Made by a program: the position numbers and the translations under genes
Notes under the pieces: generated by a model
What the model was told of the DNA's origin: nothing
The model's database searches: none
What the model saw: only the letters and a program-made list of their open reading frames with translations
NCBI GenBank assembly: GCA_021791615.1
Contig: JAJYWG010000353.1
Location: forward strand, 1-53,784
Length of the DNA stretch: 53,784 nucleotides
Direction of reading: 5' to 3'
DNA from: Actinomycetes bacterium
Lineage (GTDB): Bacteria; Actinomycetota; Acidimicrobiia; Acidimicrobiales; RAAP-2
Part shown: positions 1 through 53,784 of the stretch, in pieces
Position numbering within the stretch: the stretch's first letter is position 1
Layout: each line of letters starts with the position of its first letter

Positions 1-1233
1 GCCGCGGTGCGCGGCCATGTACGTCCCCGTCGCCAATCCTTCGAGCGTGTAGGTCCCTGTCGAGCTCGTCTGGGCGTTGGCGGCGGGCGCCCCGGATGAA
101 ATGGGGTTCGCACTGACGCAGACTGTGGCCAGCGCCGCTCCTGCTGTGTTCTTCACCGTCCCGCTGATGGCGCCGCCGGCGACCAACGTGGCTGTGACCC
201 CGTTCGTGAACGTACCGGCCTGGAGCTGGATCTTTGTCGCCTGTGTGATCGTCGCCTTGTCCTTGGCGAACTGTGGAACGTAGTTCTGCGACGTACTATT
301 GCACTGGATGGTGGAGTACTCGACCACGTACTGCTTTGTGGCGATCAATCCCTTGAGCGTGAAGTTACCTGTAGCGTTCGTGGTCGCCGTCGGCCCACCG
401 AAGAACGACGTTCCTGTCACCTCGCTGGCATATACGCACACTGTCGCGATCCCGACCCGCGACGAGTTGGTCACCTTGCCCTCGAGGCCACCGGCCAGGG
501 TGAGCGTCGCTGTGTACGTCTGGGTGGTGCTGGCGACCACTGTGAGGGACACGGTCTTTCCCACGTACCCCGTCCCTGTCGGTGCCGACGGGCAGGTCGC
601 CGTTGTGAACCTGACCGTGTAGGCGCCTGGTGTGAGCCCTTCGAACGAGTAGTCGCCCGTGCTCGGGGTGGCCGTCGACACGAAGGAGTGGAAACTTGTT
701 GTATTGGCCGTGACGCACACTCCCTGGAGCGGCACTCCTGTGGTGTTCTTCGCCGTACCGCTGATGGCACCCGCCGCCGGCAGGGTGATGTGCAGACCGG
801 TCGACTGGCCCTTCACCGACGTTGCCGACGTCAATGTCGAGGTGTCCCCGGAGAAGCGGGCAGCGAAGTACGGCGACTTCGAGCATGTGATCGACGTGCC
901 ACGTACTGTGAGCGGAGCGGTGTGGGCCAGCACCACGTAGGATGTTGTAGGCGAGAACCCTTGGACGGAGAAGGTCCCTGTGGCGCCGGTGCCAGCCACG
1001 GATGACTCAAAGCCGCCGGCGGTGAAGATGGCAATGCACACTCCGCTGGCTGTGGCTGCCGGCTTCCCCGAGAGGGTCACCGTGCCCGAGATGGTCCCAT
1101 TGGTGGCAGCACCGGCGGGTGACGCGGCGACGGTCAGCGAGCCGCCGGCCATCCCGAGCACCATCGCCACCGCCATTGCCAGGGCGGCGACCTGCCGCCG
1201 CGCGCGGGCCCACACGTCTCTTGCGTCCGCCAT
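1..1233 (-). CDS. Secreted multi-repeat beta-sandwich surface protein (N-terminal part, cut by window edge)
   Basis: The frame is open from an ATG at 1233 to the left edge, giving 411 codons without a stop. Residues 1-43 look like a Sec signal peptide: a basic start, a hydrophobic Ala/Met/Val core and an exit near SPAGA. After it come at least four repeats of about 90-100 residues. Each opens with a GxxSGTV-type strand and GVC[IV]xA, and each complete repeat ends near a second cysteine (ITCS, TATC, TIQC), so one disulfide per repeat is likely. Motifs such as TGTFSVQGF and TGDYSFEGL resemble carboxypeptidase-regulatory or CNA-B-like beta-sandwich repeats. The product should be exported and may be an adhesin or cell-surface stalk. 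Threonine is very often encoded by ACA, unlike the neighbouring genes. The C-terminus and any anchor lie outside the window. Confidence 0.75.
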   Translation of the reverse strand, partial: MADARDVWARARRQVAALAMAVAMVLGMAGGSLTVAASPAGAATNGTISGTVTLSGKPAATASGVCIAIFTAGGFESSVAGTGATGTFSVQGFSPTTSYVVLAHTAPLTVRGTSITCSKSPYFAARFSGDTSTLTSATSVKGQSTGLHITLPAAGAISGTAKNTTGVPLQGVCVTANTTSFHSFVSTATPSTGDYSFEGLTPGAYTVRFTTATCPSAPTGTGYVGKTVSLTVVASTTQTYTATLTLAGGLEGKVTNSSRVGIATVCVYASEVTGTSFFGGPTATTNATGNFTLKGLIATKQYVVEYSTIQCNSTSQNYVPQFAKDKATITQATKIQLQAGTFTNGVTATLVAGGAISGTVKNTAGAALATVCVSANPISSGAPAANAQTSSTGTYTLEGLATGTYMAAHRG

Positions 1234-1308
1234 CCCGTCCTCCGTTCCTCGCCCAGTCCCCGAGAACCAGGGTCACTGAAGGTGCACGCTAATCCATCAG
1301 CCGAAGAC

Positions 1309-1959
1309 CTACAAGCAATCGTGCAGCTTCATGTCCCGAAGAGCGCGAGGGGTGCGGGACAGCGATGCATGGCCGGGGACCCAGAAGCGCCAAGGGAGGT
1401 TCTCCCCGGCCCGCACCCCGACCCGCCGGCCCCGGGCCGGCCGAGCAGGGGGCTCGGTGCCGTCGTCGAGCAGGCGCGGTCCTTCGTCAGGGTTGCCATG
1501 GGTCGACAGGAGGTCCAGGCCGTCGTGGCTGCGGTCGATCCCGAGGGCACGGCAGAGGTTGCCAGGTCCCCGGCACAGCTCCTCGTCGGCCGGCACCGAC
1601 GCTCGCCCGACAGCTCGGGCAGCCCGCATGTCCTCCAGCCCCCCTACCGGCTCCAGAGCACGGAGCAGGACGGCACGGGCCTCTCCCTCCGGTCCGCACA
1701 CCACGTTCATGCAGTAGTGCATTCCGTAGGTGAAATAGACGTAGCAGTGCCCAGGTGAGCCGAACATGGAGCCGTTGCGAGGCGTCCGACCCCGGTACGC
1801 ATGGGATGCCGGGTCGCTCTCCCCCCGGTAGGCCTCCACCTCGACCACTCGGCCGACCCGCCGGCCGTGTGCCAGCAGCTTGTTGAGCAGGAGCGGCGCC
1901 ACGTCGACGGGGTCGCGGGCCAGCAGCTCCCGGTCAACCGGCGCCGGGTTCCTCACCAC
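1309..1959 (-). CDS. DNA-3-methyladenine glycosylase (AAG/MPG family)
   Basis: This 216-residue protein matches the alkyladenine glycosylase fold family. It has an early VVEVEAYRGESDPASHAYRG segment with the catalytic-type Glu, then RNGSMFGSPGHCYVYFTYG and CMNVVCGPEGEARAVLLRA, the family landmarks. The enzyme excises alkylated purines in base-excision repair. The chosen GTG start at 1959 overlaps the end of argH by 26 nt, so it is probably the last gene of the arginine transcript. The length is normal for bacteria, and the last 20 or so residues are not conserved-looking. Confidence 0.88.
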   Translation of the reverse strand: MVRNPAPVDRELLARDPVDVAPLLLNKLLAHGRRVGRVVEVEAYRGESDPASHAYRGRTPRNGSMFGSPGHCYVYFTYGMHYCMNVVCGPEGEARAVLLRALEPVGGLEDMRAARAVGRASVPADEELCRGPGNLCRALGIDRSHDGLDLLSTHGNPDEGPRLLDDGTEPPARPARGRRVGVRAGENLPWRFWVPGHASLSRTPRALRDMKLHDCL

Positions 1960-3343
1960 CGCGATGAGCCGCCAGGCGGGATCGGTCGATCTCGACGCGC
2001 CGGCGGAAGTGCTTGCTCTGGCGGGCCACCGGGGCCGGGCCCGCGCCGCCCCGGGTCGAACGCCGGGCTACCGCGGCCCCGGGAACGAGCAGCGTCGCGG
2101 CGTCCTCACCCAGGTCCGGGTGGGCCTGGACCAGCTCGACCAGATCGACCCGCCGCTCCACCGACTCGCGCACCAGCGATCCCACCAGCTCGTGGGCCTG
2201 GCGGAACGGCATGCCTCTCTCCACGAGGTGCTCGGCGAGGTCCACCGCGCTGGCGGAAGGACCGTCGGCAGCCGACTGCATGCGGTCGTGATGCCACGTC
2301 GCCGTGGTATATGCCCCCGCCAGCGCGCACACGACCAGGCCCACTTGCCGGACCGAGTCGAAGAGCGGCTCCTTGTCCTCTTGGAGGTCACGGTTATAGG
2401 CCAACGGCAGGCCCTTCAAAGTCGCCAGCAGTCCGGTGAGGTGGCCGATCAGGCGACCGGCCTTCCCCCGGGCCAGCTCGGCCACGTCGGGGTTCTTCTT
2501 CTGGGGCAGCATCGAGCTCCCGGTCGCGAAGGCGTCGTCGAGGGTGCAGAACCCGAACTCCTCGCTCGACCACAGCACCAGCTCCTCGCCCATCCGGGAG
2601 AGATGGACCCCCGTGAGCGCCAGGTCGAACAGGGCCTCGGCCACGAAGTCCCGGTCGCTCACGGCATCGAGCGAGTTCTCGAACGCCGATCCGAAGCCCA
2701 GCTCTCCGGCCACGAACTCGGGCTCGAGCGGCAGCGAGGAGCCGGCCAGCGCTCCCGCCCCGAGGGGCGAAACGTCCATCCGGTCGACGGTCGTGACGAG
2801 GCGGTCCACGTCGCGCGCGAGCGCCCACCCATGAGCCAGGAGGTGGTGCGCGAGCAGGACTGGCTGGGCTCGCTGGAGGTGGGTGTAGCCGGGGAGGTAC
2901 GCGTCTCCCGCTTCTTCTGCCCGGCGCCAGAGCACGTCTTGGAGATCGAGCACCTGGCCGGCCACCTCCAGGAGCGCCCGGCGGGACCAGAGGCGGAGAT
3001 CCGTGGCCACCTGGTCGTTCCGACTTCGCCCGGTGTGGAGCTTGGCCCCCGCGTCGCCGGCAATCTCGGTCACCCGGCGCTCGATCGCGGTGTGCACATC
3101 CTCGTCGCCGGGGGCGAACACGAACGTGCCCTCCGACAGCTCGACCTCGACGTGATCGAGGGCCGAGAGGAGCGCGGCCAGCTCCCCATCGTCGATGATC
3201 CCGCCGTGGGCCAGTCCCCTCACGTGAGCACGAGAGCCGCACAGGTCGTCTGCGGCCAGCTCCCGGTCCACCGGAAGGCTCACGGTGAGCTTCGCCGCCT
3301 CCTCGGCCATCGCGTCACCCAGGCGGCCTTTCCACAGCGTCAC
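1934..3343 (-). CDS. argH: Argininosuccinate lyase
   Basis: This enzyme splits argininosuccinate into arginine and fumarate, the last step of arginine synthesis. LWKGRLGDAMAEEA opens the protein, HTGRSRNDQVATDLRLW is the substrate loop, and GSSMLPQKKNPDVAELARGK carries the catalytic serine loop. A GTG at 3343 is preferred because its GTGA shares bases with the argG stop, the same coupling used along this cluster, and places the conserved TLWKGRLG at the N-terminus. An upstream in-frame ATG at 3394 would add 17 unconserved residues. The C-terminus runs about 15 residues past the usual end into the glycosylase gene. Confidence 0.95.
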   Translation of the reverse strand: MTLWKGRLGDAMAEEAAKLTVSLPVDRELAADDLCGSRAHVRGLAHGGIIDDGELAALLSALDHVEVELSEGTFVFAPGDEDVHTAIERRVTEIAGDAGAKLHTGRSRNDQVATDLRLWSRRALLEVAGQVLDLQDVLWRRAEEAGDAYLPGYTHLQRAQPVLLAHHLLAHGWALARDVDRLVTTVDRMDVSPLGAGALAGSSLPLEPEFVAGELGFGSAFENSLDAVSDRDFVAEALFDLALTGVHLSRMGEELVLWSSEEFGFCTLDDAFATGSSMLPQKKNPDVAELARGKAGRLIGHLTGLLATLKGLPLAYNRDLQEDKEPLFDSVRQVGLVVCALAGAYTTATWHHDRMQSAADGPSASAVDLAEHLVERGMPFRQAHELVGSLVRESVERRVDLVELVQAHPDLGEDAATLLVPGAAVARRSTRGGAGPAPVARQSKHFRRRVEIDRSRLAAHRGGEEPGAG

Positions 3344-4551
3344 GGGCGCTTGCCACCCTGCCGGGACGCCCAGGTGGAGACGCCCAGACCCCACAGCCGG
3401 ACGAAGCCTTCGGCATCCTGGTGCCGGAACGCGTCGCCGGCGCCATAGGTCGCGAGCTCGTGGTCGTACAGGGAGAGCGGGCTCCGGCGTCCAGCCACCA
3501 CTCCGGCGCCCGGCGCGGCGAACCGCATCCGCACCTCACCGGTCACGTGCCGCTGAGACTCCTCCATGAAGGCGTCCAGGGCCTGCTTCAGCGGGGAGAA
3601 CCACATCCCGTCGTAGACCAGCTCGGCCCATCGGGGCTCGAGGCGGGCCTTCTCGTGTGCCAGGTCCCGCTCCATGGTGAGGTCCTCCAAGTCTGCGTGC
3701 GCCTGGAGGAGCGCCAGCGCGCCCGGGCACTCGTAGACCTCCCGGCTCTTGATGCCGACCCGTCGGTTCTCCACCATGTCGAGCCGCCCGTAGCCAGTCG
3801 ACCCGGCAAGACGTCCGATCCGAGCGATGAGCTCGTCGGCGGGCATCGCCTGGCCATCCAAGCTGACCGGGACGCCTGATTCGAACCCGATCACCACTTC
3901 GAGCGGTTCCGCGGCAGAGATCGCGGTCAGCGTGTACGCGTCGGCCGGGGGGTCGGCCCAGGGGTCCTCGATGGCGCCGCACTCGATCGCCCTTCCCCAG
4001 AGGTTCTCGTCGATCGAATAGAGCTTCTCCACGGTGGCGGTGATGGGTATGTCCCACTTGGCCGCGTAGGAGATGCAGTCCTGGCGGGTGAGCCCCCACA
4101 CCCTGGCGGGCGCCAGGACGTCGAGGTCCGGTGCCAGGGCGCGGGTCCCGACCTCGAACCTGACCTGGTCGTTGCCCTTGCCGGTGCAGCCGTGTGCGAC
4201 CGAGCTCGCCTTGTACCGGCGGGCCGCGGCGACGAGGTGGCGGACGATGACCGGCCTCGAGAGGGCCGACACCAGCGGGTACTTGCCCTCGTAGAGGCCA
4301 TTGGCCTTGATGCAGGGCACGCAGAACTCCTCGGCCATCTCCCTACGAGCGTCGATCACCTCGGCTTCGACTGCGCCGGCGGCCAGTGCCCGTTGCCGGA
4401 TGGCCTCCCAGTCCTCGCCCGCGGTGTCAGTGCGCTGGCCCACGTCGACTGCCAGCGCGACGACCTCGACGCCATGGTGCTCGATGAGCCAGCGCACGGC
4501 GACCGACGTGTCCAGTCCCCCGCTGTAGGCCAGCACCACCCGATCGGTCAT
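3340..4551 (-). CDS. argG: Argininosuccinate synthase
   Basis: This enzyme condenses citrulline and aspartate using ATP. AYSGGLDTSVAVRWL at residues 8-22 is the PP-loop of the ATP pyrophosphatase family, and GCTGKGNDQVRFE is the second diagnostic motif. At 403 residues the length is typical. The frame stays open far upstream, but the ATG at 4551 overlaps the argR stop as ATGA and begins with the family-typical MTDRVVLAYSGG, so the longer frame is not real. Confidence 0.97.
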   Translation of the reverse strand: MTDRVVLAYSGGLDTSVAVRWLIEHHGVEVVALAVDVGQRTDTAGEDWEAIRQRALAAGAVEAEVIDARREMAEEFCVPCIKANGLYEGKYPLVSALSRPVIVRHLVAAARRYKASSVAHGCTGKGNDQVRFEVGTRALAPDLDVLAPARVWGLTRQDCISYAAKWDIPITATVEKLYSIDENLWGRAIECGAIEDPWADPPADAYTLTAISAAEPLEVVIGFESGVPVSLDGQAMPADELIARIGRLAGSTGYGRLDMVENRRVGIKSREVYECPGALALLQAHADLEDLTMERDLAHEKARLEPRWAELVYDGMWFSPLKQALDAFMEESQRHVTGEVRMRFAAPGAGVVAGRRSPLSLYDHELATYGAGDAFRHQDAEGFVRLWGLGVSTWASRQGGKRP

Positions 4552-5072
4552 CTGCTTCGCCCTTTCCTCGTGCCCGGCGCACCGCCGGCGGTCCGTGATC
4601 CGTCCGTCAAGCCGGAGAGCACGGCCAACCGTTCGGCCAGCCCGTCCCCGGAGCGCCCTTCGGCCACCACGACGATGACCGTGTCGTCGCCGGCGACGGT
4701 GCCGACGACGCCAGGCAGGGCGCTGCGATCGAGAGCCGAGCCTACGACATGGGCGCAACCCGGCGGGGTCCTCAACACCACCAGGTTGTGCGACCGGGCG
4801 ACCTCCACGACCCACTCGCCGAGCACCCGGCGCAGGTGGTCCTCGGGGGCGATCTGGTGGACCGGCAGCTCGGGGAGCGCGTAGGCGGTCTCTCCCCCGG
4901 GTAGGCGCACTTTCACCGCGCCGAGGTCTTCGAGGTCGCGCGACACCGTCGTCTGGGTGGCCTGTATCCCTTCGGCCGCCAGCAGCTCGACCAGGAGCGC
5001 CTGGCTGGCGACCGGCCCACGCTCGAGCAACTGCGCGACACGGTGCTGCCGCTGGTGCTTGGTGACTCGCAC
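4548..5072 (-). CDS. argR: Arginine repressor ArgR
   Basis: This 174-residue protein has the ArgR layout: an N-terminal winged helix (KHQRQHRVAQLLERGPVASQ, then TQTTVSRDLEDLGAVKVR) and a C-terminal arginine-binding hexamerisation domain (RTPPGCAHVVGSALDR, then VVGTVAGDDTVIVVV). With arginine bound it should repress this cluster; a candidate operator lies at the argC promoter. Its GTG start lies 3 nt after argF. The last 15 or so residues are a basic Gly-rich tail beyond the usual end. Confidence 0.95.
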   Translation of the reverse strand: MRVTKHQRQHRVAQLLERGPVASQALLVELLAAEGIQATQTTVSRDLEDLGAVKVRLPGGETAYALPELPVHQIAPEDHLRRVLGEWVVEVARSHNLVVLRTPPGCAHVVGSALDRSALPGVVGTVAGDDTVIVVVAEGRSGDGLAERLAVLSGLTDGSRTAGGAPGTRKGRSR

Positions 5073-5075
5073 GGC

Positions 5076-6020
5076 TCAGCCCTCCCCTCCCGGCGCACCG
5101 AGCACCCAGGCGAGCAGGCCCCGCATCGCGGCCATCCTCGCCGCCGCCTGGACCCACACCACGCTTTGCGGACCGTCCACCACGGCGGCCGTGATCTCCT
5201 CCCCCCGATGGGCCGGAAGGCAGTGCATGACCACCGCGCCCGGACGGGCGGCTGACATCAACGCCTCGTCGACGGTGAACCGGGCGAACGCGCGGCGGCG
5301 CTCCTCGGACTCGCCCTCTTGGCCCATCGACGTCCACACGTCGGTGTAGACGACGTCGGCACCGGCCACGGCGCGGTACGGGTCGTCGGTGACCGACACG
5401 GTGCCACCTCCGGTGCGGCTCGCGAGGGTCTGGAGCCGACGCAATTCCTCCTCTCGGACCCCGTAGCCGCCCGGCGAGGCCACCCTGATCTCCATCCCCA
5501 CCATGACCCCGGCACTGGCCAACGAGCGCAAGACGTTGTTGGCGTCGCCGACGTAGGCGACCACCACTCCAGCGAGGTCTTCTCGTCCGAGCACCCGGCG
5601 CATCGTGAGCAGATCGGCAACCGCTTGTCCGGGGTGGGCCAGATCGCTCAGCAGGTTCACCACCGGCACATCCGATCCGGCCGCGTCGAGCGCGGCTGCC
5701 ATCCTCTCCAGCGTCCGATGGTCCATCACCCGAGCGCCGATGACCCGGTGGTAGCAGGCCAGCGTTCGCGCGACATCTTCGGCCGGCTCTCGGACGTCGA
5801 TGCCCACCTCTGGTCCCTGGATGTAGACGGGGTGGCCACCCAGGGCCACCACCGCCATCTCCGTGGCGCTCCGGGTGCGGGCCGACGGCTTCTCGAAGAC
5901 GAGGGCAACGCCGCGCCCTGCCAACGGGGTCGAAGGATCGGTGCGTTCGGCCAGCTCGAGGACGCGCTCGAGCCCCACCTGGCCCAGGTCGTCGACGTCG
6001 CGGACGTGGCGGGGGCTCAT
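5076..6020 (-). CDS. argF: Ornithine carbamoyltransferase
   Basis: This enzyme makes citrulline from ornithine and carbamoyl phosphate. FEKPSARTRSATEMA is the carbamoyl-phosphate site, usually S-T-R-T-R but here S-A-R-T-R. HCLPAHRGEEIT near the C-terminus is the ornithine-site HCLP motif. The 314 residues fit the anabolic enzyme. The ATG at 6020 overlaps the argD stop by four bases, so translation is probably coupled. Confidence 0.96.
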   Translation of the reverse strand: MSPRHVRDVDDLGQVGLERVLELAERTDPSTPLAGRGVALVFEKPSARTRSATEMAVVALGGHPVYIQGPEVGIDVREPAEDVARTLACYHRVIGARVMDHRTLERMAAALDAAGSDVPVVNLLSDLAHPGQAVADLLTMRRVLGREDLAGVVVAYVGDANNVLRSLASAGVMVGMEIRVASPGGYGVREEELRRLQTLASRTGGGTVSVTDDPYRAVAGADVVYTDVWTSMGQEGESEERRRAFARFTVDEALMSAARPGAVVMHCLPAHRGEEITAAVVDGPQSVVWVQAAARMAAMRGLLAWVLGAPGGEG

Positions 6021-7306
6021 CGCGGCACCTCTTGGCTCCCGGCGGCGTCGACTGCGGCAAGGACTTCGCCGAGAATGCCCACAGCCTGGTCGATCTCCGC
6101 GTCGCTCACGAGGAGCGACGGCGCCAGGCGAACCGCCTCGGGGCGCACCGCGTTGACCAGCAGGCCGCGTCCCATCGCTCGCTGGACGACCGCCGGCGCC
6201 ACCGGATGGTCGAGCTCGACGGCCAGCAGCAACCCGGCGCCCCGGACGCCGGCCACAAGTGCCAGGTCGCCCAGAGCCCGCCGCAATCGCTCGCCCGCCC
6301 GCGCCGAGCGGGAAGGAACCTCCTCACGCTCCATCACCTCGAGCGTCGCCCGGGCCGCGGCCATTGCGAGGGGCTGGCCCCCGAACGTCGACCCGTGGTC
6401 GCCGGGGCGGAACGCGTCTGCGACTTCCCGGCGAGCCCAGCACGCCCCAACAGGCATGCCGTTGCCCAATGCTTTCGCGACGGTGACGATATCTGCTCGC
6501 ACCTGGCCCGCATGGAACCCGAACCACTCCCCGGTACGTCCGAGCCCGGTCTGGATCTCGTCGACGATGAGGAGCGCACCATGCATGTCGCACAGGACTC
6601 GAACGCCTGCCAGGTAGCCGGGGGATGGAACGATCACGCCGCCTTCGCCTTGGATGGGCTCCAGGACCACCGCAGCGACGCGCCCGGACTCGAGCGCGGC
6701 CCCCATTGCCTCCAGGTCGTCGTAGGGCACCTGGCTGAAGCCCGCGGGGAGCGGAGCGAAGGGCGCCTGCTTGCTCGGCTGGCCCGTGGCCGCAAGGGTC
6801 GCCAGCGTGCGCCCGTGGAACGAGCCAGAGGCCGAGACCACCTCGAAGCGTCCGGGCCCGGCCCACCGGCGGGCCAGCTTGAACGCGCACTCGTTCGCCT
6901 CGGCACCCGAGTTGCAGAAGAACACCCGGCCTTCCGCTGTCGCGCTTGTGGTCCCGGTGGCACCCGTTCGAACGAGGCGGTCGAGGGCTACCCCCACTTC
7001 GAGACCCAAGGTATTCCCGTACAAGTTCGAGACGTGAACCAGGGTTTGTGCCTGGCGGCAGATGGCATCGGCCACGTCGGGGTGGCAATGGCCGAGCGAC
7101 GTGACCGCGAGGCCCGATATGAAGTCGAGGTACCGGCGCCCGGTCTCGTCGACGAGCACGCTTCCCTCGCCTGCGACAAAGGTCACCTGAGGGTCGACAT
7201 AGGTATGCATGAGCACGCTTCGGTTGAGCCGGGCAGTCACGTGCACTGCAGAGACAGCGGGACCCCTGAGACCGACCTCCGGCTCCTCCCGAGCGGGGCC
7301 GCTCAC
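6017..7306 (-). CDS. argD: Acetylornithine aminotransferase
   Basis: This is a class-III PLP aminotransferase acting on N-acetylglutamate semialdehyde. FFCNSGAEANECAFKLAR binds the cofactor phosphate, LLIVDEIQTGLGRTG holds the PLP-pyridine aspartate, and IVTVAKALGNGMPVGA contains the Schiff-base lysine. The GTG at 7306 overlaps the argB stop as GTGA. It may be slightly long, because the first 30 or so residues before LMHTY are not conserved in the family. Confidence 0.96.
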   Translation of the reverse strand: MSGPAREEPEVGLRGPAVSAVHVTARLNRSVLMHTYVDPQVTFVAGEGSVLVDETGRRYLDFISGLAVTSLGHCHPDVADAICRQAQTLVHVSNLYGNTLGLEVGVALDRLVRTGATGTTSATAEGRVFFCNSGAEANECAFKLARRWAGPGRFEVVSASGSFHGRTLATLAATGQPSKQAPFAPLPAGFSQVPYDDLEAMGAALESGRVAAVVLEPIQGEGGVIVPSPGYLAGVRVLCDMHGALLIVDEIQTGLGRTGEWFGFHAGQVRADIVTVAKALGNGMPVGACWARREVADAFRPGDHGSTFGGQPLAMAAARATLEVMEREEVPSRSARAGERLRRALGDLALVAGVRGAGLLLAVELDHPVAPAVVQRAMGRGLLVNAVRPEAVRLAPSLLVSDAEIDQAVGILGEVLAAVDAAGSQEVPR

Positions 7307-8328
7307 GGGACCACCATCGTCCCGACCCCCCCGTCGGTGAACAGCTCCAGCAGCAACGCGTGAGGCACGCGTCCGTCGAGAATGTGCGCCCGGCCCACCC
7401 CGGCCCGTACCGCTCGAGCGCAGGCCTCTGCTTTCGGCGCCATCCCTCCTCCCGCCGCACCCGACGCGACCATCTCGTCGAGGATCCCGGCCGTCACCCG
7501 GCGAAGGAGCGTGGCCGGATCGTCCGGATCGGAGCGCAGACCCGCCACGTCCGTGAGGTAGACCAGCTTCTCGGCTTCGAGGGCCTCCGCGATCGCACCA
7601 GCCACAGTGTCGGCGTTGATGTTGTACGCCTGGCCCGCCGTGTCGGCGCCGATGGTGGCGACGACCGGTACGAGCCCTTCAGCCAGCAGGCGAGTGATCA
7701 TCACGGGATCGATCTCCACGACGTCCCCGACGTAACCGAGCTCTGCGGATCGACGAGCAGCGGTGATCATGCGGGCGTCCTCCCCCGAAAGTCCCACGGC
7801 CAGCGGTCCGTGAATGTTCATGGCCGAGACGATGTCGCGGTTCACCTTGCCCACCAGCACCATCCGAGCGATGTCGAGGGTGTCGGCATCGGTCACCCGC
7901 AGGCCCCCCAGGAACTGGGTCTCTTTGCCAACTCGCCGCAGGAGATCTCCGATCTGCGGCCCCCCGCCATGGACGACGACCGGCAGCATGCCGACCGAGC
8001 GGAGCAGGATCACGTCTTGGGCGAACGACGCCAACGCCGACTCCGAGGAGTTGGGCGTGCCCGGCTCGGTCCCCGGCGTCATGGCGCTCGGTGTGCCCGG
8101 CTCGGTCCCCGGCGTCACTGCGTCGCGCGCGTCCGGCGGGACGGCGCCCGCCAGGGCATTGCCCCCGTACTTCACGACGACGATTTTCCCCGAGAACCGC
8201 CGGATATAGGGCAGTACCTCCACCAGGAATTCGGCTTGCGCCTTCGGATCGCCGACCGATCCCGGCCGCAAACCCGTGCTCGGATCGGTCACGACATCGA
8301 GCGAGCCGCCAACTGGGTCCGGGCTCAC
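7303..8328 (-). CDS. argB: Acetylglutamate kinase with a repeat insertion
   Basis: This enzyme phosphorylates N-acetylglutamate. VVVKYGGNAL (about 51-60) and VVHGGGPQIGDLLRR are the nucleotide and acetylglutamate motifs; NINADTVAGAIAEAL and GGMAPKAEACARAV follow in order. Between the first motif and SFAQDVILLRSVG lies an extra stretch of about 37 residues (61-97) holding two copies of a 12-residue TPGTEPGTP-type unit; relatives have only a few residues there. The insert follows the nucleotide-binding glycine loop, so an effect on catalysis or on feedback inhibition is possible. The GTG start overlaps the argJ stop. Confidence 0.95.
   Translation of the reverse strand: MSPDPVGGSLDVVTDPSTGLRPGSVGDPKAQAEFLVEVLPYIRRFSGKIVVVKYGGNALAGAVPPDARDAVTPGTEPGTPSAMTPGTEPGTPNSSESALASFAQDVILLRSVGMLPVVVHGGGPQIGDLLRRVGKETQFLGGLRVTDADTLDIARMVLVGKVNRDIVSAMNIHGPLAVGLSGEDARMITAARRSAELGYVGDVVEIDPVMITRLLAEGLVPVVATIGADTAGQAYNINADTVAGAIAEALEAEKLVYLTDVAGLRSDPDDPATLLRRVTAGILDEMVASGAAGGGMAPKAEACARAVRAGVGRAHILDGRVPHALLLELFTDGGVGTMVVP
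8057..8117. repeat. Two-copy 36-nt-period in-frame repeat inside argB
   Basis: The 25-nt core beginning GTGCCCGGCTCGGTCCCC occurs identically at 8057-8081 and 8093-8117. The period is 36 nt, exactly 12 codons. On the coding strand each copy encodes TPGTEPGTP. It lies in the variable loop after the KYGGNAL motif of acetylglutamate kinase. Confidence 0.9.
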
Positions 8329-9557
8329 GACGTCGTCCGGTTCTCGTCGATGTACCCGTAGCCAAGGTCCGCAGTGAGGATCGCTGCCTCACCACTCCCG
8401 AGACCCAGATCGCACACCAGCTCGACGTAGCGACCGGCCATATGCGCCTGCACCTGGGCACTGTCATGTGGGGCCGCCATGCCACCCACGCACACCGGCG
8501 TCCCTCCGTAGGAAACGCTCACCCGCTTCATGTCGAAGTCGACGCCAGCCGAGCCCAGCTCGCTCACGACCCGCCCCCAGTACGGGTCGGCTCCGTTGAA
8601 CGAACATTTCACCAGCAACGAGTCAGCGACCCGTCGAGCCGCCCGATGGGCCTCGTCGTCCGATGCGGCGCCCGCCACGCGCACCGTCACCACCTTGGTG
8701 GCTCCTTCTGCGTCGGCCACCATCTGGCGCGCCAACGACGTGCAGACCTCCTGCACTGCCACCGCGAGGTCTGCCTCGACCACCGGCCCGGCCCGGCCGC
8801 TCGCCAGGATCACCACGGTGTCGTTGGTCGAGGTGCAGCCGTCGATCGTGATGGCATTGAAAGATCGCTCGACTGCGTCGGCCAGCACCGCACGGAGCAC
8901 CGGCGGCTCGGCCATGGCGTCGGTCGTGAGCACGGCGAGCATCGTCGCCATGTTCGGAGCGAGCATCGCCGCGCCCTTAGCCATCCCGCCGACGGTGAAC
9001 CGGCCGGTGAGACCACCGGCGTGCGCCGTCCCTACGGCTGCGCCCGATGCCCTTGAAGCCGACACCGGGCCTTGGGCAACGGCCTCTTTGCGAACGGTGT
9101 CGGTGGTCATGATGGCTTCGGCCGCCGCTGCGCCCGCTGCCTCGCCAGCCGATCGATTGGCAAGTACCGCTGCCACGCGAGGTGCCACGAGATCGATCGG
9201 GAACGGCACCCCGATGAGGCCGGTCTGGCATACCAGCACCTCCTCGGGGCTGGAGCCGATCGACTGGGCTGCTCTCTGGCACATCGCGAGTGCTGCCCGC
9301 AGCCCTTCTTCGCCGGTGGCGGCATTGGCATTGCCCGAGGTGAGCAGCACCGCCGAGGCCATCCCTCCGGTCGTCGCCAGATGTGATCGGCTCACCTGCA
9401 CCGGCGCAGCGGCGGCCAGGTTCTGCGTGAAGACCGCGGCGGCCGGCACCGGCCGGCCGTCGGCAGTTGCCACGAGCGCGAGGTCGGTCGCATCCGAGGC
9501 CTTGATCCCGATCGCACCGGAGGCTGCCACGAAACCGGATGCCGCAGTGACGCTCAC
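8325..9557 (-). CDS. argJ: Bifunctional ornithine acetyltransferase / N-acetylglutamate synthase
   Basis: This enzyme recycles the acetyl group from acetylornithine to glutamate and may also use acetyl-CoA. GGMAKGAAMLAPNMATMLAV contains the self-cleavage site before Thr of the ATML motif, which makes the alpha and beta chains. SFNAITIDGCTSTNDTVVIL and SFNGADPYWGRV are further family motifs. The GTG at 9557 gives 410 residues starting VSVTAASGFVAASGA and overlaps the argC stop; the frame upstream of it is not conserved. Confidence 0.96.
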   Translation of the reverse strand: MSVTAASGFVAASGAIGIKASDATDLALVATADGRPVPAAAVFTQNLAAAAPVQVSRSHLATTGGMASAVLLTSGNANAATGEEGLRAALAMCQRAAQSIGSSPEEVLVCQTGLIGVPFPIDLVAPRVAAVLANRSAGEAAGAAAAEAIMTTDTVRKEAVAQGPVSASRASGAAVGTAHAGGLTGRFTVGGMAKGAAMLAPNMATMLAVLTTDAMAEPPVLRAVLADAVERSFNAITIDGCTSTNDTVVILASGRAGPVVEADLAVAVQEVCTSLARQMVADAEGATKVVTVRVAGAASDDEAHRAARRVADSLLVKCSFNGADPYWGRVVSELGSAGVDFDMKRVSVSYGGTPVCVGGMAAPHDSAQVQAHMAGRYVELVCDLGLGSGEAAILTADLGYGYIDENRTTS

Positions 9558-10597
9558 GGGTACACCCCGACGATCGGGAGCCCCGTGGCTTGTGGCAGTC
9601 CGAGCGCGATATTGGCACACTGGACCGCCTGGCCTGATGCCCCTTTCACGAGGTTGTCGAGGGCGCAGAGTGCCAGCACCCAGCCGGTCCGTCGATCGGA
9701 GCGGACGGTCACGTGGGCGCAGTTCGATCCCGCGGTCGCCTTGGTCGAAGGCGGCGTGTCGGTCACCACGACGAACGGCGATCCCGTATACGCCTGCCGG
9801 AGGATGCCCAGGAGCTCGTCGGTGTCATAGGGACCGGTGGGTCGGGCGTAGCACGTGGCGAGGATCCCTCTCGACATCGGTGCCAGGTGGGGGGTGAACA
9901 GGACCGAAGCTTGGAGCACCTGTTCGATCTCGGGCGTGTGGCGGTGCTCGAGGAGCCCGTACGCCGAGAAATCGCCGTCGACGTGCCCGAACTGCAGCCT
10001 GTCGGCACCGGGCCCCGCTACCCCGCGGCCCGCCCCCGAGACCCCGCTGGCAGCGTCGACCAGGATGCCGTCCCGCTGTACTGCACCGGACGCCACCAGC
10101 GGTGCAAGGGCGAGAGCCGCCGCCGTCGGGTAACACCCCGCCGCGGCCACGAGACGGGCGCCATCGAGTTGGCCGACGCACAGCTCGGGGAGCCCGTACA
10201 CCGCCTCTTGGAGAAGGTCGGGAGCCGCGTGCTCCTGGCCGTACCAGGTGGAGTAGAGGCTCGGGTCCTTCAAGCGGAAGTCGGCGGCGAGGTCGACCAC
10301 CACGCCGACGCGCCCGAGCAGGGACGGAACGAAGTGCTGGGACTGGCCGTGGGGCAGCGCGCTGAAGACCACGTCGAAACCGTCGAGCGCAGCGGCGCAG
10401 TCCTTTGCGTACGGATCGAAGGAGGCGTACGCCATCGAGGGGTACGCGGTTGCCAACGACGGCGTGTGCGCAGCCAGGCGCTCTCCGGCATGTCCACCTG
10501 CCGCTGCAAGCTCGACGTCGAAATTCGGGTGGGCAGCGCACAGGCGCAGGAGCTCGACGCCGACGTAGCCCGATGCGCCGATGATGCCGATCTTCAT
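9554..10597 (-). CDS. argC: N-acetyl-gamma-glutamyl-phosphate reductase
   Basis: This NADPH-dependent enzyme reduces N-acetylglutamyl phosphate. MKIGIIGASGYVGVELLRL is the Rossmann start, VFSALPHGQS is typical of the family, and VAAAGCYPTAAALAL carries the catalytic cysteine. The length of 347 residues is normal. It is the first gene of the cluster: a strong promoter ends only 8 nt before the ATG, so the mRNA is probably leaderless. Confidence 0.96.
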   Translation of the reverse strand: MKIGIIGASGYVGVELLRLCAAHPNFDVELAAAGGHAGERLAAHTPSLATAYPSMAYASFDPYAKDCAAALDGFDVVFSALPHGQSQHFVPSLLGRVGVVVDLAADFRLKDPSLYSTWYGQEHAAPDLLQEAVYGLPELCVGQLDGARLVAAAGCYPTAAALALAPLVASGAVQRDGILVDAASGVSGAGRGVAGPGADRLQFGHVDGDFSAYGLLEHRHTPEIEQVLQASVLFTPHLAPMSRGILATCYARPTGPYDTDELLGILRQAYTGSPFVVVTDTPPSTKATAGSNCAHVTVRSDRRTGWVLALCALDNLVKGASGQAVQCANIALGLPQATGLPIVGVYP

Positions 10598-10599
10598 GC

Positions 10600-10640
10600 T
10601 GCAATACTATACGTGCTCTCGCATATTCATGCAAGTCGCG
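10600..10640 (-). promoter_or_regulatory. argC promoter with overlapping ArgR-like operator
   Basis: On the minus strand TTGCAT (10634-10629) and TATAGT (10611-10606) are separated by exactly 17 nt, a good sigma-A-type match. TATAGT ends 8 nt before the ATG, so transcription should start at or next to the start codon. The -35 region sits in GCATGAATATGC, an inverted repeat with GCAT arms that resembles an ARG-box half-site pair. Occupation by ArgR there would block RNA polymerase. The operator role is inferred. Confidence 0.75.
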
Positions 10641-10666
10641 CCGGCGTCCCGGGAGGTGAAGGGCGC

Positions 10667-10775
10667 CAGAGGTCGGGCGCCAGAGGTCGGGCGCCAGAGG
10701 TCGGGCGCCGGTGGTCAGCGCCAGAGGTCGGGCGTCGGTGGTCAGCGCCAGAGGTCGGGCGCCGGTGGTCAGCGC
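10667..10775. repeat. Composite tandem array between pheT and argC
   Basis: Two unit types alternate. Unit A, CAGAGGTCGGGCGC (14 nt), starts at 10667, 10681, 10695, 10722 (last base T) and 10749. Unit B, CGGTGGTCAGCGC (13 nt), starts at 10709, 10736 and 10763. The order is AAABABAB. The last B unit carries the pheT stop codon, so the array reaches the coding end. GGCGCC palindromes at unit joints could fold in RNA. It fills most of the gap between the pheT stop and the argC promoter. Confidence 0.9.
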
Positions 10776-13285
10776 AGCACGGCGTTGACGGACGCGGCAA
10801 CCCCCTCGAGCACTCGGCTCCGGCACGCCGCCACCTCTTCGTCGGTCAGCGTGCGGTCGAGGGCGCAGAAGCGGAGCCGGAACGCAAGGCTCTTGCGACC
10901 CTGACCGACGCTTCCGCCCCGGTAGACGTCGAACAGGTGCACCGACTCGAGCAGCTCGCCGCCCGAGTCCTCGATCGCTTCGGCTACGCGTCCAGCCGGG
11001 GTCTCCTCGTCGACGACCAGCGCCAGGTCCACGTCGGCCGACGGGTAGCGGCTGACCGGGAGGACGAGGTCGGGACGGCGGGAGACAACCGAAGAGTCCA
11101 GCAGGAGGCCGAGATCGGCCTCGAGCCACCCGATCCGGCGTCCGTTGGCCAGCCCGGGGACGAACGCGCGGGCGACTTCGGGATCGACCTCCCCCACTGC
11201 GCCGACGACCTCTCCCGAGCTCGTCACCACGCGGGCCGAACGGGTGGGATGGAGACCCGGGATGGTCCGATCGGCCTCCAGGGTCATCGAGCGCCGATCC
11301 AGCCCGAGCGCGCCGGCAAGGCCGCACCACACATCAACGGCACTCCGGGCATCGTCCCCGGTCCCGGCCAAGGCCACCGACACCAGCTCCCTTTCGATCG
11401 GCAGCTCCGAGGCTTGCGGGGGATGCTCTCGAGGTGTGCCGAACACCGTTCCCAGCTCGAACAACCGCACGTGCTCTTGGCGGCGGTCCACGTTGTAGGC
11501 GACCGCTCGGCAGAGCCCGGCAAGGAGGGTACGTCGCAGGAATGGCTCGTCGGAGACGAGCGGGTTCGCCACTCGGACTGCAGGGCCGCTCAGACCGGCA
11601 TGGGAAAGGTCGGCCGAGCTTACGAACGCGGGGGTCCAGGCCTCGTCGATACCCATACCGCAGAGGACGTCGGCAACCAGGCGACGTTCCCGCTGGCGAT
11701 CGGTGAGCCGACCTGGTGCCGGCCACGAAGGCTGTCGGCGGGGCAGCTTCGAGTACCCATACGTGCGCGCAACTTCCTCGATCACGTCCTCGATCCCGTG
11801 CGGGGACGGCCGCACGTCGGGGCGGTTGGTCGGCACGGTGACCACGAGCGTGTCACCTCCGTCATCTTCCCGGGGTTCCAGATTGCAGGCGAACCCGATC
11901 GGTCCGATCAACGACGCCACCTCATCTCCTGCAAGCTCGATCCCGAGGACCGAGCTCACTCGTGCCAGCGGAAGGCGAAGCCGGATCGGATCGGGCACCT
12001 TGCCACGCACGTCCAGGACACCCGGGGCCGCCGTCCCCCCGGCCAGCTCGCAGAAGCGCTCCGCAGCCCGGTCGATGCCCCACGGATCGCAGCCCCGCTC
12101 GAAACGGATCGACGCCTCGGTGCGCAAGCCGAGGCGCTTCGAGGTGCGAGCGATCGCCATCGGTGTGAAGTACGCGGCTTCGAGGAGCACCCGGGTCGTC
12201 GCGTCGGTGATCTCCGAGGAAGTGCCGCCCATGATCCCTCCGATCCCCACCGGCGTGCCTGCAGCGTCGCAGATGAGGCAGTCCTCGCCCCGGTCGCCAA
12301 GGCTGCGCCCTGGGGTCCCGAGAGTCCGGACCACGCCGTCGAGGGTCTGGACGGTCTCAGCCGGTCGGGCACGGCGCACGACGAGGCCTGTTCCGGCCAG
12401 GCGGTCGAGATCGTAGGGATGCGTGGGCTGGCCCAGTTCGAGCATGACGTAGTTCGACGCGTCGACGATCCGGTTGATCGGTCGCATGCCGGCCATGACC
12501 AACCGCCGGGCCAACCACGTCGGGGAGGGACCGGTATCCACGTCGACGAGCACTCGCACGGTCATACGCGGGCAGAGGTCGCGGTCGTCGACAACCAACG
12601 AAGCCAGTGATCCCACCGGCGCGGGCGCGACGGGGGACATGGTCGGGAGCGGTGGCACCGGCGGCGCGGTCGGTACGGACGGCACCGGCGGCACAGGCGG
12701 CGCGGGCGGCAACCCTGTGTAGGGGAGCCTGAGTCGCGCTGCCAGATCCCTCGCGACGCCGGCAATGCACCAGGCGTCAGGTCGATTGCCTTCCACGGTC
12801 ACGTCGAAAACGATGTCGGGCACGATCCCCAGTGCCTCGGTGAGCTGTACCCCAGGAACGATCCCCTCACCGGGCCCGATGACGAGGAGGCCGGCGTGAT
12901 CGTCGGTGAGCCCCAGCTCGCGCCCGGAGCACAGCATGCCGTCGGAGGTCACTCCCCGCATCGTGCGCCGACCGATCGTGAGCCCACCGGGCAGCGTCGT
13001 GCCTACCGGGGCGAGCGGTACCAGGTCGCCGACTGCGAAGTTCGTCGCCCCGCAGACGATCTCCTGCGGACCCATGCCGGCATCCACGGTCACCTTCCGG
13101 ATCCGGTCGGCGCCCGCAATGGCGGCAATCCCGTCGACTCTGGCCACCACGACGCCCTCGAGCCCTTCGCCGATGTGCTCGACGCCTTCCACGACCAAAC
13201 CGAGGTCATCGAGGGTTTCGGCCAGGACGGCCGGCGGAGCGTCGAACGGGGCGAAGTCCTTCAGCCAGCTGAGCGGAGCTCGCAT
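10769..13285 (-). CDS. pheT: Phenylalanyl-tRNA synthetase beta subunit
   Basis: The 838-residue beta chain of PheRS has an N-terminal tRNA-binding domain (about 40-150), B3/B4 editing domain motifs (MRPINRIVDASNYVMLELGQ, then HPYDLDRL), B5 and the synthetase-like core, and a C-terminal FDX-ACB domain (SRYPSADVDLALVVDE). The ATG at 13285 shares one base with the pheS stop (TGATG). The frame continues 70 codons upstream but antisense-like residues there show it is not used. A Pro/Val/Ala-rich segment at about 191-225 is inserted in the linker before the B3/B4 domain. Confidence 0.96.
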   Translation of the reverse strand: MRAPLSWLKDFAPFDAPPAVLAETLDDLGLVVEGVEHIGEGLEGVVVARVDGIAAIAGADRIRKVTVDAGMGPQEIVCGATNFAVGDLVPLAPVGTTLPGGLTIGRRTMRGVTSDGMLCSGRELGLTDDHAGLLVIGPGEGIVPGVQLTEALGIVPDIVFDVTVEGNRPDAWCIAGVARDLAARLRLPYTGLPPAPPVPPVPSVPTAPPVPPLPTMSPVAPAPVGSLASLVVDDRDLCPRMTVRVLVDVDTGPSPTWLARRLVMAGMRPINRIVDASNYVMLELGQPTHPYDLDRLAGTGLVVRRARPAETVQTLDGVVRTLGTPGRSLGDRGEDCLICDAAGTPVGIGGIMGGTSSEITDATTRVLLEAAYFTPMAIARTSKRLGLRTEASIRFERGCDPWGIDRAAERFCELAGGTAAPGVLDVRGKVPDPIRLRLPLARVSSVLGIELAGDEVASLIGPIGFACNLEPREDDGGDTLVVTVPTNRPDVRPSPHGIEDVIEEVARTYGYSKLPRRQPSWPAPGRLTDRQRERRLVADVLCGMGIDEAWTPAFVSSADLSHAGLSGPAVRVANPLVSDEPFLRRTLLAGLCRAVAYNVDRRQEHVRLFELGTVFGTPREHPPQASELPIERELVSVALAGTGDDARSAVDVWCGLAGALGLDRRSMTLEADRTIPGLHPTRSARVVTSSGEVVGAVGEVDPEVARAFVPGLANGRRIGWLEADLGLLLDSSVVSRRPDLVLPVSRYPSADVDLALVVDEETPAGRVAEAIEDSGGELLESVHLFDVYRGGSVGQGRKSLAFRLRFCALDRTLTDEEVAACRSRVLEGVAASVNAVLR
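12611..12709. repeat. Proline-rich low-complexity insert in pheT
   Basis: This stretch encodes about 33 residues made mainly of P, V and A (PPAPPVPPVPSVP, then APPVPPLPT and SPVAPAPVG). It is built of degenerate GGCACCGGCGG-like units and lies between conserved parts of PheT. It is probably an exposed flexible linker. Confidence 0.75.
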
Positions 13286-14334
13286 CAGAACTGCCTCAAG
13301 AAACGGAGGTCGTTCTCGACCAGCGCCCTCATGTCGGCGATCCCGTGGCGCATCTGCGCGCAACGGTCGATACCGAACCCGAACGCGAAACCGGACCACG
13401 TGCTGCGATCGACGCCAACCGCGTCCAGCACTGCCGGGTCCACCATCCCGCACCCTCCGAGCTCGATCCACCCGGTGCCAGAGCAGGTCCGGCATCCTTC
13501 GCCTCGGCAGAGCGTGCAGGTGATCTCGAACTCGGCTGACGGCTCGGTGAACGGAAAGTAGGCCGGGCGGAACCGTGAGTGGATATCGGCACCGAAGTAG
13601 GCCCCGGTGAAGGTCTCGATCGTGCCTGCCAGGTCGGCGAACGTGATGCCCCGGTCGACCACCAGTCCTTCGATCTGGTGAAACACGGCGAGGTGACGGG
13701 CGTCGGGGGTGTCGCGGCGGTAGCAGCGCCCCGGGATCACCGCGTGAACCGGCAAAGTGCCTGCGGCAACTGCATCTTCGAGCAGGTGGATCTGCACCGG
13801 CGAGGTGTGGGTCCGCAGCATGATCGTCTCCGGCTCCCCCAGCTCCAAGTAGAACGTGTCAAACATCCCTCGTGCCGGATGGGCCGGTGGGATATTGAGC
13901 GCCTCGAAGTTGTACCAATCGGTCTCGGCCTCGCTTCCCTCGGCCACCGAGAACCCCATGCCGACGAACGTGTCCTCGAGGGCCCGACGGGTCTGGGTCA
14001 CCACGTGCAGATGTCCCCGGCGCAGTCCTGGATCGGCCACCAGCCCCTCGCTGAGGTCCAGGGTATCTTCGGCCAGCAATTGCGCCCGCTCAGCTGCTGC
14101 CAGGCGGCGGCGAGCCTCGGCAAACGCCTGTTCCAGCCGCAGTCGTGCCTCGTGCAGCTCACGCCCGGAGACCCGGCGCTGCTCGGGATCGAGCGACCCC
14201 AGGCTGCGGTGCGCGAGCGCGAGGCCGCTCCGCTTCCCCAGGACCTCCTGCTCGGCAGCCTCGAGCTCGCCCAGCGAAGAGGCCGCATCGAGCTCGGCCA
14301 GCGCCTCGTGCTCGATCCGCCCGACGTCGATCAT
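13285..14334 (-). CDS. pheS: Phenylalanyl-tRNA synthetase alpha subunit
   Basis: This catalytic alpha chain has 349 residues: an N-terminal coiled-coil arm (about 1-90), then the class-II core with motif 2 (GRCYRRDTPDARHLAVFHQ) and motif 3 (GFAFGFGIDRCAQMR). The segment CTLCRGEGCRTCSGTGW contains paired cysteines like a zinc knuckle, seen in some bacterial PheS. The ATG at 14334 overlaps the upstream methyltransferase stop as ATGA. Confidence 0.96.
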   Translation of the reverse strand: MIDVGRIEHEALAELDAASSLGELEAAEQEVLGKRSGLALAHRSLGSLDPEQRRVSGRELHEARLRLEQAFAEARRRLAAAERAQLLAEDTLDLSEGLVADPGLRRGHLHVVTQTRRALEDTFVGMGFSVAEGSEAETDWYNFEALNIPPAHPARGMFDTFYLELGEPETIMLRTHTSPVQIHLLEDAVAAGTLPVHAVIPGRCYRRDTPDARHLAVFHQIEGLVVDRGITFADLAGTIETFTGAYFGADIHSRFRPAYFPFTEPSAEFEITCTLCRGEGCRTCSGTGWIELGGCGMVDPAVLDAVGVDRSTWSGFAFGFGIDRCAQMRHGIADMRALVENDLRFLRQF

Positions 14335-15152
14335 CGGGGCATCGTAGAACGAACGTCTGCCGTCGCTTCGCCGTGGCGTTGACGCTGCGCCTCGAAGCAC
14401 AACACGGCACACGCCATCGCCACGTTCAAGGACTCTGCCCTCCCGCTCATCGGAACACCCACCAGCTCGTCAAGAGAAAGTGTCGCCGGCAATCCGCTGG
14501 CCTCGTTCCCGAGCACCAACGCAGTGGGGACCGTCCAGTCGACACGTGTGTACGGCTCGGAGCCCCGCGGCACTGCTCCCCGGCGGCGGTACCCGAGCTC
14601 GACCAACGCCTCCAACACCTCGTTGGTCCCCGGATCGACGACTACCTTGGCGTAGAAGATGGAGCCGGCCGACGAGCGGACCGTCTTGGGATTGTACGGG
14701 TCGACGCTCCCGCCGGCGAAGACGACGCCGTCGGCCCCCGATGCCTCGGCCGTTCGCAGGACCGTCCCGGCGTTCCCTGGATCCCTCACGCCGTCCATCA
14801 CGACCACCAGGCTCCCACCGGCCAGGTCGGCGAGCCGCGTGGGGCGCATCGGGCACAGGGCGACCAGTGGTTGCGGCGTCACCGTGTCGGTGACCCTGGC
14901 GATCACCCCTGATGCCAGCTCGTGGACCCGAACCCCGCGCTCGGCCGCAAGCGCCACGACGGATTCCACCGCCGGGTTGCCGGCGCCCTCCGCCGCGACG
15001 AAGACGGACTCGGGCACGATGCCGGCTGAAAGCGCCTCGCGCACCAGCTCGACACCTTCGACCGCGAACACCTGCTCGGCCCAACGGGTCGTGCGCTTGT
15101 GGAGGAGCCGCCGTAGGCGCCGCACCCGCTGGTGCGAGTACGCGAGGCTCAG
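14331..15152 (-). CDS. SpoU/TrmH-family 2'-O-ribose RNA methyltransferase
   Basis: This is a SPOUT methyltransferase that probably modifies rRNA or tRNA with SAM. The C-terminal half has [20 protein letters not shown] (motif 1), [12 protein letters not shown] (motif 2) and [20 protein letters not shown] (motif 3), the knotted SAM site. The N-terminal [18 protein letters not shown] matches the substrate-binding domain. No ATG fits: the likely start is CTG at 15152, forming CTGA with the rplT stop, or GTG at 15125. The pair rplT-spoU-pheS is a common actinobacterial order. Confidence 0.88.
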
Positions 15153-15532
15153 GAGGCCACCTCGACGGGAGCGCCAGCGGGAGCCGAGGCACGAGCCAGC
15201 TCGACCAGAGCCGAGAACGCGTCCGCGTCGGTCACCGCCAGGTCGGCCAGGACCTTGCGATCCACTTCGACGCCGGCCCGGTGGAGCCCGGCGATGAAGC
15301 GGCTGTAGCTCATCCCGTTCTCGCGCGCTGCCGCGTTGATGCGCTGGATCCATAGTTTGCGAAAGTCGCCCTTGCGGGCCCGCCGATCCCGGTAGGCGTA
15401 CTGGAGCGAGTGCATGAGCTGCTCGTTGGCAGCACGGTAGGTCCGGCTCTTGTTGCCGTAGTACCCCTTCGCCTGCTCCATGACTGCACGATGGTGCTTC
15501 CGGCCGTGCACTGACCGCTTGACTCTGGCCAT
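15149..15532 (-). CDS. rplT: 50S ribosomal protein L20
   Basis: [20 protein letters not shown], then [15 protein letters not shown] and [18 protein letters not shown] are L20 signatures. The product binds 23S rRNA early in 50S assembly. It is 127 residues, with an Ala-rich acidic tail slightly longer than usual. It is part of the infC-rpmI-rplT operon. Confidence 0.98.
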
Positions 15533-15600
15533 CAGTGGTCTCCCTCTCCTCTTCCTCGAATTGTCCTTCTCCTGGCCGGCGCCTCAGAGCCGGCGCCCGC

Positions 15601-15795
15601 TCACGATCCCAACATCCGCCGGACCCGGCGCTCGTCGCCCGCAGAGAAGTCGTCCTCGCGAGCCAGCCTGCGCTTCCTCACGCTGGTCTTCTTCTCCAAG
15701 ATGTGGGAACGGTTCTGCCGGCGGCGGCGGAGCCGTCCGGTCCCGGTCACCTTCACCCTCTTGGCCGCCCCCCGATCGGTCTTCATCTTCGGCAT
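15601..15795 (-). CDS. rpmI: 50S ribosomal protein L35
   Basis: This 64-residue basic protein begins MPKMKTDRGAAKRVKVTGTG and contains the L35 core NRSHILEKKTSVRKRRL. The internal ATG at 15795 is the true start although the frame is open further upstream. It lies 19 nt after infC, which fits the conserved translation operon. Confidence 0.97.
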   Translation of the reverse strand: MPKMKTDRGAAKRVKVTGTGRLRRRRQNRSHILEKKTSVRKRRLAREDDFSAGDERRVRRMLGS

Positions 15796-15814
15796 GATCG
15801 CTCCTTGCCTCGTC

Positions 15815-16492
15815 TCAATTCGTCTCTTGCGGCACTTCGTGCGGTGGCGCTTCACCCTGCGGGGCACCGTCGTGCTCCAGGTGGAGCCCCGCGTCCCCCG
15901 AGCCCATCGCGGCTGCCCCGTTCGCCGCCGCCTGCTCTTCGCGATGACGGGACGCCGCCGACTGGCGCGCTCTCTTGTCTGGCGCAAGGACCATCACCAT
16001 GTTCCTCCCGTCCAGCCTCGCCTCGGCTTCCACCTTGGCCGACCCCTCGGTCTGCTCGGCAATCCTGTCCAGGATGCGCTTACCGAGCTCTGGGTGGTAC
16101 ACCTCGCGTCCACGGAACATGATCGTGACCTTCACCTTGTGACCCTCTTCGAGAAATCGCTCGACCTGACGGGTCTTCGTCTCGAAGTCACCTGGCCCGA
16201 TCTTCGGTCGGTACTTCATCTCCTTGATCCCGACGTGGACGGCCTTGCGCCGGCTCTCCTTGGCCCGCTGCGCTTCGTCGAATTTGAACTTTCCGTAGTC
16301 CATGATCCGGCACACCGGAGGATCGGCCATCGGGGCCACCTCCACCAGGTCCAAGTCCAGGCCACGAGCGATCGTCAGGGCCTCAGGGAGCGACTTGATC
16401 CCCAATTGCTGACCGTCCTGGTCGACGAGACGCACTTCACGGGCTCGGATCCGGTCGTTGATCCGATGCTCAGGGGCAGTGGCGGTGACTAT
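15815..16492 (-). CDS. infC: Translation initiation factor IF-3, apparent ATA start
   Basis: IF3 binds the 30S subunit and checks the start codon. The N-domain (EHRINDRIRAREVRLVDQDG) and C-domain (KEMKYRPKIGPGDFETKTRQ) are complete, and 225 residues result. No ATG or GTG exists at the expected start. The best choice is ATA at 16492, seven nt after AGAGGAAG; an ATG between them is out of frame. infC genes often use rare start codons so IF3 can limit its own synthesis. A Gln/Ala-rich tail of about 50 residues follows the core. Confidence 0.94.
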   Translation of the reverse strand: MVTATAPEHRINDRIRAREVRLVDQDGQQLGIKSLPEALTIARGLDLDLVEVAPMADPPVCRIMDYGKFKFDEAQRAKESRRKAVHVGIKEMKYRPKIGPGDFETKTRQVERFLEEGHKVKVTIMFRGREVYHPELGKRILDRIAEQTEGSAKVEAEARLDGRNMVMVLAPDKRARQSAASRHREEQAAANGAAAMGSGDAGLHLEHDGAPQGEAPPHEVPQETN

Positions 16493-16659
16493 GTGGCATC
16501 TTCCTCTCGATCGGGTCGTCGGTCCTTCCGCGACCATCGCTGGGGAGCGGAGCCACGCCCGATGGGGCCGTTGCCACTTCGACCCGGCTCGCTTCGCAGC
16601 GGCCGGGTGGAGGCGCACCGCACGGTGGCCCCGCTTCCTGGTGGGCATAGGCTACCAGC

Positions 16660-17181
16660 ATGAGCCTGTGGACCCCATCAGGAGAGCATCGGATCCCCGG
16701 CGAGCCCCCTCCAGCCGCCGAACGGCCACGTCCCCCCGACGGCGGTGCCCGGCCAGTACAGGATGGATACGCCGGGGAGCCTCCCGTCGGCGGAGTAGCG
16801 AGGCATCCAGGCACGGGGGCGAGCGGCACAAGCAGAGCTTCATCGGATCCCGAGGCCGCATTCGACGAGCTACGCCGCCAGCTCGCCGACGCCCCAGCCG
16901 AAGTGGTGGTGGCCAACCACTGCTACGGGCTCTTCGAGCTGGCCGCGGTCTACCTCTCCCAACAGCCTCCTTTGCTGGACCGCGCAAGGCTGGCAATCGA
17001 TGCGCTCGCCTCCATCGTCGACCGGCTGGGCGAGCGGCTCGGTGAAGCTCACGGACCACTGCGCGACGCACTGGCCCAGGTCCGTCTGGCCTACGTGCAG
17101 ATCGACGCCGGCAACCGGACCGGGAACGGTTCGAGAACCGCCGACTCGCCTGACAGCGCAGGCCAGCATGACGGCGACTGA
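16660..17181 (+). CDS. DUF1844-like small helical protein
   Basis: Residues 1-60 are Pro/Gly-rich and probably disordered. Residues 65-150 contain VVVANHCYGLFELAAVYLSQ, then DRARLAIDALASIVDRLGERL and LRDALAQVRLAYVQ, which match a conserved actinobacterial family related to DUF1844 often found next to infC. The biochemical role is unknown. The gene is transcribed divergently from infC with 167 nt between the starts. No signal peptide is visible. Confidence 0.7.
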   Translation: MSLWTPSGEHRIPGEPPPAAERPRPPDGGARPVQDGYAGEPPVGGVARHPGTGASGTSRASSDPEAAFDELRRQLADAPAEVVVANHCYGLFELAAVYLSQQPPLLDRARLAIDALASIVDRLGERLGEAHGPLRDALAQVRLAYVQIDAGNRTGNGSRTADSPDSAGQHDGD

Positions 17182-17269
17182 GCCGCTGGTTCGCCGGGCC
17201 GGCGTACCAGAGGTCTGCTGAATCGCTGGGGTCGATCCTCGCCGCTGGTCAGGGCCAGCCCGGCGCCAG

Positions 17270-17500
17270 TCACTTGCCAGTTGGCGGCCGTGGGAGCGGC
17301 GTCACCACCGCTGCCTCCATCTGACCGAGATGACCGGGCACCACTGCGAAGCAAACAGGCGTACCCGTGTCGACGTGACGTGACCCGTCGGCGATGGCAG
17401 TGCAATGGAACGACAACGTCGAGCCGTCTTCCCCGGTCACCTCGCCGAGCCCCCGGTCGGGGTCGAATGCGCTGACGGTACCGAGGCGGACGTCGGGCAC
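17270..17500 (-). CDS. Small cold-shock-domain-like protein
   Basis: This 76-residue protein begins RLGTVSAFDPDRGLGEVTGE and includes LSFHCTAIADGSRHVDTGT, which follows the cold-shock OB-fold pattern (GTV.FD..RG.G.., F.H...I..G.R....G). The aromatic RNP motifs of true Csp proteins are only partly kept, so nucleic-acid binding is likely but not certain. It starts 2 nt after hisG and is probably co-transcribed with it. Confidence 0.72.
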   Translation of the reverse strand: MPDVRLGTVSAFDPDRGLGEVTGEDGSTLSFHCTAIADGSRHVDTGTPVCFAVVPGHLGQMEAAVVTPLPRPPTGK

Positions 17501-17502
17501 GT

Positions 17503-18381
17503 TCAGTGGACGATCTTGGACAGCGCCAGTTCGAGGATATCAGTGGCACCCTGGTCCTTCAGGGCTGGGATCAAGGTGTTGATGATCTCCTTGGGGACCA
17601 CCGTTTCGAGCGCATAGCCCCGACCCCCCGAGAGCTCGGACATCGTCGGCGCCTGCAGCGAAGGCAGGGTGGCGATGACCCCCTCCAAATGCTCGGCCGC
17701 CACGTTGAGCTTGACGAGCACGTTCTCTCGCGCTTCCAACGTGCCCTGGAGGAGGGTGAGGATCTGTTCCATGGCATGACGCTTCACCGGGTCAGCCGAA
17801 GCCTCGGGATTGGCGACCAGCTCGGTGCGCGACACCAAGAGCGTCTCGATGATCTTGAGACCGGCGGATCGCAGCGCCCGGCCAGTCTCGGTGATCTCGA
17901 CGACACAGTCTGCGATCTCGGGGACCTTTGCTTCGGTCGCGCCGTAGGACAGGGAGATCTCTGCATCCACTTCGTGGGTTTCGAAAGCCCGGCGTGCCAG
18001 CTCGGGGTACTCGGTGCTCACTCGCACGTGGCGCCCGGACATGTCCGCCAGGCAGCTGTACGGCGCGTCTTCGGCAACGGCGAGGACCACCCGGATCGGG
18101 CTGGCCGTCGCCTTGGAGTACGCGAGCTCGCCCAGGGACACGACGTTGGCTCCCCGCTCCTCGATCCAGTCCCGACCCGTGATCCCGAGGTCGAACATCC
18201 CGTCGGCCACGTAGACCGGGATCTCCTGTGGGCGCAGGATCCTGACTTCACTGATCCGATCGTCAGCGATCGTGCCTCGGTACTCGACGTCCGAAGAGCG
18301 CGAAAGCGTGAGGTCCGCGGCTGCGAACAGGTCGAGGGTGGCCCGTTCCAACGAGCCCTTCGGCAGGACGAGGCGAAGCAT
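17503..18381 (-). CDS. hisG: ATP phosphoribosyltransferase (long form)
   Basis: This enzyme joins ATP and PRPP, the first step of histidine synthesis. MLRLVLPKGSLERATLDLF opens it, MFDLGITGRDWIEE and ADCVVEITETGRALRSAGLK are core motifs, and residues of about 215-292 form the ACT-like regulatory domain of the long, histidine-inhibited form. The ATG at 18381 gives 292 residues. Its position after ribH matches actinobacterial rib-his clusters, although hisE is missing here. Confidence 0.95.
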   Translation of the reverse strand: MLRLVLPKGSLERATLDLFAAADLTLSRSSDVEYRGTIADDRISEVRILRPQEIPVYVADGMFDLGITGRDWIEERGANVVSLGELAYSKATASPIRVVLAVAEDAPYSCLADMSGRHVRVSTEYPELARRAFETHEVDAEISLSYGATEAKVPEIADCVVEITETGRALRSAGLKIIETLLVSRTELVANPEASADPVKRHAMEQILTLLQGTLEARENVLVKLNVAAEHLEGVIATLPSLQAPTMSELSGGRGYALETVVPKEIINTLIPALKDQGATDILELALSKIVH

Positions 18382-18406
18382 CCTCAGATCATCCCAGACA
18401 CCTGGC

Positions 18407-18952
18407 TCAGGCCGGCAAACCTGGAGCGCGCAGGGCCGCGAGCAGGCTGTGCATCTCGATCGCGGTGCATGCCGCCTCCCGGCCTTTGTTGGATGTCCCC
18501 GGCTCCGAGCGCCTGAATGCCTGCTCCACCGTATCGGTGGTGAGGACGCCGAACACCACCGGGATCCCCCAATCGAGCTGGACCCGCTGTAGCCCAGCAG
18601 CGCACTCACCGGCGACAAAATCGTAGTGCCCGGTCTCTCCGCGGATCACCGCACCGATGCAGACCACGGCATCGACGGCGCCGGACGAAGCGAAGGAGCG
18701 GGCCGCCAGCGGCAGCTCGAAAGCTCCGGGCACCCAGGCCACCCGCACGTCGTCGCGATCGACCCGGCACGCGTCGAGCCCTTCGAGCACACCTTGCAAC
18801 AGGCGCGAAGTGATCTTGCCGTTGAACTTGGCACAGGCCACTCCGACGCGGACGCCGGACCCCTCGGCACCGCCCTCCAAGACAGCGCCCACCATCCCAT
18901 CCAACTCGCTGATCAGGTCTTTCGGAAGGGCAGTGTCGTCAGAGGACGTCAT
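18407..18952 (-). CDS. ribH: 6,7-dimethyl-8-ribityllumazine synthase
   Basis: This enzyme makes lumazine from ribitylaminouracil and dihydroxybutanone phosphate. [31 protein letters not shown] (with the catalytic His) and [19 protein letters not shown] are family motifs. The 181 residues include an N-terminal extension of about 30. The start overlaps ribBA by 14 nt. Confidence 0.96.
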
Positions 18953-20159
18953 CGAGGCCCTCGAGGATGTGGCCCATGCGCTCGCGCTTGGTGCGCAGGT
19001 ACTCGATGTTCTCGGGGTTCGGCGATGGTTCCAGCGCGACCCGTTCGACGATGTCGAGCCCGAACCCTTCCAGACCTCCGTACTTCATCGGGTTGTTGGT
19101 CATGAGCCTCATGGTGGTCACTCCCAGGTCCACGAGCATCTGTGCACCGATGCCGTACTCGCGGCTGTCGACCGGGAGCCCCTGCGCCAAGTTGGCGTCC
19201 ACCGTGTCGTGCCCGCGTTCTTGCAGTTGGTAGGCGCGGATCTTGTGCCCGAGACCGATGCCGCGACCCTCGTGCCCTCGGAGATAGACGACGACCCCCG
19301 TACCTTCCTGCTCGATTCGCTCGACCGCTGCTCGGAGCTGCGGACCGCAGTCGCAGCGCAGCGATCCGAAAACGTCACCGGTCAGGCATTCGGAGTGGAC
19401 CCGCACCAGCACGTCGCTTCGCCCCGCCACCTCACCCATGACGAGCGCGAGGTGCTGCTCGCCGTCAAGCACGGATTCGTACACGTACGCGGTGAAAGCC
19501 CCCGTCGCGGTGGGGATCCTGGCCTCGGAGACCCGGCGGACCAGCTTTTCGTTCCTGCGCCGGTAGCGGATGAGGTCGGCGATCGAGATGAGCGGCAATT
19601 CGTGGCGCCGGGCAAACCTCTCGAGCTCGGGCAGCCGGGCCATCGCCGATTTGTCCTCGGTGACGATCTCACACAGAACCCCTGCCGGCGCCATTCCCGC
19701 CGCCCGGGCCAGGTCGACGGTGGCTTCGGTGTGGCCGGCTCGCTTGAGAACTCCCCCAGGCCGGTACCGCAACGGAAAGATATGGCCCGGGCGGTTCAAG
19801 TCGGTCGGACGAGTGGCCGGATCGATGAGCGCGGCGATGGTGGCCGAACGATCGGCAGCCGAGATGCCGGTGGAGGTACCTGAACGGGCATCCACGCTGA
19901 CGGTGAACGCCGTCCGTTGGGCTTCGGTGTTGGCGCTCACCATGAGGGGAAGATCGAGGTGATCGGCCCGCTCGGGCATGAGAGGGACGCAGATCACCCC
20001 CGACGTGTGTGCCAGGAAGAACGCGATCTTCTCGGGGGTCGCCGCTTCGGCTGCCATGACCAGATCGCCCTCGTTCTCGCGGTCCTCGTCGTCGACGACG
20101 ACGACCATCCCCCCGCGCCCGATGGCCTCGATTGCCTCTTCGATCGGGGAGAAACCCAT
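18939..20159 (-). CDS. ribBA: Fused DHBP synthase / GTP cyclohydrolase II
   Basis: The N-terminal half (about 1-200) is 3,4-dihydroxy-2-butanone 4-phosphate synthase, with [16 protein letters not shown] and the later [20 protein letters not shown]. The C-terminal half is GTP cyclohydrolase II, with the zinc site [18 protein letters not shown] and [12 protein letters not shown]. The 406-residue fusion supplies both branches of riboflavin synthesis. The ATG shares one base with the ribD stop (TGATG). Confidence 0.97.
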
Positions 20160-21145
20160 CAGGCGGCCAGCTCGAGACGTAGGTCGTCGCCAAGGCGATC
20201 GACCGCGACGAGCTTTCCTCGCCAGAACCTGTCAATCGTCGGCGCGCCCGGTCCGGTCATCATGGGGTGCGCATCGTCACCGCCGGCGAGCGCCGGGGCG
20301 AGATAGATGACGTAACGATCGACCATGCCTTGGACATGGAAATCATGGGCAACCCGCGGTCCACCTTCGACAAGTACCTGCAGCACACCCCGCCGGCCCA
20401 GCTCGTCGAGCACCGCCCCAAGATCACCCGACAGCTCCAACGCCGGCCTGACCCGAGCGCCGTCCGGCGCTCGCCCGAGGACGACTCGAAGGGGTTGGCG
20501 CGCCGGCGGCGGATCGAGCCGCGCCGTCAGCTCGGGGTCGTCGGCGCGCACCGTTCCCGCCCCGACGAGCACCGCGTCCGACCTCGCCCGGAGCCGGTGG
20601 GCATCCAACCGGGCGTCGGGGCCGGTGATCCAACGGCTCGAGCCGTCGGGAGCGGCCGTCCGTCCGTCACAGGTCGCCGCCAACTTCAGCACCACCCACG
20701 GGCGTCCGGTCCGGCGATGCTTGAGGTACGGCGCGAGCTGCTCCTCGATCTGCGCTCCGCACTCTCCCACCGAGACCTCCACGCCGGACTCGGCGAGGCG
20801 TGCGGCACCCCGACCGCTCACTTGGGGATCCGGGTCGAGAACCCCGATCGCGACCCTCGCCACGCCCGCATCGATGATGGCGTCCGCACATGCCGGGGTG
20901 CGGCCTTGGTGGGCGCAGGGTTCCAGGGTCGTGTAGAGCGTCGCGCCCCGTGCTCGGGGGCCGGCACTCTCGAGCGCCGCCGCTTCGGCGTGAGGTCCCC
21001 CAGGCGGCGCCGTCGCCCCCTCGTAGACCTCTCCTTGCTCGGTGACCACCAACGCGCCGACCCAAGGGTTGGGAGCGGTGGACCCACGCACCAGGTCGGC
21101 GAGCTCCATCGCCCGGGTCATCAGCGCCCTGTCGGATCGCTCCAC
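20159..21145 (-). CDS. ribD: Bifunctional pyrimidine deaminase / reductase
   Basis: The N-terminal deaminase has the zinc site [12 protein letters not shown] and [20 protein letters not shown]. The C-terminal reductase starts around residue 150 ([15 protein letters not shown]) and includes [13 protein letters not shown]. The GTG at 21145 follows AGGAGG by 5 nt and is the best start; a nearby ATG at 21150 is out of frame. It is the first gene of the rib operon. No riboflavin synthase gene follows it. Confidence 0.95.
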
Positions 21146-21166
21146 CGCATCCTCCTCTCTCCACCA

Positions 21167-21195
21167 ATACTAGAACATGTTTCATTTTTTGTCGA
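21167..21195 (-). promoter_or_regulatory. ribD promoter, short leader, no room for an FMN riboswitch
   Basis: On the minus strand TCGACA (21195-21190) and TAGTAT (21172-21167) are 17 nt apart. Transcription should start near 21160, leaving a leader of about 15 nt with an AGGAGG site. The spacer holds the palindrome AACATGTT. An FMN riboswitch needs far more than this and no such fold is evident. Confidence 0.65.
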
Positions 21196-21228
21196 GCCAC
21201 TGTCCCTTGCGCCGCCCGGCCGGTGACC

Positions 21229-21963
21229 TCAGCCGCCGCTCGGCTCGGGCGCCGCCAGCACGCGACCCCCTGCACCCGCAGCCCGACGGATGGTCTCGAC
21301 GGCACGGCGGGGTTGCTCGTTCCCGAAGACGGCCGAGCCGGCGACCAGGACGTTGGCACCGGCGGCGGCGACGGCGGCGGCCGTGTGCTCGTCGATGCCG
21401 CCGTCGACCTCGAGGTCCACCTGATCAGAACGGCCGCTGGCGTCGAGGCTCCGGCGCACTCGGGCCACCTTGTCCAGCACCTCGCTGATGAGCTCCTGGC
21501 CTCCGAACCCGGGGTGAACGGTCATGCAGAGCACCAGGTCAACTTGGTGGAGGTGCGGCTCGAGGGCGGCGAAAGGCGTCTCGGGATTGGCGGCCAAACC
21601 GGCCCGCAGGCCCAACCGGTGCATCTCGTCGACCAGCTCGTCGGTCCGGCCGACCTCGACGTGGACGGTGCACCCGTCGGCACCCGAGGCCGCGAATGCC
21701 TCCAGGAACGAGCCTGGGTCAGTCATCATGAGGTGGCAGTCGAAGTACAAAGGGGTGTGCCGGCGAAGGGATGCCACGACCGGTGGTCCGATCGTCAAGT
21801 TGGGAACGAAGTGCCCGTCCATGACGTCGACGTGGAGCCAGTCGGCGACCGAAGCCACCTCGCCGACGGCTGCCGCCAGGTTGCCGAAGTCTGCGGACAG
21901 CACGGAAGGCGCCACCTTTACAGCACGAGGCGTCGGGACTGCTTCGGCGAGGTGTCGACCCAC
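21229..21963 (-). CDS. rpe: Ribulose-phosphate 3-epimerase
   Basis: This enzyme interconverts ribulose 5-phosphate and xylulose 5-phosphate. VAPSVLSADFGNL, LHVDVMDGHFVPNLTIGPP, CMTVHPGFGGQELISEVLDK and LEVDGGIDEHTAA are the TIM-barrel metal and phosphate motifs. GTG at 21963 gives 244 residues. Its place upstream of ribD is common in actinobacteria; its product can feed ribulose 5-phosphate into DHBP synthesis. Confidence 0.96.
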   Translation of the reverse strand: MGRHLAEAVPTPRAVKVAPSVLSADFGNLAAAVGEVASVADWLHVDVMDGHFVPNLTIGPPVVASLRRHTPLYFDCHLMMTDPGSFLEAFAASGADGCTVHVEVGRTDELVDEMHRLGLRAGLAANPETPFAALEPHLHQVDLVLCMTVHPGFGGQELISEVLDKVARVRRSLDASGRSDQVDLEVDGGIDEHTAAAVAAAGANVLVAGSAVFGNEQPRRAVETIRRAAGAGGRVLAAPEPSGG

Positions 21964-22088
21964 CCTCCCAGCTTACGGCCGTTCGACCTTGCCGCCGCGC
22001 TGGGCCAACGAGCATTGTCACCCTCCTTGTTCTGCCACAGGACACCGGCACGCTGCTGGCACGTCCCCGGATCGGGTACGTTCAGGCC

Positions 22089-22337
22089 ATGTCCGACTAC
22101 GTCATCCCTGAACCAGAGCCCAAAGAGGTCGACGAGAAGCTCTCGATCGAACTACGGCACCTGGTGGAGAACGCTGTGCTGCGAGGCCATCCGTCGGGAG
22201 AGGAGCGATGCGACAACTGTCGCTACTACCTCGAGCCGTACAACGACCTCTCGTACTGCTGGCACCCCAAGCTCCGGATCCTCGTCGGCGCACAGTGGTG
22301 GTGCCAGTGGTGGGAGGAGATCCCCGAGGAGAGCTGA
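22089..22337 (+). CDS. Small four-cysteine protein resembling high-potential iron-sulfur proteins
   Basis: This 82-residue acidic protein has cysteines at 41, 44, 57 and 72 (CDNCRYY, SYCWHP, WWCQWW), a C-x2-C-x12-C-x14-C pattern with aromatics next to each cysteine. HiPIP electron carriers use nearly the same layout around a 4Fe-4S cluster, but a zinc site is also possible. There is no Tat or Sec signal, unlike classical HiPIPs. Function is unknown. It is divergent from rpe. Confidence 0.6.
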   Translation: MSDYVIPEPEPKEVDEKLSIELRHLVENAVLRGHPSGEERCDNCRYYLEPYNDLSYCWHPKLRILVGAQWWCQWWEEIPEES

Positions 22338-22367
22338 GCGCACCGAGCGCGTGCGACCGGCGGGATC

Positions 22368-23645
22368 TCAGGAGCCCGTGGCGAACCGGGGCAGGAATTG
22401 CCGATTGGCCTGCAGGAGGTCGTCGGCCAGCTCCGCAGCCACCGGGTACTGGCCCACCAGGGGGTTCGCCACCAGCGCCTTCACGACGGCGTCCCGGCTA
22501 CCGCTCGCCGCGGCTTCGACGGCAAGGCGCTCGTAGGCCTTCACGTGCTCGACCAGGCCGAGCATCTCGGGAGGCAGCGGACGTTGGGGCAGAGGGTGCG
22601 CACCTTCGGCATCGACCACTGCCCGCACCTCGACAACGGCATCGTCGGGCAGGCCGGGAATGGCACCGTCGTTGCGGACGTCGACCACCTGGACATCGCC
22701 GGTGCCAGCGTGGAGCGATGCCATCAAGCGGACAGCCGACTCCGAGTAGTACGCACCGCCCCGCCAGGCCAGCGCTTCGGGCTTTGAATCGAGTGCGGGG
22801 TCCCTGTACTGGCCGAGCAGCTCGGTTTCGAGGTCTGCGACGACCGCTGCTCGCGGTCGGTACCCGTCGGCCAACTGGGAGCGCAGCTCGGCGTCCCGTC
22901 CGTAGTAGTAGTGAAGGTAGTACGAAGGCAGTGCTCCGAGGAGCTCGATCAGTGAGATCGGCACACCGCTCTCGAGCTCGAGTTCCGGCCCGAACCTCGC
23001 AATCAGCTCTGGCAAGCGGTCGAGTCCGTCCACCGTCGCGGAGCGCACCCAAGTCAGATGGTTGAGCCCGACGTGCTCGAGGTCGATCGCGTCGGGGTCG
23101 ATGCCACCCAGATAATGGCCGACCCTTCGCTGCACCCAACGCGCCACGTTGCACAGCCCGACAGCTCGATGTCCGGCGTCTGACAGCGCCTGGGTCACGA
23201 TCCCTACCGGGTTGGTGAAATCCACGAGCCACGCCCCCCGAGCTGCTCGCGACGCGGTGAGCTCGGCAAGCTCGAGGACGAGCGGCACCGTCCGCAGTGC
23301 TTTGGCCAGACCACCGGGCCCGGTCGTCTCCTGGCCGAAGCATCCGTGTCCCAGCGGCAACGTCTCGTCCGAAAGGCGGGCCGACTGCCCGCCTACCCGG
23401 AGCTGGACGACCACGAAATCTGCTCCTTCGATCGCGGCATTTGGGTCTGCAGTGGTGAGCAGGCGGCCTTCCCATCCCCTGCGGCGCAGGATCCGCTCGG
23501 ACACGCCACCGACCGCCTCCAGCCGGTCGCGGTCAGGATCCAAGAGGACCAGCTCGTCGACTTTCAGTCGATCCTGATGATCGCAGAGACCGTCGACGAG
23601 CTCGGGGGTATAGGTGCTCCCGCCGCCGACCACGGCCACCTTCAC
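22368..23645 (-). CDS. Glycoside hydrolase family 4 (6-phospho-beta-glucosidase-like)
   Basis: GH4 enzymes cleave phosphorylated glycosides using NAD+ and a divalent metal. VKVAVVGGGSTYTPELVDGL is the NAD site, VDFTNPVGIVTQAL and GLCNVARWVQ hold the metal-binding Cys, and HVGLNHLTWVR the metal-binding His. The chosen GTG at 23645 gives 425 residues, normal for the family; GTG at 23651 is equally possible. It is divergent from a sugar kinase, suggesting uptake and phosphorylation of an amino sugar or disaccharide. Confidence 0.92.
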   Translation of the reverse strand: MKVAVVGGGSTYTPELVDGLCDHQDRLKVDELVLLDPDRDRLEAVGGVSERILRRRGWEGRLLTTADPNAAIEGADFVVVQLRVGGQSARLSDETLPLGHGCFGQETTGPGGLAKALRTVPLVLELAELTASRAARGAWLVDFTNPVGIVTQALSDAGHRAVGLCNVARWVQRRVGHYLGGIDPDAIDLEHVGLNHLTWVRSATVDGLDRLPELIARFGPELELESGVPISLIELLGALPSYYLHYYYGRDAELRSQLADGYRPRAAVVADLETELLGQYRDPALDSKPEALAWRGGAYYSESAVRLMASLHAGTGDVQVVDVRNDGAIPGLPDDAVVEVRAVVDAEGAHPLPQRPLPPEMLGLVEHVKAYERLAVEAAASGSRDAVVKALVANPLVGQYPVAAELADDLLQANRQFLPRFATGS

Positions 23646-23723
23646 CCCCACGACAACACCCCAAGGAGAGCGCCGCCGTCGGCTATCAGGGAAGCCACCA
23701 CCTTCAACGTAACATCTCCGCGC

Positions 23724-24902
23724 GTGGAGATCACGAGCCCAGCACCCCTGCTCCTGGCGGTCGACGGCGGAGCCAGCAAGACCGACGTGGCCCTGGTCGC
23801 AGCGGACGGCTCGTTGGTGGGCCGTGCTCGCGGGTCGGCCTCGAACCACCAGACGATCGGTCTGGACGCCGCCATGGACCACCTCGACGCCGCGATCCGA
23901 GAAGCCGTGGCCGGCGCAGCAACCGTCCTCCACTCGGCTGATCAGCCGAGCGCGACCCGTGCCGCGTCGGGGGATGGCCGGCCGCTCTTCGCCCTCGGCA
24001 CGTTCTGCCTGGCCGGCCTTGACCTGGAAGTGGACGAAGCCAGGTTGCAGAACGCGATCGCTGCTCGGGGATGGGCTTCCGAGCAGCTTCTGTTCAACGA
24101 CACGTTCGCAGTCCTTCGCTCCGGCGCCAGTTCGGGATGGGGCATCGGGGTCGTCTGCGGCACCGGGCTCAACTGCGTCGGCCTTGGGCCCTCGGGGGAG
24201 ACGGTGCGCTTTCCGGCTCTCGGCGAGCTGTCAGGAGACTTCGCTCCGGGCGGTATCTGGCTCGGGATACGCGGGCTGGGGATCGCTCTTCGAGCCCGCG
24301 ACGGACGGGGCTGTGCGACGTTGCTGCGAGAGCGCGTCGCTGCACACTTTGGCCGCCATAGCCCCGAAGCGGTCCTCGAGGCCGTGTACACCGGTGAGCT
24401 CCCGCTCGGGAAGCTGGCCGAACTGGCAGAGGTCGTCGTGGCCGCCGCCGCTGACGCCGATGCACCTTCGAACGAGGCGCTGGACCTGCTCGTGAACGAA
24501 GTGGTTGCCATGGTCGCCGCGACCGCCGGACGCTTCGGCAGGGACACGAGCGAGGACAGTCGCAGAAGACCGGACAACGACAGGCCGCCTCCACACTTGG
24601 GCGATGCTGAGCTCTCGGGCGATGCTGAGCTCTTGGGCGATGCTGAGCTCTTGGGCGATGCTGAGCTCTTGGGCGATGCTGAGCTCTTGGGCGACACCGA
24701 GGTAGAGGTCGTCGTCGGCGGAGGCATGTTTGACAGCTCGCTCTTCAGTGATCGAGTGCTGGGTGGCATCCGAGCTTGCCTGCCGCGCGCCGTGCTCCGG
24801 CGGATCGCGGGACCCCCGGTGGTCGGTGCCGCGCTCCTCGGGCTCGATCATCTCGGCGCGAGCCTGGCCGCACAGGAGCGCTTGCGCGCCGCGCTTCGCT
24901 GA
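23724..24902 (+). CDS. BadF/BadG-type sugar kinase (N-acetylglucosamine kinase-like) with repeat insertion
   Basis: This is an ASKHA-fold ATPase. LLLAVDGGASKTDVALVAAD is the phosphate-1 loop, GIGVVCGTGLNCVGLGPSG is the phosphate-2 loop, and VVVGGGMFDSS is the adenosine motif. The GTG at 23724 gives 392 residues. Between about residues 292 and 325 five copies of a GDAELL unit are inserted just before the adenosine motif. Divergence from the GH4 gene suggests that it phosphorylates the same substrate family. Confidence 0.88.
   Translation: MEITSPAPLLLAVDGGASKTDVALVAADGSLVGRARGSASNHQTIGLDAAMDHLDAAIREAVAGAATVLHSADQPSATRAASGDGRPLFALGTFCLAGLDLEVDEARLQNAIAARGWASEQLLFNDTFAVLRSGASSGWGIGVVCGTGLNCVGLGPSGETVRFPALGELSGDFAPGGIWLGIRGLGIALRARDGRGCATLLRERVAAHFGRHSPEAVLEAVYTGELPLGKLAELAEVVVAAAADADAPSNEALDLLVNEVVAMVAATAGRFGRDTSEDSRRRPDNDRPPPHLGDAELSGDAELLGDAELLGDAELLGDAELLGDTEVEVVVGGGMFDSSLFSDRVLGGIRACLPRAVLRRIAGPPVVGAALLGLDHLGASLAAQERLRAALR
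24603..24692. repeat. Five-copy 18-bp in-frame tandem repeat in the BadF-type kinase
   Basis: GATGCTGAGCTCTTGGGC repeats at 24621, 24639, 24657 and 24675, preceded by a one-base variant at 24603. Six codons per unit encode DAELLG. Near-perfect identity implies recent expansion by slippage or unequal exchange. Confidence 0.95.
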
Positions 24903-24971
24903 CGGGCACGTCCCCCACCATCGATCTCCTGCCTCGCACTTGCGCCAGTGCGACGGGCCTCGTGGCAGCGC

Positions 24972-27389
24972 TCAGGATATCGGCGAGACCGCGCCGAGCG
25001 CGTCGGAAGACGGCGGGGGTCGCGTGGCCGTAGCGTCCGCGGAGTCAAGGGTGCCAGAACGAGGTCCGTCACCTCCCGTGGTGCCATCCCCGCCGCCAGA
25101 CGGGTTGACATCGGGGACGTGCCGACCCAGAGAGGACGGCCACCAGTTCCACCGACCCAGGAGCGCCACCATGGATGGGACAAGGACGGTGCGGACGAAG
25201 AACGTGTCGAGCAGGATGCCCACCGCCAGCCCAAAGCCGATCTCTCGGATGTCAGGCCCGCTCGCGCCAGACCCGCCGACGATCGCCAGGACCGCGAAGC
25301 TCCCAGCCAGGACCAGTCCCGCGGAGGTGACCGTCGGACCGGTCATCCCGACGGCCCGTACCACCGCCTGGCGGATCGGCCGATGATGAGCCTCCTCGCG
25401 GATCCGGGTCATCACGAGGATGTTGTAGTCCTCTCCCAATGCCAGGAGGAAGATGAACATGAGGAAGGGTAAGAGGAACACGATGCCCCCTTGGTGGCCG
25501 ATCTTCATGAAGAACACGACCGCCAGCCCGAGCGACGCCAGGTAGGACAGCACCACGCTGATGATGAGGTAGATGGGAGCGATCAGACTGCGCAAGACCA
25601 GGATCAGAACGATGCCGATGGCCAACACCGCCACAGGGATGATGTGACGGAGGTCGCCGCCCGAGATGTTGCTCACGTCATAGAGGGCCGGTGCTTCGCC
25701 GGCGACCCCGCTGGCCCTCGCACCGGCTTGGTGCGCGACCGATGCAACTGCAAGTCGAATGCCGGGTATCGCTTGGAGAGCGCCATTGGACTGGGGACCG
25801 CCGGCTTTCAGTCCCACTTCCCACTGAACCGTCGTCCCGGCAGCCGAGATGTAGCGGGCTGACGCGACATAGGCGTCGTAGAGCGCGGCCGGCACAGGCG
25901 AACCGGCTGGCGGTATCGGCGCCGTGCGCACGAGCTCCTGGGGCGGCACCCCAAGCTCGCGGTGCAGCGCGACCAGCTCCGCCCCGGTCACCGGTTTGCC
26001 GGTGGGATCGAGCGGCCCGGCAATGCTCGTGAATTTGCCGGTCCGCCGCAACCCCTCGGTGGCCACAGCGAGCGGTCCCGGATCGGTCCAGACCGATTGG
26101 GGGAACCTCATCACGACATTGGTGGGATTGGCGCTCGCCTGGGGGAAGTTCGCGCTGACCGCGGCGTTCCCCTTGGCGGCGTCGCTCCCCGCCGGTGCTG
26201 TGAGCTGTCCGCCAAACCCTCCCGATTTGAACCCGAAGGTGGCCACAGAGAGGGCACCGAAGACGATGATCCCGAGGCACAGGGTGGTCGCCGGTCGCTC
26301 GACCAGTCGCCCGGCAATCCTTCCCCACAGCCCATCTCCATGCCTCCGAGGCGCCGTGCTGCTCGGCCAGAAAGCCGCGCGCCCGAAGATCGCCAGGAGA
26401 GCCGGCAAGAGGGTGAGGCCCGCCAAGAGCATCACTGCGATCCCGATGGCCAAGGGAACTCCGAGGTCGTGATAGATGCCGAAAGAGGCGAGCAGGAGGG
26501 TCAGCAACGCAACGATCACGGTGGCCGCCGACGCGGTGATCGACTCGCCGACCCTGGCCATCGCCGTCGCGACGGCGTCGTGCGACGAACGTCCGGCGAG
26601 AAGCTCCTCTCTCACGCGAAAGACGAGGAAGAGCCCGTAGTCGGTCCCGGCACCCAGCAAGAGCACGATGAGGAGGATCTGCGTGAAGAACGAGATCTGC
26701 AGCCCATGCGCGCCGAGCTCGCCGATGATCGACCCGGAAAGGCCCAGGGCGAACAGGGGTCCGAGAAGGGTGATGAACGGAGCCAGCGCCGACCGGAAAA
26801 TGGCGAAGAGCAACACCAGGATGAACAGGATCGAGAAGAGCTGGATCTGGCTTCCCTGCTTGTTCGACTGCTTCTGGTTCGCCACGTTCGTCGCGACTTC
26901 ACCGGACAGGTGCACCTGGAGGTTGGCGGGCAGCGTTGCACTCGTGATCGCCTGCTGGAGATCGTCGACGAGCCTCTTGGTCCCTGTCTGGTCGAACGGC
27001 GTCACCGAGGAGAGCACCAGTATCTGGACAGCGCGGCCATCCGGCGCAGCGCCGAGGAACGTCGCTGCCTTGACCGTCGGCACCCGGCGCAGATCGACCG
27101 TGAGCTCTTTCACTGCCGCCCCGTCGGCGGACGTCAGGGTCGGTGCGCTGGTGACGGCCACTACCGGCACCTGGCTCTGCGACGTCGAGCCGATCAGGGG
27201 CTTCGCCAAGACAGCGGCTTGGTTGCTCGGCGCCGAGGCAGGAAGAAAAGCGCTGTTGTTGTCGTTGACCTGGCTCGCAAGCGAGGGAAAGGCGTGCACC
27301 GCCAAGATCGTGCCGACGATCCACACCGCGAGGATGATCCATCGCAGCTTGACCACGCCTCGTCCCAACGCGCCAAAGATCGCGCTCAT
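24972..27389 (-). CDS. MmpL-family RND transporter
   Basis: This 805-residue inner-membrane protein has two repeats of the MMPL domain. Each has an N-terminal helix (WIILAVWIVGTILAVHAF), an extracytoplasmic porter loop and a five-helix bundle. GAGTDYGLFLVFR and LGEDYNILVMTRIREE hold the Asp-Tyr pairs that carry protons. It probably exports a lipid or drug. It begins 16 nt after the MarR gene and should be controlled by it. The last 55 residues are a soluble Gly/Ser/Pro tail. Confidence 0.93.
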   Translation of the reverse strand: MSAIFGALGRGVVKLRWIILAVWIVGTILAVHAFPSLASQVNDNNSAFLPASAPSNQAAVLAKPLIGSTSQSQVPVVAVTSAPTLTSADGAAVKELTVDLRRVPTVKAATFLGAAPDGRAVQILVLSSVTPFDQTGTKRLVDDLQQAITSATLPANLQVHLSGEVATNVANQKQSNKQGSQIQLFSILFILVLLFAIFRSALAPFITLLGPLFALGLSGSIIGELGAHGLQISFFTQILLIVLLLGAGTDYGLFLVFRVREELLAGRSSHDAVATAMARVGESITASAATVIVALLTLLLASFGIYHDLGVPLAIGIAVMLLAGLTLLPALLAIFGRAAFWPSSTAPRRHGDGLWGRIAGRLVERPATTLCLGIIVFGALSVATFGFKSGGFGGQLTAPAGSDAAKGNAAVSANFPQASANPTNVVMRFPQSVWTDPGPLAVATEGLRRTGKFTSIAGPLDPTGKPVTGAELVALHRELGVPPQELVRTAPIPPAGSPVPAALYDAYVASARYISAAGTTVQWEVGLKAGGPQSNGALQAIPGIRLAVASVAHQAGARASGVAGEAPALYDVSNISGGDLRHIIPVAVLAIGIVLILVLRSLIAPIYLIISVVLSYLASLGLAVVFFMKIGHQGGIVFLLPFLMFIFLLALGEDYNILVMTRIREEAHHRPIRQAVVRAVGMTGPTVTSAGLVLAGSFAVLAIVGGSGASGPDIREIGFGLAVGILLDTFFVRTVLVPSMVALLGRWNWWPSSLGRHVPDVNPSGGGDGTTGGDGPRSGTLDSADATATRPPPSSDALGAVSPIS

Positions 27390-27405
27390 CGCTCACACTC
27401 CTGTC

Positions 27406-28107
27406 TCATTCTCTTGACGGATTCACTGTCGGTTTCACGGGTTCTCGTTCGGCAAACCCCGCAGCGGCTCTGGGTCTCGCCTGCGGGCGCCGAGGCGCCC
27501 CCTCCGAACCGGATGGGAAGGCGGCAGCGGCAGGGACAGAAGCGTCAGATGAGCCGGACGAGGTCCTGCCCACTTCCTCGGCAAGGAACCGCAGGCCCTG
27601 GACGAGGGCGGCGGCTCGCTCCTTTCCCATTCGCTCGAGTGCTCGGCGTAGTGGGGCCAGCTTCGACGCGAGCACTTCTTCGCTCTCACGCCGGTGTGCC
27701 GGAGCGACTGAGACGACCGTCCGGCGCCGATCGCCAGGGTCTTCTCGTCGTTCGACCAGACCTGCGTCGGCGAGCTGGGTGACCAGAAGGCTGGCCGTGC
27801 TCAATGCGAACCCCTCTTGGCGCGCCAGCTCCGAGACGCTCAAGGGTCCGTCCAGTGCGATGACGGCGAACACTCCGAGATGGCGGGGCGCCAGCTCTCC
27901 GGATCGCAGGAGCGTCTTGATGTGGCTGGGCGCCGCCTCTTCGTGACGGCTGTTGCGCATCAGGCGGGCAAACGACAGCAAGAGCTCGGAGGCCTGGTTG
28001 TCGAGGGTCGATCGACCCGCAGGTCTCGCAGGCGGTGCTGTCGCCGATCGACCCGAGCGCGTCGGGGGCTCCTCGAGCCCGGCGGGAGCTTTTCCGACGC
28101 CGTTCAT
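27406..28107 (-). CDS. MarR-family transcriptional regulator
   Basis: Residues of about 38-160 form the MarR winged helix: LAPRHLGVFAVIALDGPLSV, ELARQEGFALSTASLLVTQL (recognition helix) and RREDPGDRRRTVVSVAP (wing). Extra low-complexity segments lie at both ends (about 1-35 and 190-233). It is probably a ligand-responsive repressor of itself and the downstream transporter; its promoter contains a direct repeat that could be its operator. Confidence 0.92.
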   Translation of the reverse strand: MNGVGKAPAGLEEPPTRSGRSATAPPARPAGRSTLDNQASELLLSFARLMRNSRHEEAAPSHIKTLLRSGELAPRHLGVFAVIALDGPLSVSELARQEGFALSTASLLVTQLADAGLVERREDPGDRRRTVVSVAPAHRRESEEVLASKLAPLRRALERMGKERAAALVQGLRFLAEEVGRTSSGSSDASVPAAAAFPSGSEGAPRRPQARPRAAAGFAEREPVKPTVNPSRE

Positions 28108-28110
28108 AAA

Positions 28111-28140
28111 ACCACTATAGCAGAACTATATTGACTCAAA
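28111..28140 (-). promoter_or_regulatory. marR promoter with direct-repeat operator candidate
   Basis: On the minus strand TATAGT occurs at 28130-28125 and again at 28119-28114, 11 nt apart, about one helical turn. The downstream copy ends 6 nt before the MarR ATG at 28107 and fits a -10 box, so the transcript would be leaderless. The repeat is a plausible MarR binding site. The -35 match is weak. Confidence 0.5.
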
Positions 28141-28280
28141 ACTATTTCTTGGCGCTCCTTCGGGGATACTGGCAGCGGCGGCGAATCCGGGTCCGCTATC
28201 GTCGTGTCCGAAGAGCCAAAAAAACAGGCGTGCCGGGAAGACTGGTCGGCGATGCGAGACCTCCGGGCCTCGATCCTGTC

Positions 28281-29558
28281 ATGCCGACCCGTCCTTCTCC
28301 GACAGCACCTCGAACCCGCAGCGCGTCGCCTGGCGTTCCGGCCGGCATCGCCGGGGTCCTCCTCGTTTCGGCCGTCGCCGCCGCCATGTGCTGGAGCAAC
28401 CTGGCCAAGAGCTCGGCCGAGCACTTCTGGGCGACTGCGCTCCCCTCTCCCGGGCTGCCCCATGCCGACTTCGGTTCGATCGGAGGATGGGTCGACAACG
28501 GCCTCATGGCTGTGTTCTTCTTCGGCGTAGGCCTCGAAGTAGGACGCGAGCGAGCGCACGGTGCCCTGAGCGCCCACCGCCAGGCGATCCTTCCGGTCCT
28601 GGCAGCCCTCGGCGGCATGGGCGGTGCCGCTCTCACCTACTTCTGCACCTCCGTGCTCGCCGGTGGTGGTCCGGTGGCGCGAGGAGGTTGGGGCATCCCG
28701 ATGGCCACCGACGTGGCGTTCACGATGGCTGCGCTGGCACTCCTCGGCCATCGCGTTCCCCCCGAGCTCCGGGCGTTCGTCGTGTCGCTTGCCGTCGCGG
28801 ACGACGTGGCCTCGGTTGTGATCCTCGCGTTCGTCGCCCACCGGGAGATCCATATCTGGGCGCTGCTCGCGGCGGCGGCTGTCCTGGCGGCGACTGCTCT
28901 CTTCCGTCGCCGTACCGTGCGGGCGTGGTGGCCGTACGCAGCGGCAGCAGGGGTCTCGTGCGCGCTGTTCGCCTGGGCCGGCGTCGAACCTCCTCTCGCA
29001 GCAGCCTTCGTCGGCATGCTGGTGCCCCATGCCCAGGGGGCGTCTGCGCCGCAATCAGTGCGTGAGCCGGCGGGTTTGGGGAAGGGCGGTCCGGGGAGAC
29101 GCATTGAACCCTTCGTCGCCATGGTCTCGGCGCTGGTGGTGGTGCCGGTGTTCGTGCTCGCCAATGCCGGGTTCGTCTTGGACCTTCACCACCTCGACAC
29201 GCCTCGGGCGCGTCCGGTCGTGATCGGCATCCTCGCTGCACGCCTGCTGGGCAAGCCCGCTGGGATCTTCCTCGCCGTGCTCGTGGCCGTCTGCGCCAAG
29301 GCGGCGACCCTGCCTGGTCGGACCTCGTGGGCCCAAGTCCTCGGTGCAGCTGCGCTGTGCGGCATCGGGTTCACCGTTCCCCTGCTGTACGCCGCTGCCG
29401 AATTTTCGGGCTATCCGACGCTCTACGCAGCCGCCCAGGGAGGACTGCTGGCAGGAACGCTCTTGGCGTTCCTCGCCGGCGGGTCGATCCTCGCGTTTGC
29501 TCACCGCCGCCAGGCCGGTACCGTCCCGGGCTCGCCGGAACGGGCTGCTCAGACCTGA
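28281..29558 (+). CDS. nhaA: Na+/H+ antiporter NhaA
   Basis: This integral membrane exchanger has about 12 helices. [20 protein letters not shown] and [18 protein letters not shown] contain the paired aspartates that carry ions in NhaA. The ATG at 28281 gives 425 residues, near the family norm. An upstream in-frame TTG at 28131 would add 50 basic residues and run into the marR promoter, so it is less likely. The 3' end overlaps msrA by 10 nt on the other strand. Confidence 0.93.
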
Positions 29559-30229
29559 TCTTCGCCCGAACGCGTGCCCGGGGGGATGATCGGGCACGCG
29601 ACCCCGGTGCCGCCGAGACCGCAGTAGCCATTCGGGTTCGCAGCGAGGTACTGCTGGTGGTAGCCCTCGGCGTAGTAGAAATCGGCCGCAGGGGCCACCT
29701 CGGTGGTCACCGGGCTCCCCCGCCCCGCCGATGCCAGCGCCTCGCCGTAGCGCACCACGGCATCGGTCGCCAAGCGGTACTGCGCTTCATTGGTGGTGAA
29801 CACCGCAGAGCGGTACTGCGTCCCGACGTCGTTGCCCTGGCGCATCCCTTGCGTCGGATCGTGGCCCTCGAAGAACAGACGAAGAAGGTCTCCGTAGCTG
29901 ACGACGAGCGGATCGAAGACGCAGAGCACCGTCTCGGCGTGGCCGGTACGCCCTGAGCACACCTCCTCGTAGGTGGGATTGGGAGTGGAACCCCCGGAGT
30001 AACCCACCGCGGTGCTGTAGACGCCCTTGAGCTGCCAGAAGATACGCTCCGCCCCCCAGAAGCAGCCCATTGCCACCATCGCCTGTTCGAGACCCGAGGG
30101 GAATGGGGGTCGCAGGGGCGTCCCGAGGACGAGGTGGCGATCGGGCACGCGCACTGGCTCGCCACGCCCCGCCGGAGCATCATCTCGGCCTCCGCTCCGT
30201 CCCGCCGCTCTCGTTGCGAACAGTCCCAC
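29549..30229 (-). CDS. msrA: Peptide methionine sulfoxide reductase A
   Basis: This enzyme reduces methionine-S-sulfoxide in damaged proteins. [20 protein letters not shown] has the catalytic cysteine, and [20 protein letters not shown] and [12 protein letters not shown] are family motifs. The C-terminal [14 protein letters not shown] holds candidate recycling cysteines. The GTG at 30229 gives 226 residues with the long N-terminus ([20 protein letters not shown]) usual in actinobacteria. Confidence 0.95.
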
Positions 30230-30388
30230 CGCGTCCCTTCCATCTCAAGCCAGCGGCCGTCTTGCGCCCATCAAGGCTCGCCCCAGCCTAACGGTGGCTG
30301 CGGCTCCGGCTGGCCGGCCGCCAAACCGCTAGAGTCGGCGCCACGGGCGGCGCTCCGCTCGTGATCTCAGCACCCTTCCCACGCGACC

Positions 30389-31378
<990 letters not shown>

Positions 31379-31421
31379 TCCTCGCGTGTTCCCCCATGCA
31401 ATCAACGCTGGAGACTGAACG

Positions 31422-32303
31422 ATGACCACTGCCGTCGAGAACCAACCTCCGCTTCATATCACGCTCAAGCCCACCCGCACGGCGATGGGATCGAGCCGGA
31501 CGGCTCTTGGCGCTCTCATGCTGCGCGATCTCGTTGTGCTCAAGAAGAATTTCGGTGAGTTCGTGATCCGGACTCTCGTCCAGCCTTTTCTGCTGTGCTT
31601 CGTCTTCCTCTACGTCTTTCCGAAGATTGGCCAGGGGATCGGCGGAGGCGGCGGGGCCGCGGCAGAGTCCGGGTTCGCCACGGTCTTGGTTCCCGGCGTC
31701 GTCGGGATCTCGATCATGTTCCAGGGAATCCAAGCTGTGGCAATGCAGATGGCCCAGGAGTTCGGTTTCACCCGCGAGATCGAAGACCGCGTCCAAGCAC
31801 CGTGCCCGATATGGCTGGTCGCACTCTCCAAGGTCCTCTCGGGATCGGTGCAGGGATTGATCTCGGCCGCCATCGTGCTCCCCATTGCATCAGTCGTCCA
31901 TGCCTCGGGTGTCGAGGCACACCTTTCGCTGCATTGGTGGTTCATCGTGACGATCGTTCCTCTTGCGTGCATCGCGATGTCGTCTCTCGGACTGCTGCTT
32001 GGTACGTCATTCGAGCCGCGCAACATCGGCCTCATGTTCGGCTTCGTCGTCCTCCCCATCACCTTTCTCGGCGGCACGTACTACCAGTGGACGAGGCTCA
32101 CGCCGGTGAAGATCGGAGGATGGCACTGGCTTCAGACGATCGTCCTGGTCAACCCGTTGATCTACGTGAACGAGGGAATGAGAGCTGCTTTTACCGACGC
32201 CTCTCACATGCACCTGTACATCATCTACCCCGTCCTTCTCGGATTCTGCACCTTGTTCCTCGGTCTCGGGCTGCGGAATTTTCGCCGGCGCGTCCTGTCC
32301 TGA
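31422..32303 (+). CDS. ABC-2 type permease, DrrB-like
   Basis: This 293-residue protein has six predicted membrane helices, including FVIRTLVQPFLLCFVFLYVF and GLISAAIVLPIASVVHA, and the ABC-2 motif region FLGGTYYQWTRLTP before the last two helices. It pairs with the ATPase just upstream. The substrate is unknown. The N-terminal 40 residues are cytoplasmic. Confidence 0.9.
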   Translation: MTTAVENQPPLHITLKPTRTAMGSSRTALGALMLRDLVVLKKNFGEFVIRTLVQPFLLCFVFLYVFPKIGQGIGGGGGAAAESGFATVLVPGVVGISIMFQGIQAVAMQMAQEFGFTREIEDRVQAPCPIWLVALSKVLSGSVQGLISAAIVLPIASVVHASGVEAHLSLHWWFIVTIVPLACIAMSSLGLLLGTSFEPRNIGLMFGFVVLPITFLGGTYYQWTRLTPVKIGGWHWLQTIVLVNPLIYVNEGMRAAFTDASHMHLYIIYPVLLGFCTLFLGLGLRNFRRRVLS

Positions 32304-32352
32304 CCGAGCGCGTGATGGCGGCTGCCACTGGCTGTAGCGAGGCCGTGTAGCG

Positions 32353-33477
32353 ATGTTCCCAGCCGCGTTCGACCTGCATGGGCGCCTGGTCAGGCTCGAA
32401 CCACTGAGTCCGTCCCACGCTTCGGACCTTGCCCAAGCCGCGGAAGAGGACCGCTCGACCTACGCGTACACGTGGGTGCCCAGGGCATCGGAAGTCGAGC
32501 GCTATATCGGAGCCCAACGAGCCCGGGCCGATGCCGGAGAGATGCTCCCGTTCGCGCAAGTCCGCTCCGTCGATGGCAAGGCCGTTGGGTGCACTGCGTA
32601 CTGCAATCCCCGGCCTTGGCCTGATCGCCAAGAGATGGCGGCAGTCGAGATCGGCTACACCTGGTTGGCATCGTCGGCGCAGCACACCGGGATCAATGTC
32701 GAATCCAAGCTCCTTCTCTTGGCCCATGCTTTCGAGCGGTGGGGAGTGGCGCGCGTCGACATCAAGACCGACGTCCGCAACCTGCGATCGCGCCGTGCCA
32801 TCGAGAAACTCGGTGCACAGTTCGAAGGGATCCTGCGGAACTGGTCACAGTCGTGGGCCGCCGGCGAAGAAGGGCACCTCAGGGACTCGGCCATGTACTC
32901 GGTCATCCGCGCAGACTGGGCCGCTTGCTCGCAGCACTTAAAGGCCCGGCTGTCCAGCAACCGGCATGTACGCCAGAGCCAGATCTCGATCGGGATGGGG
33001 AACGCGACGCCGGACGCGCCACGTACCGGCCAACGTGCCCAGCCTGGAGCCATCACGTCGGCGCAGGAAGCCGTCGATGCACTTCGACATCACGGCTCCC
33101 GGATCACCGCTTCACGGCGATTCCTGATCGAAGCGCTGTTCGCATCGGGCGCTCATCGCACGGTGGAGCAATTGGCAGCCGATGTCCAAGAGCAAGTTCC
33201 CGACGTGCACCTGTCGACGATCTATCGGAATCTCGACGAGCTCGAGCGTCTGGGGATCGTGACCCATACTCATCTCGGGCACGGTCCAGCGACGTATCAC
33301 GTGGCCTCTGCGGCGCATGGGCATTTCGTATGCACTGACTGCGGTGCGATGGTCGAAGTTCCGCCAGTAGTCTTCTCCGGCCTGGTGGAGACGGCTGCCT
33401 CAACGTACGGCTTCCGAGTCGATTCCCAGCACTCGGCCGTCCTCGGTCGCTGCCGTACGTGTGCGGGCGACGGCTGA
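32353..33477 (+). CDS. GNAT acetyltransferase fused in frame to a Fur-family regulator
   Basis: One uninterrupted frame of 374 codons has two domains. Residues 1-195 are a RimJ/RimL-type GNAT (LVRLEPLSPSHASDL, then AVEIGYTWLASSAQHTGINV and VDIKTDVRNLRSRRAIEKLG). Residues of about 235-370 are a Fur/PerR-type protein: a winged helix (ITASRRFLIEALFASGAHRT, VHLSTIYRNLDELERLGIV) and a metal domain (HGHFVCTDCG, GRCRTC) with cysteines 327, 330, 367 and 370. A separate Fur could start at the internal ATG at 32995, whose ribosome site is weak. It follows the ABC exporter by 50 nt. Confidence 0.8.
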   Translation: MFPAAFDLHGRLVRLEPLSPSHASDLAQAAEEDRSTYAYTWVPRASEVERYIGAQRARADAGEMLPFAQVRSVDGKAVGCTAYCNPRPWPDRQEMAAVEIGYTWLASSAQHTGINVESKLLLLAHAFERWGVARVDIKTDVRNLRSRRAIEKLGAQFEGILRNWSQSWAAGEEGHLRDSAMYSVIRADWAACSQHLKARLSSNRHVRQSQISIGMGNATPDAPRTGQRAQPGAITSAQEAVDALRHHGSRITASRRFLIEALFASGAHRTVEQLAADVQEQVPDVHLSTIYRNLDELERLGIVTHTHLGHGPATYHVASAAHGHFVCTDCGAMVEVPPVVFSGLVETAASTYGFRVDSQHSAVLGRCRTCAGDG

Positions 33478-33485
33478 GCCTCTTG

Positions 33486-33499
33486 GGGCCGGCCGGCCC
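33486..33499. terminator. GC-rich hairpin between convergent genes
   Basis: GGGCCGGCCGGCCC is a perfect 14-nt palindrome in the 45-nt gap between the GNAT-Fur gene and the convergent sulfatase gene. It has no T tract, so it is only a candidate bidirectional terminator. Confidence 0.35.
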
Positions 33500-33522
33500 G
33501 GTGCGTTGGCGGTGCGCAGAGG

Positions 33523-35904
33523 TCATTGCTCCGAGAGGATCGCTGCCAGTTCGGAGAGAAGATCTCTGACTACCGGGCCATTCACGATCACCTCTGCACG
33601 AGTGATCATCCCGTTGAACGGAAAGGGTGCCCGATAACCGGTACCGACCGCAGGTCCCCACTCGTAGCCGCAGGTCAGGCCGATGCCAGTGCCGTTGAAC
33701 CCCGAGGGGGTGAAGCGTTCGATCTCGCCACGCGCGACATCCTCTCCGTCAAGGTGCAGCGTGCCGATGCCCGACAACCCCTCTCCCACGCTCCTGGGCG
33801 CCTTCTCGAAGTCGAAACGGAGGATGTGGCGACCGGGGACGAGCGCGACCGGCGCGGCAATGACGTCCTGACGTTTGCCGTAGAGGTTGTGGACGTAACG
33901 CAATTGACCGTCGAGGAGGTGGAGTGACCAGCCCCCGAGCACCGAACCCATGGCAATCAGTACGCCTTGTGGAACGACGCCGTCCGGGACTTCGACTTCG
34001 ACGACAAGACTGTGCGAACGGTTCCGGACGTTCACGGCCACCGGCTCGGGCACCTGGGATCCTCCTGGGAAGTACCGAAACCGTGTGCGAGGAGGCAGGC
34101 TGCTGGGCTTGGGGTGAGCCAAGGTCCACAGGACCCTGTTGTCGAGCGGAAGGACCTGGTTCCGCTCGGCCTCGAGCCACCAACGATCCACCAGCTCCCG
34201 GACACGATCGGGCTCATCGGCCGACAGGTCACGCGTCTCCGAAAGGTCCTCCCTCAAGTTGTAGAGCTCCCACACGTCCTCGTCGAACGGCGCGTTGGGA
34301 TCGAGACCATCGTCGTAGAGCGGGCCGACCGGATGGAAAGTGACGGCTTTCCATCCGCCGTGGTAAATGGCGCGGGAGCCGAACATCTCGAAGTACTGGG
34401 TGACGTGCTGTTCGGGAGCTCCTGCGCCCTCGGGGCCGAGGAGGTAAGCGAAGCTCACGCCGTCGAGTGGGCTCTGAGGGACTGTGTCGATCACTTCAGG
34501 CGCCTCGATCCCGACCAGCTCGAGCACCGTCGGTACGACGTCGATAGCGTGAGTGAACTGGTGGCGCACCCCCTTGCCCGACACGGGCATCCCCCCGCTC
34601 CAGCGCACGATGCAGGGATCGGCGACACCTCCCTGATGGACTTCTCGCTTCCACCGCTTGAACGGCGTGTTCCCGGCCATCGTCCAACCCCACGGATAAT
34701 TGTTGTGGGTCGACGGACCACCGATCTCGTCAAGGCGCCCCAGCATCTCGTGGACACCCGCCGGATCAAAATTCGACAACCGGATGTCGTTGATGGAACC
34801 CTCGGGCCCGCCTTCGGCACTTGCGCCGTTGTCGGAGACCACGATGACGAGCGTCTCGTCCAGCTCGCCGAGATCATCGATGAAGCGAAGTACCCGGCCG
34901 ATCTGCTCGTCGGTGTACGACAAGAAGGCGGCGAAGCACTCCATGAACCGGGCCGCGAGCGATTGTTGCTGCTGGTCGAGGTCGTCCCAGGCCGGGACCC
35001 AGGGGGGGCGCGGCGAGAGCTTCGTGCCCGCCGGGAGAAGGCCCATGTCGAGCTGTCGGGCGTAGGCCGCCTCTCGCCATGCGTCCCATCCGCAGTCGAA
35101 ATGGCCGCGATAGCGGGCGATCCACTCAGCCGGTGCCTGGTGGGGTGAATGGCACGCGCCGGTGGCGAAATAGAGAAAGAAGGGTCGTTGCGCGTCCACA
35201 GCCCGCAAGTCGGCAAGCTGCTCGATCGCCCGATCGGCCAGATCAGCGCTTAGGTGGTACCCCTCCTCAGGCAGCTTCGGGGGACGGACCGAGTGATTGT
35301 CGTGGTAGAGCGCTGGAACGAACTGGTGGGTCTCACCCCCGTGAAACCCGTACCAGCGGTCGAATCCTCGAGCGAGAGGCCACGTGCGGCGGGGTGCCGC
35401 CATGTGCGTCTCGTCGTCGGGGGTGAGGTGCCACTTCCCGATCGCATACGTCGCGTAGCCGTGGGCCCTCAGGATCTCCGAGAGAAAGCCGTTTTCCTTG
35501 GGCGGTCTCCCCCAATAGCCGGGGAAGCCGGTCGCGAGGTCGGCAACCCTCCCCATGGCGTTGCGATGGTGGTTGCGTCCCGTGAGCAAGCACGCCCTCG
35601 TCGGAGAGCACAGCGCGGTCGTACGGAAATTGGCTAGGCGGACGCCAGCGGCTGCCTGCGCGTCGAGCACTGGGGTCGCGATATCAGACCCGTAACATCC
35701 GAGCTGGGCATAACCCACGTCATCGAGGACGATCAAGGCAACGTTCGGCGCTCCTGGCGGCCAGGTCGGCTCCTCAGGCCACCACGGCTTCGAGTCACGC
35801 CAATCGCGGCCGATGCGCCCCTTCGTCGATCCGCCACCCCCACCAGCCATGCCACCCCCACCAGCCATGCCGGACCCTTGCTCACCTTGCACCGGTGCTC
35901 CCAT
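33523..35904 (-). CDS. Large arylsulfatase, Cys-type
   Basis: This 793-residue sulfatase has NVALIVLDDVGYAQLGCYG (metal aspartates) and CSPTRACLLTGRNHHRN, the C-x-P-x-R site whose Cys becomes formylglycine. AIGKWHLTPDDETH and VIVVSDNGASAEGG complete the site. A C-terminal beta-rich domain of about 200 residues follows. The N-terminus has two copies of an 18-bp repeat (35833-35868) encoding MAGGGG-type units and no clear signal peptide. A maturing enzyme is needed; the neighbouring EgtB has the related fold but is not that enzyme. Confidence 0.92.
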   Translation of the reverse strand: MGAPVQGEQGSGMAGGGGMAGGGGGSTKGRIGRDWRDSKPWWPEEPTWPPGAPNVALIVLDDVGYAQLGCYGSDIATPVLDAQAAAGVRLANFRTTALCSPTRACLLTGRNHHRNAMGRVADLATGFPGYWGRPPKENGFLSEILRAHGYATYAIGKWHLTPDDETHMAAPRRTWPLARGFDRWYGFHGGETHQFVPALYHDNHSVRPPKLPEEGYHLSADLADRAIEQLADLRAVDAQRPFFLYFATGACHSPHQAPAEWIARYRGHFDCGWDAWREAAYARQLDMGLLPAGTKLSPRPPWVPAWDDLDQQQQSLAARFMECFAAFLSYTDEQIGRVLRFIDDLGELDETLVIVVSDNGASAEGGPEGSINDIRLSNFDPAGVHEMLGRLDEIGGPSTHNNYPWGWTMAGNTPFKRWKREVHQGGVADPCIVRWSGGMPVSGKGVRHQFTHAIDVVPTVLELVGIEAPEVIDTVPQSPLDGVSFAYLLGPEGAGAPEQHVTQYFEMFGSRAIYHGGWKAVTFHPVGPLYDDGLDPNAPFDEDVWELYNLREDLSETRDLSADEPDRVRELVDRWWLEAERNQVLPLDNRVLWTLAHPKPSSLPPRTRFRYFPGGSQVPEPVAVNVRNRSHSLVVEVEVPDGVVPQGVLIAMGSVLGGWSLHLLDGQLRYVHNLYGKRQDVIAAPVALVPGRHILRFDFEKAPRSVGEGLSGIGTLHLDGEDVARGEIERFTPSGFNGTGIGLTCGYEWGPAVGTGYRAPFPFNGMITRAEVIVNGPVVRDLLSELAAILSEQ
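35833..35868. repeat. Two-copy 18-bp repeat at the sulfatase N-terminus
   Basis: GCCACCCCCACCAGCCAT occurs twice back to back. On the coding strand it encodes MAGGGG units ahead of the catalytic domain. The period is six codons. Confidence 0.85.
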
Positions 35905-36147
35905 TGGGCATTCCTCCCCAGATCAGACCTCGTGAACGAGCATGCCATCTTTTCCTCGTGCCCACCCATTGGCAGCCTGGGAGGTCTTCTCACTGCCGAG
36001 CACGCCTTCCCGCCGTGTCCCGGTCGCGGCCAGCACTCGTGCTCGTCGCGGCTACCTTGGTCGCGTTACTTCATACGTGGTTTGGTCGCACTGCAGGGGA
36101 ACTGCCAACAACGATCGACGCGTCGTACTCGAGAGAGCTGAACGGCA

Positions 36148-37680
36148 ATGAACCAAGCTGATCCCAACACGGCAACCGACGTTGGCTGCCTCGCATTGTC
36201 CTCACGCTACGACGCAGTCCGTGCCCTCACTGAGCGGTTGGCAGCACCACTTTCACCTGAGGACCAGACCGTCCAGTCGATGCCTGATGTGAGCCCCACC
36301 AAGTGGCATCGCGGCCATACGTCGTGGTTCTTCGAGACCTTCCTCCTGAAGCCATTCGCTTCCGGTTACAGGGAGTTCGATCCGTCGTACCCATACATCT
36401 TCAACTCCTACTACGAGGCCGTGGGCTCACGGCATCCACGAGCCGATCGCGGCCTGATCTCTCGGCCGGGTGCCCGCGACGTCTCGTGCTACCGATCCCA
36501 CGTCGACGAGAGGATGATCGGCTTTCTCTCTTCCCTGGAGGGCACCTTCGATCTCGCCGACGTCGAGGCACAGCACACTGTCGGTCGCCGAGTTGCAAGA
36601 TCGGGCGAATCCTTCTCTCGGACCGATCATTTCGCTGCTCTTGGCGCGCTCGGGAAGGTCGTCGACCTCGTGGAGCTCGGCCTCAACCACGAGCAGCAGC
36701 ACCAAGAGCTCCTCCTCATGGACATCAAGCACGTCCTGTGGTGCAACCCCAATCTTCCGGCGTACACATCGGACATCGCCGTGCCGTCGGATACCAGCTC
36801 AACGAGAGGATCGGCGGGAGGATCGGCGGGAAGCTTGGCGCAAGGATCGGCGGGGGCTATCGATCCTGTCGCCGGGTGGATCGAGCATCCCGGAGGCCTG
36901 GTCGAGATCGGGCACACCGGAAACGGCTTCGCCTTCGATAACGAGAGCCCGCGCCACGTGACCTACGCGTCGCCATTCGCGCTCGCCGATCGCCCTGTCA
37001 CCTGCGGCGACTGGTGTGCCTTCATCGACGACGGGGGATACCGACGTCCCGAGTTGTGGCTGTCTGATGGGTGGGGTGCGCGCTGCCAGTTCGACTGGAC
37101 GGCGCCCCTCTACTGGACCCATCGCACACGCTCGTCGCATTCCGAATGGAGCGTCTTCACCCTCGGTGGTCTGCGCCCTCTCGAGCCGGACGAGCCGGTC
37201 TGCCACGTGAGCTACTACGAAGCCGATGCCTTTGCCCGCTGGGCGGGCGTTCGACTGCCTACTGAGGTCGAGTGGGAGATGGTGGCCGGCTCACTACTGG
37301 GCGACGCCGCGCGCTCCCATCCGCTTTCGGGCTGGCGCGGAGCGACACGCTCATTTGGCCTGCACCCTCGCTCCGTGAGCGTCCATGACCACGGGCACGT
37401 CGGCGACGTCTGGGAATGGACTCTCAGTGCATACTCCCCCTACCCCGGCTTCAAGCCCGCACCGGGCGCGGTGGGCGAGTACAACGGAAAGTTCATGGTG
37501 AACCAGCATGTCCTGCGCGGTGGATCATGCGTGACTCCCCCAGGGCACGTCCGTCCCACGTACCGGAACTTCTTTCCGCCGGCTGCTCGATGGCCTTTCA
37601 CTGGTGTACGGACTGCTCGCGATCTCGAACCTGGTCGAGGTGGCGAGGTGGGCTCGCTCCCAGGCGCGCCCACCCGTTGA
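36148..37680 (+). CDS. egtB: Ergothioneine sulfoxide synthase EgtB
   Basis: This non-heme iron enzyme couples hercynine to a thiol with O2. Residues 15-200 are the DinB-like iron domain with KWHRGHTSWFFE and LNHEQQHQELLLMDIKH, the histidine ligands. Residues of about 240-500 are the formylglycine-enzyme-like domain (GDVWEWTLSAYSPYPGF, RGGSCVTPPGHVRPTYRNFF). The C-terminal half resembles EgtB of two-gene clusters more than the mycobacterial enzyme. A Gly/Ser/Ala repeat is inserted at about 219-237 between the domains. It is followed by egtD. Confidence 0.94.
   Translation: MNQADPNTATDVGCLALSSRYDAVRALTERLAAPLSPEDQTVQSMPDVSPTKWHRGHTSWFFETFLLKPFASGYREFDPSYPYIFNSYYEAVGSRHPRADRGLISRPGARDVSCYRSHVDERMIGFLSSLEGTFDLADVEAQHTVGRRVARSGESFSRTDHFAALGALGKVVDLVELGLNHEQQHQELLLMDIKHVLWCNPNLPAYTSDIAVPSDTSSTRGSAGGSAGSLAQGSAGAIDPVAGWIEHPGGLVEIGHTGNGFAFDNESPRHVTYASPFALADRPVTCGDWCAFIDDGGYRRPELWLSDGWGARCQFDWTAPLYWTHRTRSSHSEWSVFTLGGLRPLEPDEPVCHVSYYEADAFARWAGVRLPTEVEWEMVAGSLLGDAARSHPLSGWRGATRSFGLHPRSVSVHDHGHVGDVWEWTLSAYSPYPGFKPAPGAVGEYNGKFMVNQHVLRGGSCVTPPGHVRPTYRNFFPPAARWPFTGVRTARDLEPGRGGEVGSLPGAPTR
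36807..36854. repeat. Degenerate 12-bp repeat in egtB linker
   Basis: AGGATCGGCGGG occurs in tandem near 36807 and 36819 and again near 36843 after a diverged stretch. It encodes GSAG units between the two EgtB domains. Confidence 0.7.
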
Positions 37681-37771
37681 GACTCGTCGTGCAAGGAATT
37701 GAGCGACGCGACCGGCTGGGGCGATGGGCGCCGGTGTCTGAGGTCGCGTCCGGCGAAGGGATCGCATCTTC

Positions 37772-38758
37772 GTGACGGACCGGAGCAAAGAAATCATCGT
37801 CGACGTCCATATCACCCCAGAGGACCTCCGCAAGCAGCTCATCGACGACGTCGCGGTCGGGATGAGCGGCGAATCCAAGAGCATTCCACCGGTCTGGTTC
37901 TACGACCGAGAAGGGAGCCGCCTGTTCGCGGAGATCACCAACCTTCCCGAGTACTACCCGACTCGCGCCGAACGTCGCCTACTCCATCAGCATTGCCAAG
38001 ACATCGTCGGTGCGGCGCCCTGTGACACTCTGGTAGAGCTCGGAGCCGGCGCGTGTGAAAAGACCCGAGTTCTTCTCGATGCGATGGCTGCACGAGGAAT
38101 ACTGCGCAGTTACATCCCCTTCGACGTGAGCGACGAGTTCCTTCGCACATCGGCCGAAGAGATCCGAACGGCATACGATGGGCTCGACGTGCATGCTGTG
38201 GTCGGCGACTTCCGCCGACACCTGAATCGCATCCCAAGGCGAGGACGCCGGATGATCGCCTTTCTCGGCGGCACCATCGGCAATTTTCGCCCCGTTGAGC
38301 GGCAACGCTTCCTGTTCGACCTCAACTGCTCGATGGACCACGACGAGTACTTTGTCCTGGGAAGTGACTTGGTCAAGGACTACTCGCGGATGGTGACGGC
38401 CTACGACGATGCCAGCGGCGTCACCGCGGCATTCAACAAGAACGTGCTTCGAGTGCTCAATCGAGAGCTCCGCGCCGACTTCGACGTCTCAGCATTTGAC
38501 CACGTCGCGAAGTGGAACGACCAGGAGCGATGGATCGAGATGCGTTTGCGTTCCCTGCAACGTCAATCTGTGCGGTTCGAGGTGCTTGGCTCAGAGGTGG
38601 AATTCCTCGAAGACGAGGAGCTATTGACCGAGATCAGCGCGAAGTTCACCGTCGAGGAAGTTGTCAGCGAGTTGAGCGAGGCGGGGTTCGTCGTGGACGG
38701 GACCTGGGGCGCCGACGACGGGGAGTTCCTACTGACCCTGGCCCATCCCTACTGCTGA
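37772..38758 (+). CDS. egtD: L-histidine N-alpha-methyltransferase EgtD
   Basis: This SAM enzyme trimethylates histidine to hercynine, the substrate of EgtB. PPVWFYDREGSRLFAEITNL is the family start, TLVELGAGACEKTRVLLDAM is the SAM site, and IAFLGGTIGNFRPVERQRFL and FVLGSDLVKD follow. The 328 residues are standard. It lies 91 nt after egtB. egtA, egtC and egtE are absent here. Its 3' end overlaps the tetR gene by 10 nt on the opposite strand. Confidence 0.95.
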   Translation: MTDRSKEIIVDVHITPEDLRKQLIDDVAVGMSGESKSIPPVWFYDREGSRLFAEITNLPEYYPTRAERRLLHQHCQDIVGAAPCDTLVELGAGACEKTRVLLDAMAARGILRSYIPFDVSDEFLRTSAEEIRTAYDGLDVHAVVGDFRRHLNRIPRRGRRMIAFLGGTIGNFRPVERQRFLFDLNCSMDHDEYFVLGSDLVKDYSRMVTAYDDASGVTAAFNKNVLRVLNRELRADFDVSAFDHVAKWNDQERWIEMRLRSLQRQSVRFEVLGSEVEFLEDEELLTEISAKFTVEEVVSELSEAGFVVDGTWGADDGEFLLTLAHPYC

Positions 38759-39516
38759 GCCACTCCGGGCCCTTTTGGTGGCCCAGCATCCGTGATCCGG
38801 GCTTGCGCGAACACCAAGGAGCGCGTGAACTGCCGCGCGTCGGGCCACGGGAACTCCTTGAGCGCATTGTGCAGGGTGACCGCGCCGTGGAGTGCGACCC
38901 ACGTACCCAGAGCCGCCTCGAACGCGTCGGTTGCGCGAGAGTCTCCCGAAGCAATGCAGCGTTCGATGCCGTCGACCAGCAGCGCCAGCACTTCCCCACC
39001 TCCTTCGGGGACCCGGTCGTCGAGAAAGATCGTGGGCACTCCGACCGGGGTTGCCGGCGGCGCTGGGGGGGTCGTGGGCACTCCGACCGGGGTTGCCGGC
39101 GGCGCTGGGGGGGTCGCGTCGCCACTCGCCGTCGTGGTCAAGGTCCCAGAGAAGAGCACCCGGTAACGCCCAGGGTGCTGCGTCCCGTAGGAGGCGTACG
39201 CCTCACACCCGGCCAGCAAGCGCTCGACCGGACGGTCGTGGCCGGCAACCGCCTGCTCGACAGCACGCCCGATCTCCTCGAAGATCGCGATCGCCACGGC
39301 CTCGAGGATCGCTTGCCGATTGGCGAAGTGTGCGTAGATCGACGGTGCCGCAATACCCACCTCGCGAGCAACGGACCGGAGGGTGACCGCTTCAGCCGAA
39401 CCCGTCTCCTCGATGATGGCCAGTGCGCCGGCCACGATCTCCCCTGCAAGTCGAACCCCCTGACCACGGACGTTCCTGCGGTGAACTCTCGCGGACCTCA
39501 CTGACCGCTCCGGCAC
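38749..39516 (-). CDS. TetR-family regulator with a duplicated proline-rich insert
   Basis: The N-terminal helix-turn-helix (AVTLRSVAREVGIAAPSIYA, then HFANRQAILEAV) is a clear TetR domain. The C-terminal ligand domain has the WHG-type core ATDAFEAALGTWVALHGAVT. Two exact 42-bp repeats encoding TPPAPPATPVGVP interrupt the ligand domain in the middle. The GTG at 39516 is the best start. A perfect palindrome upstream is the likely operator. Confidence 0.9.
   Translation of the reverse strand: MPERSVRSARVHRRNVRGQGVRLAGEIVAGALAIIEETGSAEAVTLRSVAREVGIAAPSIYAHFANRQAILEAVAIAIFEEIGRAVEQAVAGHDRPVERLLAGCEAYASYGTQHPGRYRVLFSGTLTTTASGDATPPAPPATPVGVPTTPPAPPATPVGVPTIFLDDRVPEGGGEVLALLVDGIERCIASGDSRATDAFEAALGTWVALHGAVTLHNALKEFPWPDARQFTRSLVFAQARITDAGPPKGPGVAQQ
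39032..39115. repeat. Exact 42-bp tandem duplication in tetR
   Basis: Bases 39032-39073 and 39074-39115 are identical. The 14-codon unit encodes a Pro/Ala/Val-rich peptide in the TetR ligand-binding domain. Exact identity means the duplication is recent. Confidence 0.95.
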
Positions 39517-39547
39517 AGATCGACCGTAGCGCGGCAGCCATCTGCCA

Positions 39548-39583
39548 TGTATACTTACGGTCGTAAGCTTTTCTGTGTATACT
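39548..39583. promoter_or_regulatory. TetR operator overlapped by divergent promoters
   Basis: CTTACGGTCGTAAG (39554-39567) is a perfect inverted repeat with 6-nt arms. To the right, TTACGG (39555-39560) and TATACT (39578-39583) are 17 nt apart on the plus strand. To the left, TATACA on the minus strand (39553-39548) could serve tetR. Binding of the regulator would block both directions. Confidence 0.65.
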
Positions 39584-39687
39584 CATGGAGCACGGGATCG
39601 GACCAGGACGGCACCCTCGCGATGCCGGCCGCCGGATCCGCACGACGTTCACCGTGAGAGAGCGAGCAGCAAGGGAAGGAGGTGCCA

Positions 39688-39747
39688 ATGTTCCCCCCCA
39701 TCGTTCCGATCGGGCCCTTCGGCCCGGCAACGCCAATCGTGCCTTGA
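39688..39747 (+). CDS. Possible 19-residue proline-rich peptide
   Basis: A perfect ribosome site, AAGGAGGT, lies 4 nt before an ATG that opens a 19-codon frame reading MFPPIVPIGPFGPATPIVP. It is downstream of the plus-strand promoter overlapped by the TetR operator, with a leader of about 100 nt. No export signal or charged residues are present. It may be a regulatory leader peptide, a small secreted or membrane peptide, or chance; no similar family is known to me. Confidence 0.35.
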   Translation: MFPPIVPIGPFGPATPIVP

Positions 39748-39832
39748 CGGCCATCCTGGGAGAGCGTGAACTTGGCTCCTGGATTCTTGGTCGGTAGGCC
39801 AACTGACGACCAGGGGTTTTTCTCGCAGGCGA
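39748..39832. other. Non-coding tail before the response regulator gene
   Basis: Together with the span from 39517 this makes about 316 nt without a recognised large gene. An imperfect stem (TGGTC near 39790, GACCA near 39808) precedes a TTTTT run near 39817-39821, a weak terminator candidate for the plus-strand transcript from 39590. Nothing else was identified. Confidence 0.3.
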
Positions 39833-40501
39833 TCAGGTCCCAGTGCGATCTCGCTCCGAGGCGAGTGCGGCACGCTCTTTCATGCGAACGGCCAGCGCCG
39901 CGGCTTGCGTGCGCCGCTCCATGCCCAGTTTCGAGAGGAGGGCCGAGACGTAGTTCTTGACCGTCTTCTCGGCCAAGTGGAGGGCCTCGCCGATCTGGCG
40001 GTTGGTCAACCCTTGCGCGATGAGGTCGAGGATCCGCCGCTCTTGCGCGGTGAGTCCAGCGGGCTGGGCATCGTCCGAGTGGGCCCGGAGGCGGTCCGCT
40101 GCCCGCTTTGCCAGCACCGGATCCACAAGGGACTCGCCCGCGGCAACCCGGCGCACGTCCTCGACCAGATCGTGTCCATGCACCTGCTTGAGCAGGTAGC
40201 CGGCGGCCCCAGCCAAGAGGGAAGCCGCCATGGCTTCGTCGTCGGCGTAGGACGTCAGCATCACGCAGGCAATCTCGGGATGTCGCGACCTGACCTCTCG
40301 ACAGACCTCGACGCCGCTGGCGTCCGGAAGGCGCACGTCGAGCAGCACGACATCGGGACGGGTCGCAGGGATGCGGGCAAGTGCCTCGGCTGCCGTGGCG
40401 GCTTCGCCGGCAATCTCGATGTCGTCTTCGACCTCGAGAAGCGCCCTCAGTCCGGTACGAACTACCTCGTGGTCGTCGACGAGGAAAACCCGACACGTCA
40501 T
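39833..40501 (-). CDS. NarL/DevR-type response regulator
   Basis: The receiver domain (about 1-120) has the acid pocket VFLVDDHE, the phosphorylated Asp55 in DVVLLDVRLPD and the conserved Lys in AGYLLKQV. The C-terminal LuxR helix-turn-helix is LTAQERRILDLIAQGLTNRQ followed by EALHLAEKTVKNYVSALLSK. The ATG at 40501 gives 222 residues. It is divergent from its likely kinase with 113 nt between, a typical DevR/DevS-style pair that often senses oxygen or redox state. Confidence 0.94.
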   Translation of the reverse strand: MTCRVFLVDDHEVVRTGLRALLEVEDDIEIAGEAATAAEALARIPATRPDVVLLDVRLPDASGVEVCREVRSRHPEIACVMLTSYADDEAMAASLLAGAAGYLLKQVHGHDLVEDVRRVAAGESLVDPVLAKRAADRLRAHSDDAQPAGLTAQERRILDLIAQGLTNRQIGEALHLAEKTVKNYVSALLSKLGMERRTQAAALAVRMKERAALASERDRTGT

Positions 40502-40614
40502 TTTCCGATCATCGCGCTCACCTGACGTGCCGGCAAACTTCACAATGACACCAGCAACAACCCAAGGAACAAACCAGGTCGTACGAACAATGCCAGCCGC
40601 TACACTCGGCGTTC

Positions 40615-41916
40615 GTGCCGTTCCGATCGATCGACGATCCGGCAATGCTGCGACGGCTCCTCCAGGCTGTTCTGCTGATCGAAGCCGATCTCGAGCTGCC
40701 TCAGATGCTTCAGCGTCTCGTCGAGGAGGCGCGATCGATGACCGGCGCTCGTTACGGCGCGCTTGGAATTGTCAACGACGCCGGAGACGGGTTGAGTGAG
40801 TTCATCGTCGCTGGTATCAAACCGGAAGTTCGCGCACTCATCGGCCAACCACCTCGCGGTCGGGGCGTCTTGGGGCTCCTATTGTCCGATCCCCGCCCCA
40901 TCCGGCTGGTCGACATCAAGCAGCACCCGGCAAGTCGAGGTTTCCCACCGAACCACCCGGAGATGACCTCGTTCCTGGGCGTCCCGGTGACGATCCGCGG
41001 CCGGATATACGGCAACTTGTACCTGACTGACAAAACCGGATGGGCAGAGTTCACCAGCGACGACGAGGCCATGGTCCAGGCCCTCGCCGGCGCCGCCGGC
41101 GTCGCGATCGAGCACGCCCAGCTCCACGAACTGGTTCGACGCAACTCGGTGGTCGCCGATCGTACCCGCATCTCCCAGGATCTCCACGACATGGTGATCC
41201 AGCGCCTCTTTGCGATCGGCCTGGCCCTGGAGGGCCTGAGCCGTTCCCTCGGACGTCCCGACGCTGCAGAACGACTCACGCGGGCAGTGGGCGAGATCGA
41301 CGACACGATCCGCCAGATCCGTACCACCATCTTCGAGCTGCACTCGGGCGAAGACGGTACGGATGGTGGCCTCCGAGAGCAGGTGCTCACCATCGTCCGA
41401 ACACTTGCCCAGACCAACGGTTTGCGGATCCCGGTCCGATTCGATGGCCCAGTCGAGTCGGCTGTGCCCGACGAGGTCGCTCGTCATGTGCTCGCGGTCA
41501 TCCGAGAAGCGCTCTCGAACGTCGAACGTCACGCTTGCGCCGAGGTGGCCACGGTCGAGCTCACGGCCGACGGGGAGCATTGCACTGTGACGATCACCGA
41601 CGACGGCGATGGGCTGCCCCCTTTGCGAGATGACGGCTCGGCGACTGTCGCGCATGAAGGCAGCGACGTCCCCGCGGACAGCAGCAGCGGTCTCGGGCTT
41701 GCCAACCTCAGGCGACGCGCCGAGTCCCTCGGTGGGACGATGCTCCTCGAACAAGCAGAGCAAGGCGGGACGCGCCTTGTGTGGAGGGTCCCCACCTCCT
41801 TGGAGGACCCTCCTCCTCAGCTGGAAGAGCCCTTGCGGTCGCGTCGTATCGACGCAACCAGCTCGGCCGACTCAGCGCCGCCCCCGCCCGAGGTCGGCCC
41901 CTCATCCCTCTCGTAG
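40615..41916 (+). CDS. GAF-domain histidine kinase, DevS-like
   Basis: A single GAF domain (about 10-170: ARYGALGIVNDAGDGLSEF, TSFLGVPVTIRGRIYGNLYL) is followed by a HisKA_3 segment with the phospho-acceptor His191 in RISQDLHDMVIQRLFAIGLA and an HATPase domain (VIREALSNVERHA, then TITDDGDGLP and GLGLANLRRRA). DevS and DosT have two GAF domains and haem; this one has one and haem binding is uncertain. The GTG at 40615 is the start. The last 40 or so residues are a Pro/Ser-rich tail antisense to the next gene. Confidence 0.93.
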   Translation: MPFRSIDDPAMLRRLLQAVLLIEADLELPQMLQRLVEEARSMTGARYGALGIVNDAGDGLSEFIVAGIKPEVRALIGQPPRGRGVLGLLLSDPRPIRLVDIKQHPASRGFPPNHPEMTSFLGVPVTIRGRIYGNLYLTDKTGWAEFTSDDEAMVQALAGAAGVAIEHAQLHELVRRNSVVADRTRISQDLHDMVIQRLFAIGLALEGLSRSLGRPDAAERLTRAVGEIDDTIRQIRTTIFELHSGEDGTDGGLREQVLTIVRTLAQTNGLRIPVRFDGPVESAVPDEVARHVLAVIREALSNVERHACAEVATVELTADGEHCTVTITDDGDGLPPLRDDGSATVAHEGSDVPADSSSGLGLANLRRRAESLGGTMLLEQAEQGGTRLVWRVPTSLEDPPPQLEEPLRSRRIDATSSADSAPPPPEVGPSSLS

Positions 41917-42953
41917 GCGCCTGCACTTCGTTCCGTACCACTGTCGAGCAACGCCGCCATCGTTGCTCGTACCGACCGCCGCAGCGAGCTGAGCTGGTAG
42001 CCGCCTTCGAGGAAAAACACCAGGCGATCGCGCAGAGGGGCCATCGACGCCACCACCTTCGCCAGGCCGGCATAATCACCGGCCGAGAGCCCCATGTCGC
42101 TGAGCGGGTCGTCCCGATGAGCGTCGTACCCAGCGGACACGAGCACCCAAGTCGGAGCGAAGCGCTCGACGACCGGCATCGCTATCTCCTCGAGACACCG
42201 CCGCGCCACGTCACCGGTCGACTTCGGTGGCAGTGGCATATTCACCGTCAAGCCTGGTGCAGACGGACCACCGGTCTCGCCGGCAGCTCCGGTGCCCGGG
42301 TACAGAGGCCACTGATGGAGCGAGACGTAGAGCACCCTCGGGTCGTCCCAAAAAATCGATTGCGTCCCATTGCCGTGGTGGACATCCCAGTCGACGATGA
42401 GCACTCGCTCGCCGCGCTCGGCCAGAAATGCAGCAGCCACTGCCACACTGTTGACCAGGCAGAACCCCATCGCCCGTCCGCTCTCGGCATGGTGCCCTGG
42501 TGGACGGGCCACTACGAAGGCGATTGACGGCTCAAGCAGCGCAGACGCCTCGGGGCGTCCCGACGCGGGAGAGGGCTCTGGCTCAAGAAAGCCTTCTGGC
42601 CCCTGAGAACGCCCGTTTTCTGAATTGCCAACGATCAGGGCTTGGATTGCCCCGAGGCCTGCACCGGCGGCGTCGCACGCGGCGACCCACGATCCATGGG
42701 TGGCAAACGTGTCCGGATCGAGCAGCCCACCACCTTGTCTGCAAAACCTCTCGAGGTCATCGAGGTAGTGCCGATCGTGCGCCAATTCCAACTCGAAGCG
42801 CTCTGCTCTGCGATGCGAAACGACCTGAAGCTGCGAACCAAGGCGCAGGTCGGTGAGAGCCGCTCTCACAGCCTCAATACGTGCAGGGCGCTCCGGATGA
42901 TCTGTCAGGTAGTGGGCATCAGCCGGCAGCGGTCCACTCAGCAGAAGCCTCAT
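41817..42953 (-). CDS. Histone-deacetylase-family (AcuC-like) deacetylase
   Basis: This zinc deacetylase fold protein has RPPGHHAESGRAMGFC, then VLIVDWDVHHGNGTQSIFW with the zinc-ligand Asp190 and His192, and VLVSAGYDAHRDDPL with the third ligand. A stretch of about 35 residues (108-143) is inserted before the RPPGHH motif. The ATG at 42953 overlaps the upstream GNAT stop as ATGA. Pairing with an acetyltransferase suggests a reversible lysine acetylation switch. The 3' end overlaps the kinase gene by 100 nt antisense. Confidence 0.92.
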   Translation of the reverse strand: MRLLLSGPLPADAHYLTDHPERPARIEAVRAALTDLRLGSQLQVVSHRRAERFELELAHDRHYLDDLERFCRQGGGLLDPDTFATHGSWVAACDAAGAGLGAIQALIVGNSENGRSQGPEGFLEPEPSPASGRPEASALLEPSIAFVVARPPGHHAESGRAMGFCLVNSVAVAAAFLAERGERVLIVDWDVHHGNGTQSIFWDDPRVLYVSLHQWPLYPGTGAAGETGGPSAPGLTVNMPLPPKSTGDVARRCLEEIAMPVVERFAPTWVLVSAGYDAHRDDPLSDMGLSAGDYAGLAKVVASMAPLRDRLVFFLEGGYQLSSLRRSVRATMAALLDSGTERSAGAYERDEGPTSGGGGAESAELVASIRRDRKGSSS

Positions 42954-43552
42954 CGCCGGCCACCGTCGACGTTGCACGAGTCGCCGGCTGCCGTTCGCTC
43001 TCCTACGACCTCCGAGATGATCGATATCCGGACGTGCACGATCTCGTGGCGAGACGACGTCTCGACTGCGAACCCGGAGAGTCGGAACACCTCGAGCATG
43101 GCGCGGTTCTCCGCCAGCGTGTCAGCGACGAAGGTATCGATGCCGTTCCGTTTGGCTGCATCGGCCAGACGACGAAGCAAGATGCGGCCCAGCCCCAGCC
43201 CCTGCCACTCGTCGGCCACCACGAACGCGACCTCGGCCTCCGAGCGCTCGTCCCGCCGGTCATAGCGTCCTACACCGACAATTTTGCCACCGTCTTCAGC
43301 AATGAGCGCCAGCCGGTCTCGGTAGTCCACCTGGGTGAACCATGCGACCTCTCTCTCGTTCAAGGAGGGGTGAGCGCCGAAGTACCTCGAATAGATGGAC
43401 CACGGAGTGAGCGACGAATGGAACTCCACGAGGCCCGGGCCGTCGCTGTCCCGGATCGGCCGGATCCTGACAGATCGACGGCCATCGAGGGACGCGATAC
43501 CCACCAGGTCACTTGGGTACGCTCGGGCGTCGACACCCTGGCCGTCGGCCAC
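42950..43552 (-). CDS. GNAT acetyltransferase (protein acetyltransferase-like)
   Basis: This 200-residue GNAT has SVRIRPIRDSDGPGLVEFHS, the core strand EVAFVVADEWQGLGLGRILL with the acetyl-CoA Q-x-x-G-L-G pyrophosphate loop, and RAMLEVFRLSGFAVETS. The sequence resembles the GNAT part of bacterial Pat/AcuA-type protein acetyltransferases. No cAMP-binding domain is present. It is directly coupled to the deacetylase. The protein target cannot be seen here. Confidence 0.85.
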   Translation of the reverse strand: MADGQGVDARAYPSDLVGIASLDGRRSVRIRPIRDSDGPGLVEFHSSLTPWSIYSRYFGAHPSLNEREVAWFTQVDYRDRLALIAEDGGKIVGVGRYDRRDERSEAEVAFVVADEWQGLGLGRILLRRLADAAKRNGIDTFVADTLAENRAMLEVFRLSGFAVETSSRHEIVHVRISIISEVVGERTAAGDSCNVDGGRR

Positions 43553-43755
43553 TCCACCAGCCTAGCGACCTCGTACTCGACCTATTCCCTTGCCTTCCCT
43601 TGCCTCTCCTCCGGCCGTGTCGCCCATTTCTCGCCATATTCGCTGTCGGTGCTCTCGATCCCCCGGCTGGTGACTTTCGGCCCTGTTGCGTGCCCACCAC
43701 CGGCGAGACGATTGTGGCATGGATCCTCAGGGGCGAGTGGGCAGATCGGGTCCCA

Positions 43756-44343
43756 ATGGATGAACACAACCGCGACATTCCCGGTCTGCATCCGGATCTC
43801 TTGGCCCACGACCTTCCAGTGCGGCTTCTTTTCGAGCCGATCGGCAACGGGGAGTCGTGGACTCACCTTCGGTCAGGCCGGATAGGGCGGGTATCGCTCA
43901 CCGCCGGTGCACTGCCGATCATCGTGCCGGTCAACTATCGAGTTGTCGACGATGCCATCGTCCTCCATGCCGATCAGCGCGGCACCTTGCCGCTATCCGC
44001 TGCGGGTGCAGTTGTCGCCTTCGAGGCCGGAGACGTACCCATAGGTGTCGGAATCGGCTGGAGCGTACTGGTCCGCGGGATCATTCGGCGGCTGAGTCCC
44101 CCGGGCTCATCGTTGGGTCCTGACGCAACAGATACGCTTGCTTTTCGAAACTCGTCGGACGTGACGGAAAATCTTCGCAATGCGAGACATCCGATGGACT
44201 CGAGTGGATCTGCAGCCAGCGGGCAAGATCGCCCATTGCTCGGCGGAGGGATGGAGCCCCGCTCCAGCCAAGGAAGTATGCAAAGCGCGCTCTTGGTCCT
44301 CCACGCCCGAATGGTGGAGGGCTACAGGTTGGAAGCGCGGTGA
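43756..44343 (+). CDS. PNPOx-like split-barrel flavoprotein with an unusual C-terminus
   Basis: Residues of about 25-115 match the PNPOx-like family: HLRSGRIGRVSLTAGALPII, VPVNYRVVDDAIVLHAD, GAVVAFEAGD and GWSVLVRGIIRRL. Members bind FMN or F420 and occur in hypoxia regulons. The start is the ATG at 43756, giving 195 residues. After the barrel the expected C-terminal helix segment is replaced by about 80 Ser/Gly-rich residues, so a frame change or a recombined end is possible. It is convergent with the encapsulin operon. Confidence 0.75.
   Translation: MDEHNRDIPGLHPDLLAHDLPVRLLFEPIGNGESWTHLRSGRIGRVSLTAGALPIIVPVNYRVVDDAIVLHADQRGTLPLSAAGAVVAFEAGDVPIGVGIGWSVLVRGIIRRLSPPGSSLGPDATDTLAFRNSSDVTENLRNARHPMDSSGSAASGQDRPLLGGGMEPRSSQGSMQSALLVLHARMVEGYRLEAR
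44298..44320. terminator. Hairpin near the 3' end of the encapsulin operon
   Basis: CCTCCAC and GTGGAGG, 9 nt apart, form a 7-bp stem inside the end of the PNPOx-like gene and 35 nt beyond the encapsulin stop. A second small stem, CTGAG GCTT CTCAG, lies at 44345-44358. Neither is followed by a T run, so the terminator role is weak. Confidence 0.35.
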
Positions 44344-44354
44344 CCTGAGGCTTC

Positions 44355-45155
44355 TCAGCGACGCAGACCCACGGCGGCTTCGGGAGATACGACGCGGAAC
44401 GCGAAGCTCTCCTCCAAGTAGAAATGTACTTCGTCAGTGTCGTGGTGGGAGTAGCCCACAGACAGATCCTGCCCGCACTCAAACAGGAAATCTCCGCCGC
44501 GCATGCTCACCAGGACTGCTCCTCGCACTCCCGGAGCCCAGACAATTGGTCCCCCAAGCACCTGCCGCAGGTGATCAAAGACGACCAAGCCTCCGTGCTC
44601 GGTGGTCTCGATCACACCCGTGTACTCCTCGGGCCCAAGGGCAAGCCCGAAGGGGCCACTGACTCCGCTGGTCGACAGCACTGCAACTGCTCGAGCGACA
44701 ACGCGCGGGTACTGTTCGAAGTCGCCCCCAAGGGCAATTGCTGGATGCGGCGTCGCCTCCGTGATCCCGGTGAACCCCGCCTCGCCCCATCCATGGAACA
44801 CCGCGACGTTCTCAGCCAACGCAATGCGGCGTGCGGCTGCGTCCAGCCCGGCCAAGTTGGCATCCCGGGCGCCCCGGGAAATATCTGCCAGCTCGCTACA
44901 GGCAACACTGAAGGGCGCCCTCATCTCGGCCAAGGGCATCACGACCCGACGTCGCGCCGACAAGCCTTCGTCGGTACTGGCGATCGCGACAGTCCGACCA
45001 AGGTTGGACGCGGAGTGCTCCCACCCTTTCGGCCCTTCGAAATCGACGAGTTGGCGCGCAGCTAACGCTGGGGTCAAACGTTGACGCGCCTCTTCGTCAA
45101 TCCGGCTCCAGGCGACATCGGTCACCGGTCCCTGAGAACGCAGCAAGTGGTTCAT
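44355..45155 (-). CDS. enc: Encapsulin nanocompartment shell protein (family 1)
   Basis: This 266-residue HK97-fold protein self-assembles into a hollow shell. MNHLLRSQGPVTDVAWSRID opens it; LVDFEGPKGWEHSASNLGR, NVAVFHGWGEAGFTGI and the C-terminal EVHFYLEESFAFRVVSPEAA are conserved in linocin/encapsulin proteins. The ATG at 45155 overlaps the cargo gene's stop as ATGA, so shell and cargo are made together. The shell should load the upstream ferritin through its targeting peptide. Confidence 0.95.
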   Translation of the reverse strand: MNHLLRSQGPVTDVAWSRIDEEARQRLTPALAARQLVDFEGPKGWEHSASNLGRTVAIASTDEGLSARRRVVMPLAEMRAPFSVACSELADISRGARDANLAGLDAAARRIALAENVAVFHGWGEAGFTGITEATPHPAIALGGDFEQYPRVVARAVAVLSTSGVSGPFGLALGPEEYTGVIETTEHGGLVVFDHLRQVLGGPIVWAPGVRGAVLVSMRGGDFLFECGQDLSVGYSHHDTDEVHFYLEESFAFRVVSPEAAVGLRR

Positions 45156-45547
45156 TGTCCGCGCTCTCGCAGGCTGCCAATGCCGAGTGTCCCCCGCTCA
45201 GAGGCGGTTGGCATGGCTTCTCCAACCACCTGGAGCGCAAGCGCGCTGTCCGAAGCCTCTATCCCCGTGATCGGCGCCGTGGTGAACAGGTAGGTCCGCA
45301 GATGCCGGTCCAAGGCCGGATCATGGCGTCGCAACCACTCCAGGGTCATCGAGGCGTGCTCCTTCTCCTCGTCACGATTGTGCGCAAGCACGGCCGCAAG
45401 GTCGGCATCACCGGCAGCATCGACGCGCTGGTCGTACCAGTCCACGGCCTCCAGCTCCTCTTGGATCGACGCGATTGCCCGATGACGTTCGATCGTCTCG
45501 GAAGAAAGGCTCTCTCGAGGCTCGTGGAGCCCTGCGCTCTGTGCCAT
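45152..45547 (-). CDS. Encapsulated ferritin-like protein (EncFtn), cargo of the encapsulin
   Basis: This 131-residue protein has ferroxidase-type residues in IQEELEAVDWYDQRVDA (Glu31 by alignment) and LAHNRDEEKEHASMTLEWLR (Glu61 and His64), the EncFtn pattern. It oxidises iron at a dimer interface and the shell stores it. Residues 119-128 (GTLGIGSLRE) are the cargo-loading peptide. The ATG at 45547 is preceded by GGAGG; the longer upstream frame is not conserved. Confidence 0.93.
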   Translation of the reverse strand: MAQSAGLHEPRESLSSETIERHRAIASIQEELEAVDWYDQRVDAAGDADLAAVLAHNRDEEKEHASMTLEWLRRHDPALDRHLRTYLFTTAPITGIEASDSALALQVVGEAMPTASERGTLGIGSLRERGQ

Positions 45548-45573
45548 GGCGCCTCCATTAGTGAACGGCAAGA

Positions 45574-45595
45574 GACCGCTGCGAAGCGAGCGGTC
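45574..45595 (-). promoter_or_regulatory. Stem-loop in the encapsulin operon leader
   Basis: GACCGCT and AGCGGTC, separated by 8 nt, form a perfect 7-bp stem located 27 nt upstream of the EncFtn ATG. It could affect translation or mRNA stability of the iron-storage operon. Confidence 0.4.
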
Positions 45596-45693
45596 GCCGA
45601 TGCACCAGGTTACCAGCGGAGGAATTCCCCGCGTCACTGGAACTTGGAGCGAGAGAACACGTGCGGTGAGCAACGTGATCCCCGAGCATGAGC

Positions 45694-45729
45694 TTCGACC
45701 ACGGGGTTCGACCACGAGGTTCGACCACG
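45694..45729. repeat. Three-copy 13-bp repeat upstream of the transposase remnant
   Basis: TTCGACCACG followed by three variable bases occurs at 45694, 45707 and 45720. It sits at the boundary between the encapsulin leader and the IS1634-like remnant. Confidence 0.7.
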
Positions 45730-45807
45730 ATCCGGCCCGCCTGGGAGCCTGAACCCGCGCCTGTCAGGCTAGAGGGGCGTGGACGGCATCAAGCGGATCG
45801 TCAAGCA

Positions 45808-46566
45808 GATCGTGCCAGCCTGCTCGCCCGACTGGTGCTCGATGCGGAGGGCGCCTTTGCCATCGACTGCACCGAGATGCACAACGACTCGACCTCGGTG
45901 CGCCTGACCGGTGCCTACCCGTTGGCGAAAGGTCATGCCCTGGGCGGCAAGCCGACGGCTGTTACAGCAAGGGGTCACTCCAAAGACTTCCGTCCCGACC
46001 TCGAGCAACTGGTCTGGATCCTCACGGTGAGTGCCGACGGAGCGGTCCCTATCGTCTGCCGGGTGGCCTCGGGCAACGTGGAGGACTCGACCACCCACCT
46101 CGCCACCTCGGACGGCCTGTGTGCGCTGCTCGGGCGGAGCGACTGCCGCTACGTCGCCGATTCCAATCTCGCCATCGAGGCCAACATGGAGCACATCGAC
46201 CGGCACGGTGGCCGCTTCGTCACCGTGCTGCCGGCCTCCCGCAGGGAGGACGGGGCGTTCCGTCGCTATCTGGTGGACCATGAACCCACCTGGACCGAGG
46301 TACGGCGCTGTCCGGCGAGGCGGCTCGGGGAACCCGACGACGTCTATGAGACCACCGAAGCACCGTGGCCGTCGGCCGAGGGGTTCCAGGTGATCTGGGT
46401 GCGCTCGTCACACAAGGTCGAACGGGACGCCGATTCCCGATCCAACCGGGTCGCAGCCGGCATCGCCGCACTCGACGAGCTGAACCAGAAGCTCCCGCCG
46501 GAGCTGCCCAAGCTCCAGAGGATCGTGCTCGACCTACTCGGCGTTCCCGAAGACCGCTACCGGTGA
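45808..46566 (+). pseudogene. Truncated IS1634-type transposase
   Basis: DRASLLARLVLDAEGAFAID, then TEMHNDSTSVRLTGAYPLA, GHSKDFRPDLEQLVWILTV and YVADSNLAIEANMEHID match IS1634/IS4-type DDE transposases, with the first two catalytic aspartates. The frame ends after about 250 matching residues, before the C-terminal catalytic Glu, and the N-terminal part is missing. About half of a full transposase remains, so it is inactive. No terminal inverted repeats were found. Confidence 0.85.
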
Positions 46567-46610
46567 TCGGTGGGGGACGTGAAACACGCGTCAGATGTGC
46601 GGAAAGAGAG

Positions 46611-47285
46611 TCAGGAGCCGCGATACACGGGGGATACGTCAATGGTTCCGCCGTCGCACGGACTGAGCTTCGCTGTGACGACCGCGTATGTGTAGTCGTT
46701 GGGTGGAGTGATCTCGACCTTGGTCGAGGCCGGACAGGACGTTTCCGAACCGACTGGGTTGTCGGGATAGGAAAAGCTGAACTGCACCACTTGACCCGGA
46801 CCGACTTGGATGGGGGCCGGTGGCACATCCGCGCGGGTTGTCGGAAAGTGGCCACCGCGTACAACCTTGGTCGGCAGTGGTGAACCAGGTGCACTCAGAA
46901 GCTGCATTCCAGGATACCCACTGAGCACGCACATCTCCGAGGAGATATTGGTCATTTTCACGCTGGAGTAGATAGTCCCAGCCGCCCCATTGAGTGCCTG
47001 AACCACCATCGCGAGCTCTGACACAGCACAAGTCTGTGCCGTTGCTGCCGGTTCACTCGTCGTGGTCGGTACGTTCGATGGCGGTATCGTCGAAGTCGTC
47101 GTCGTGCTGGTCCCCTTCGGCGCACGAGACGCCGGTTGCAAAGACGAAGATCGCGAAGCGGACGAGCATCCGGCCAACACGATGGCCATCGCCGCGACCA
47201 GCCCCAGCAGGATGCTGCAGCGGCCAGTCGAGCCGGAGCTCCTCGCGGAGCACTCGATGCCATGCAGTCGCGACTGGCGGTTCAC
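46611..47285 (-). CDS. DUF4232 lipoprotein
   Basis: This 224-residue exported protein has a hydrophobic stretch ending in the lipobox LAGC, with Cys40 as the lipid-modified residue. A Thr/Ser/Pro-rich spacer (41-85) leads to a DUF4232 domain: AMVVQALNGAAGTIYSSVKM, TNISSEMCVLSGYPGMQLL and a C-terminal pairing cysteine region. The role in the family is unknown. The GTG start overlaps the DUF151 gene's stop (GTGA). Confidence 0.82.
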   Translation of the reverse strand: MNRQSRLHGIECSARSSGSTGRCSILLGLVAAMAIVLAGCSSASRSSSLQPASRAPKGTSTTTTSTIPPSNVPTTTSEPAATAQTCAVSELAMVVQALNGAAGTIYSSVKMTNISSEMCVLSGYPGMQLLSAPGSPLPTKVVRGGHFPTTRADVPPAPIQVGPGQVVQFSFSYPDNPVGSETSCPASTKVEITPPNDYTYAVVTAKLSPCDGGTIDVSPVYRGS

Positions 47286-47782
47286 GAGCCGAAGTCCTCG
47301 GGACGGATCGAGTCGAGGAATTGGCGGAACTGACCCACGATCTCTTCGGAATTGCTGCCATCGCCGTCATCTTCTTCGATCGGTAGCATGATCCCCTCCC
47401 CATCCATGAGATCGTCGTCCACGAACAGCGGGCTCCCAGTTCGGACTGCCACGGCAACGGCATCTGAGGGACGACAGGAAATGGCCGATAGGTCAGCTCC
47501 GCGGCGTACCTGCATCTCGGCGTAATAGGTTGCTGTTCGCAATTCGGTGATGACAACCCGCTCGAGCTGGGCCCCGAGCGCAGTCAAGAGATCCTTGATG
47601 AGGTCATGGGTCATCGGACGGGGCATGACGACTTCTTGGAGTGCGTAGGCGATCGCGGCCGCCTCCGGGGTGCCGATGAAGATCGGCAACGTGCGCCCCT
47701 CTCCCCCAGCCTCTTGGAGCAACAGGACCGGCGTGTTGGACTGAAGGTCGACACGGACTGCTCTCAAACGCACTTCGACCAT
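47282..47782 (-). CDS. DUF151 / bifunctional nuclease-domain protein
   Basis: This 166-residue protein has VLLLQEAGGEGRTLPIFIGT, then EAAAIAYALQ, TYYAEMQVRRGADLSAISCR and PSDAVAVAVRTGSPLFVDDD, all DUF151 hallmarks. Plant and bacterial members have nuclease activity, but the bacterial role is unclear. It lies between the FtsR-like and lipoprotein genes, and is regularly next to ftsR in actinobacteria. Confidence 0.92.
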   Translation of the reverse strand: MVEVRLRAVRVDLQSNTPVLLLQEAGGEGRTLPIFIGTPEAAAIAYALQEVVMPRPMTHDLIKDLLTALGAQLERVVITELRTATYYAEMQVRRGADLSAISCRPSDAVAVAVRTGSPLFVDDDLMDGEGIMLPIEEDDGDGSNSEEIVGQFRQFLDSIRPEDFGS

Positions 47783-47847
47783 GCAAGAAATGTAGCCCCG
47801 CAGCTCCTTGGTGCGTGCGCTGTACAGCCTGAAACCGATGATCGTCG

Positions 47848-49233
47848 TCAGCGCCCAAGCTGACGACGAAGTTCCCTCCGGAGCAGACTGGACCGCAAGG
47901 CTTGGCCTTGCCTGACGATGTCGGTCGCGGCATCTACCGCTCGCTGGCGAGCCTCTGGATTGCGTTGCCGGAGCAGCGGGGTCACGATCTGCTCGATCAG
48001 CCCAATCTCGCGGTCCACCGCGTTGCGGTACAAGCGAAGGTGCCGTGGCTCGATCCCGTAACGGGCGAAGTCGGCGACGATGTGAGCGGCTACCAGGGCT
48101 TCTTCGTCGTAGTACACGGCACCGGCGACCACCATGGGTTCGAGGATGCCGAACCCCTCCAGAGCGACGACGTCATCCGGGCTGAGCCCGGTAGCCGCGA
48201 CCAGCTCTTCAAAGGTAATACTGGCACCTGATCCCCCTGCGGGACCCGGACCCTGGAAGAACGACGAGGCGTCGATCCCTGACGGAGAACCTGCGTTCGC
48301 CCGTACCTCTTTTCGAACGCCGTACCCACCCTCGGCGTTGGCTGGAGCCGCAGCGCGTTCGGGAAGCGTGGGCCGCCCTGAACGGGGGTCTACCTCGTGC
48401 TTCGAAAGCACTGCAGGCGGCACCGCACGGACCGGAGCACGTTGGGGAGGTGCCCCGGGAGCTGACCCGGTCGGTCCCGGCCGACCTGCACCGAGGACGG
48501 CACCGCCGGCGATGGGTGGCTCAGGCTGAGGATTCGAGAGCTCGCGAGAGGGCGGGACGCGGGGTGCAAGTTCGGTTGACCCCTCCCGGACAAGCCTCTC
48601 GATATTGCTCGGGGCTCCGGTACCCGGCATCGGTCGGGAGTGTCCATCGGCAGGGCGCGCGGGTGCATCCCTACTCGCCACAGGAGGCGGGGTGGCCGGG
48701 CTGCGAGGCTCACCTCGGAGTTCGGCCATGACCTCATTGGGACTGTCCTCATTTGGCCTGACCGCGTTGGGGTTGACCTCGTCAATGCCTTCGAAAGGGT
48801 CCAACTCGGTTGCGGGATCGAAGTCCATGCCTCCGACTGCGATCCGATCAATTTCAATTTGCTCTCCGTGCACGGCTTGGCCGGCACTCAGTGACACCTG
48901 AGCCAATGCCGGCGCACGCGCGATGAGCGGCTCGGTCGCTGCAGGGACCTGCTCGGAAGCGGGCTCTGGAGCAGGCACCCCCTCCTTCCCAGCAACCGCC
49001 AGGCGATCTCGTATCACTTTCAGGGGAAGGAAGTGCTCCCGCTGCTGGCGAAGGACCCATCGCAGGCGCTCGACGTCATGTTCGTAGAACTTGCGGTATC
49101 CCGATGGAGAGCGCTCCGGGTTCACCAAGCCTTGGCTTTCGAGGAAGCGGATCTTGGAGATGGTCACATCAGGGAATTCCTCGCGCAACAAGCTCAGAAC
49201 GTCCCCGATCGAGAGGTAGGCGCGCCCGGTCAT
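47848..49233 (-). CDS. FtsR-like MerR-family regulator with a long disordered centre
   Basis: Residues 1-82 are the MerR DNA-binding domain ([20 protein letters not shown], then [20 protein letters not shown] and [20 protein letters not shown]) as in actinobacterial FtsR, a cell-division gene activator. Residues of about 345-461 are the conserved C-terminal domain ([40 protein letters not shown]). Between them are about 260 Pro/Ala/Gly-rich residues, so the protein has 461 residues versus about 250 in relatives. It starts 7 nt after the FHA gene. Confidence 0.9.
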
Positions 49234-49240
49234 CGAGAGC

Positions 49241-49717
49241 TCACTCGTCCACTGCTACCAGGTACACAAGCTTGAACTTGCCGATCTGTACTTCATCCCC
49301 GGCTGACAGCACCTGCTCCTCTATCCTCTCGCGATTCACGTAGGTGCCATTCAACGACCCGACGTCGCGGATGACCACTTTCCCGTCGGCTCCACGCCGA
49401 AGTTCTGCGTGCCGGCGCGAGACGGTGATGTCGTCCAGAAAAATGTCGCTCTCCGGATGCCGTCCGGCGCGGGTGACCGGTGCTTCGAGCAGGTACCGCG
49501 CGCCCACATTCGGCCCCCGCTTGACCACAAGCGCCCCCGTGCCGTGAGGAACCTCGACAAGGGTAACCATCGCCTCCTCTTCGCCAGTCTCGCCATGAGC
49601 ATCGACCGGCTGCAAAGTGACGGTCGTCTCGGGAGAGACCGATGGAAGCGCAGACCCGCATGAAGAGCAGAAATTGACGCCCGCTGGATTCCGATGCCCG
49701 CAGTTGTGGCAGTACAC
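49241..49717 (-). CDS. GarA/OdhI-like FHA protein with N-terminal zinc ribbon
   Basis: An N-terminal ribbon ([20 protein letters not shown]) has four cysteines in two C-x2-C pairs. An acidic linker carries [10 protein letters not shown], similar to the ETT motif phosphorylated in GarA. The FHA domain (about 75-155) has [20 protein letters not shown] and [17 protein letters not shown] with the phosphothreonine-binding Arg, Ser and Asn. GarA-type proteins control 2-oxoglutarate and glutamate enzymes. A GTG at 49717 is chosen; GTG at 49726 is three codons longer. Confidence 0.9.
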
Positions 49718-49786
49718 GCCCCCCACGGTAGCCGCTCCTCCTCCCTGCTTTCTCGGCCAGCCCTGCTCGCCGTTTCGAGCCTGGGT

Positions 49787-50167
49787 TCAACCCTCGGTCA
49801 TCTGCCGATAGCTGGCGGCGTCCAGCAACGCTTGAATCGACAATGGATCCGAAATGTCAATCTCACAAATCCAGCCTTCGTCGTAGGGCGAGCTGTTCAA
49901 TCGCTCAGGAGCTTCCGCAAGAAGGGGATTGACGGTCGCGATCACGCCACCCACGGGTGCGTAGACCTCGGAAACGGACTTGGTCGACTCCACCTCCCCC
50001 AGGGACTCTCCAGCCACAACCGCGGTGCCCACCTTGGGCATCTCCACGTACACCACATCGCCCAGCGCGTCCTGGGCGTAGTCCGTGATACCGATCCGCG
50101 CCCGATTGCCATCGATTTTCACCCACTCGTGGTCGACCGAGTAACGGAGGTCTTCGGGAATGTTCAC
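49787..50167 (-). CDS. gcvH: Glycine cleavage system H protein
   Basis: This 126-residue lipoyl carrier begins VNIPEDLRYSVDHEWVKIDG. GESLGEVESTKSVSEVYAPV contains the lipoylated lysine, and PYDEGWICEIDISD is the C-terminal part. It shuttles the aminomethyl group between the P, T and L proteins. The internal GTG at 50167 is the start; the frame upstream is not conserved. gcvH next to the FHA gene is an actinobacterial arrangement. Confidence 0.95.
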   Translation of the reverse strand: MNIPEDLRYSVDHEWVKIDGNRARIGITDYAQDALGDVVYVEMPKVGTAVVAGESLGEVESTKSVSEVYAPVGGVIATVNPLLAEAPERLNSSPYDEGWICEIDISDPLSIQALLDAASYRQMTEG

Positions 50168-50407
50168 GGCATCCGACCCTAGTGGATCTGCATTCCTCGA
50201 GTCGTCAGAGCTCCCTGAGCGTGGGGCCGTGCCTCCCCAGGCTCGGACCCAACCCTCTCTCGGAGGTCTCCGTCCAAGGTGGTATCCATCTCCATGCGGC
50301 ACCGCTCCTCATCCGGATCCTCACGCGGCGCAGCAACTGGGAGCGAAAACCGGTAGCACCTGTCTGCAGAAACACGGGCCGGCACCAGACGTCGAGCTCC
50401 CGGATTG
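50168..50407. other. Gap between gcvH and an unknown gene
   Basis: This 240-nt stretch has no recognised gene. On the minus strand an ATG at 50295 opens a 38-codon frame ending at 50179, preceded by GAGGAG 9 nt upstream. Its product is acidic and unrecognised, so it is left uncalled. Confidence 0.3.
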
Positions 50408-50857
50408 CTACAAGGACCGAGCCCAGGTTTCCACTTCGTCGTCCGTAGCCCCTGCGAAGCGATCACTGATCCATGCGCCGGCCAGCTCCCCTTCGATGCG
50501 GCGAACCTCGCCAGTGTCGCCGACAAGCACCTGGCTGAGGGTTCCCAACCTTGCCAATACCCTGAACGGGTCGGGGTCGTACCCACCGGCTGAGATCACC
50601 AGGCGGATCTGCTCGAGCTCGAGATCACTGTCGGACCAGAAGCCGACCCAGGTCGCAACTTCGTCCGGGCGCACTCCTCCGGCCAGGTAGGCCATTCGCT
50701 CGCTATCTTCGGCGACGATCTGAAGTACCTCCCACCGACGGCCTTCCCATGTGCCCTGGGCTTTCATTTGCTCCAGGACCGCGGGGGTCACTTCGTCGCC
50801 TGGAGCAGCGTGGCGCCGCAGCTCCTCGCGAAGAATTTCCTGGGTCATCGCCACCAT
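50408..50857 (-). CDS. Conserved-looking hypothetical protein
   Basis: I do not recognise this 149-residue soluble acidic protein. It begins MVAMTQEILREELRRHAAPG with a helical N-terminus and contains EDSERMAYLAGGVRPDEVAT, then LVISAGGYDPDPFRVLARLG. The ATG at 50857 follows AGGAGG by 7 nt, which decides the start over a longer frame. It has no signal peptide or membrane helix. It lies between gcvH and a SpoU methyltransferase on the same strand. Codon use fits a real gene. Confidence 0.65.
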   Translation of the reverse strand: MVAMTQEILREELRRHAAPGDEVTPAVLEQMKAQGTWEGRRWEVLQIVAEDSERMAYLAGGVRPDEVATWVGFWSDSDLELEQIRLVISAGGYDPDPFRVLARLGTLSQVLVGDTGEVRRIEGELAGAWISDRFAGATDDEVETWARSL

Positions 50858-51070
50858 GTCCAACCCTCCTTGCCGATCTCGGAAACACATCATGGCCCAG
50901 GAAACCCTCTGCACCGCTCTCTTGAGCACTCGTAACCGGTGAGCAGGACGTCCGCGCCGCTACGTCGATGGGGCGACGCTCACCACAAGCGCAATCGAGG
51001 CGGCGATCAGGCCTGGCGCCCGAAGTCCTCACAACTTGTTCGCATCACAAACCGCATTTGCCGTCGCGAG

Positions 51071-51853
51071 TCACCAGGGCGGTGCGCCAGCGATTACCGC
51101 GCGTGTCGTCTTCCACGCGTAAAGCAATGCCGCCACCGCAGTCGAGAGGTTCAAACTTGACACTCCATCTTTCATCGGTAGTGCAATTCTGCGGTCTGCC
51201 ATCGCCATGACCCGGTCTGAGGCGCCGTACCGCTCTCCTCCAACGACCACGATGGAGCTCGGCTCCAATGGGCATGTTCCGAAAGGCTCGCCTCTGGTGT
51301 CCAGTACGACGATTGGCCGATCGCCACCATCTGGAAGTTCGGCCGTTCCGACCGGCACGGCAAACTGGAGGCCCGTCGCACTCCGGATCGTGACCGGCGA
51401 CCAAGGATCAACTCGTCCCGACACGAACACCCCTGACACGTCGGCGGCTGCCGCAACGCGGATCACGGCCCCGACATTCCCAGGGTTTCTCGGTCCTTCC
51501 AAGAACACTACGGGCTTGCCATCGGGTACGGACAGCACATCGAGGCATTGAACAGGCCGTGCCGTCGTCGCCATCAATGGGCTAGACAGACTTCGGGGAG
51601 TGAGCCGTCGGAAGGACGAGGGCGAGACTTCGAACATGACCTGCTCGATATCTGTGCGCACGTCTGCTGCCAGCCGTGTCACGATGGTGAAGAGGCGCTT
51701 CGGGTCGGAGGTGACCGCCAACTCCAGCTGCGCGCCGAAGCGAAGCGCGTGAATCGTCGGATGAACCCCTTCAAGCACTACCCGGCCAGGATCAGCGAAC
51801 GCGTGGACGAAGTGACGTGCGATCTCCCTTTCCGTCATCTGCACCTGCGGCAT
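51071..51853 (-). CDS. Second SpoU/TrmH-family RNA methyltransferase
   Basis: This 260-residue protein has the SPOUT knot: FLEGPRNPGNVGAVIRVAAA (motif 1), SIVVVGGERYGASDRVM (motif 2, GGER) and IALPMKDGVSSLNLSTAVAA (motif 3). The N-terminal domain is short. It is distinct from the rplT-linked copy and more like TsnR/TrmH proteins. The target could be 23S rRNA or tRNA. Confidence 0.88.
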   Translation of the reverse strand: MPQVQMTEREIARHFVHAFADPGRVVLEGVHPTIHALRFGAQLELAVTSDPKRLFTIVTRLAADVRTDIEQVMFEVSPSSFRRLTPRSLSSPLMATTARPVQCLDVLSVPDGKPVVFLEGPRNPGNVGAVIRVAAAADVSGVFVSGRVDPWSPVTIRSATGLQFAVPVGTAELPDGGDRPIVVLDTRGEPFGTCPLEPSSIVVVGGERYGASDRVMAMADRRIALPMKDGVSSLNLSTAVAALLYAWKTTRAVIAGAPPW

Positions 51854-51921
51854 GTGCCACCTCTTTCGCCTGCCAGTCCTCGCGTCCTCAAATCGGTTCC
51901 TCTCTCCGTGCGCGTGTTGAG

Positions 51922-51931
51922 GGTTATAACC
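51922..51931. other. Palindrome upstream of the second SpoU gene and IS256 remnant
   Basis: GGTTATAACC is a perfect 10-bp palindrome in the 180-nt gap. On the minus strand it includes TATAAC, which could be a -10 box for the SpoU gene. Confidence 0.3.
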
Positions 51932-52031
51932 GAAAGTTGTGGATCATGGATCTCGAGAAGGGCGCGACGCACCCTCCAAGTTGAACAAGCAACGAGTCCG
52001 CCGGGTGAGGCCGGCGAGGAGGGATGCGCCG

Positions 52032-52676
52032 ATGTTGAACCTAGTCCATGACGACACCCAAGGCGCGCTCGGTGAGGCCGAACTAGAGACGATCGAGCTC
52101 GATGAGCTGTGCCCGCTGGCGGCCATGGAGATGCTGGCCGTCGCGTTGTTGGCCGAGCGCCGGGCCCGCCTGGAGGCCCACGCGACAGAGCTCGAGACGG
52201 CCGGCCACCACCTCGTGGTCGAGAACGGCTACGTGCGGTCTCTGGAGGTCGTGACCGGGGCGGGAGCGGTCGAGGTCAAGGTGCCGAGAGTAGACGACCG
52301 CCGGGAGGGCTGTCGGCTCTCCTCTGCCATCCCGCCGGTCTACATCGCCAAGTCCCCGAAAGTGAGCGAGGTGGTTTCGATCCTCCAGCTGCGGGGGCTC
52401 TCGACCGGGGACTTCGCCGCCGCACTGGGTGAGTTCTTCGGCACCGGGGCCGGCCTGTGGTCTTCGACGTTCAACCGTAAGCGCCGCGGATCAGGTGAAG
52501 GCAGCATCTACCGCAACGGTGAGCGGTGGGTCTCCTGTGAGACGGTCGAGTCGGTGGGTGGCAAGCAGGTGCGGCGGCGTCGGTCGGCACGAAGCCAACG
52601 CGAAGCCAGGGAAGCGCTCCGAGAAACACCCGCTCACCAAGGTGGGGACGGGCGTAGCCCCCGAAGAAGGATCTGA
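52032..52676 (+). pseudogene. IS256-type transposase N-terminus joined to an integrase N-terminal fragment
   Basis: The frame from ATG 52032 begins MLNLVHDDTQGALGEAELET, a mutator (IS256) transposase start, and keeps VKVPRVDDRREGCRLSSAIP and SKVSE-type IAKSPKVSEVVSILQLRGLS. After about residue 146 it switches without a stop to RKRRGSGEGSIYRNGERWVS, then ARSQREAREALRE, the arm-binding N-terminal domain of tyrosine integrases. Neither catalytic domain is present. This is a chimera from nested decay, junction near 52470. Confidence 0.75.
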
Positions 52677-52740
52677 AGGTCTCGGTGAGGAGCTCGATGG
52701 TCGCGGGGAAATCATCGACCCCGAGTGGCCGGATGTGCAT
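52620..52740 (-). pseudogene. Truncated GNAT acetyltransferase N-terminus
   Basis: From an ATG at 52740, MHIRPLGVDDFPATIELLTE followed by TFRSFFGGYARPHLGERVF resembles the start of AAC(6')-like GNAT proteins. About 42 residues match, then the sequence runs into the integrase fragment on the other strand and similarity ends. It has a plausible ribosome site (AAAGGAA). It is probably a gene broken by the insertion. Confidence 0.5.
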
Positions 52741-53006
52741 CGCAAATTCCTTTCAGTTGAGAGAACGAATACCGCCGGAGCGCTGGGCTCCGGGCGTATT
52801 GGCTCGCCGATAGCGAGCGTTCTCTCAGCGGGTGCTGAAAGTGGCGTAGCAATGCACGGCTCGGATCGTCGCGTACCGACATGCCGGTTGGCAACCGGTT
52901 CACCCACCGACACGACGGAGAACTCAGACGATCCGAGCTTCAGGCCGACCCGGGCGGCCTCAAGGAGGAAGCCTAAGCCTCCAGAGATGACGCTATAATT
53001 CTGTAC
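52741..53006. other. Intergenic region before the toxin-antitoxin pair
   Basis: No gene was recognised in 266 nt. Its right end holds the antitoxin promoter. Confidence 0.4.
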
Positions 53007-53009
53007 ATG
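52994..53009 (+). promoter_or_regulatory. Antitoxin gene -10 box, leaderless-type
   Basis: TATAAT at 52994-52999 is a perfect -10 box ending 7 nt before the antitoxin ATG at 53007. The palindrome TGTACA overlaps the start region and could be the autoregulation site. No good -35 box was found. Confidence 0.6.
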
Positions 53010-53297
53010 ACGACCCTCCCCGTGGCTGAGGCCCGTGCTCAGCTCTCCAAGCTCGTCGAGGAGGCTGCCTCCACCCACGAGCGCTTCGAGATCACGCGAA
53101 ACGGCCAGCGAGCCGCTGTCCTTCTCGGCGCCGACGACTACGACGCCCTGCGAGAAACGATCGCGGTGCTCGGGGACTCCCAACTGCTCCGTGACCACCT
53201 GGAGGGCGTAGTTGCGCTTGATCGGGGCGACAGCATGGACGAAGCGGAACTCGCCGAGACGATGCGAGAAGCGGGACGCCTTCCGTCCAGAAAGTGA
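53007..53297 (+). CDS. Phd/YefM-family antitoxin
   Basis: The first half (TLPVAEARAQLSKLVEEAAS, then FEITRNGQRAAVLLGADDYD) is the Phd/YefM DNA-binding fold that binds the operator. The C-terminal half, ending near GDSMDEAELAETMREAG, should wrap the toxin. The 96 residues end in a stop that overlaps the toxin GTG as GTGA, typical for translationally coupled modules. Confidence 0.93.
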   Translation: MTTLPVAEARAQLSKLVEEAASTHERFEITRNGQRAAVLLGADDYDALRETIAVLGDSQLLRDHLEGVVALDRGDSMDEAELAETMREAGRLPSRK

Positions 53298-53569
53298 TCG
53301 ATGAGCCCTACCGACTCCGGATCGCCCGGCCCGCAGCACAGTCGCTCGCTGAGGTGCTTCCCGCCAAGGTCGCGGCGGCAGCCTATGCCTTCATCACCGG
53401 CCCACTGCCCGACAATCCTCGACGAGTCGGAAAGCCGCTGAGCCCGCCTCTCGATCCGGCTTGGTCGGCGCGGCGTGGCGACTACCGAGTCCTCTACCTC
53501 ATCGATGACCATGCTCGGACGGTGGAAGTGACGGCCGTTCGCCACCGAAGCGACGCCTACCGCACCTGA
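53294..53569 (+). CDS. RelE/ParE-family toxin
   Basis: This 91-residue protein starts with GTG and has YRLRIARPAAQSLAEVLPAK, then GKPLSPPLDPAWSARRGDYR and VLYLIDDHARTVEVTAVRHR. The GDYRVLY strand and the C-terminal basic residues are RelE mRNA-interferase marks. It should cut mRNA in the ribosome when free of the antitoxin. Confidence 0.93.
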   Translation: MIDEPYRLRIARPAAQSLAEVLPAKVAAAAYAFITGPLPDNPRRVGKPLSPPLDPAWSARRGDYRVLYLIDDHARTVEVTAVRHRSDAYRT

Positions 53570-53593
53570 CCACATCCGATCCCTGAATAGGAA

Positions 53594-53613
53594 GGTGTTC
53601 GTATAACGACACC
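53594..53613. other. Imperfect inverted repeat near the right edge
   Basis: GGTGTTCGTATAACGACACC has GGTGT and ACACC arms around a TCGTATAACG centre. The role is unknown; it could be a recombination or operator site. Confidence 0.3.
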
Positions 53614-53707
53614 TCGTGAGGTCTTCACGTTTGGGTTTGACCAGGCATTACGTAGCATGATCCTGGAGCCACCCACGCGGTAAGCGCCGGGCGCCCACAC
53701 GGAAGGT

Positions 53708-53784
53708 TCAGCGTCGACGCGGCGTGCGTGGATCGGCTTCGAGCACCGAGACGCTCAGAGCCTCGATCTCACGGACGAGCGCCT
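53708..53784 (-). CDS. C-terminal end of a gene entering from the right
   Basis: On the minus strand the frame from the right edge reads ALVREIEALSVSVLEADPRT and ends at a TGA at 53710-53708. Only 24 residues are inside the window. It is too short to name. Confidence 0.35.
   Translation of the reverse strand, partial: ALVREIEALSVSVLEADPRTPRRR

Follow-up and report, generated by a model that had tools for sequence, protein, structure and literature searches.

In Mycobacterium tuberculosis, VNTR loci are described within fhaA, rplW, and aftC, and the variants of pe/ppe genes show an in-frame bias (PMC12817950, in the part that concerns these loci). Surveys of prokaryotic satellites and of Bacillus tandem repeats, in the portions drawn on here, take a period divisible by three (3n) as coding, place non-3n repeats outside genes, and find that species differ in repeat density (PMC6749651, PMC8161180).

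The window analyzed here, a 53,784-nucleotide stretch from the genome of an uncultured actinobacterium of the Acidimicrobiales, adds a repeat-rich example to the intragenic minisatellites already known: its gene repeats are head-to-tail units of at least about 9 nt, the defining arrangement of an intragenic minisatellite or VNTR. Like the M. tuberculosis loci, which differ between strains according to the same portion of that report (PMC12817950), they are in-frame tandem copies within genes. Unlike those loci, many unrelated repeats occur here within 50 kb, the excess is found at the level of a group, and relatives carry different repeats in the same loop. As in the satellite and Bacillus surveys, 3n periods lie in genes, non-3n arrays lie outside them, and density varies; however, the sections cited describe families, with repeats of one fixed size in some Bacillus, whereas here arrays differ from one another in both period and sequence (PMC6749651, PMC8161180). 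The densities themselves are not comparable because the criteria differ. Among the papers listed by a literature search covering few subscription journals, none described such repeats in ArgB or in core enzymes of Acidimicrobiales.

Repeat arrays and their host genes

The arrays and host genes are as follows (gene repeats from TRF and translation; spacer arrays, the 13-nt array, and the MerR-like gene array from TRF).

7303..8328, minus strand: argB, acetylglutamate kinase (TIGR00761; profile match, and its AlphaFold model matches solved acetylglutamate kinases)
8054..8137, minus strand: argB in-frame repeat, 36 nt x 2.3, peptide TPGTEPGTPxxx twice, in the loop after KYGGNAL
10663..10775, minus strand: spacer array that overlaps the pheT stop codon, built of 27-nt units with 14-nt sub-units
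10769..13285, minus strand: pheT, phenylalanine--tRNA ligase beta (TIGR00472)
12641..12711, minus strand: pheT proline-rich, partly periodic insert (27-nt and 9-nt periodicity) in a PheT linker
23724..24902, plus strand: BadF/BadG-type (N-acetylglucosamine-kinase-like) ATPase, start placed by eye
24596..24694, plus strand: BadF in-frame repeat, 18 nt x 5.5, LGDAEL, in an internal loop
33523..35904, minus strand: sulfatase (PF00884)
35833..35871, minus strand: sulfatase in-frame repeat, 18 nt x 2.2, MAGGGG, in the N-terminal tail
36148..37680, plus strand: egtB, ergothioneine biosynthesis (TIGR03440)
36806..36854, plus strand: egtB degenerate repeat, 12 nt x 4.1, in the linker between the DinB-like and FGE domains
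38749..39516, minus strand: TetR-family regulator
39030..39116, minus strand: tetR identical in-frame repeat, 42 nt x 2.1, 14-residue unit
45690..45730, plus strand: 13-nt x 3.2 array outside called genes, period not 3n
48729..48780, minus strand: weak 15-nt x 3.5 repeat in a MerR-like gene

The repeats in argB, the BadF-type kinase, the sulfatase, egtB, and tetR that the original prediction listed are all present with 3n periods, as is the proline-rich pheT insert, which is itself partly periodic. Its description of the copies as near identical fits BadF (97% matches by TRF), the sulfatase, and tetR (100% each), but not argB (83%), egtB (72%), or the pheT insert (84%), in which substitutions separate the copies. 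The host genes were also called conserved, a loose term for two of them: BadF occurs in 7 of 61 relatives searched, and the TetR matches are mostly distant family members. The spacer arrays at 10663-10775 and 45690-45730 and the MerR-like gene array at 48729-48780 are additional to that account.

The gene caller placed the sulfatase start downstream of its repeat, but the ATG at 35904 is preceded by a Shine-Dalgarno-like purine stretch (read by eye), and the array was therefore counted as coding. With it, the window has six coding arrays at a TRF score of at least 60 (five in genes as called). Codon shuffling within its genes, repeated 100 times, yielded 0.13 such arrays on average and never more than 2; the coding repeats thus exceed chance.

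Rickettsia palindromic elements are known for in-frame insertion within unrelated metabolic genes (PMC10969869, in the part dealing with these insertions), a pattern shared by the present repeats, and a mobile or dispersed element of this type could in principle have inserted here. Those elements, as characterized there, form families of about 150 bp, whereas the units here are short, tandem, and unrelated to each other; among the matches listed (up to four per array), those elsewhere in 3.64 Mb were short or low-complexity, with no related sequence at several loci, and Rfam matched 0 RNA families in the window. We consider this origin scarcely credible.

Insertion sites in loops, linkers, and tails

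In alignments with relatives, the inserts in the window sit where related proteins have short or variable segments. The ArgB loop of the nearest relative (G001) holds a different repeat, other relatives have yet others, and unrelated repeats occur there in many independent proteins. Among the best 120 of 7998 ArgB matches, the loop contains an exact tandem duplication of at least 4 residues in 12 of 120, compared to 0.66 expected after shuffling, and the rest of the protein in 3 of 120. The repeat loop is unstructured in the AlphaFold model (block means of pLDDT 46-54).

Between PheT anchors the window has 48 residues, while most relatives have 25-31, G001 has 35, L015 39, and L038 47; at the pheT end, G001 carries a different 20-nt array (L155 9374-9450). 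The BadF loop spans 69 residues between anchors, versus 20 in 98 of 121 aligned sequences (the window included, from the best 120 of 2484 matches) and 35 in the next longest. In the sulfatase tail, relatives share no sequence ahead of the GRIGRDWR-like start of the domain, which is common to them. The egtB linker measures 48 residues from anchor to anchor in the window and 25-45 in relatives, and the corresponding TetR segment is 60 residues versus 42 in G001.

Array density in the clade and in other actinobacteria

Near-identical arrays (at least 90% matches and at least 36 bp) number 52 in 540 kb from eight clade genomes, window included, and 42 in 1.76 Mb from 61 other actinobacterial genomes, or 9.6 versus 2.4 per 100 kb. 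Mean GC is nearly equal (0.695 versus 0.687), and a Mann-Whitney test over genomes gives p = 4e-5 (9e-5 without the window). Six MAGs of the clade contributed 40 kb each, and the phylum-wide sample was hand-picked for long contigs; nearer and farther relatives, family, and order were assigned from list order and PheT. With four near-identical arrays in 54 kb, the window is ordinary for its clade.

Loci anchored on PheT agree, with 28 arrays in 255 kb (14 tips) versus 9 in 604 kb (33 tips), or versus 9 in 382 kb when restricted to GC of at least 0.65. The 14-tip clade was delimited after tree and counts had been seen together; to correct for that choice, tip data were shuffled and the best of all PheT-tree clades was taken, and the observed maximum was reached in 0 of 2000 permutations. 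Node support is 0.42 for this clade and 0.97 for the node adding L005 and L020 (L047 was excluded from the tree as too short). The strongest excess belongs to a 10-tip sister group not containing the window, and on the window's own branch it rests on the window and G001 (19 arrays in 246 kb). L001, which represents that stretch of the G001 contig, had 0 arrays in this count, which we think reflects merging of overlapping TRF rows. An excess of near-identical arrays in the window's group is therefore supported, while the exact extent of that group is one that we infer.

A lax TRF criterion (score at least 60, any identity) was also considered; it gives 11.4 coding arrays per 100 kb in the window and 10.1 in the phylum sample, and was rejected as evidence of excess because the two are about equal. 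The original prediction had proposed a lineage-wide process, to be abandoned if the repeats were no more frequent than in related genomes. At clade level it is supported by near-identical arrays, about four times denser than in the other genomes, but under the lax criterion there is no excess over the phylum.

Loss of mismatch repair could be proposed as the cause of the repeats, given the profile results: a NucS_C match at the cut-off in 0 of 19 nearer genomes versus 5 of 5 farther ones, and a MutS1 match at the cut-off in 0 of 24. However, 10 of the 19 NucS-less genomes fall outside the clade as cut and are poor in arrays (0-2 in each 20-40 kb sample), and at 9-42 nt the loops would be larger than those MutS usually handles. 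The RecJ model had no match in 24 of 24 genomes and does not discriminate between them. NucS, moreover, does not repair short indels, according to the relevant part of a review (PMC8228993), which also counts against this cause, and we regard it as quite unlikely.

Turnover between sister species

For 27 clade arrays the corresponding site could be compared in a second clade genome; 20 of them differ in length, 9 of these by whole units. The set contains neither the window nor G001, and it counts a few sites twice, once from each species. The differences are 3n in 11 of 11 coding cases and in 1 of 9 spacer cases. Copy number thus varies among clade relatives, compared as one genome per species, and two sister-species comparisons show the same array length with different sequence. 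For the window's own arrays, the comparison is that of loop lengths given above. The 32 clade loci contained 85 arrays, 58 of them without a comparable site; the 22 control loci yielded 19 arrays and six comparable sites, none differing in length, although five of the six were weak controls, being same-length, different-sequence, chance-like arrays. In eight MAFFT pair alignments each, 3 of 38 clade-pair indels of 9-200 nt and 0 of 15 control-pair indels pass an 85% tandem-duplication test, a weak classification in which the window-L001 pair gave no usable matches and the window-L154 pair no scored indels.

Reading frame and distribution between genes and spacers

Among the 69 genomes, near-identical arrays have a 3n period in 51 of 51 coding cases and 12 of 27 spacer cases; for coding arrays, the lax criterion gives 171 of 187. 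Periods divisible by three are what purifying selection against frameshifts should leave behind, and this pattern is far weaker in spacer arrays. Since the five gene repeats have 3n periods, changes in copy number preserve the frame, and they do not switch it as in a phase-variable contingency locus. Among clade spacer arrays 10 of 20 have a 3n period, so some are probably miscalled coding ends.

The 51 of 51 figure also bears on metagenome assembly artefacts. The nearest relatives are MAGs whereas the low-repeat phylum sample consists of long contigs, and a run of N lies inside the repeat site of L003/L205, as such an artefact might produce. Besides the strict frame, however, the substitutions between copies in argB, egtB, and pheT, the many independent proteins with unrelated repeats in one ArgB loop, and the lengths of near-identical arrays in the window and in G001 (at most 113 bp) all make this source highly improbable.

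The original prediction read the repeats as a process making disordered inserts or as selection for repeat-length variation, and called for a coding versus non-coding count. That count gives 30.7 arrays per 100 kb in clade spacers and 5.5 in clade genes, and the coding frame (0.229) is not set apart from the other frames (0.251) by the TOP-IDP disorder index; because of these two results, neither reading finds support. Selection for variable or disordered inserts, as tuning or contingency loci, would fit the length differences at matched sister-species sites, none of them from the window, and the strongly G/A/P/D composition of the repeat peptides; given the density in spacers, the disorder values, and the functionally unrelated genes affected, we consider it unlikely. 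The coding frame has 1.9% Arg, versus 20.2% in the other five frames (35 arrays), and 24 of 51 coding arrays fall in the outermost tenth at either end of the gene.

Proposed origin and significance

We consider it probable that tandem duplication is frequent and is filtered by frame and by tolerant sites, rather than that repeats are selected for. Stretches of about 9-40 nt would be duplicated in tandem genome-wide in the window's group, possibly by replication slippage or short-homology recombination, and the arrays may afterwards expand, contract, and be replaced. Spacers would tolerate length changes of any size, while in genes the survivors would be those that keep the frame, lie in loops, linkers, or tails, and are read in a frame giving small residues (Gly, Ala, Pro, Asp, Thr). 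Repeats would recur in the same loop because that loop is permissive, and the repeats themselves are presumably neutral. A bolder and more doubtful possibility is that a replication or repair change specific to this acidimicrobial group, within a wider lineage lacking detectable NucS/MutS, has turned short tandem duplication into a main driver of protein change, with independent repeats reshaping the loops of housekeeping enzymes from one sister species to the next.

Fast, non-homologous loop inserts call for caution with ArgB, EgtB, or PheT alignments and protein clusters of this group. If the excess holds on complete genomes, the group would offer a natural system for studying the limits on short tandem duplication in bacteria and the frequency with which slippage adds sequence to enzyme loops.

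In-frame repeats in the window

The repeats predicted in five conserved genes, together with a proline-rich insert in pheT, are indeed present: all were recovered by TRF and are in frame on translation. The family assignments come from NCBIfam and Pfam.

ArgB: a 12-residue unit in two copies, in the loop after KYGGNAL (TRF and translation)
BadF kinase: LGDAEL in 5.5 copies (TRF and translation)
Sulfatase: MAGGGG in two copies, N-terminal tail (TRF and translation)
EgtB: a degenerate four-residue repeat in the inter-domain linker (TRF and translation)
TetR regulator: two copies of a 14-residue unit (TRF and translation)
PheT: a linker rich in proline
10663-10775: an additional 27/14-nt array overlapping the pheT stop, outside called genes
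45690: an additional 13-nt array with no called gene

The copies had been described as near identical, which holds for three of the five repeats; those in argB and egtB, like the pheT insert, have diverged. The window contains five called coding arrays (six counting the sulfatase) vs. a mean of 0.13 (maximum 2) in 100 codon shuffles within its genes (TRF score at least 60).

Tandem arrays at the 3' end of pheT differ between the window (10663-10775) and its nearest relative, genome G001 (9374-9450 of stretch L155). Three other features were observed in the window:

32353-33477: a single open frame joining a GNAT acetyltransferase and a FUR-family regulator (the called gene in G001 is the GNAT part only)
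41817-42953: a histone-deacetylase-domain protein that has an insert of 17 residues compared with G001
52032-52676: a weak, below cut-off match to a Mutator-family transposase

Excess of near-identical arrays in the clade

Among GTDB contigs, most PheT relatives come from MAG records that bear the label Actinomycetes, Acidimicrobiales, or Acidimicrobiaceae, which suggests that the window is acidimicrobial. The nearest relative, locus L001 of G001 (FK2.bin96), is 71% identical to the window in PheT, shares long synteny with it, and forms a pair with it (support 1.0) in a PheT tree built from the window plus 46 loci. The surrounding 14-tip group, referred to as the clade, has a support of 0.42 (0.97 once loci L005 and L020 join); it was cut after the tree and the counts had been viewed together, and its limits are uncertain.

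We counted arrays in 2.3 Mb, i.e., the window plus 120 stretches from 68 genomes, under a strict filter (at least 90% matches and at least 36 bp). Coding arrays per 100 kb number 4.6 in the window, 4.1 in G001, and 5.7 in 10 genomes of near PheT matches, and 1.1 (n = 16), 1.4 (n = 15), and 1.5 (n = 26) in ever farther genomes; the corresponding spacer densities are 20, 24, and 24, then 5, 9, and 2. The clade has 52 strict arrays in 540 kb (8 genomes) vs. 42 in 1.76 Mb (61 genomes), a ratio of 4.0 (Mann-Whitney p = 4e-5; 9e-5 without the window). Mean GC is 0.695 in the clade and 0.687 in the other genomes. Within the PheT loci the clade has 28 strict arrays in 255 kb and the others 9 in 604 kb; when only tips with GC of at least 0.65 are counted, the others still have 9, in 382 kb.

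To correct for the choice of clade, tip data were shuffled and the best of all clades with 3-40 tips was taken; no permutation out of 2000 came up to the observed maximum, which belongs to a 10-tip sister group that does not include the window. Evidence on the window's own branch consists of 4 arrays in 54 kb (window) and 19 in 246 kb (G001). Under the lax criterion (TRF score at least 60, any identity) there is no excess over the phylum sample, therefore the claim rests on near-identical, i.e., recent, arrays. For these, the lineage-wide process originally suggested is supported at the level of the clade by an approximately fourfold higher density, and the permutation test supports the excess; under the lax criterion it is not.

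Coding and spacer arrays

The original prediction had called for a count of coding vs. non-coding repeats. In the clade, spacers are denser (30.7 per 100 kb, 20 arrays) than genes (5.5 per 100 kb, 26 arrays). Part of the spacer set surely consists of gene ends that were not recognised as coding (the sulfatase array is an example, and 10/20 clade spacer arrays have a period divisible by three), but spacers stay denser with five of the 20 reassigned. Across all 69 genomes, periods of strict arrays are divisible by three in 51/51 coding vs. 12/27 spacer arrays (p = 4e-9); under the lax criterion, 171 of 187 coding periods are. Coding arrays prefer Gly, Ala, Pro, and Asp, and arginine makes up 1.9% of their coding frame vs. 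20.2% when the same DNA is read in the other frames (35 arrays); 24/51 are located within 10% of the gene length from either end. This pattern of density, frame, composition, and position is what a filter acting on random duplications predicts. The alternative, a process that makes disordered inserts, is not borne out, as the disorder index does not separate the coding frame (0.229) from the others (0.251).

Turnover among sister species

For 32 clade loci, which include neither the window nor G001, both flanks of each array were matched in other clade genomes, giving a comparable site for 27 of 85 arrays. Length differs at 20 of the 27, by an exact number of units at nine; the differences are divisible by three at 11/11 coding and 1/9 spacer sites. 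For example, locus L008 has 2.6 copies of a 33-nt unit where two relatives have one unit fewer, and L004 has 2.9 copies of a 14-nt unit that three relatives carry once. Only six arrays, all weak, were comparable in the 22 control loci, none differing in length. In an alignment-based count, coding indels are divisible by three in 22/22 cases, and only 3 of 38 clade-pair indels were recognised as duplications; therefore, replacement and decay of arrays must be fast, or other events must contribute. In a relative (L003/L205), the tandem-repeat site matching L008 8978-9039 is interrupted by a stretch of N, which marks a gap in the assembly at the repeat.

Mismatch repair

A missing repair system might explain the excess. 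NucS_C is over cut-off in none of 19 genomes (9 clade and 10 others: G001-G013, G018, G020, G021, G024, G033, and G035) that we infer to be nearer, with one weak match in G008, but in 5/5 farther genomes; neither MutS1 nor MutS2 is over cut-off in any of the 24. The 19 may represent an actinobacterial family that lacks any recognised mismatch-repair system. Among the Acidimicrobiia, a published survey detected NucS in one species, Ilumatobacter coccineus (PMC5290159). However, low-repeat genomes among the 19 likewise lack NucS, and NucS reportedly leaves short indels uncorrected (PMC8228993); therefore its absence is context, not an explanation.

Weak MutS-ATPase-domain matches occur in 6/9 clade genomes and 0/15 others (loci L303-L308, from G003, G009, G010, G007, G002, and G004 respectively). 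In five of the six genomes at least two of these matches cluster on a single contig; in G002 they are spread over two contigs.

Insert sites in relatives

Compared anchor to anchor, with identical segments shown once, the insert sites are short or variable in relatives. The BadF segment has 20 residues in 98/121 aligned sequences, 69 in the window, and 35 in the next longest (the gene was located in 7/61 relatives). The PheT segment has 48 residues in the window, 25-31 in most relatives, 35 in G001, 39 in locus L015, and 47 in locus L038; that of EgtB has 48, and 25-45 in relatives. The TetR segment has 60 residues in the window and 42 in G001; the other sequences, for the most part distant family members, have 23-34. 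The sulfatase tail has no alignable counterpart in relatives.

The pattern is plainest in the ArgB loop. Among 120 sequences (the window and the best-listed 119 of 7998 matches), lineages have their own units, e.g., ten residues five times in homolog P0043 and seven residues five times in P0102, and G001 has a different, GTADGTG-like repeat. Exact tandem duplications of at least four residues occur in 12/120 loops vs. 0.66 expected from shuffled loops, and elsewhere in 3/120 cores and 1/120 N-terminal tails. The AlphaFold model of the window's ArgB (38 sequences) matches solved acetylglutamate kinases, with the repeat loop predicted to be unstructured. P0058, a 431-residue ArgB homolog, also bears PF00202 (aminotransferase class III), making an ArgB-ArgD fusion possible.

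Relation to known repeats

In-frame VNTRs have been described in genes of mycobacteria (PMC12817950), and satellites with periods divisible by three are general in genes (PMC6749651, PMC8161180); in both respects the window's repeats resemble these mycobacterial VNTRs and prokaryotic satellites. Among the papers listed by our literature searches on repeats, none reports such a repeat-rich group or recurrent same-loop enzyme repeats. To the known kinds the window adds an uncultured group rich in repeats, and the recurrence of unrelated repeats in one enzyme loop.
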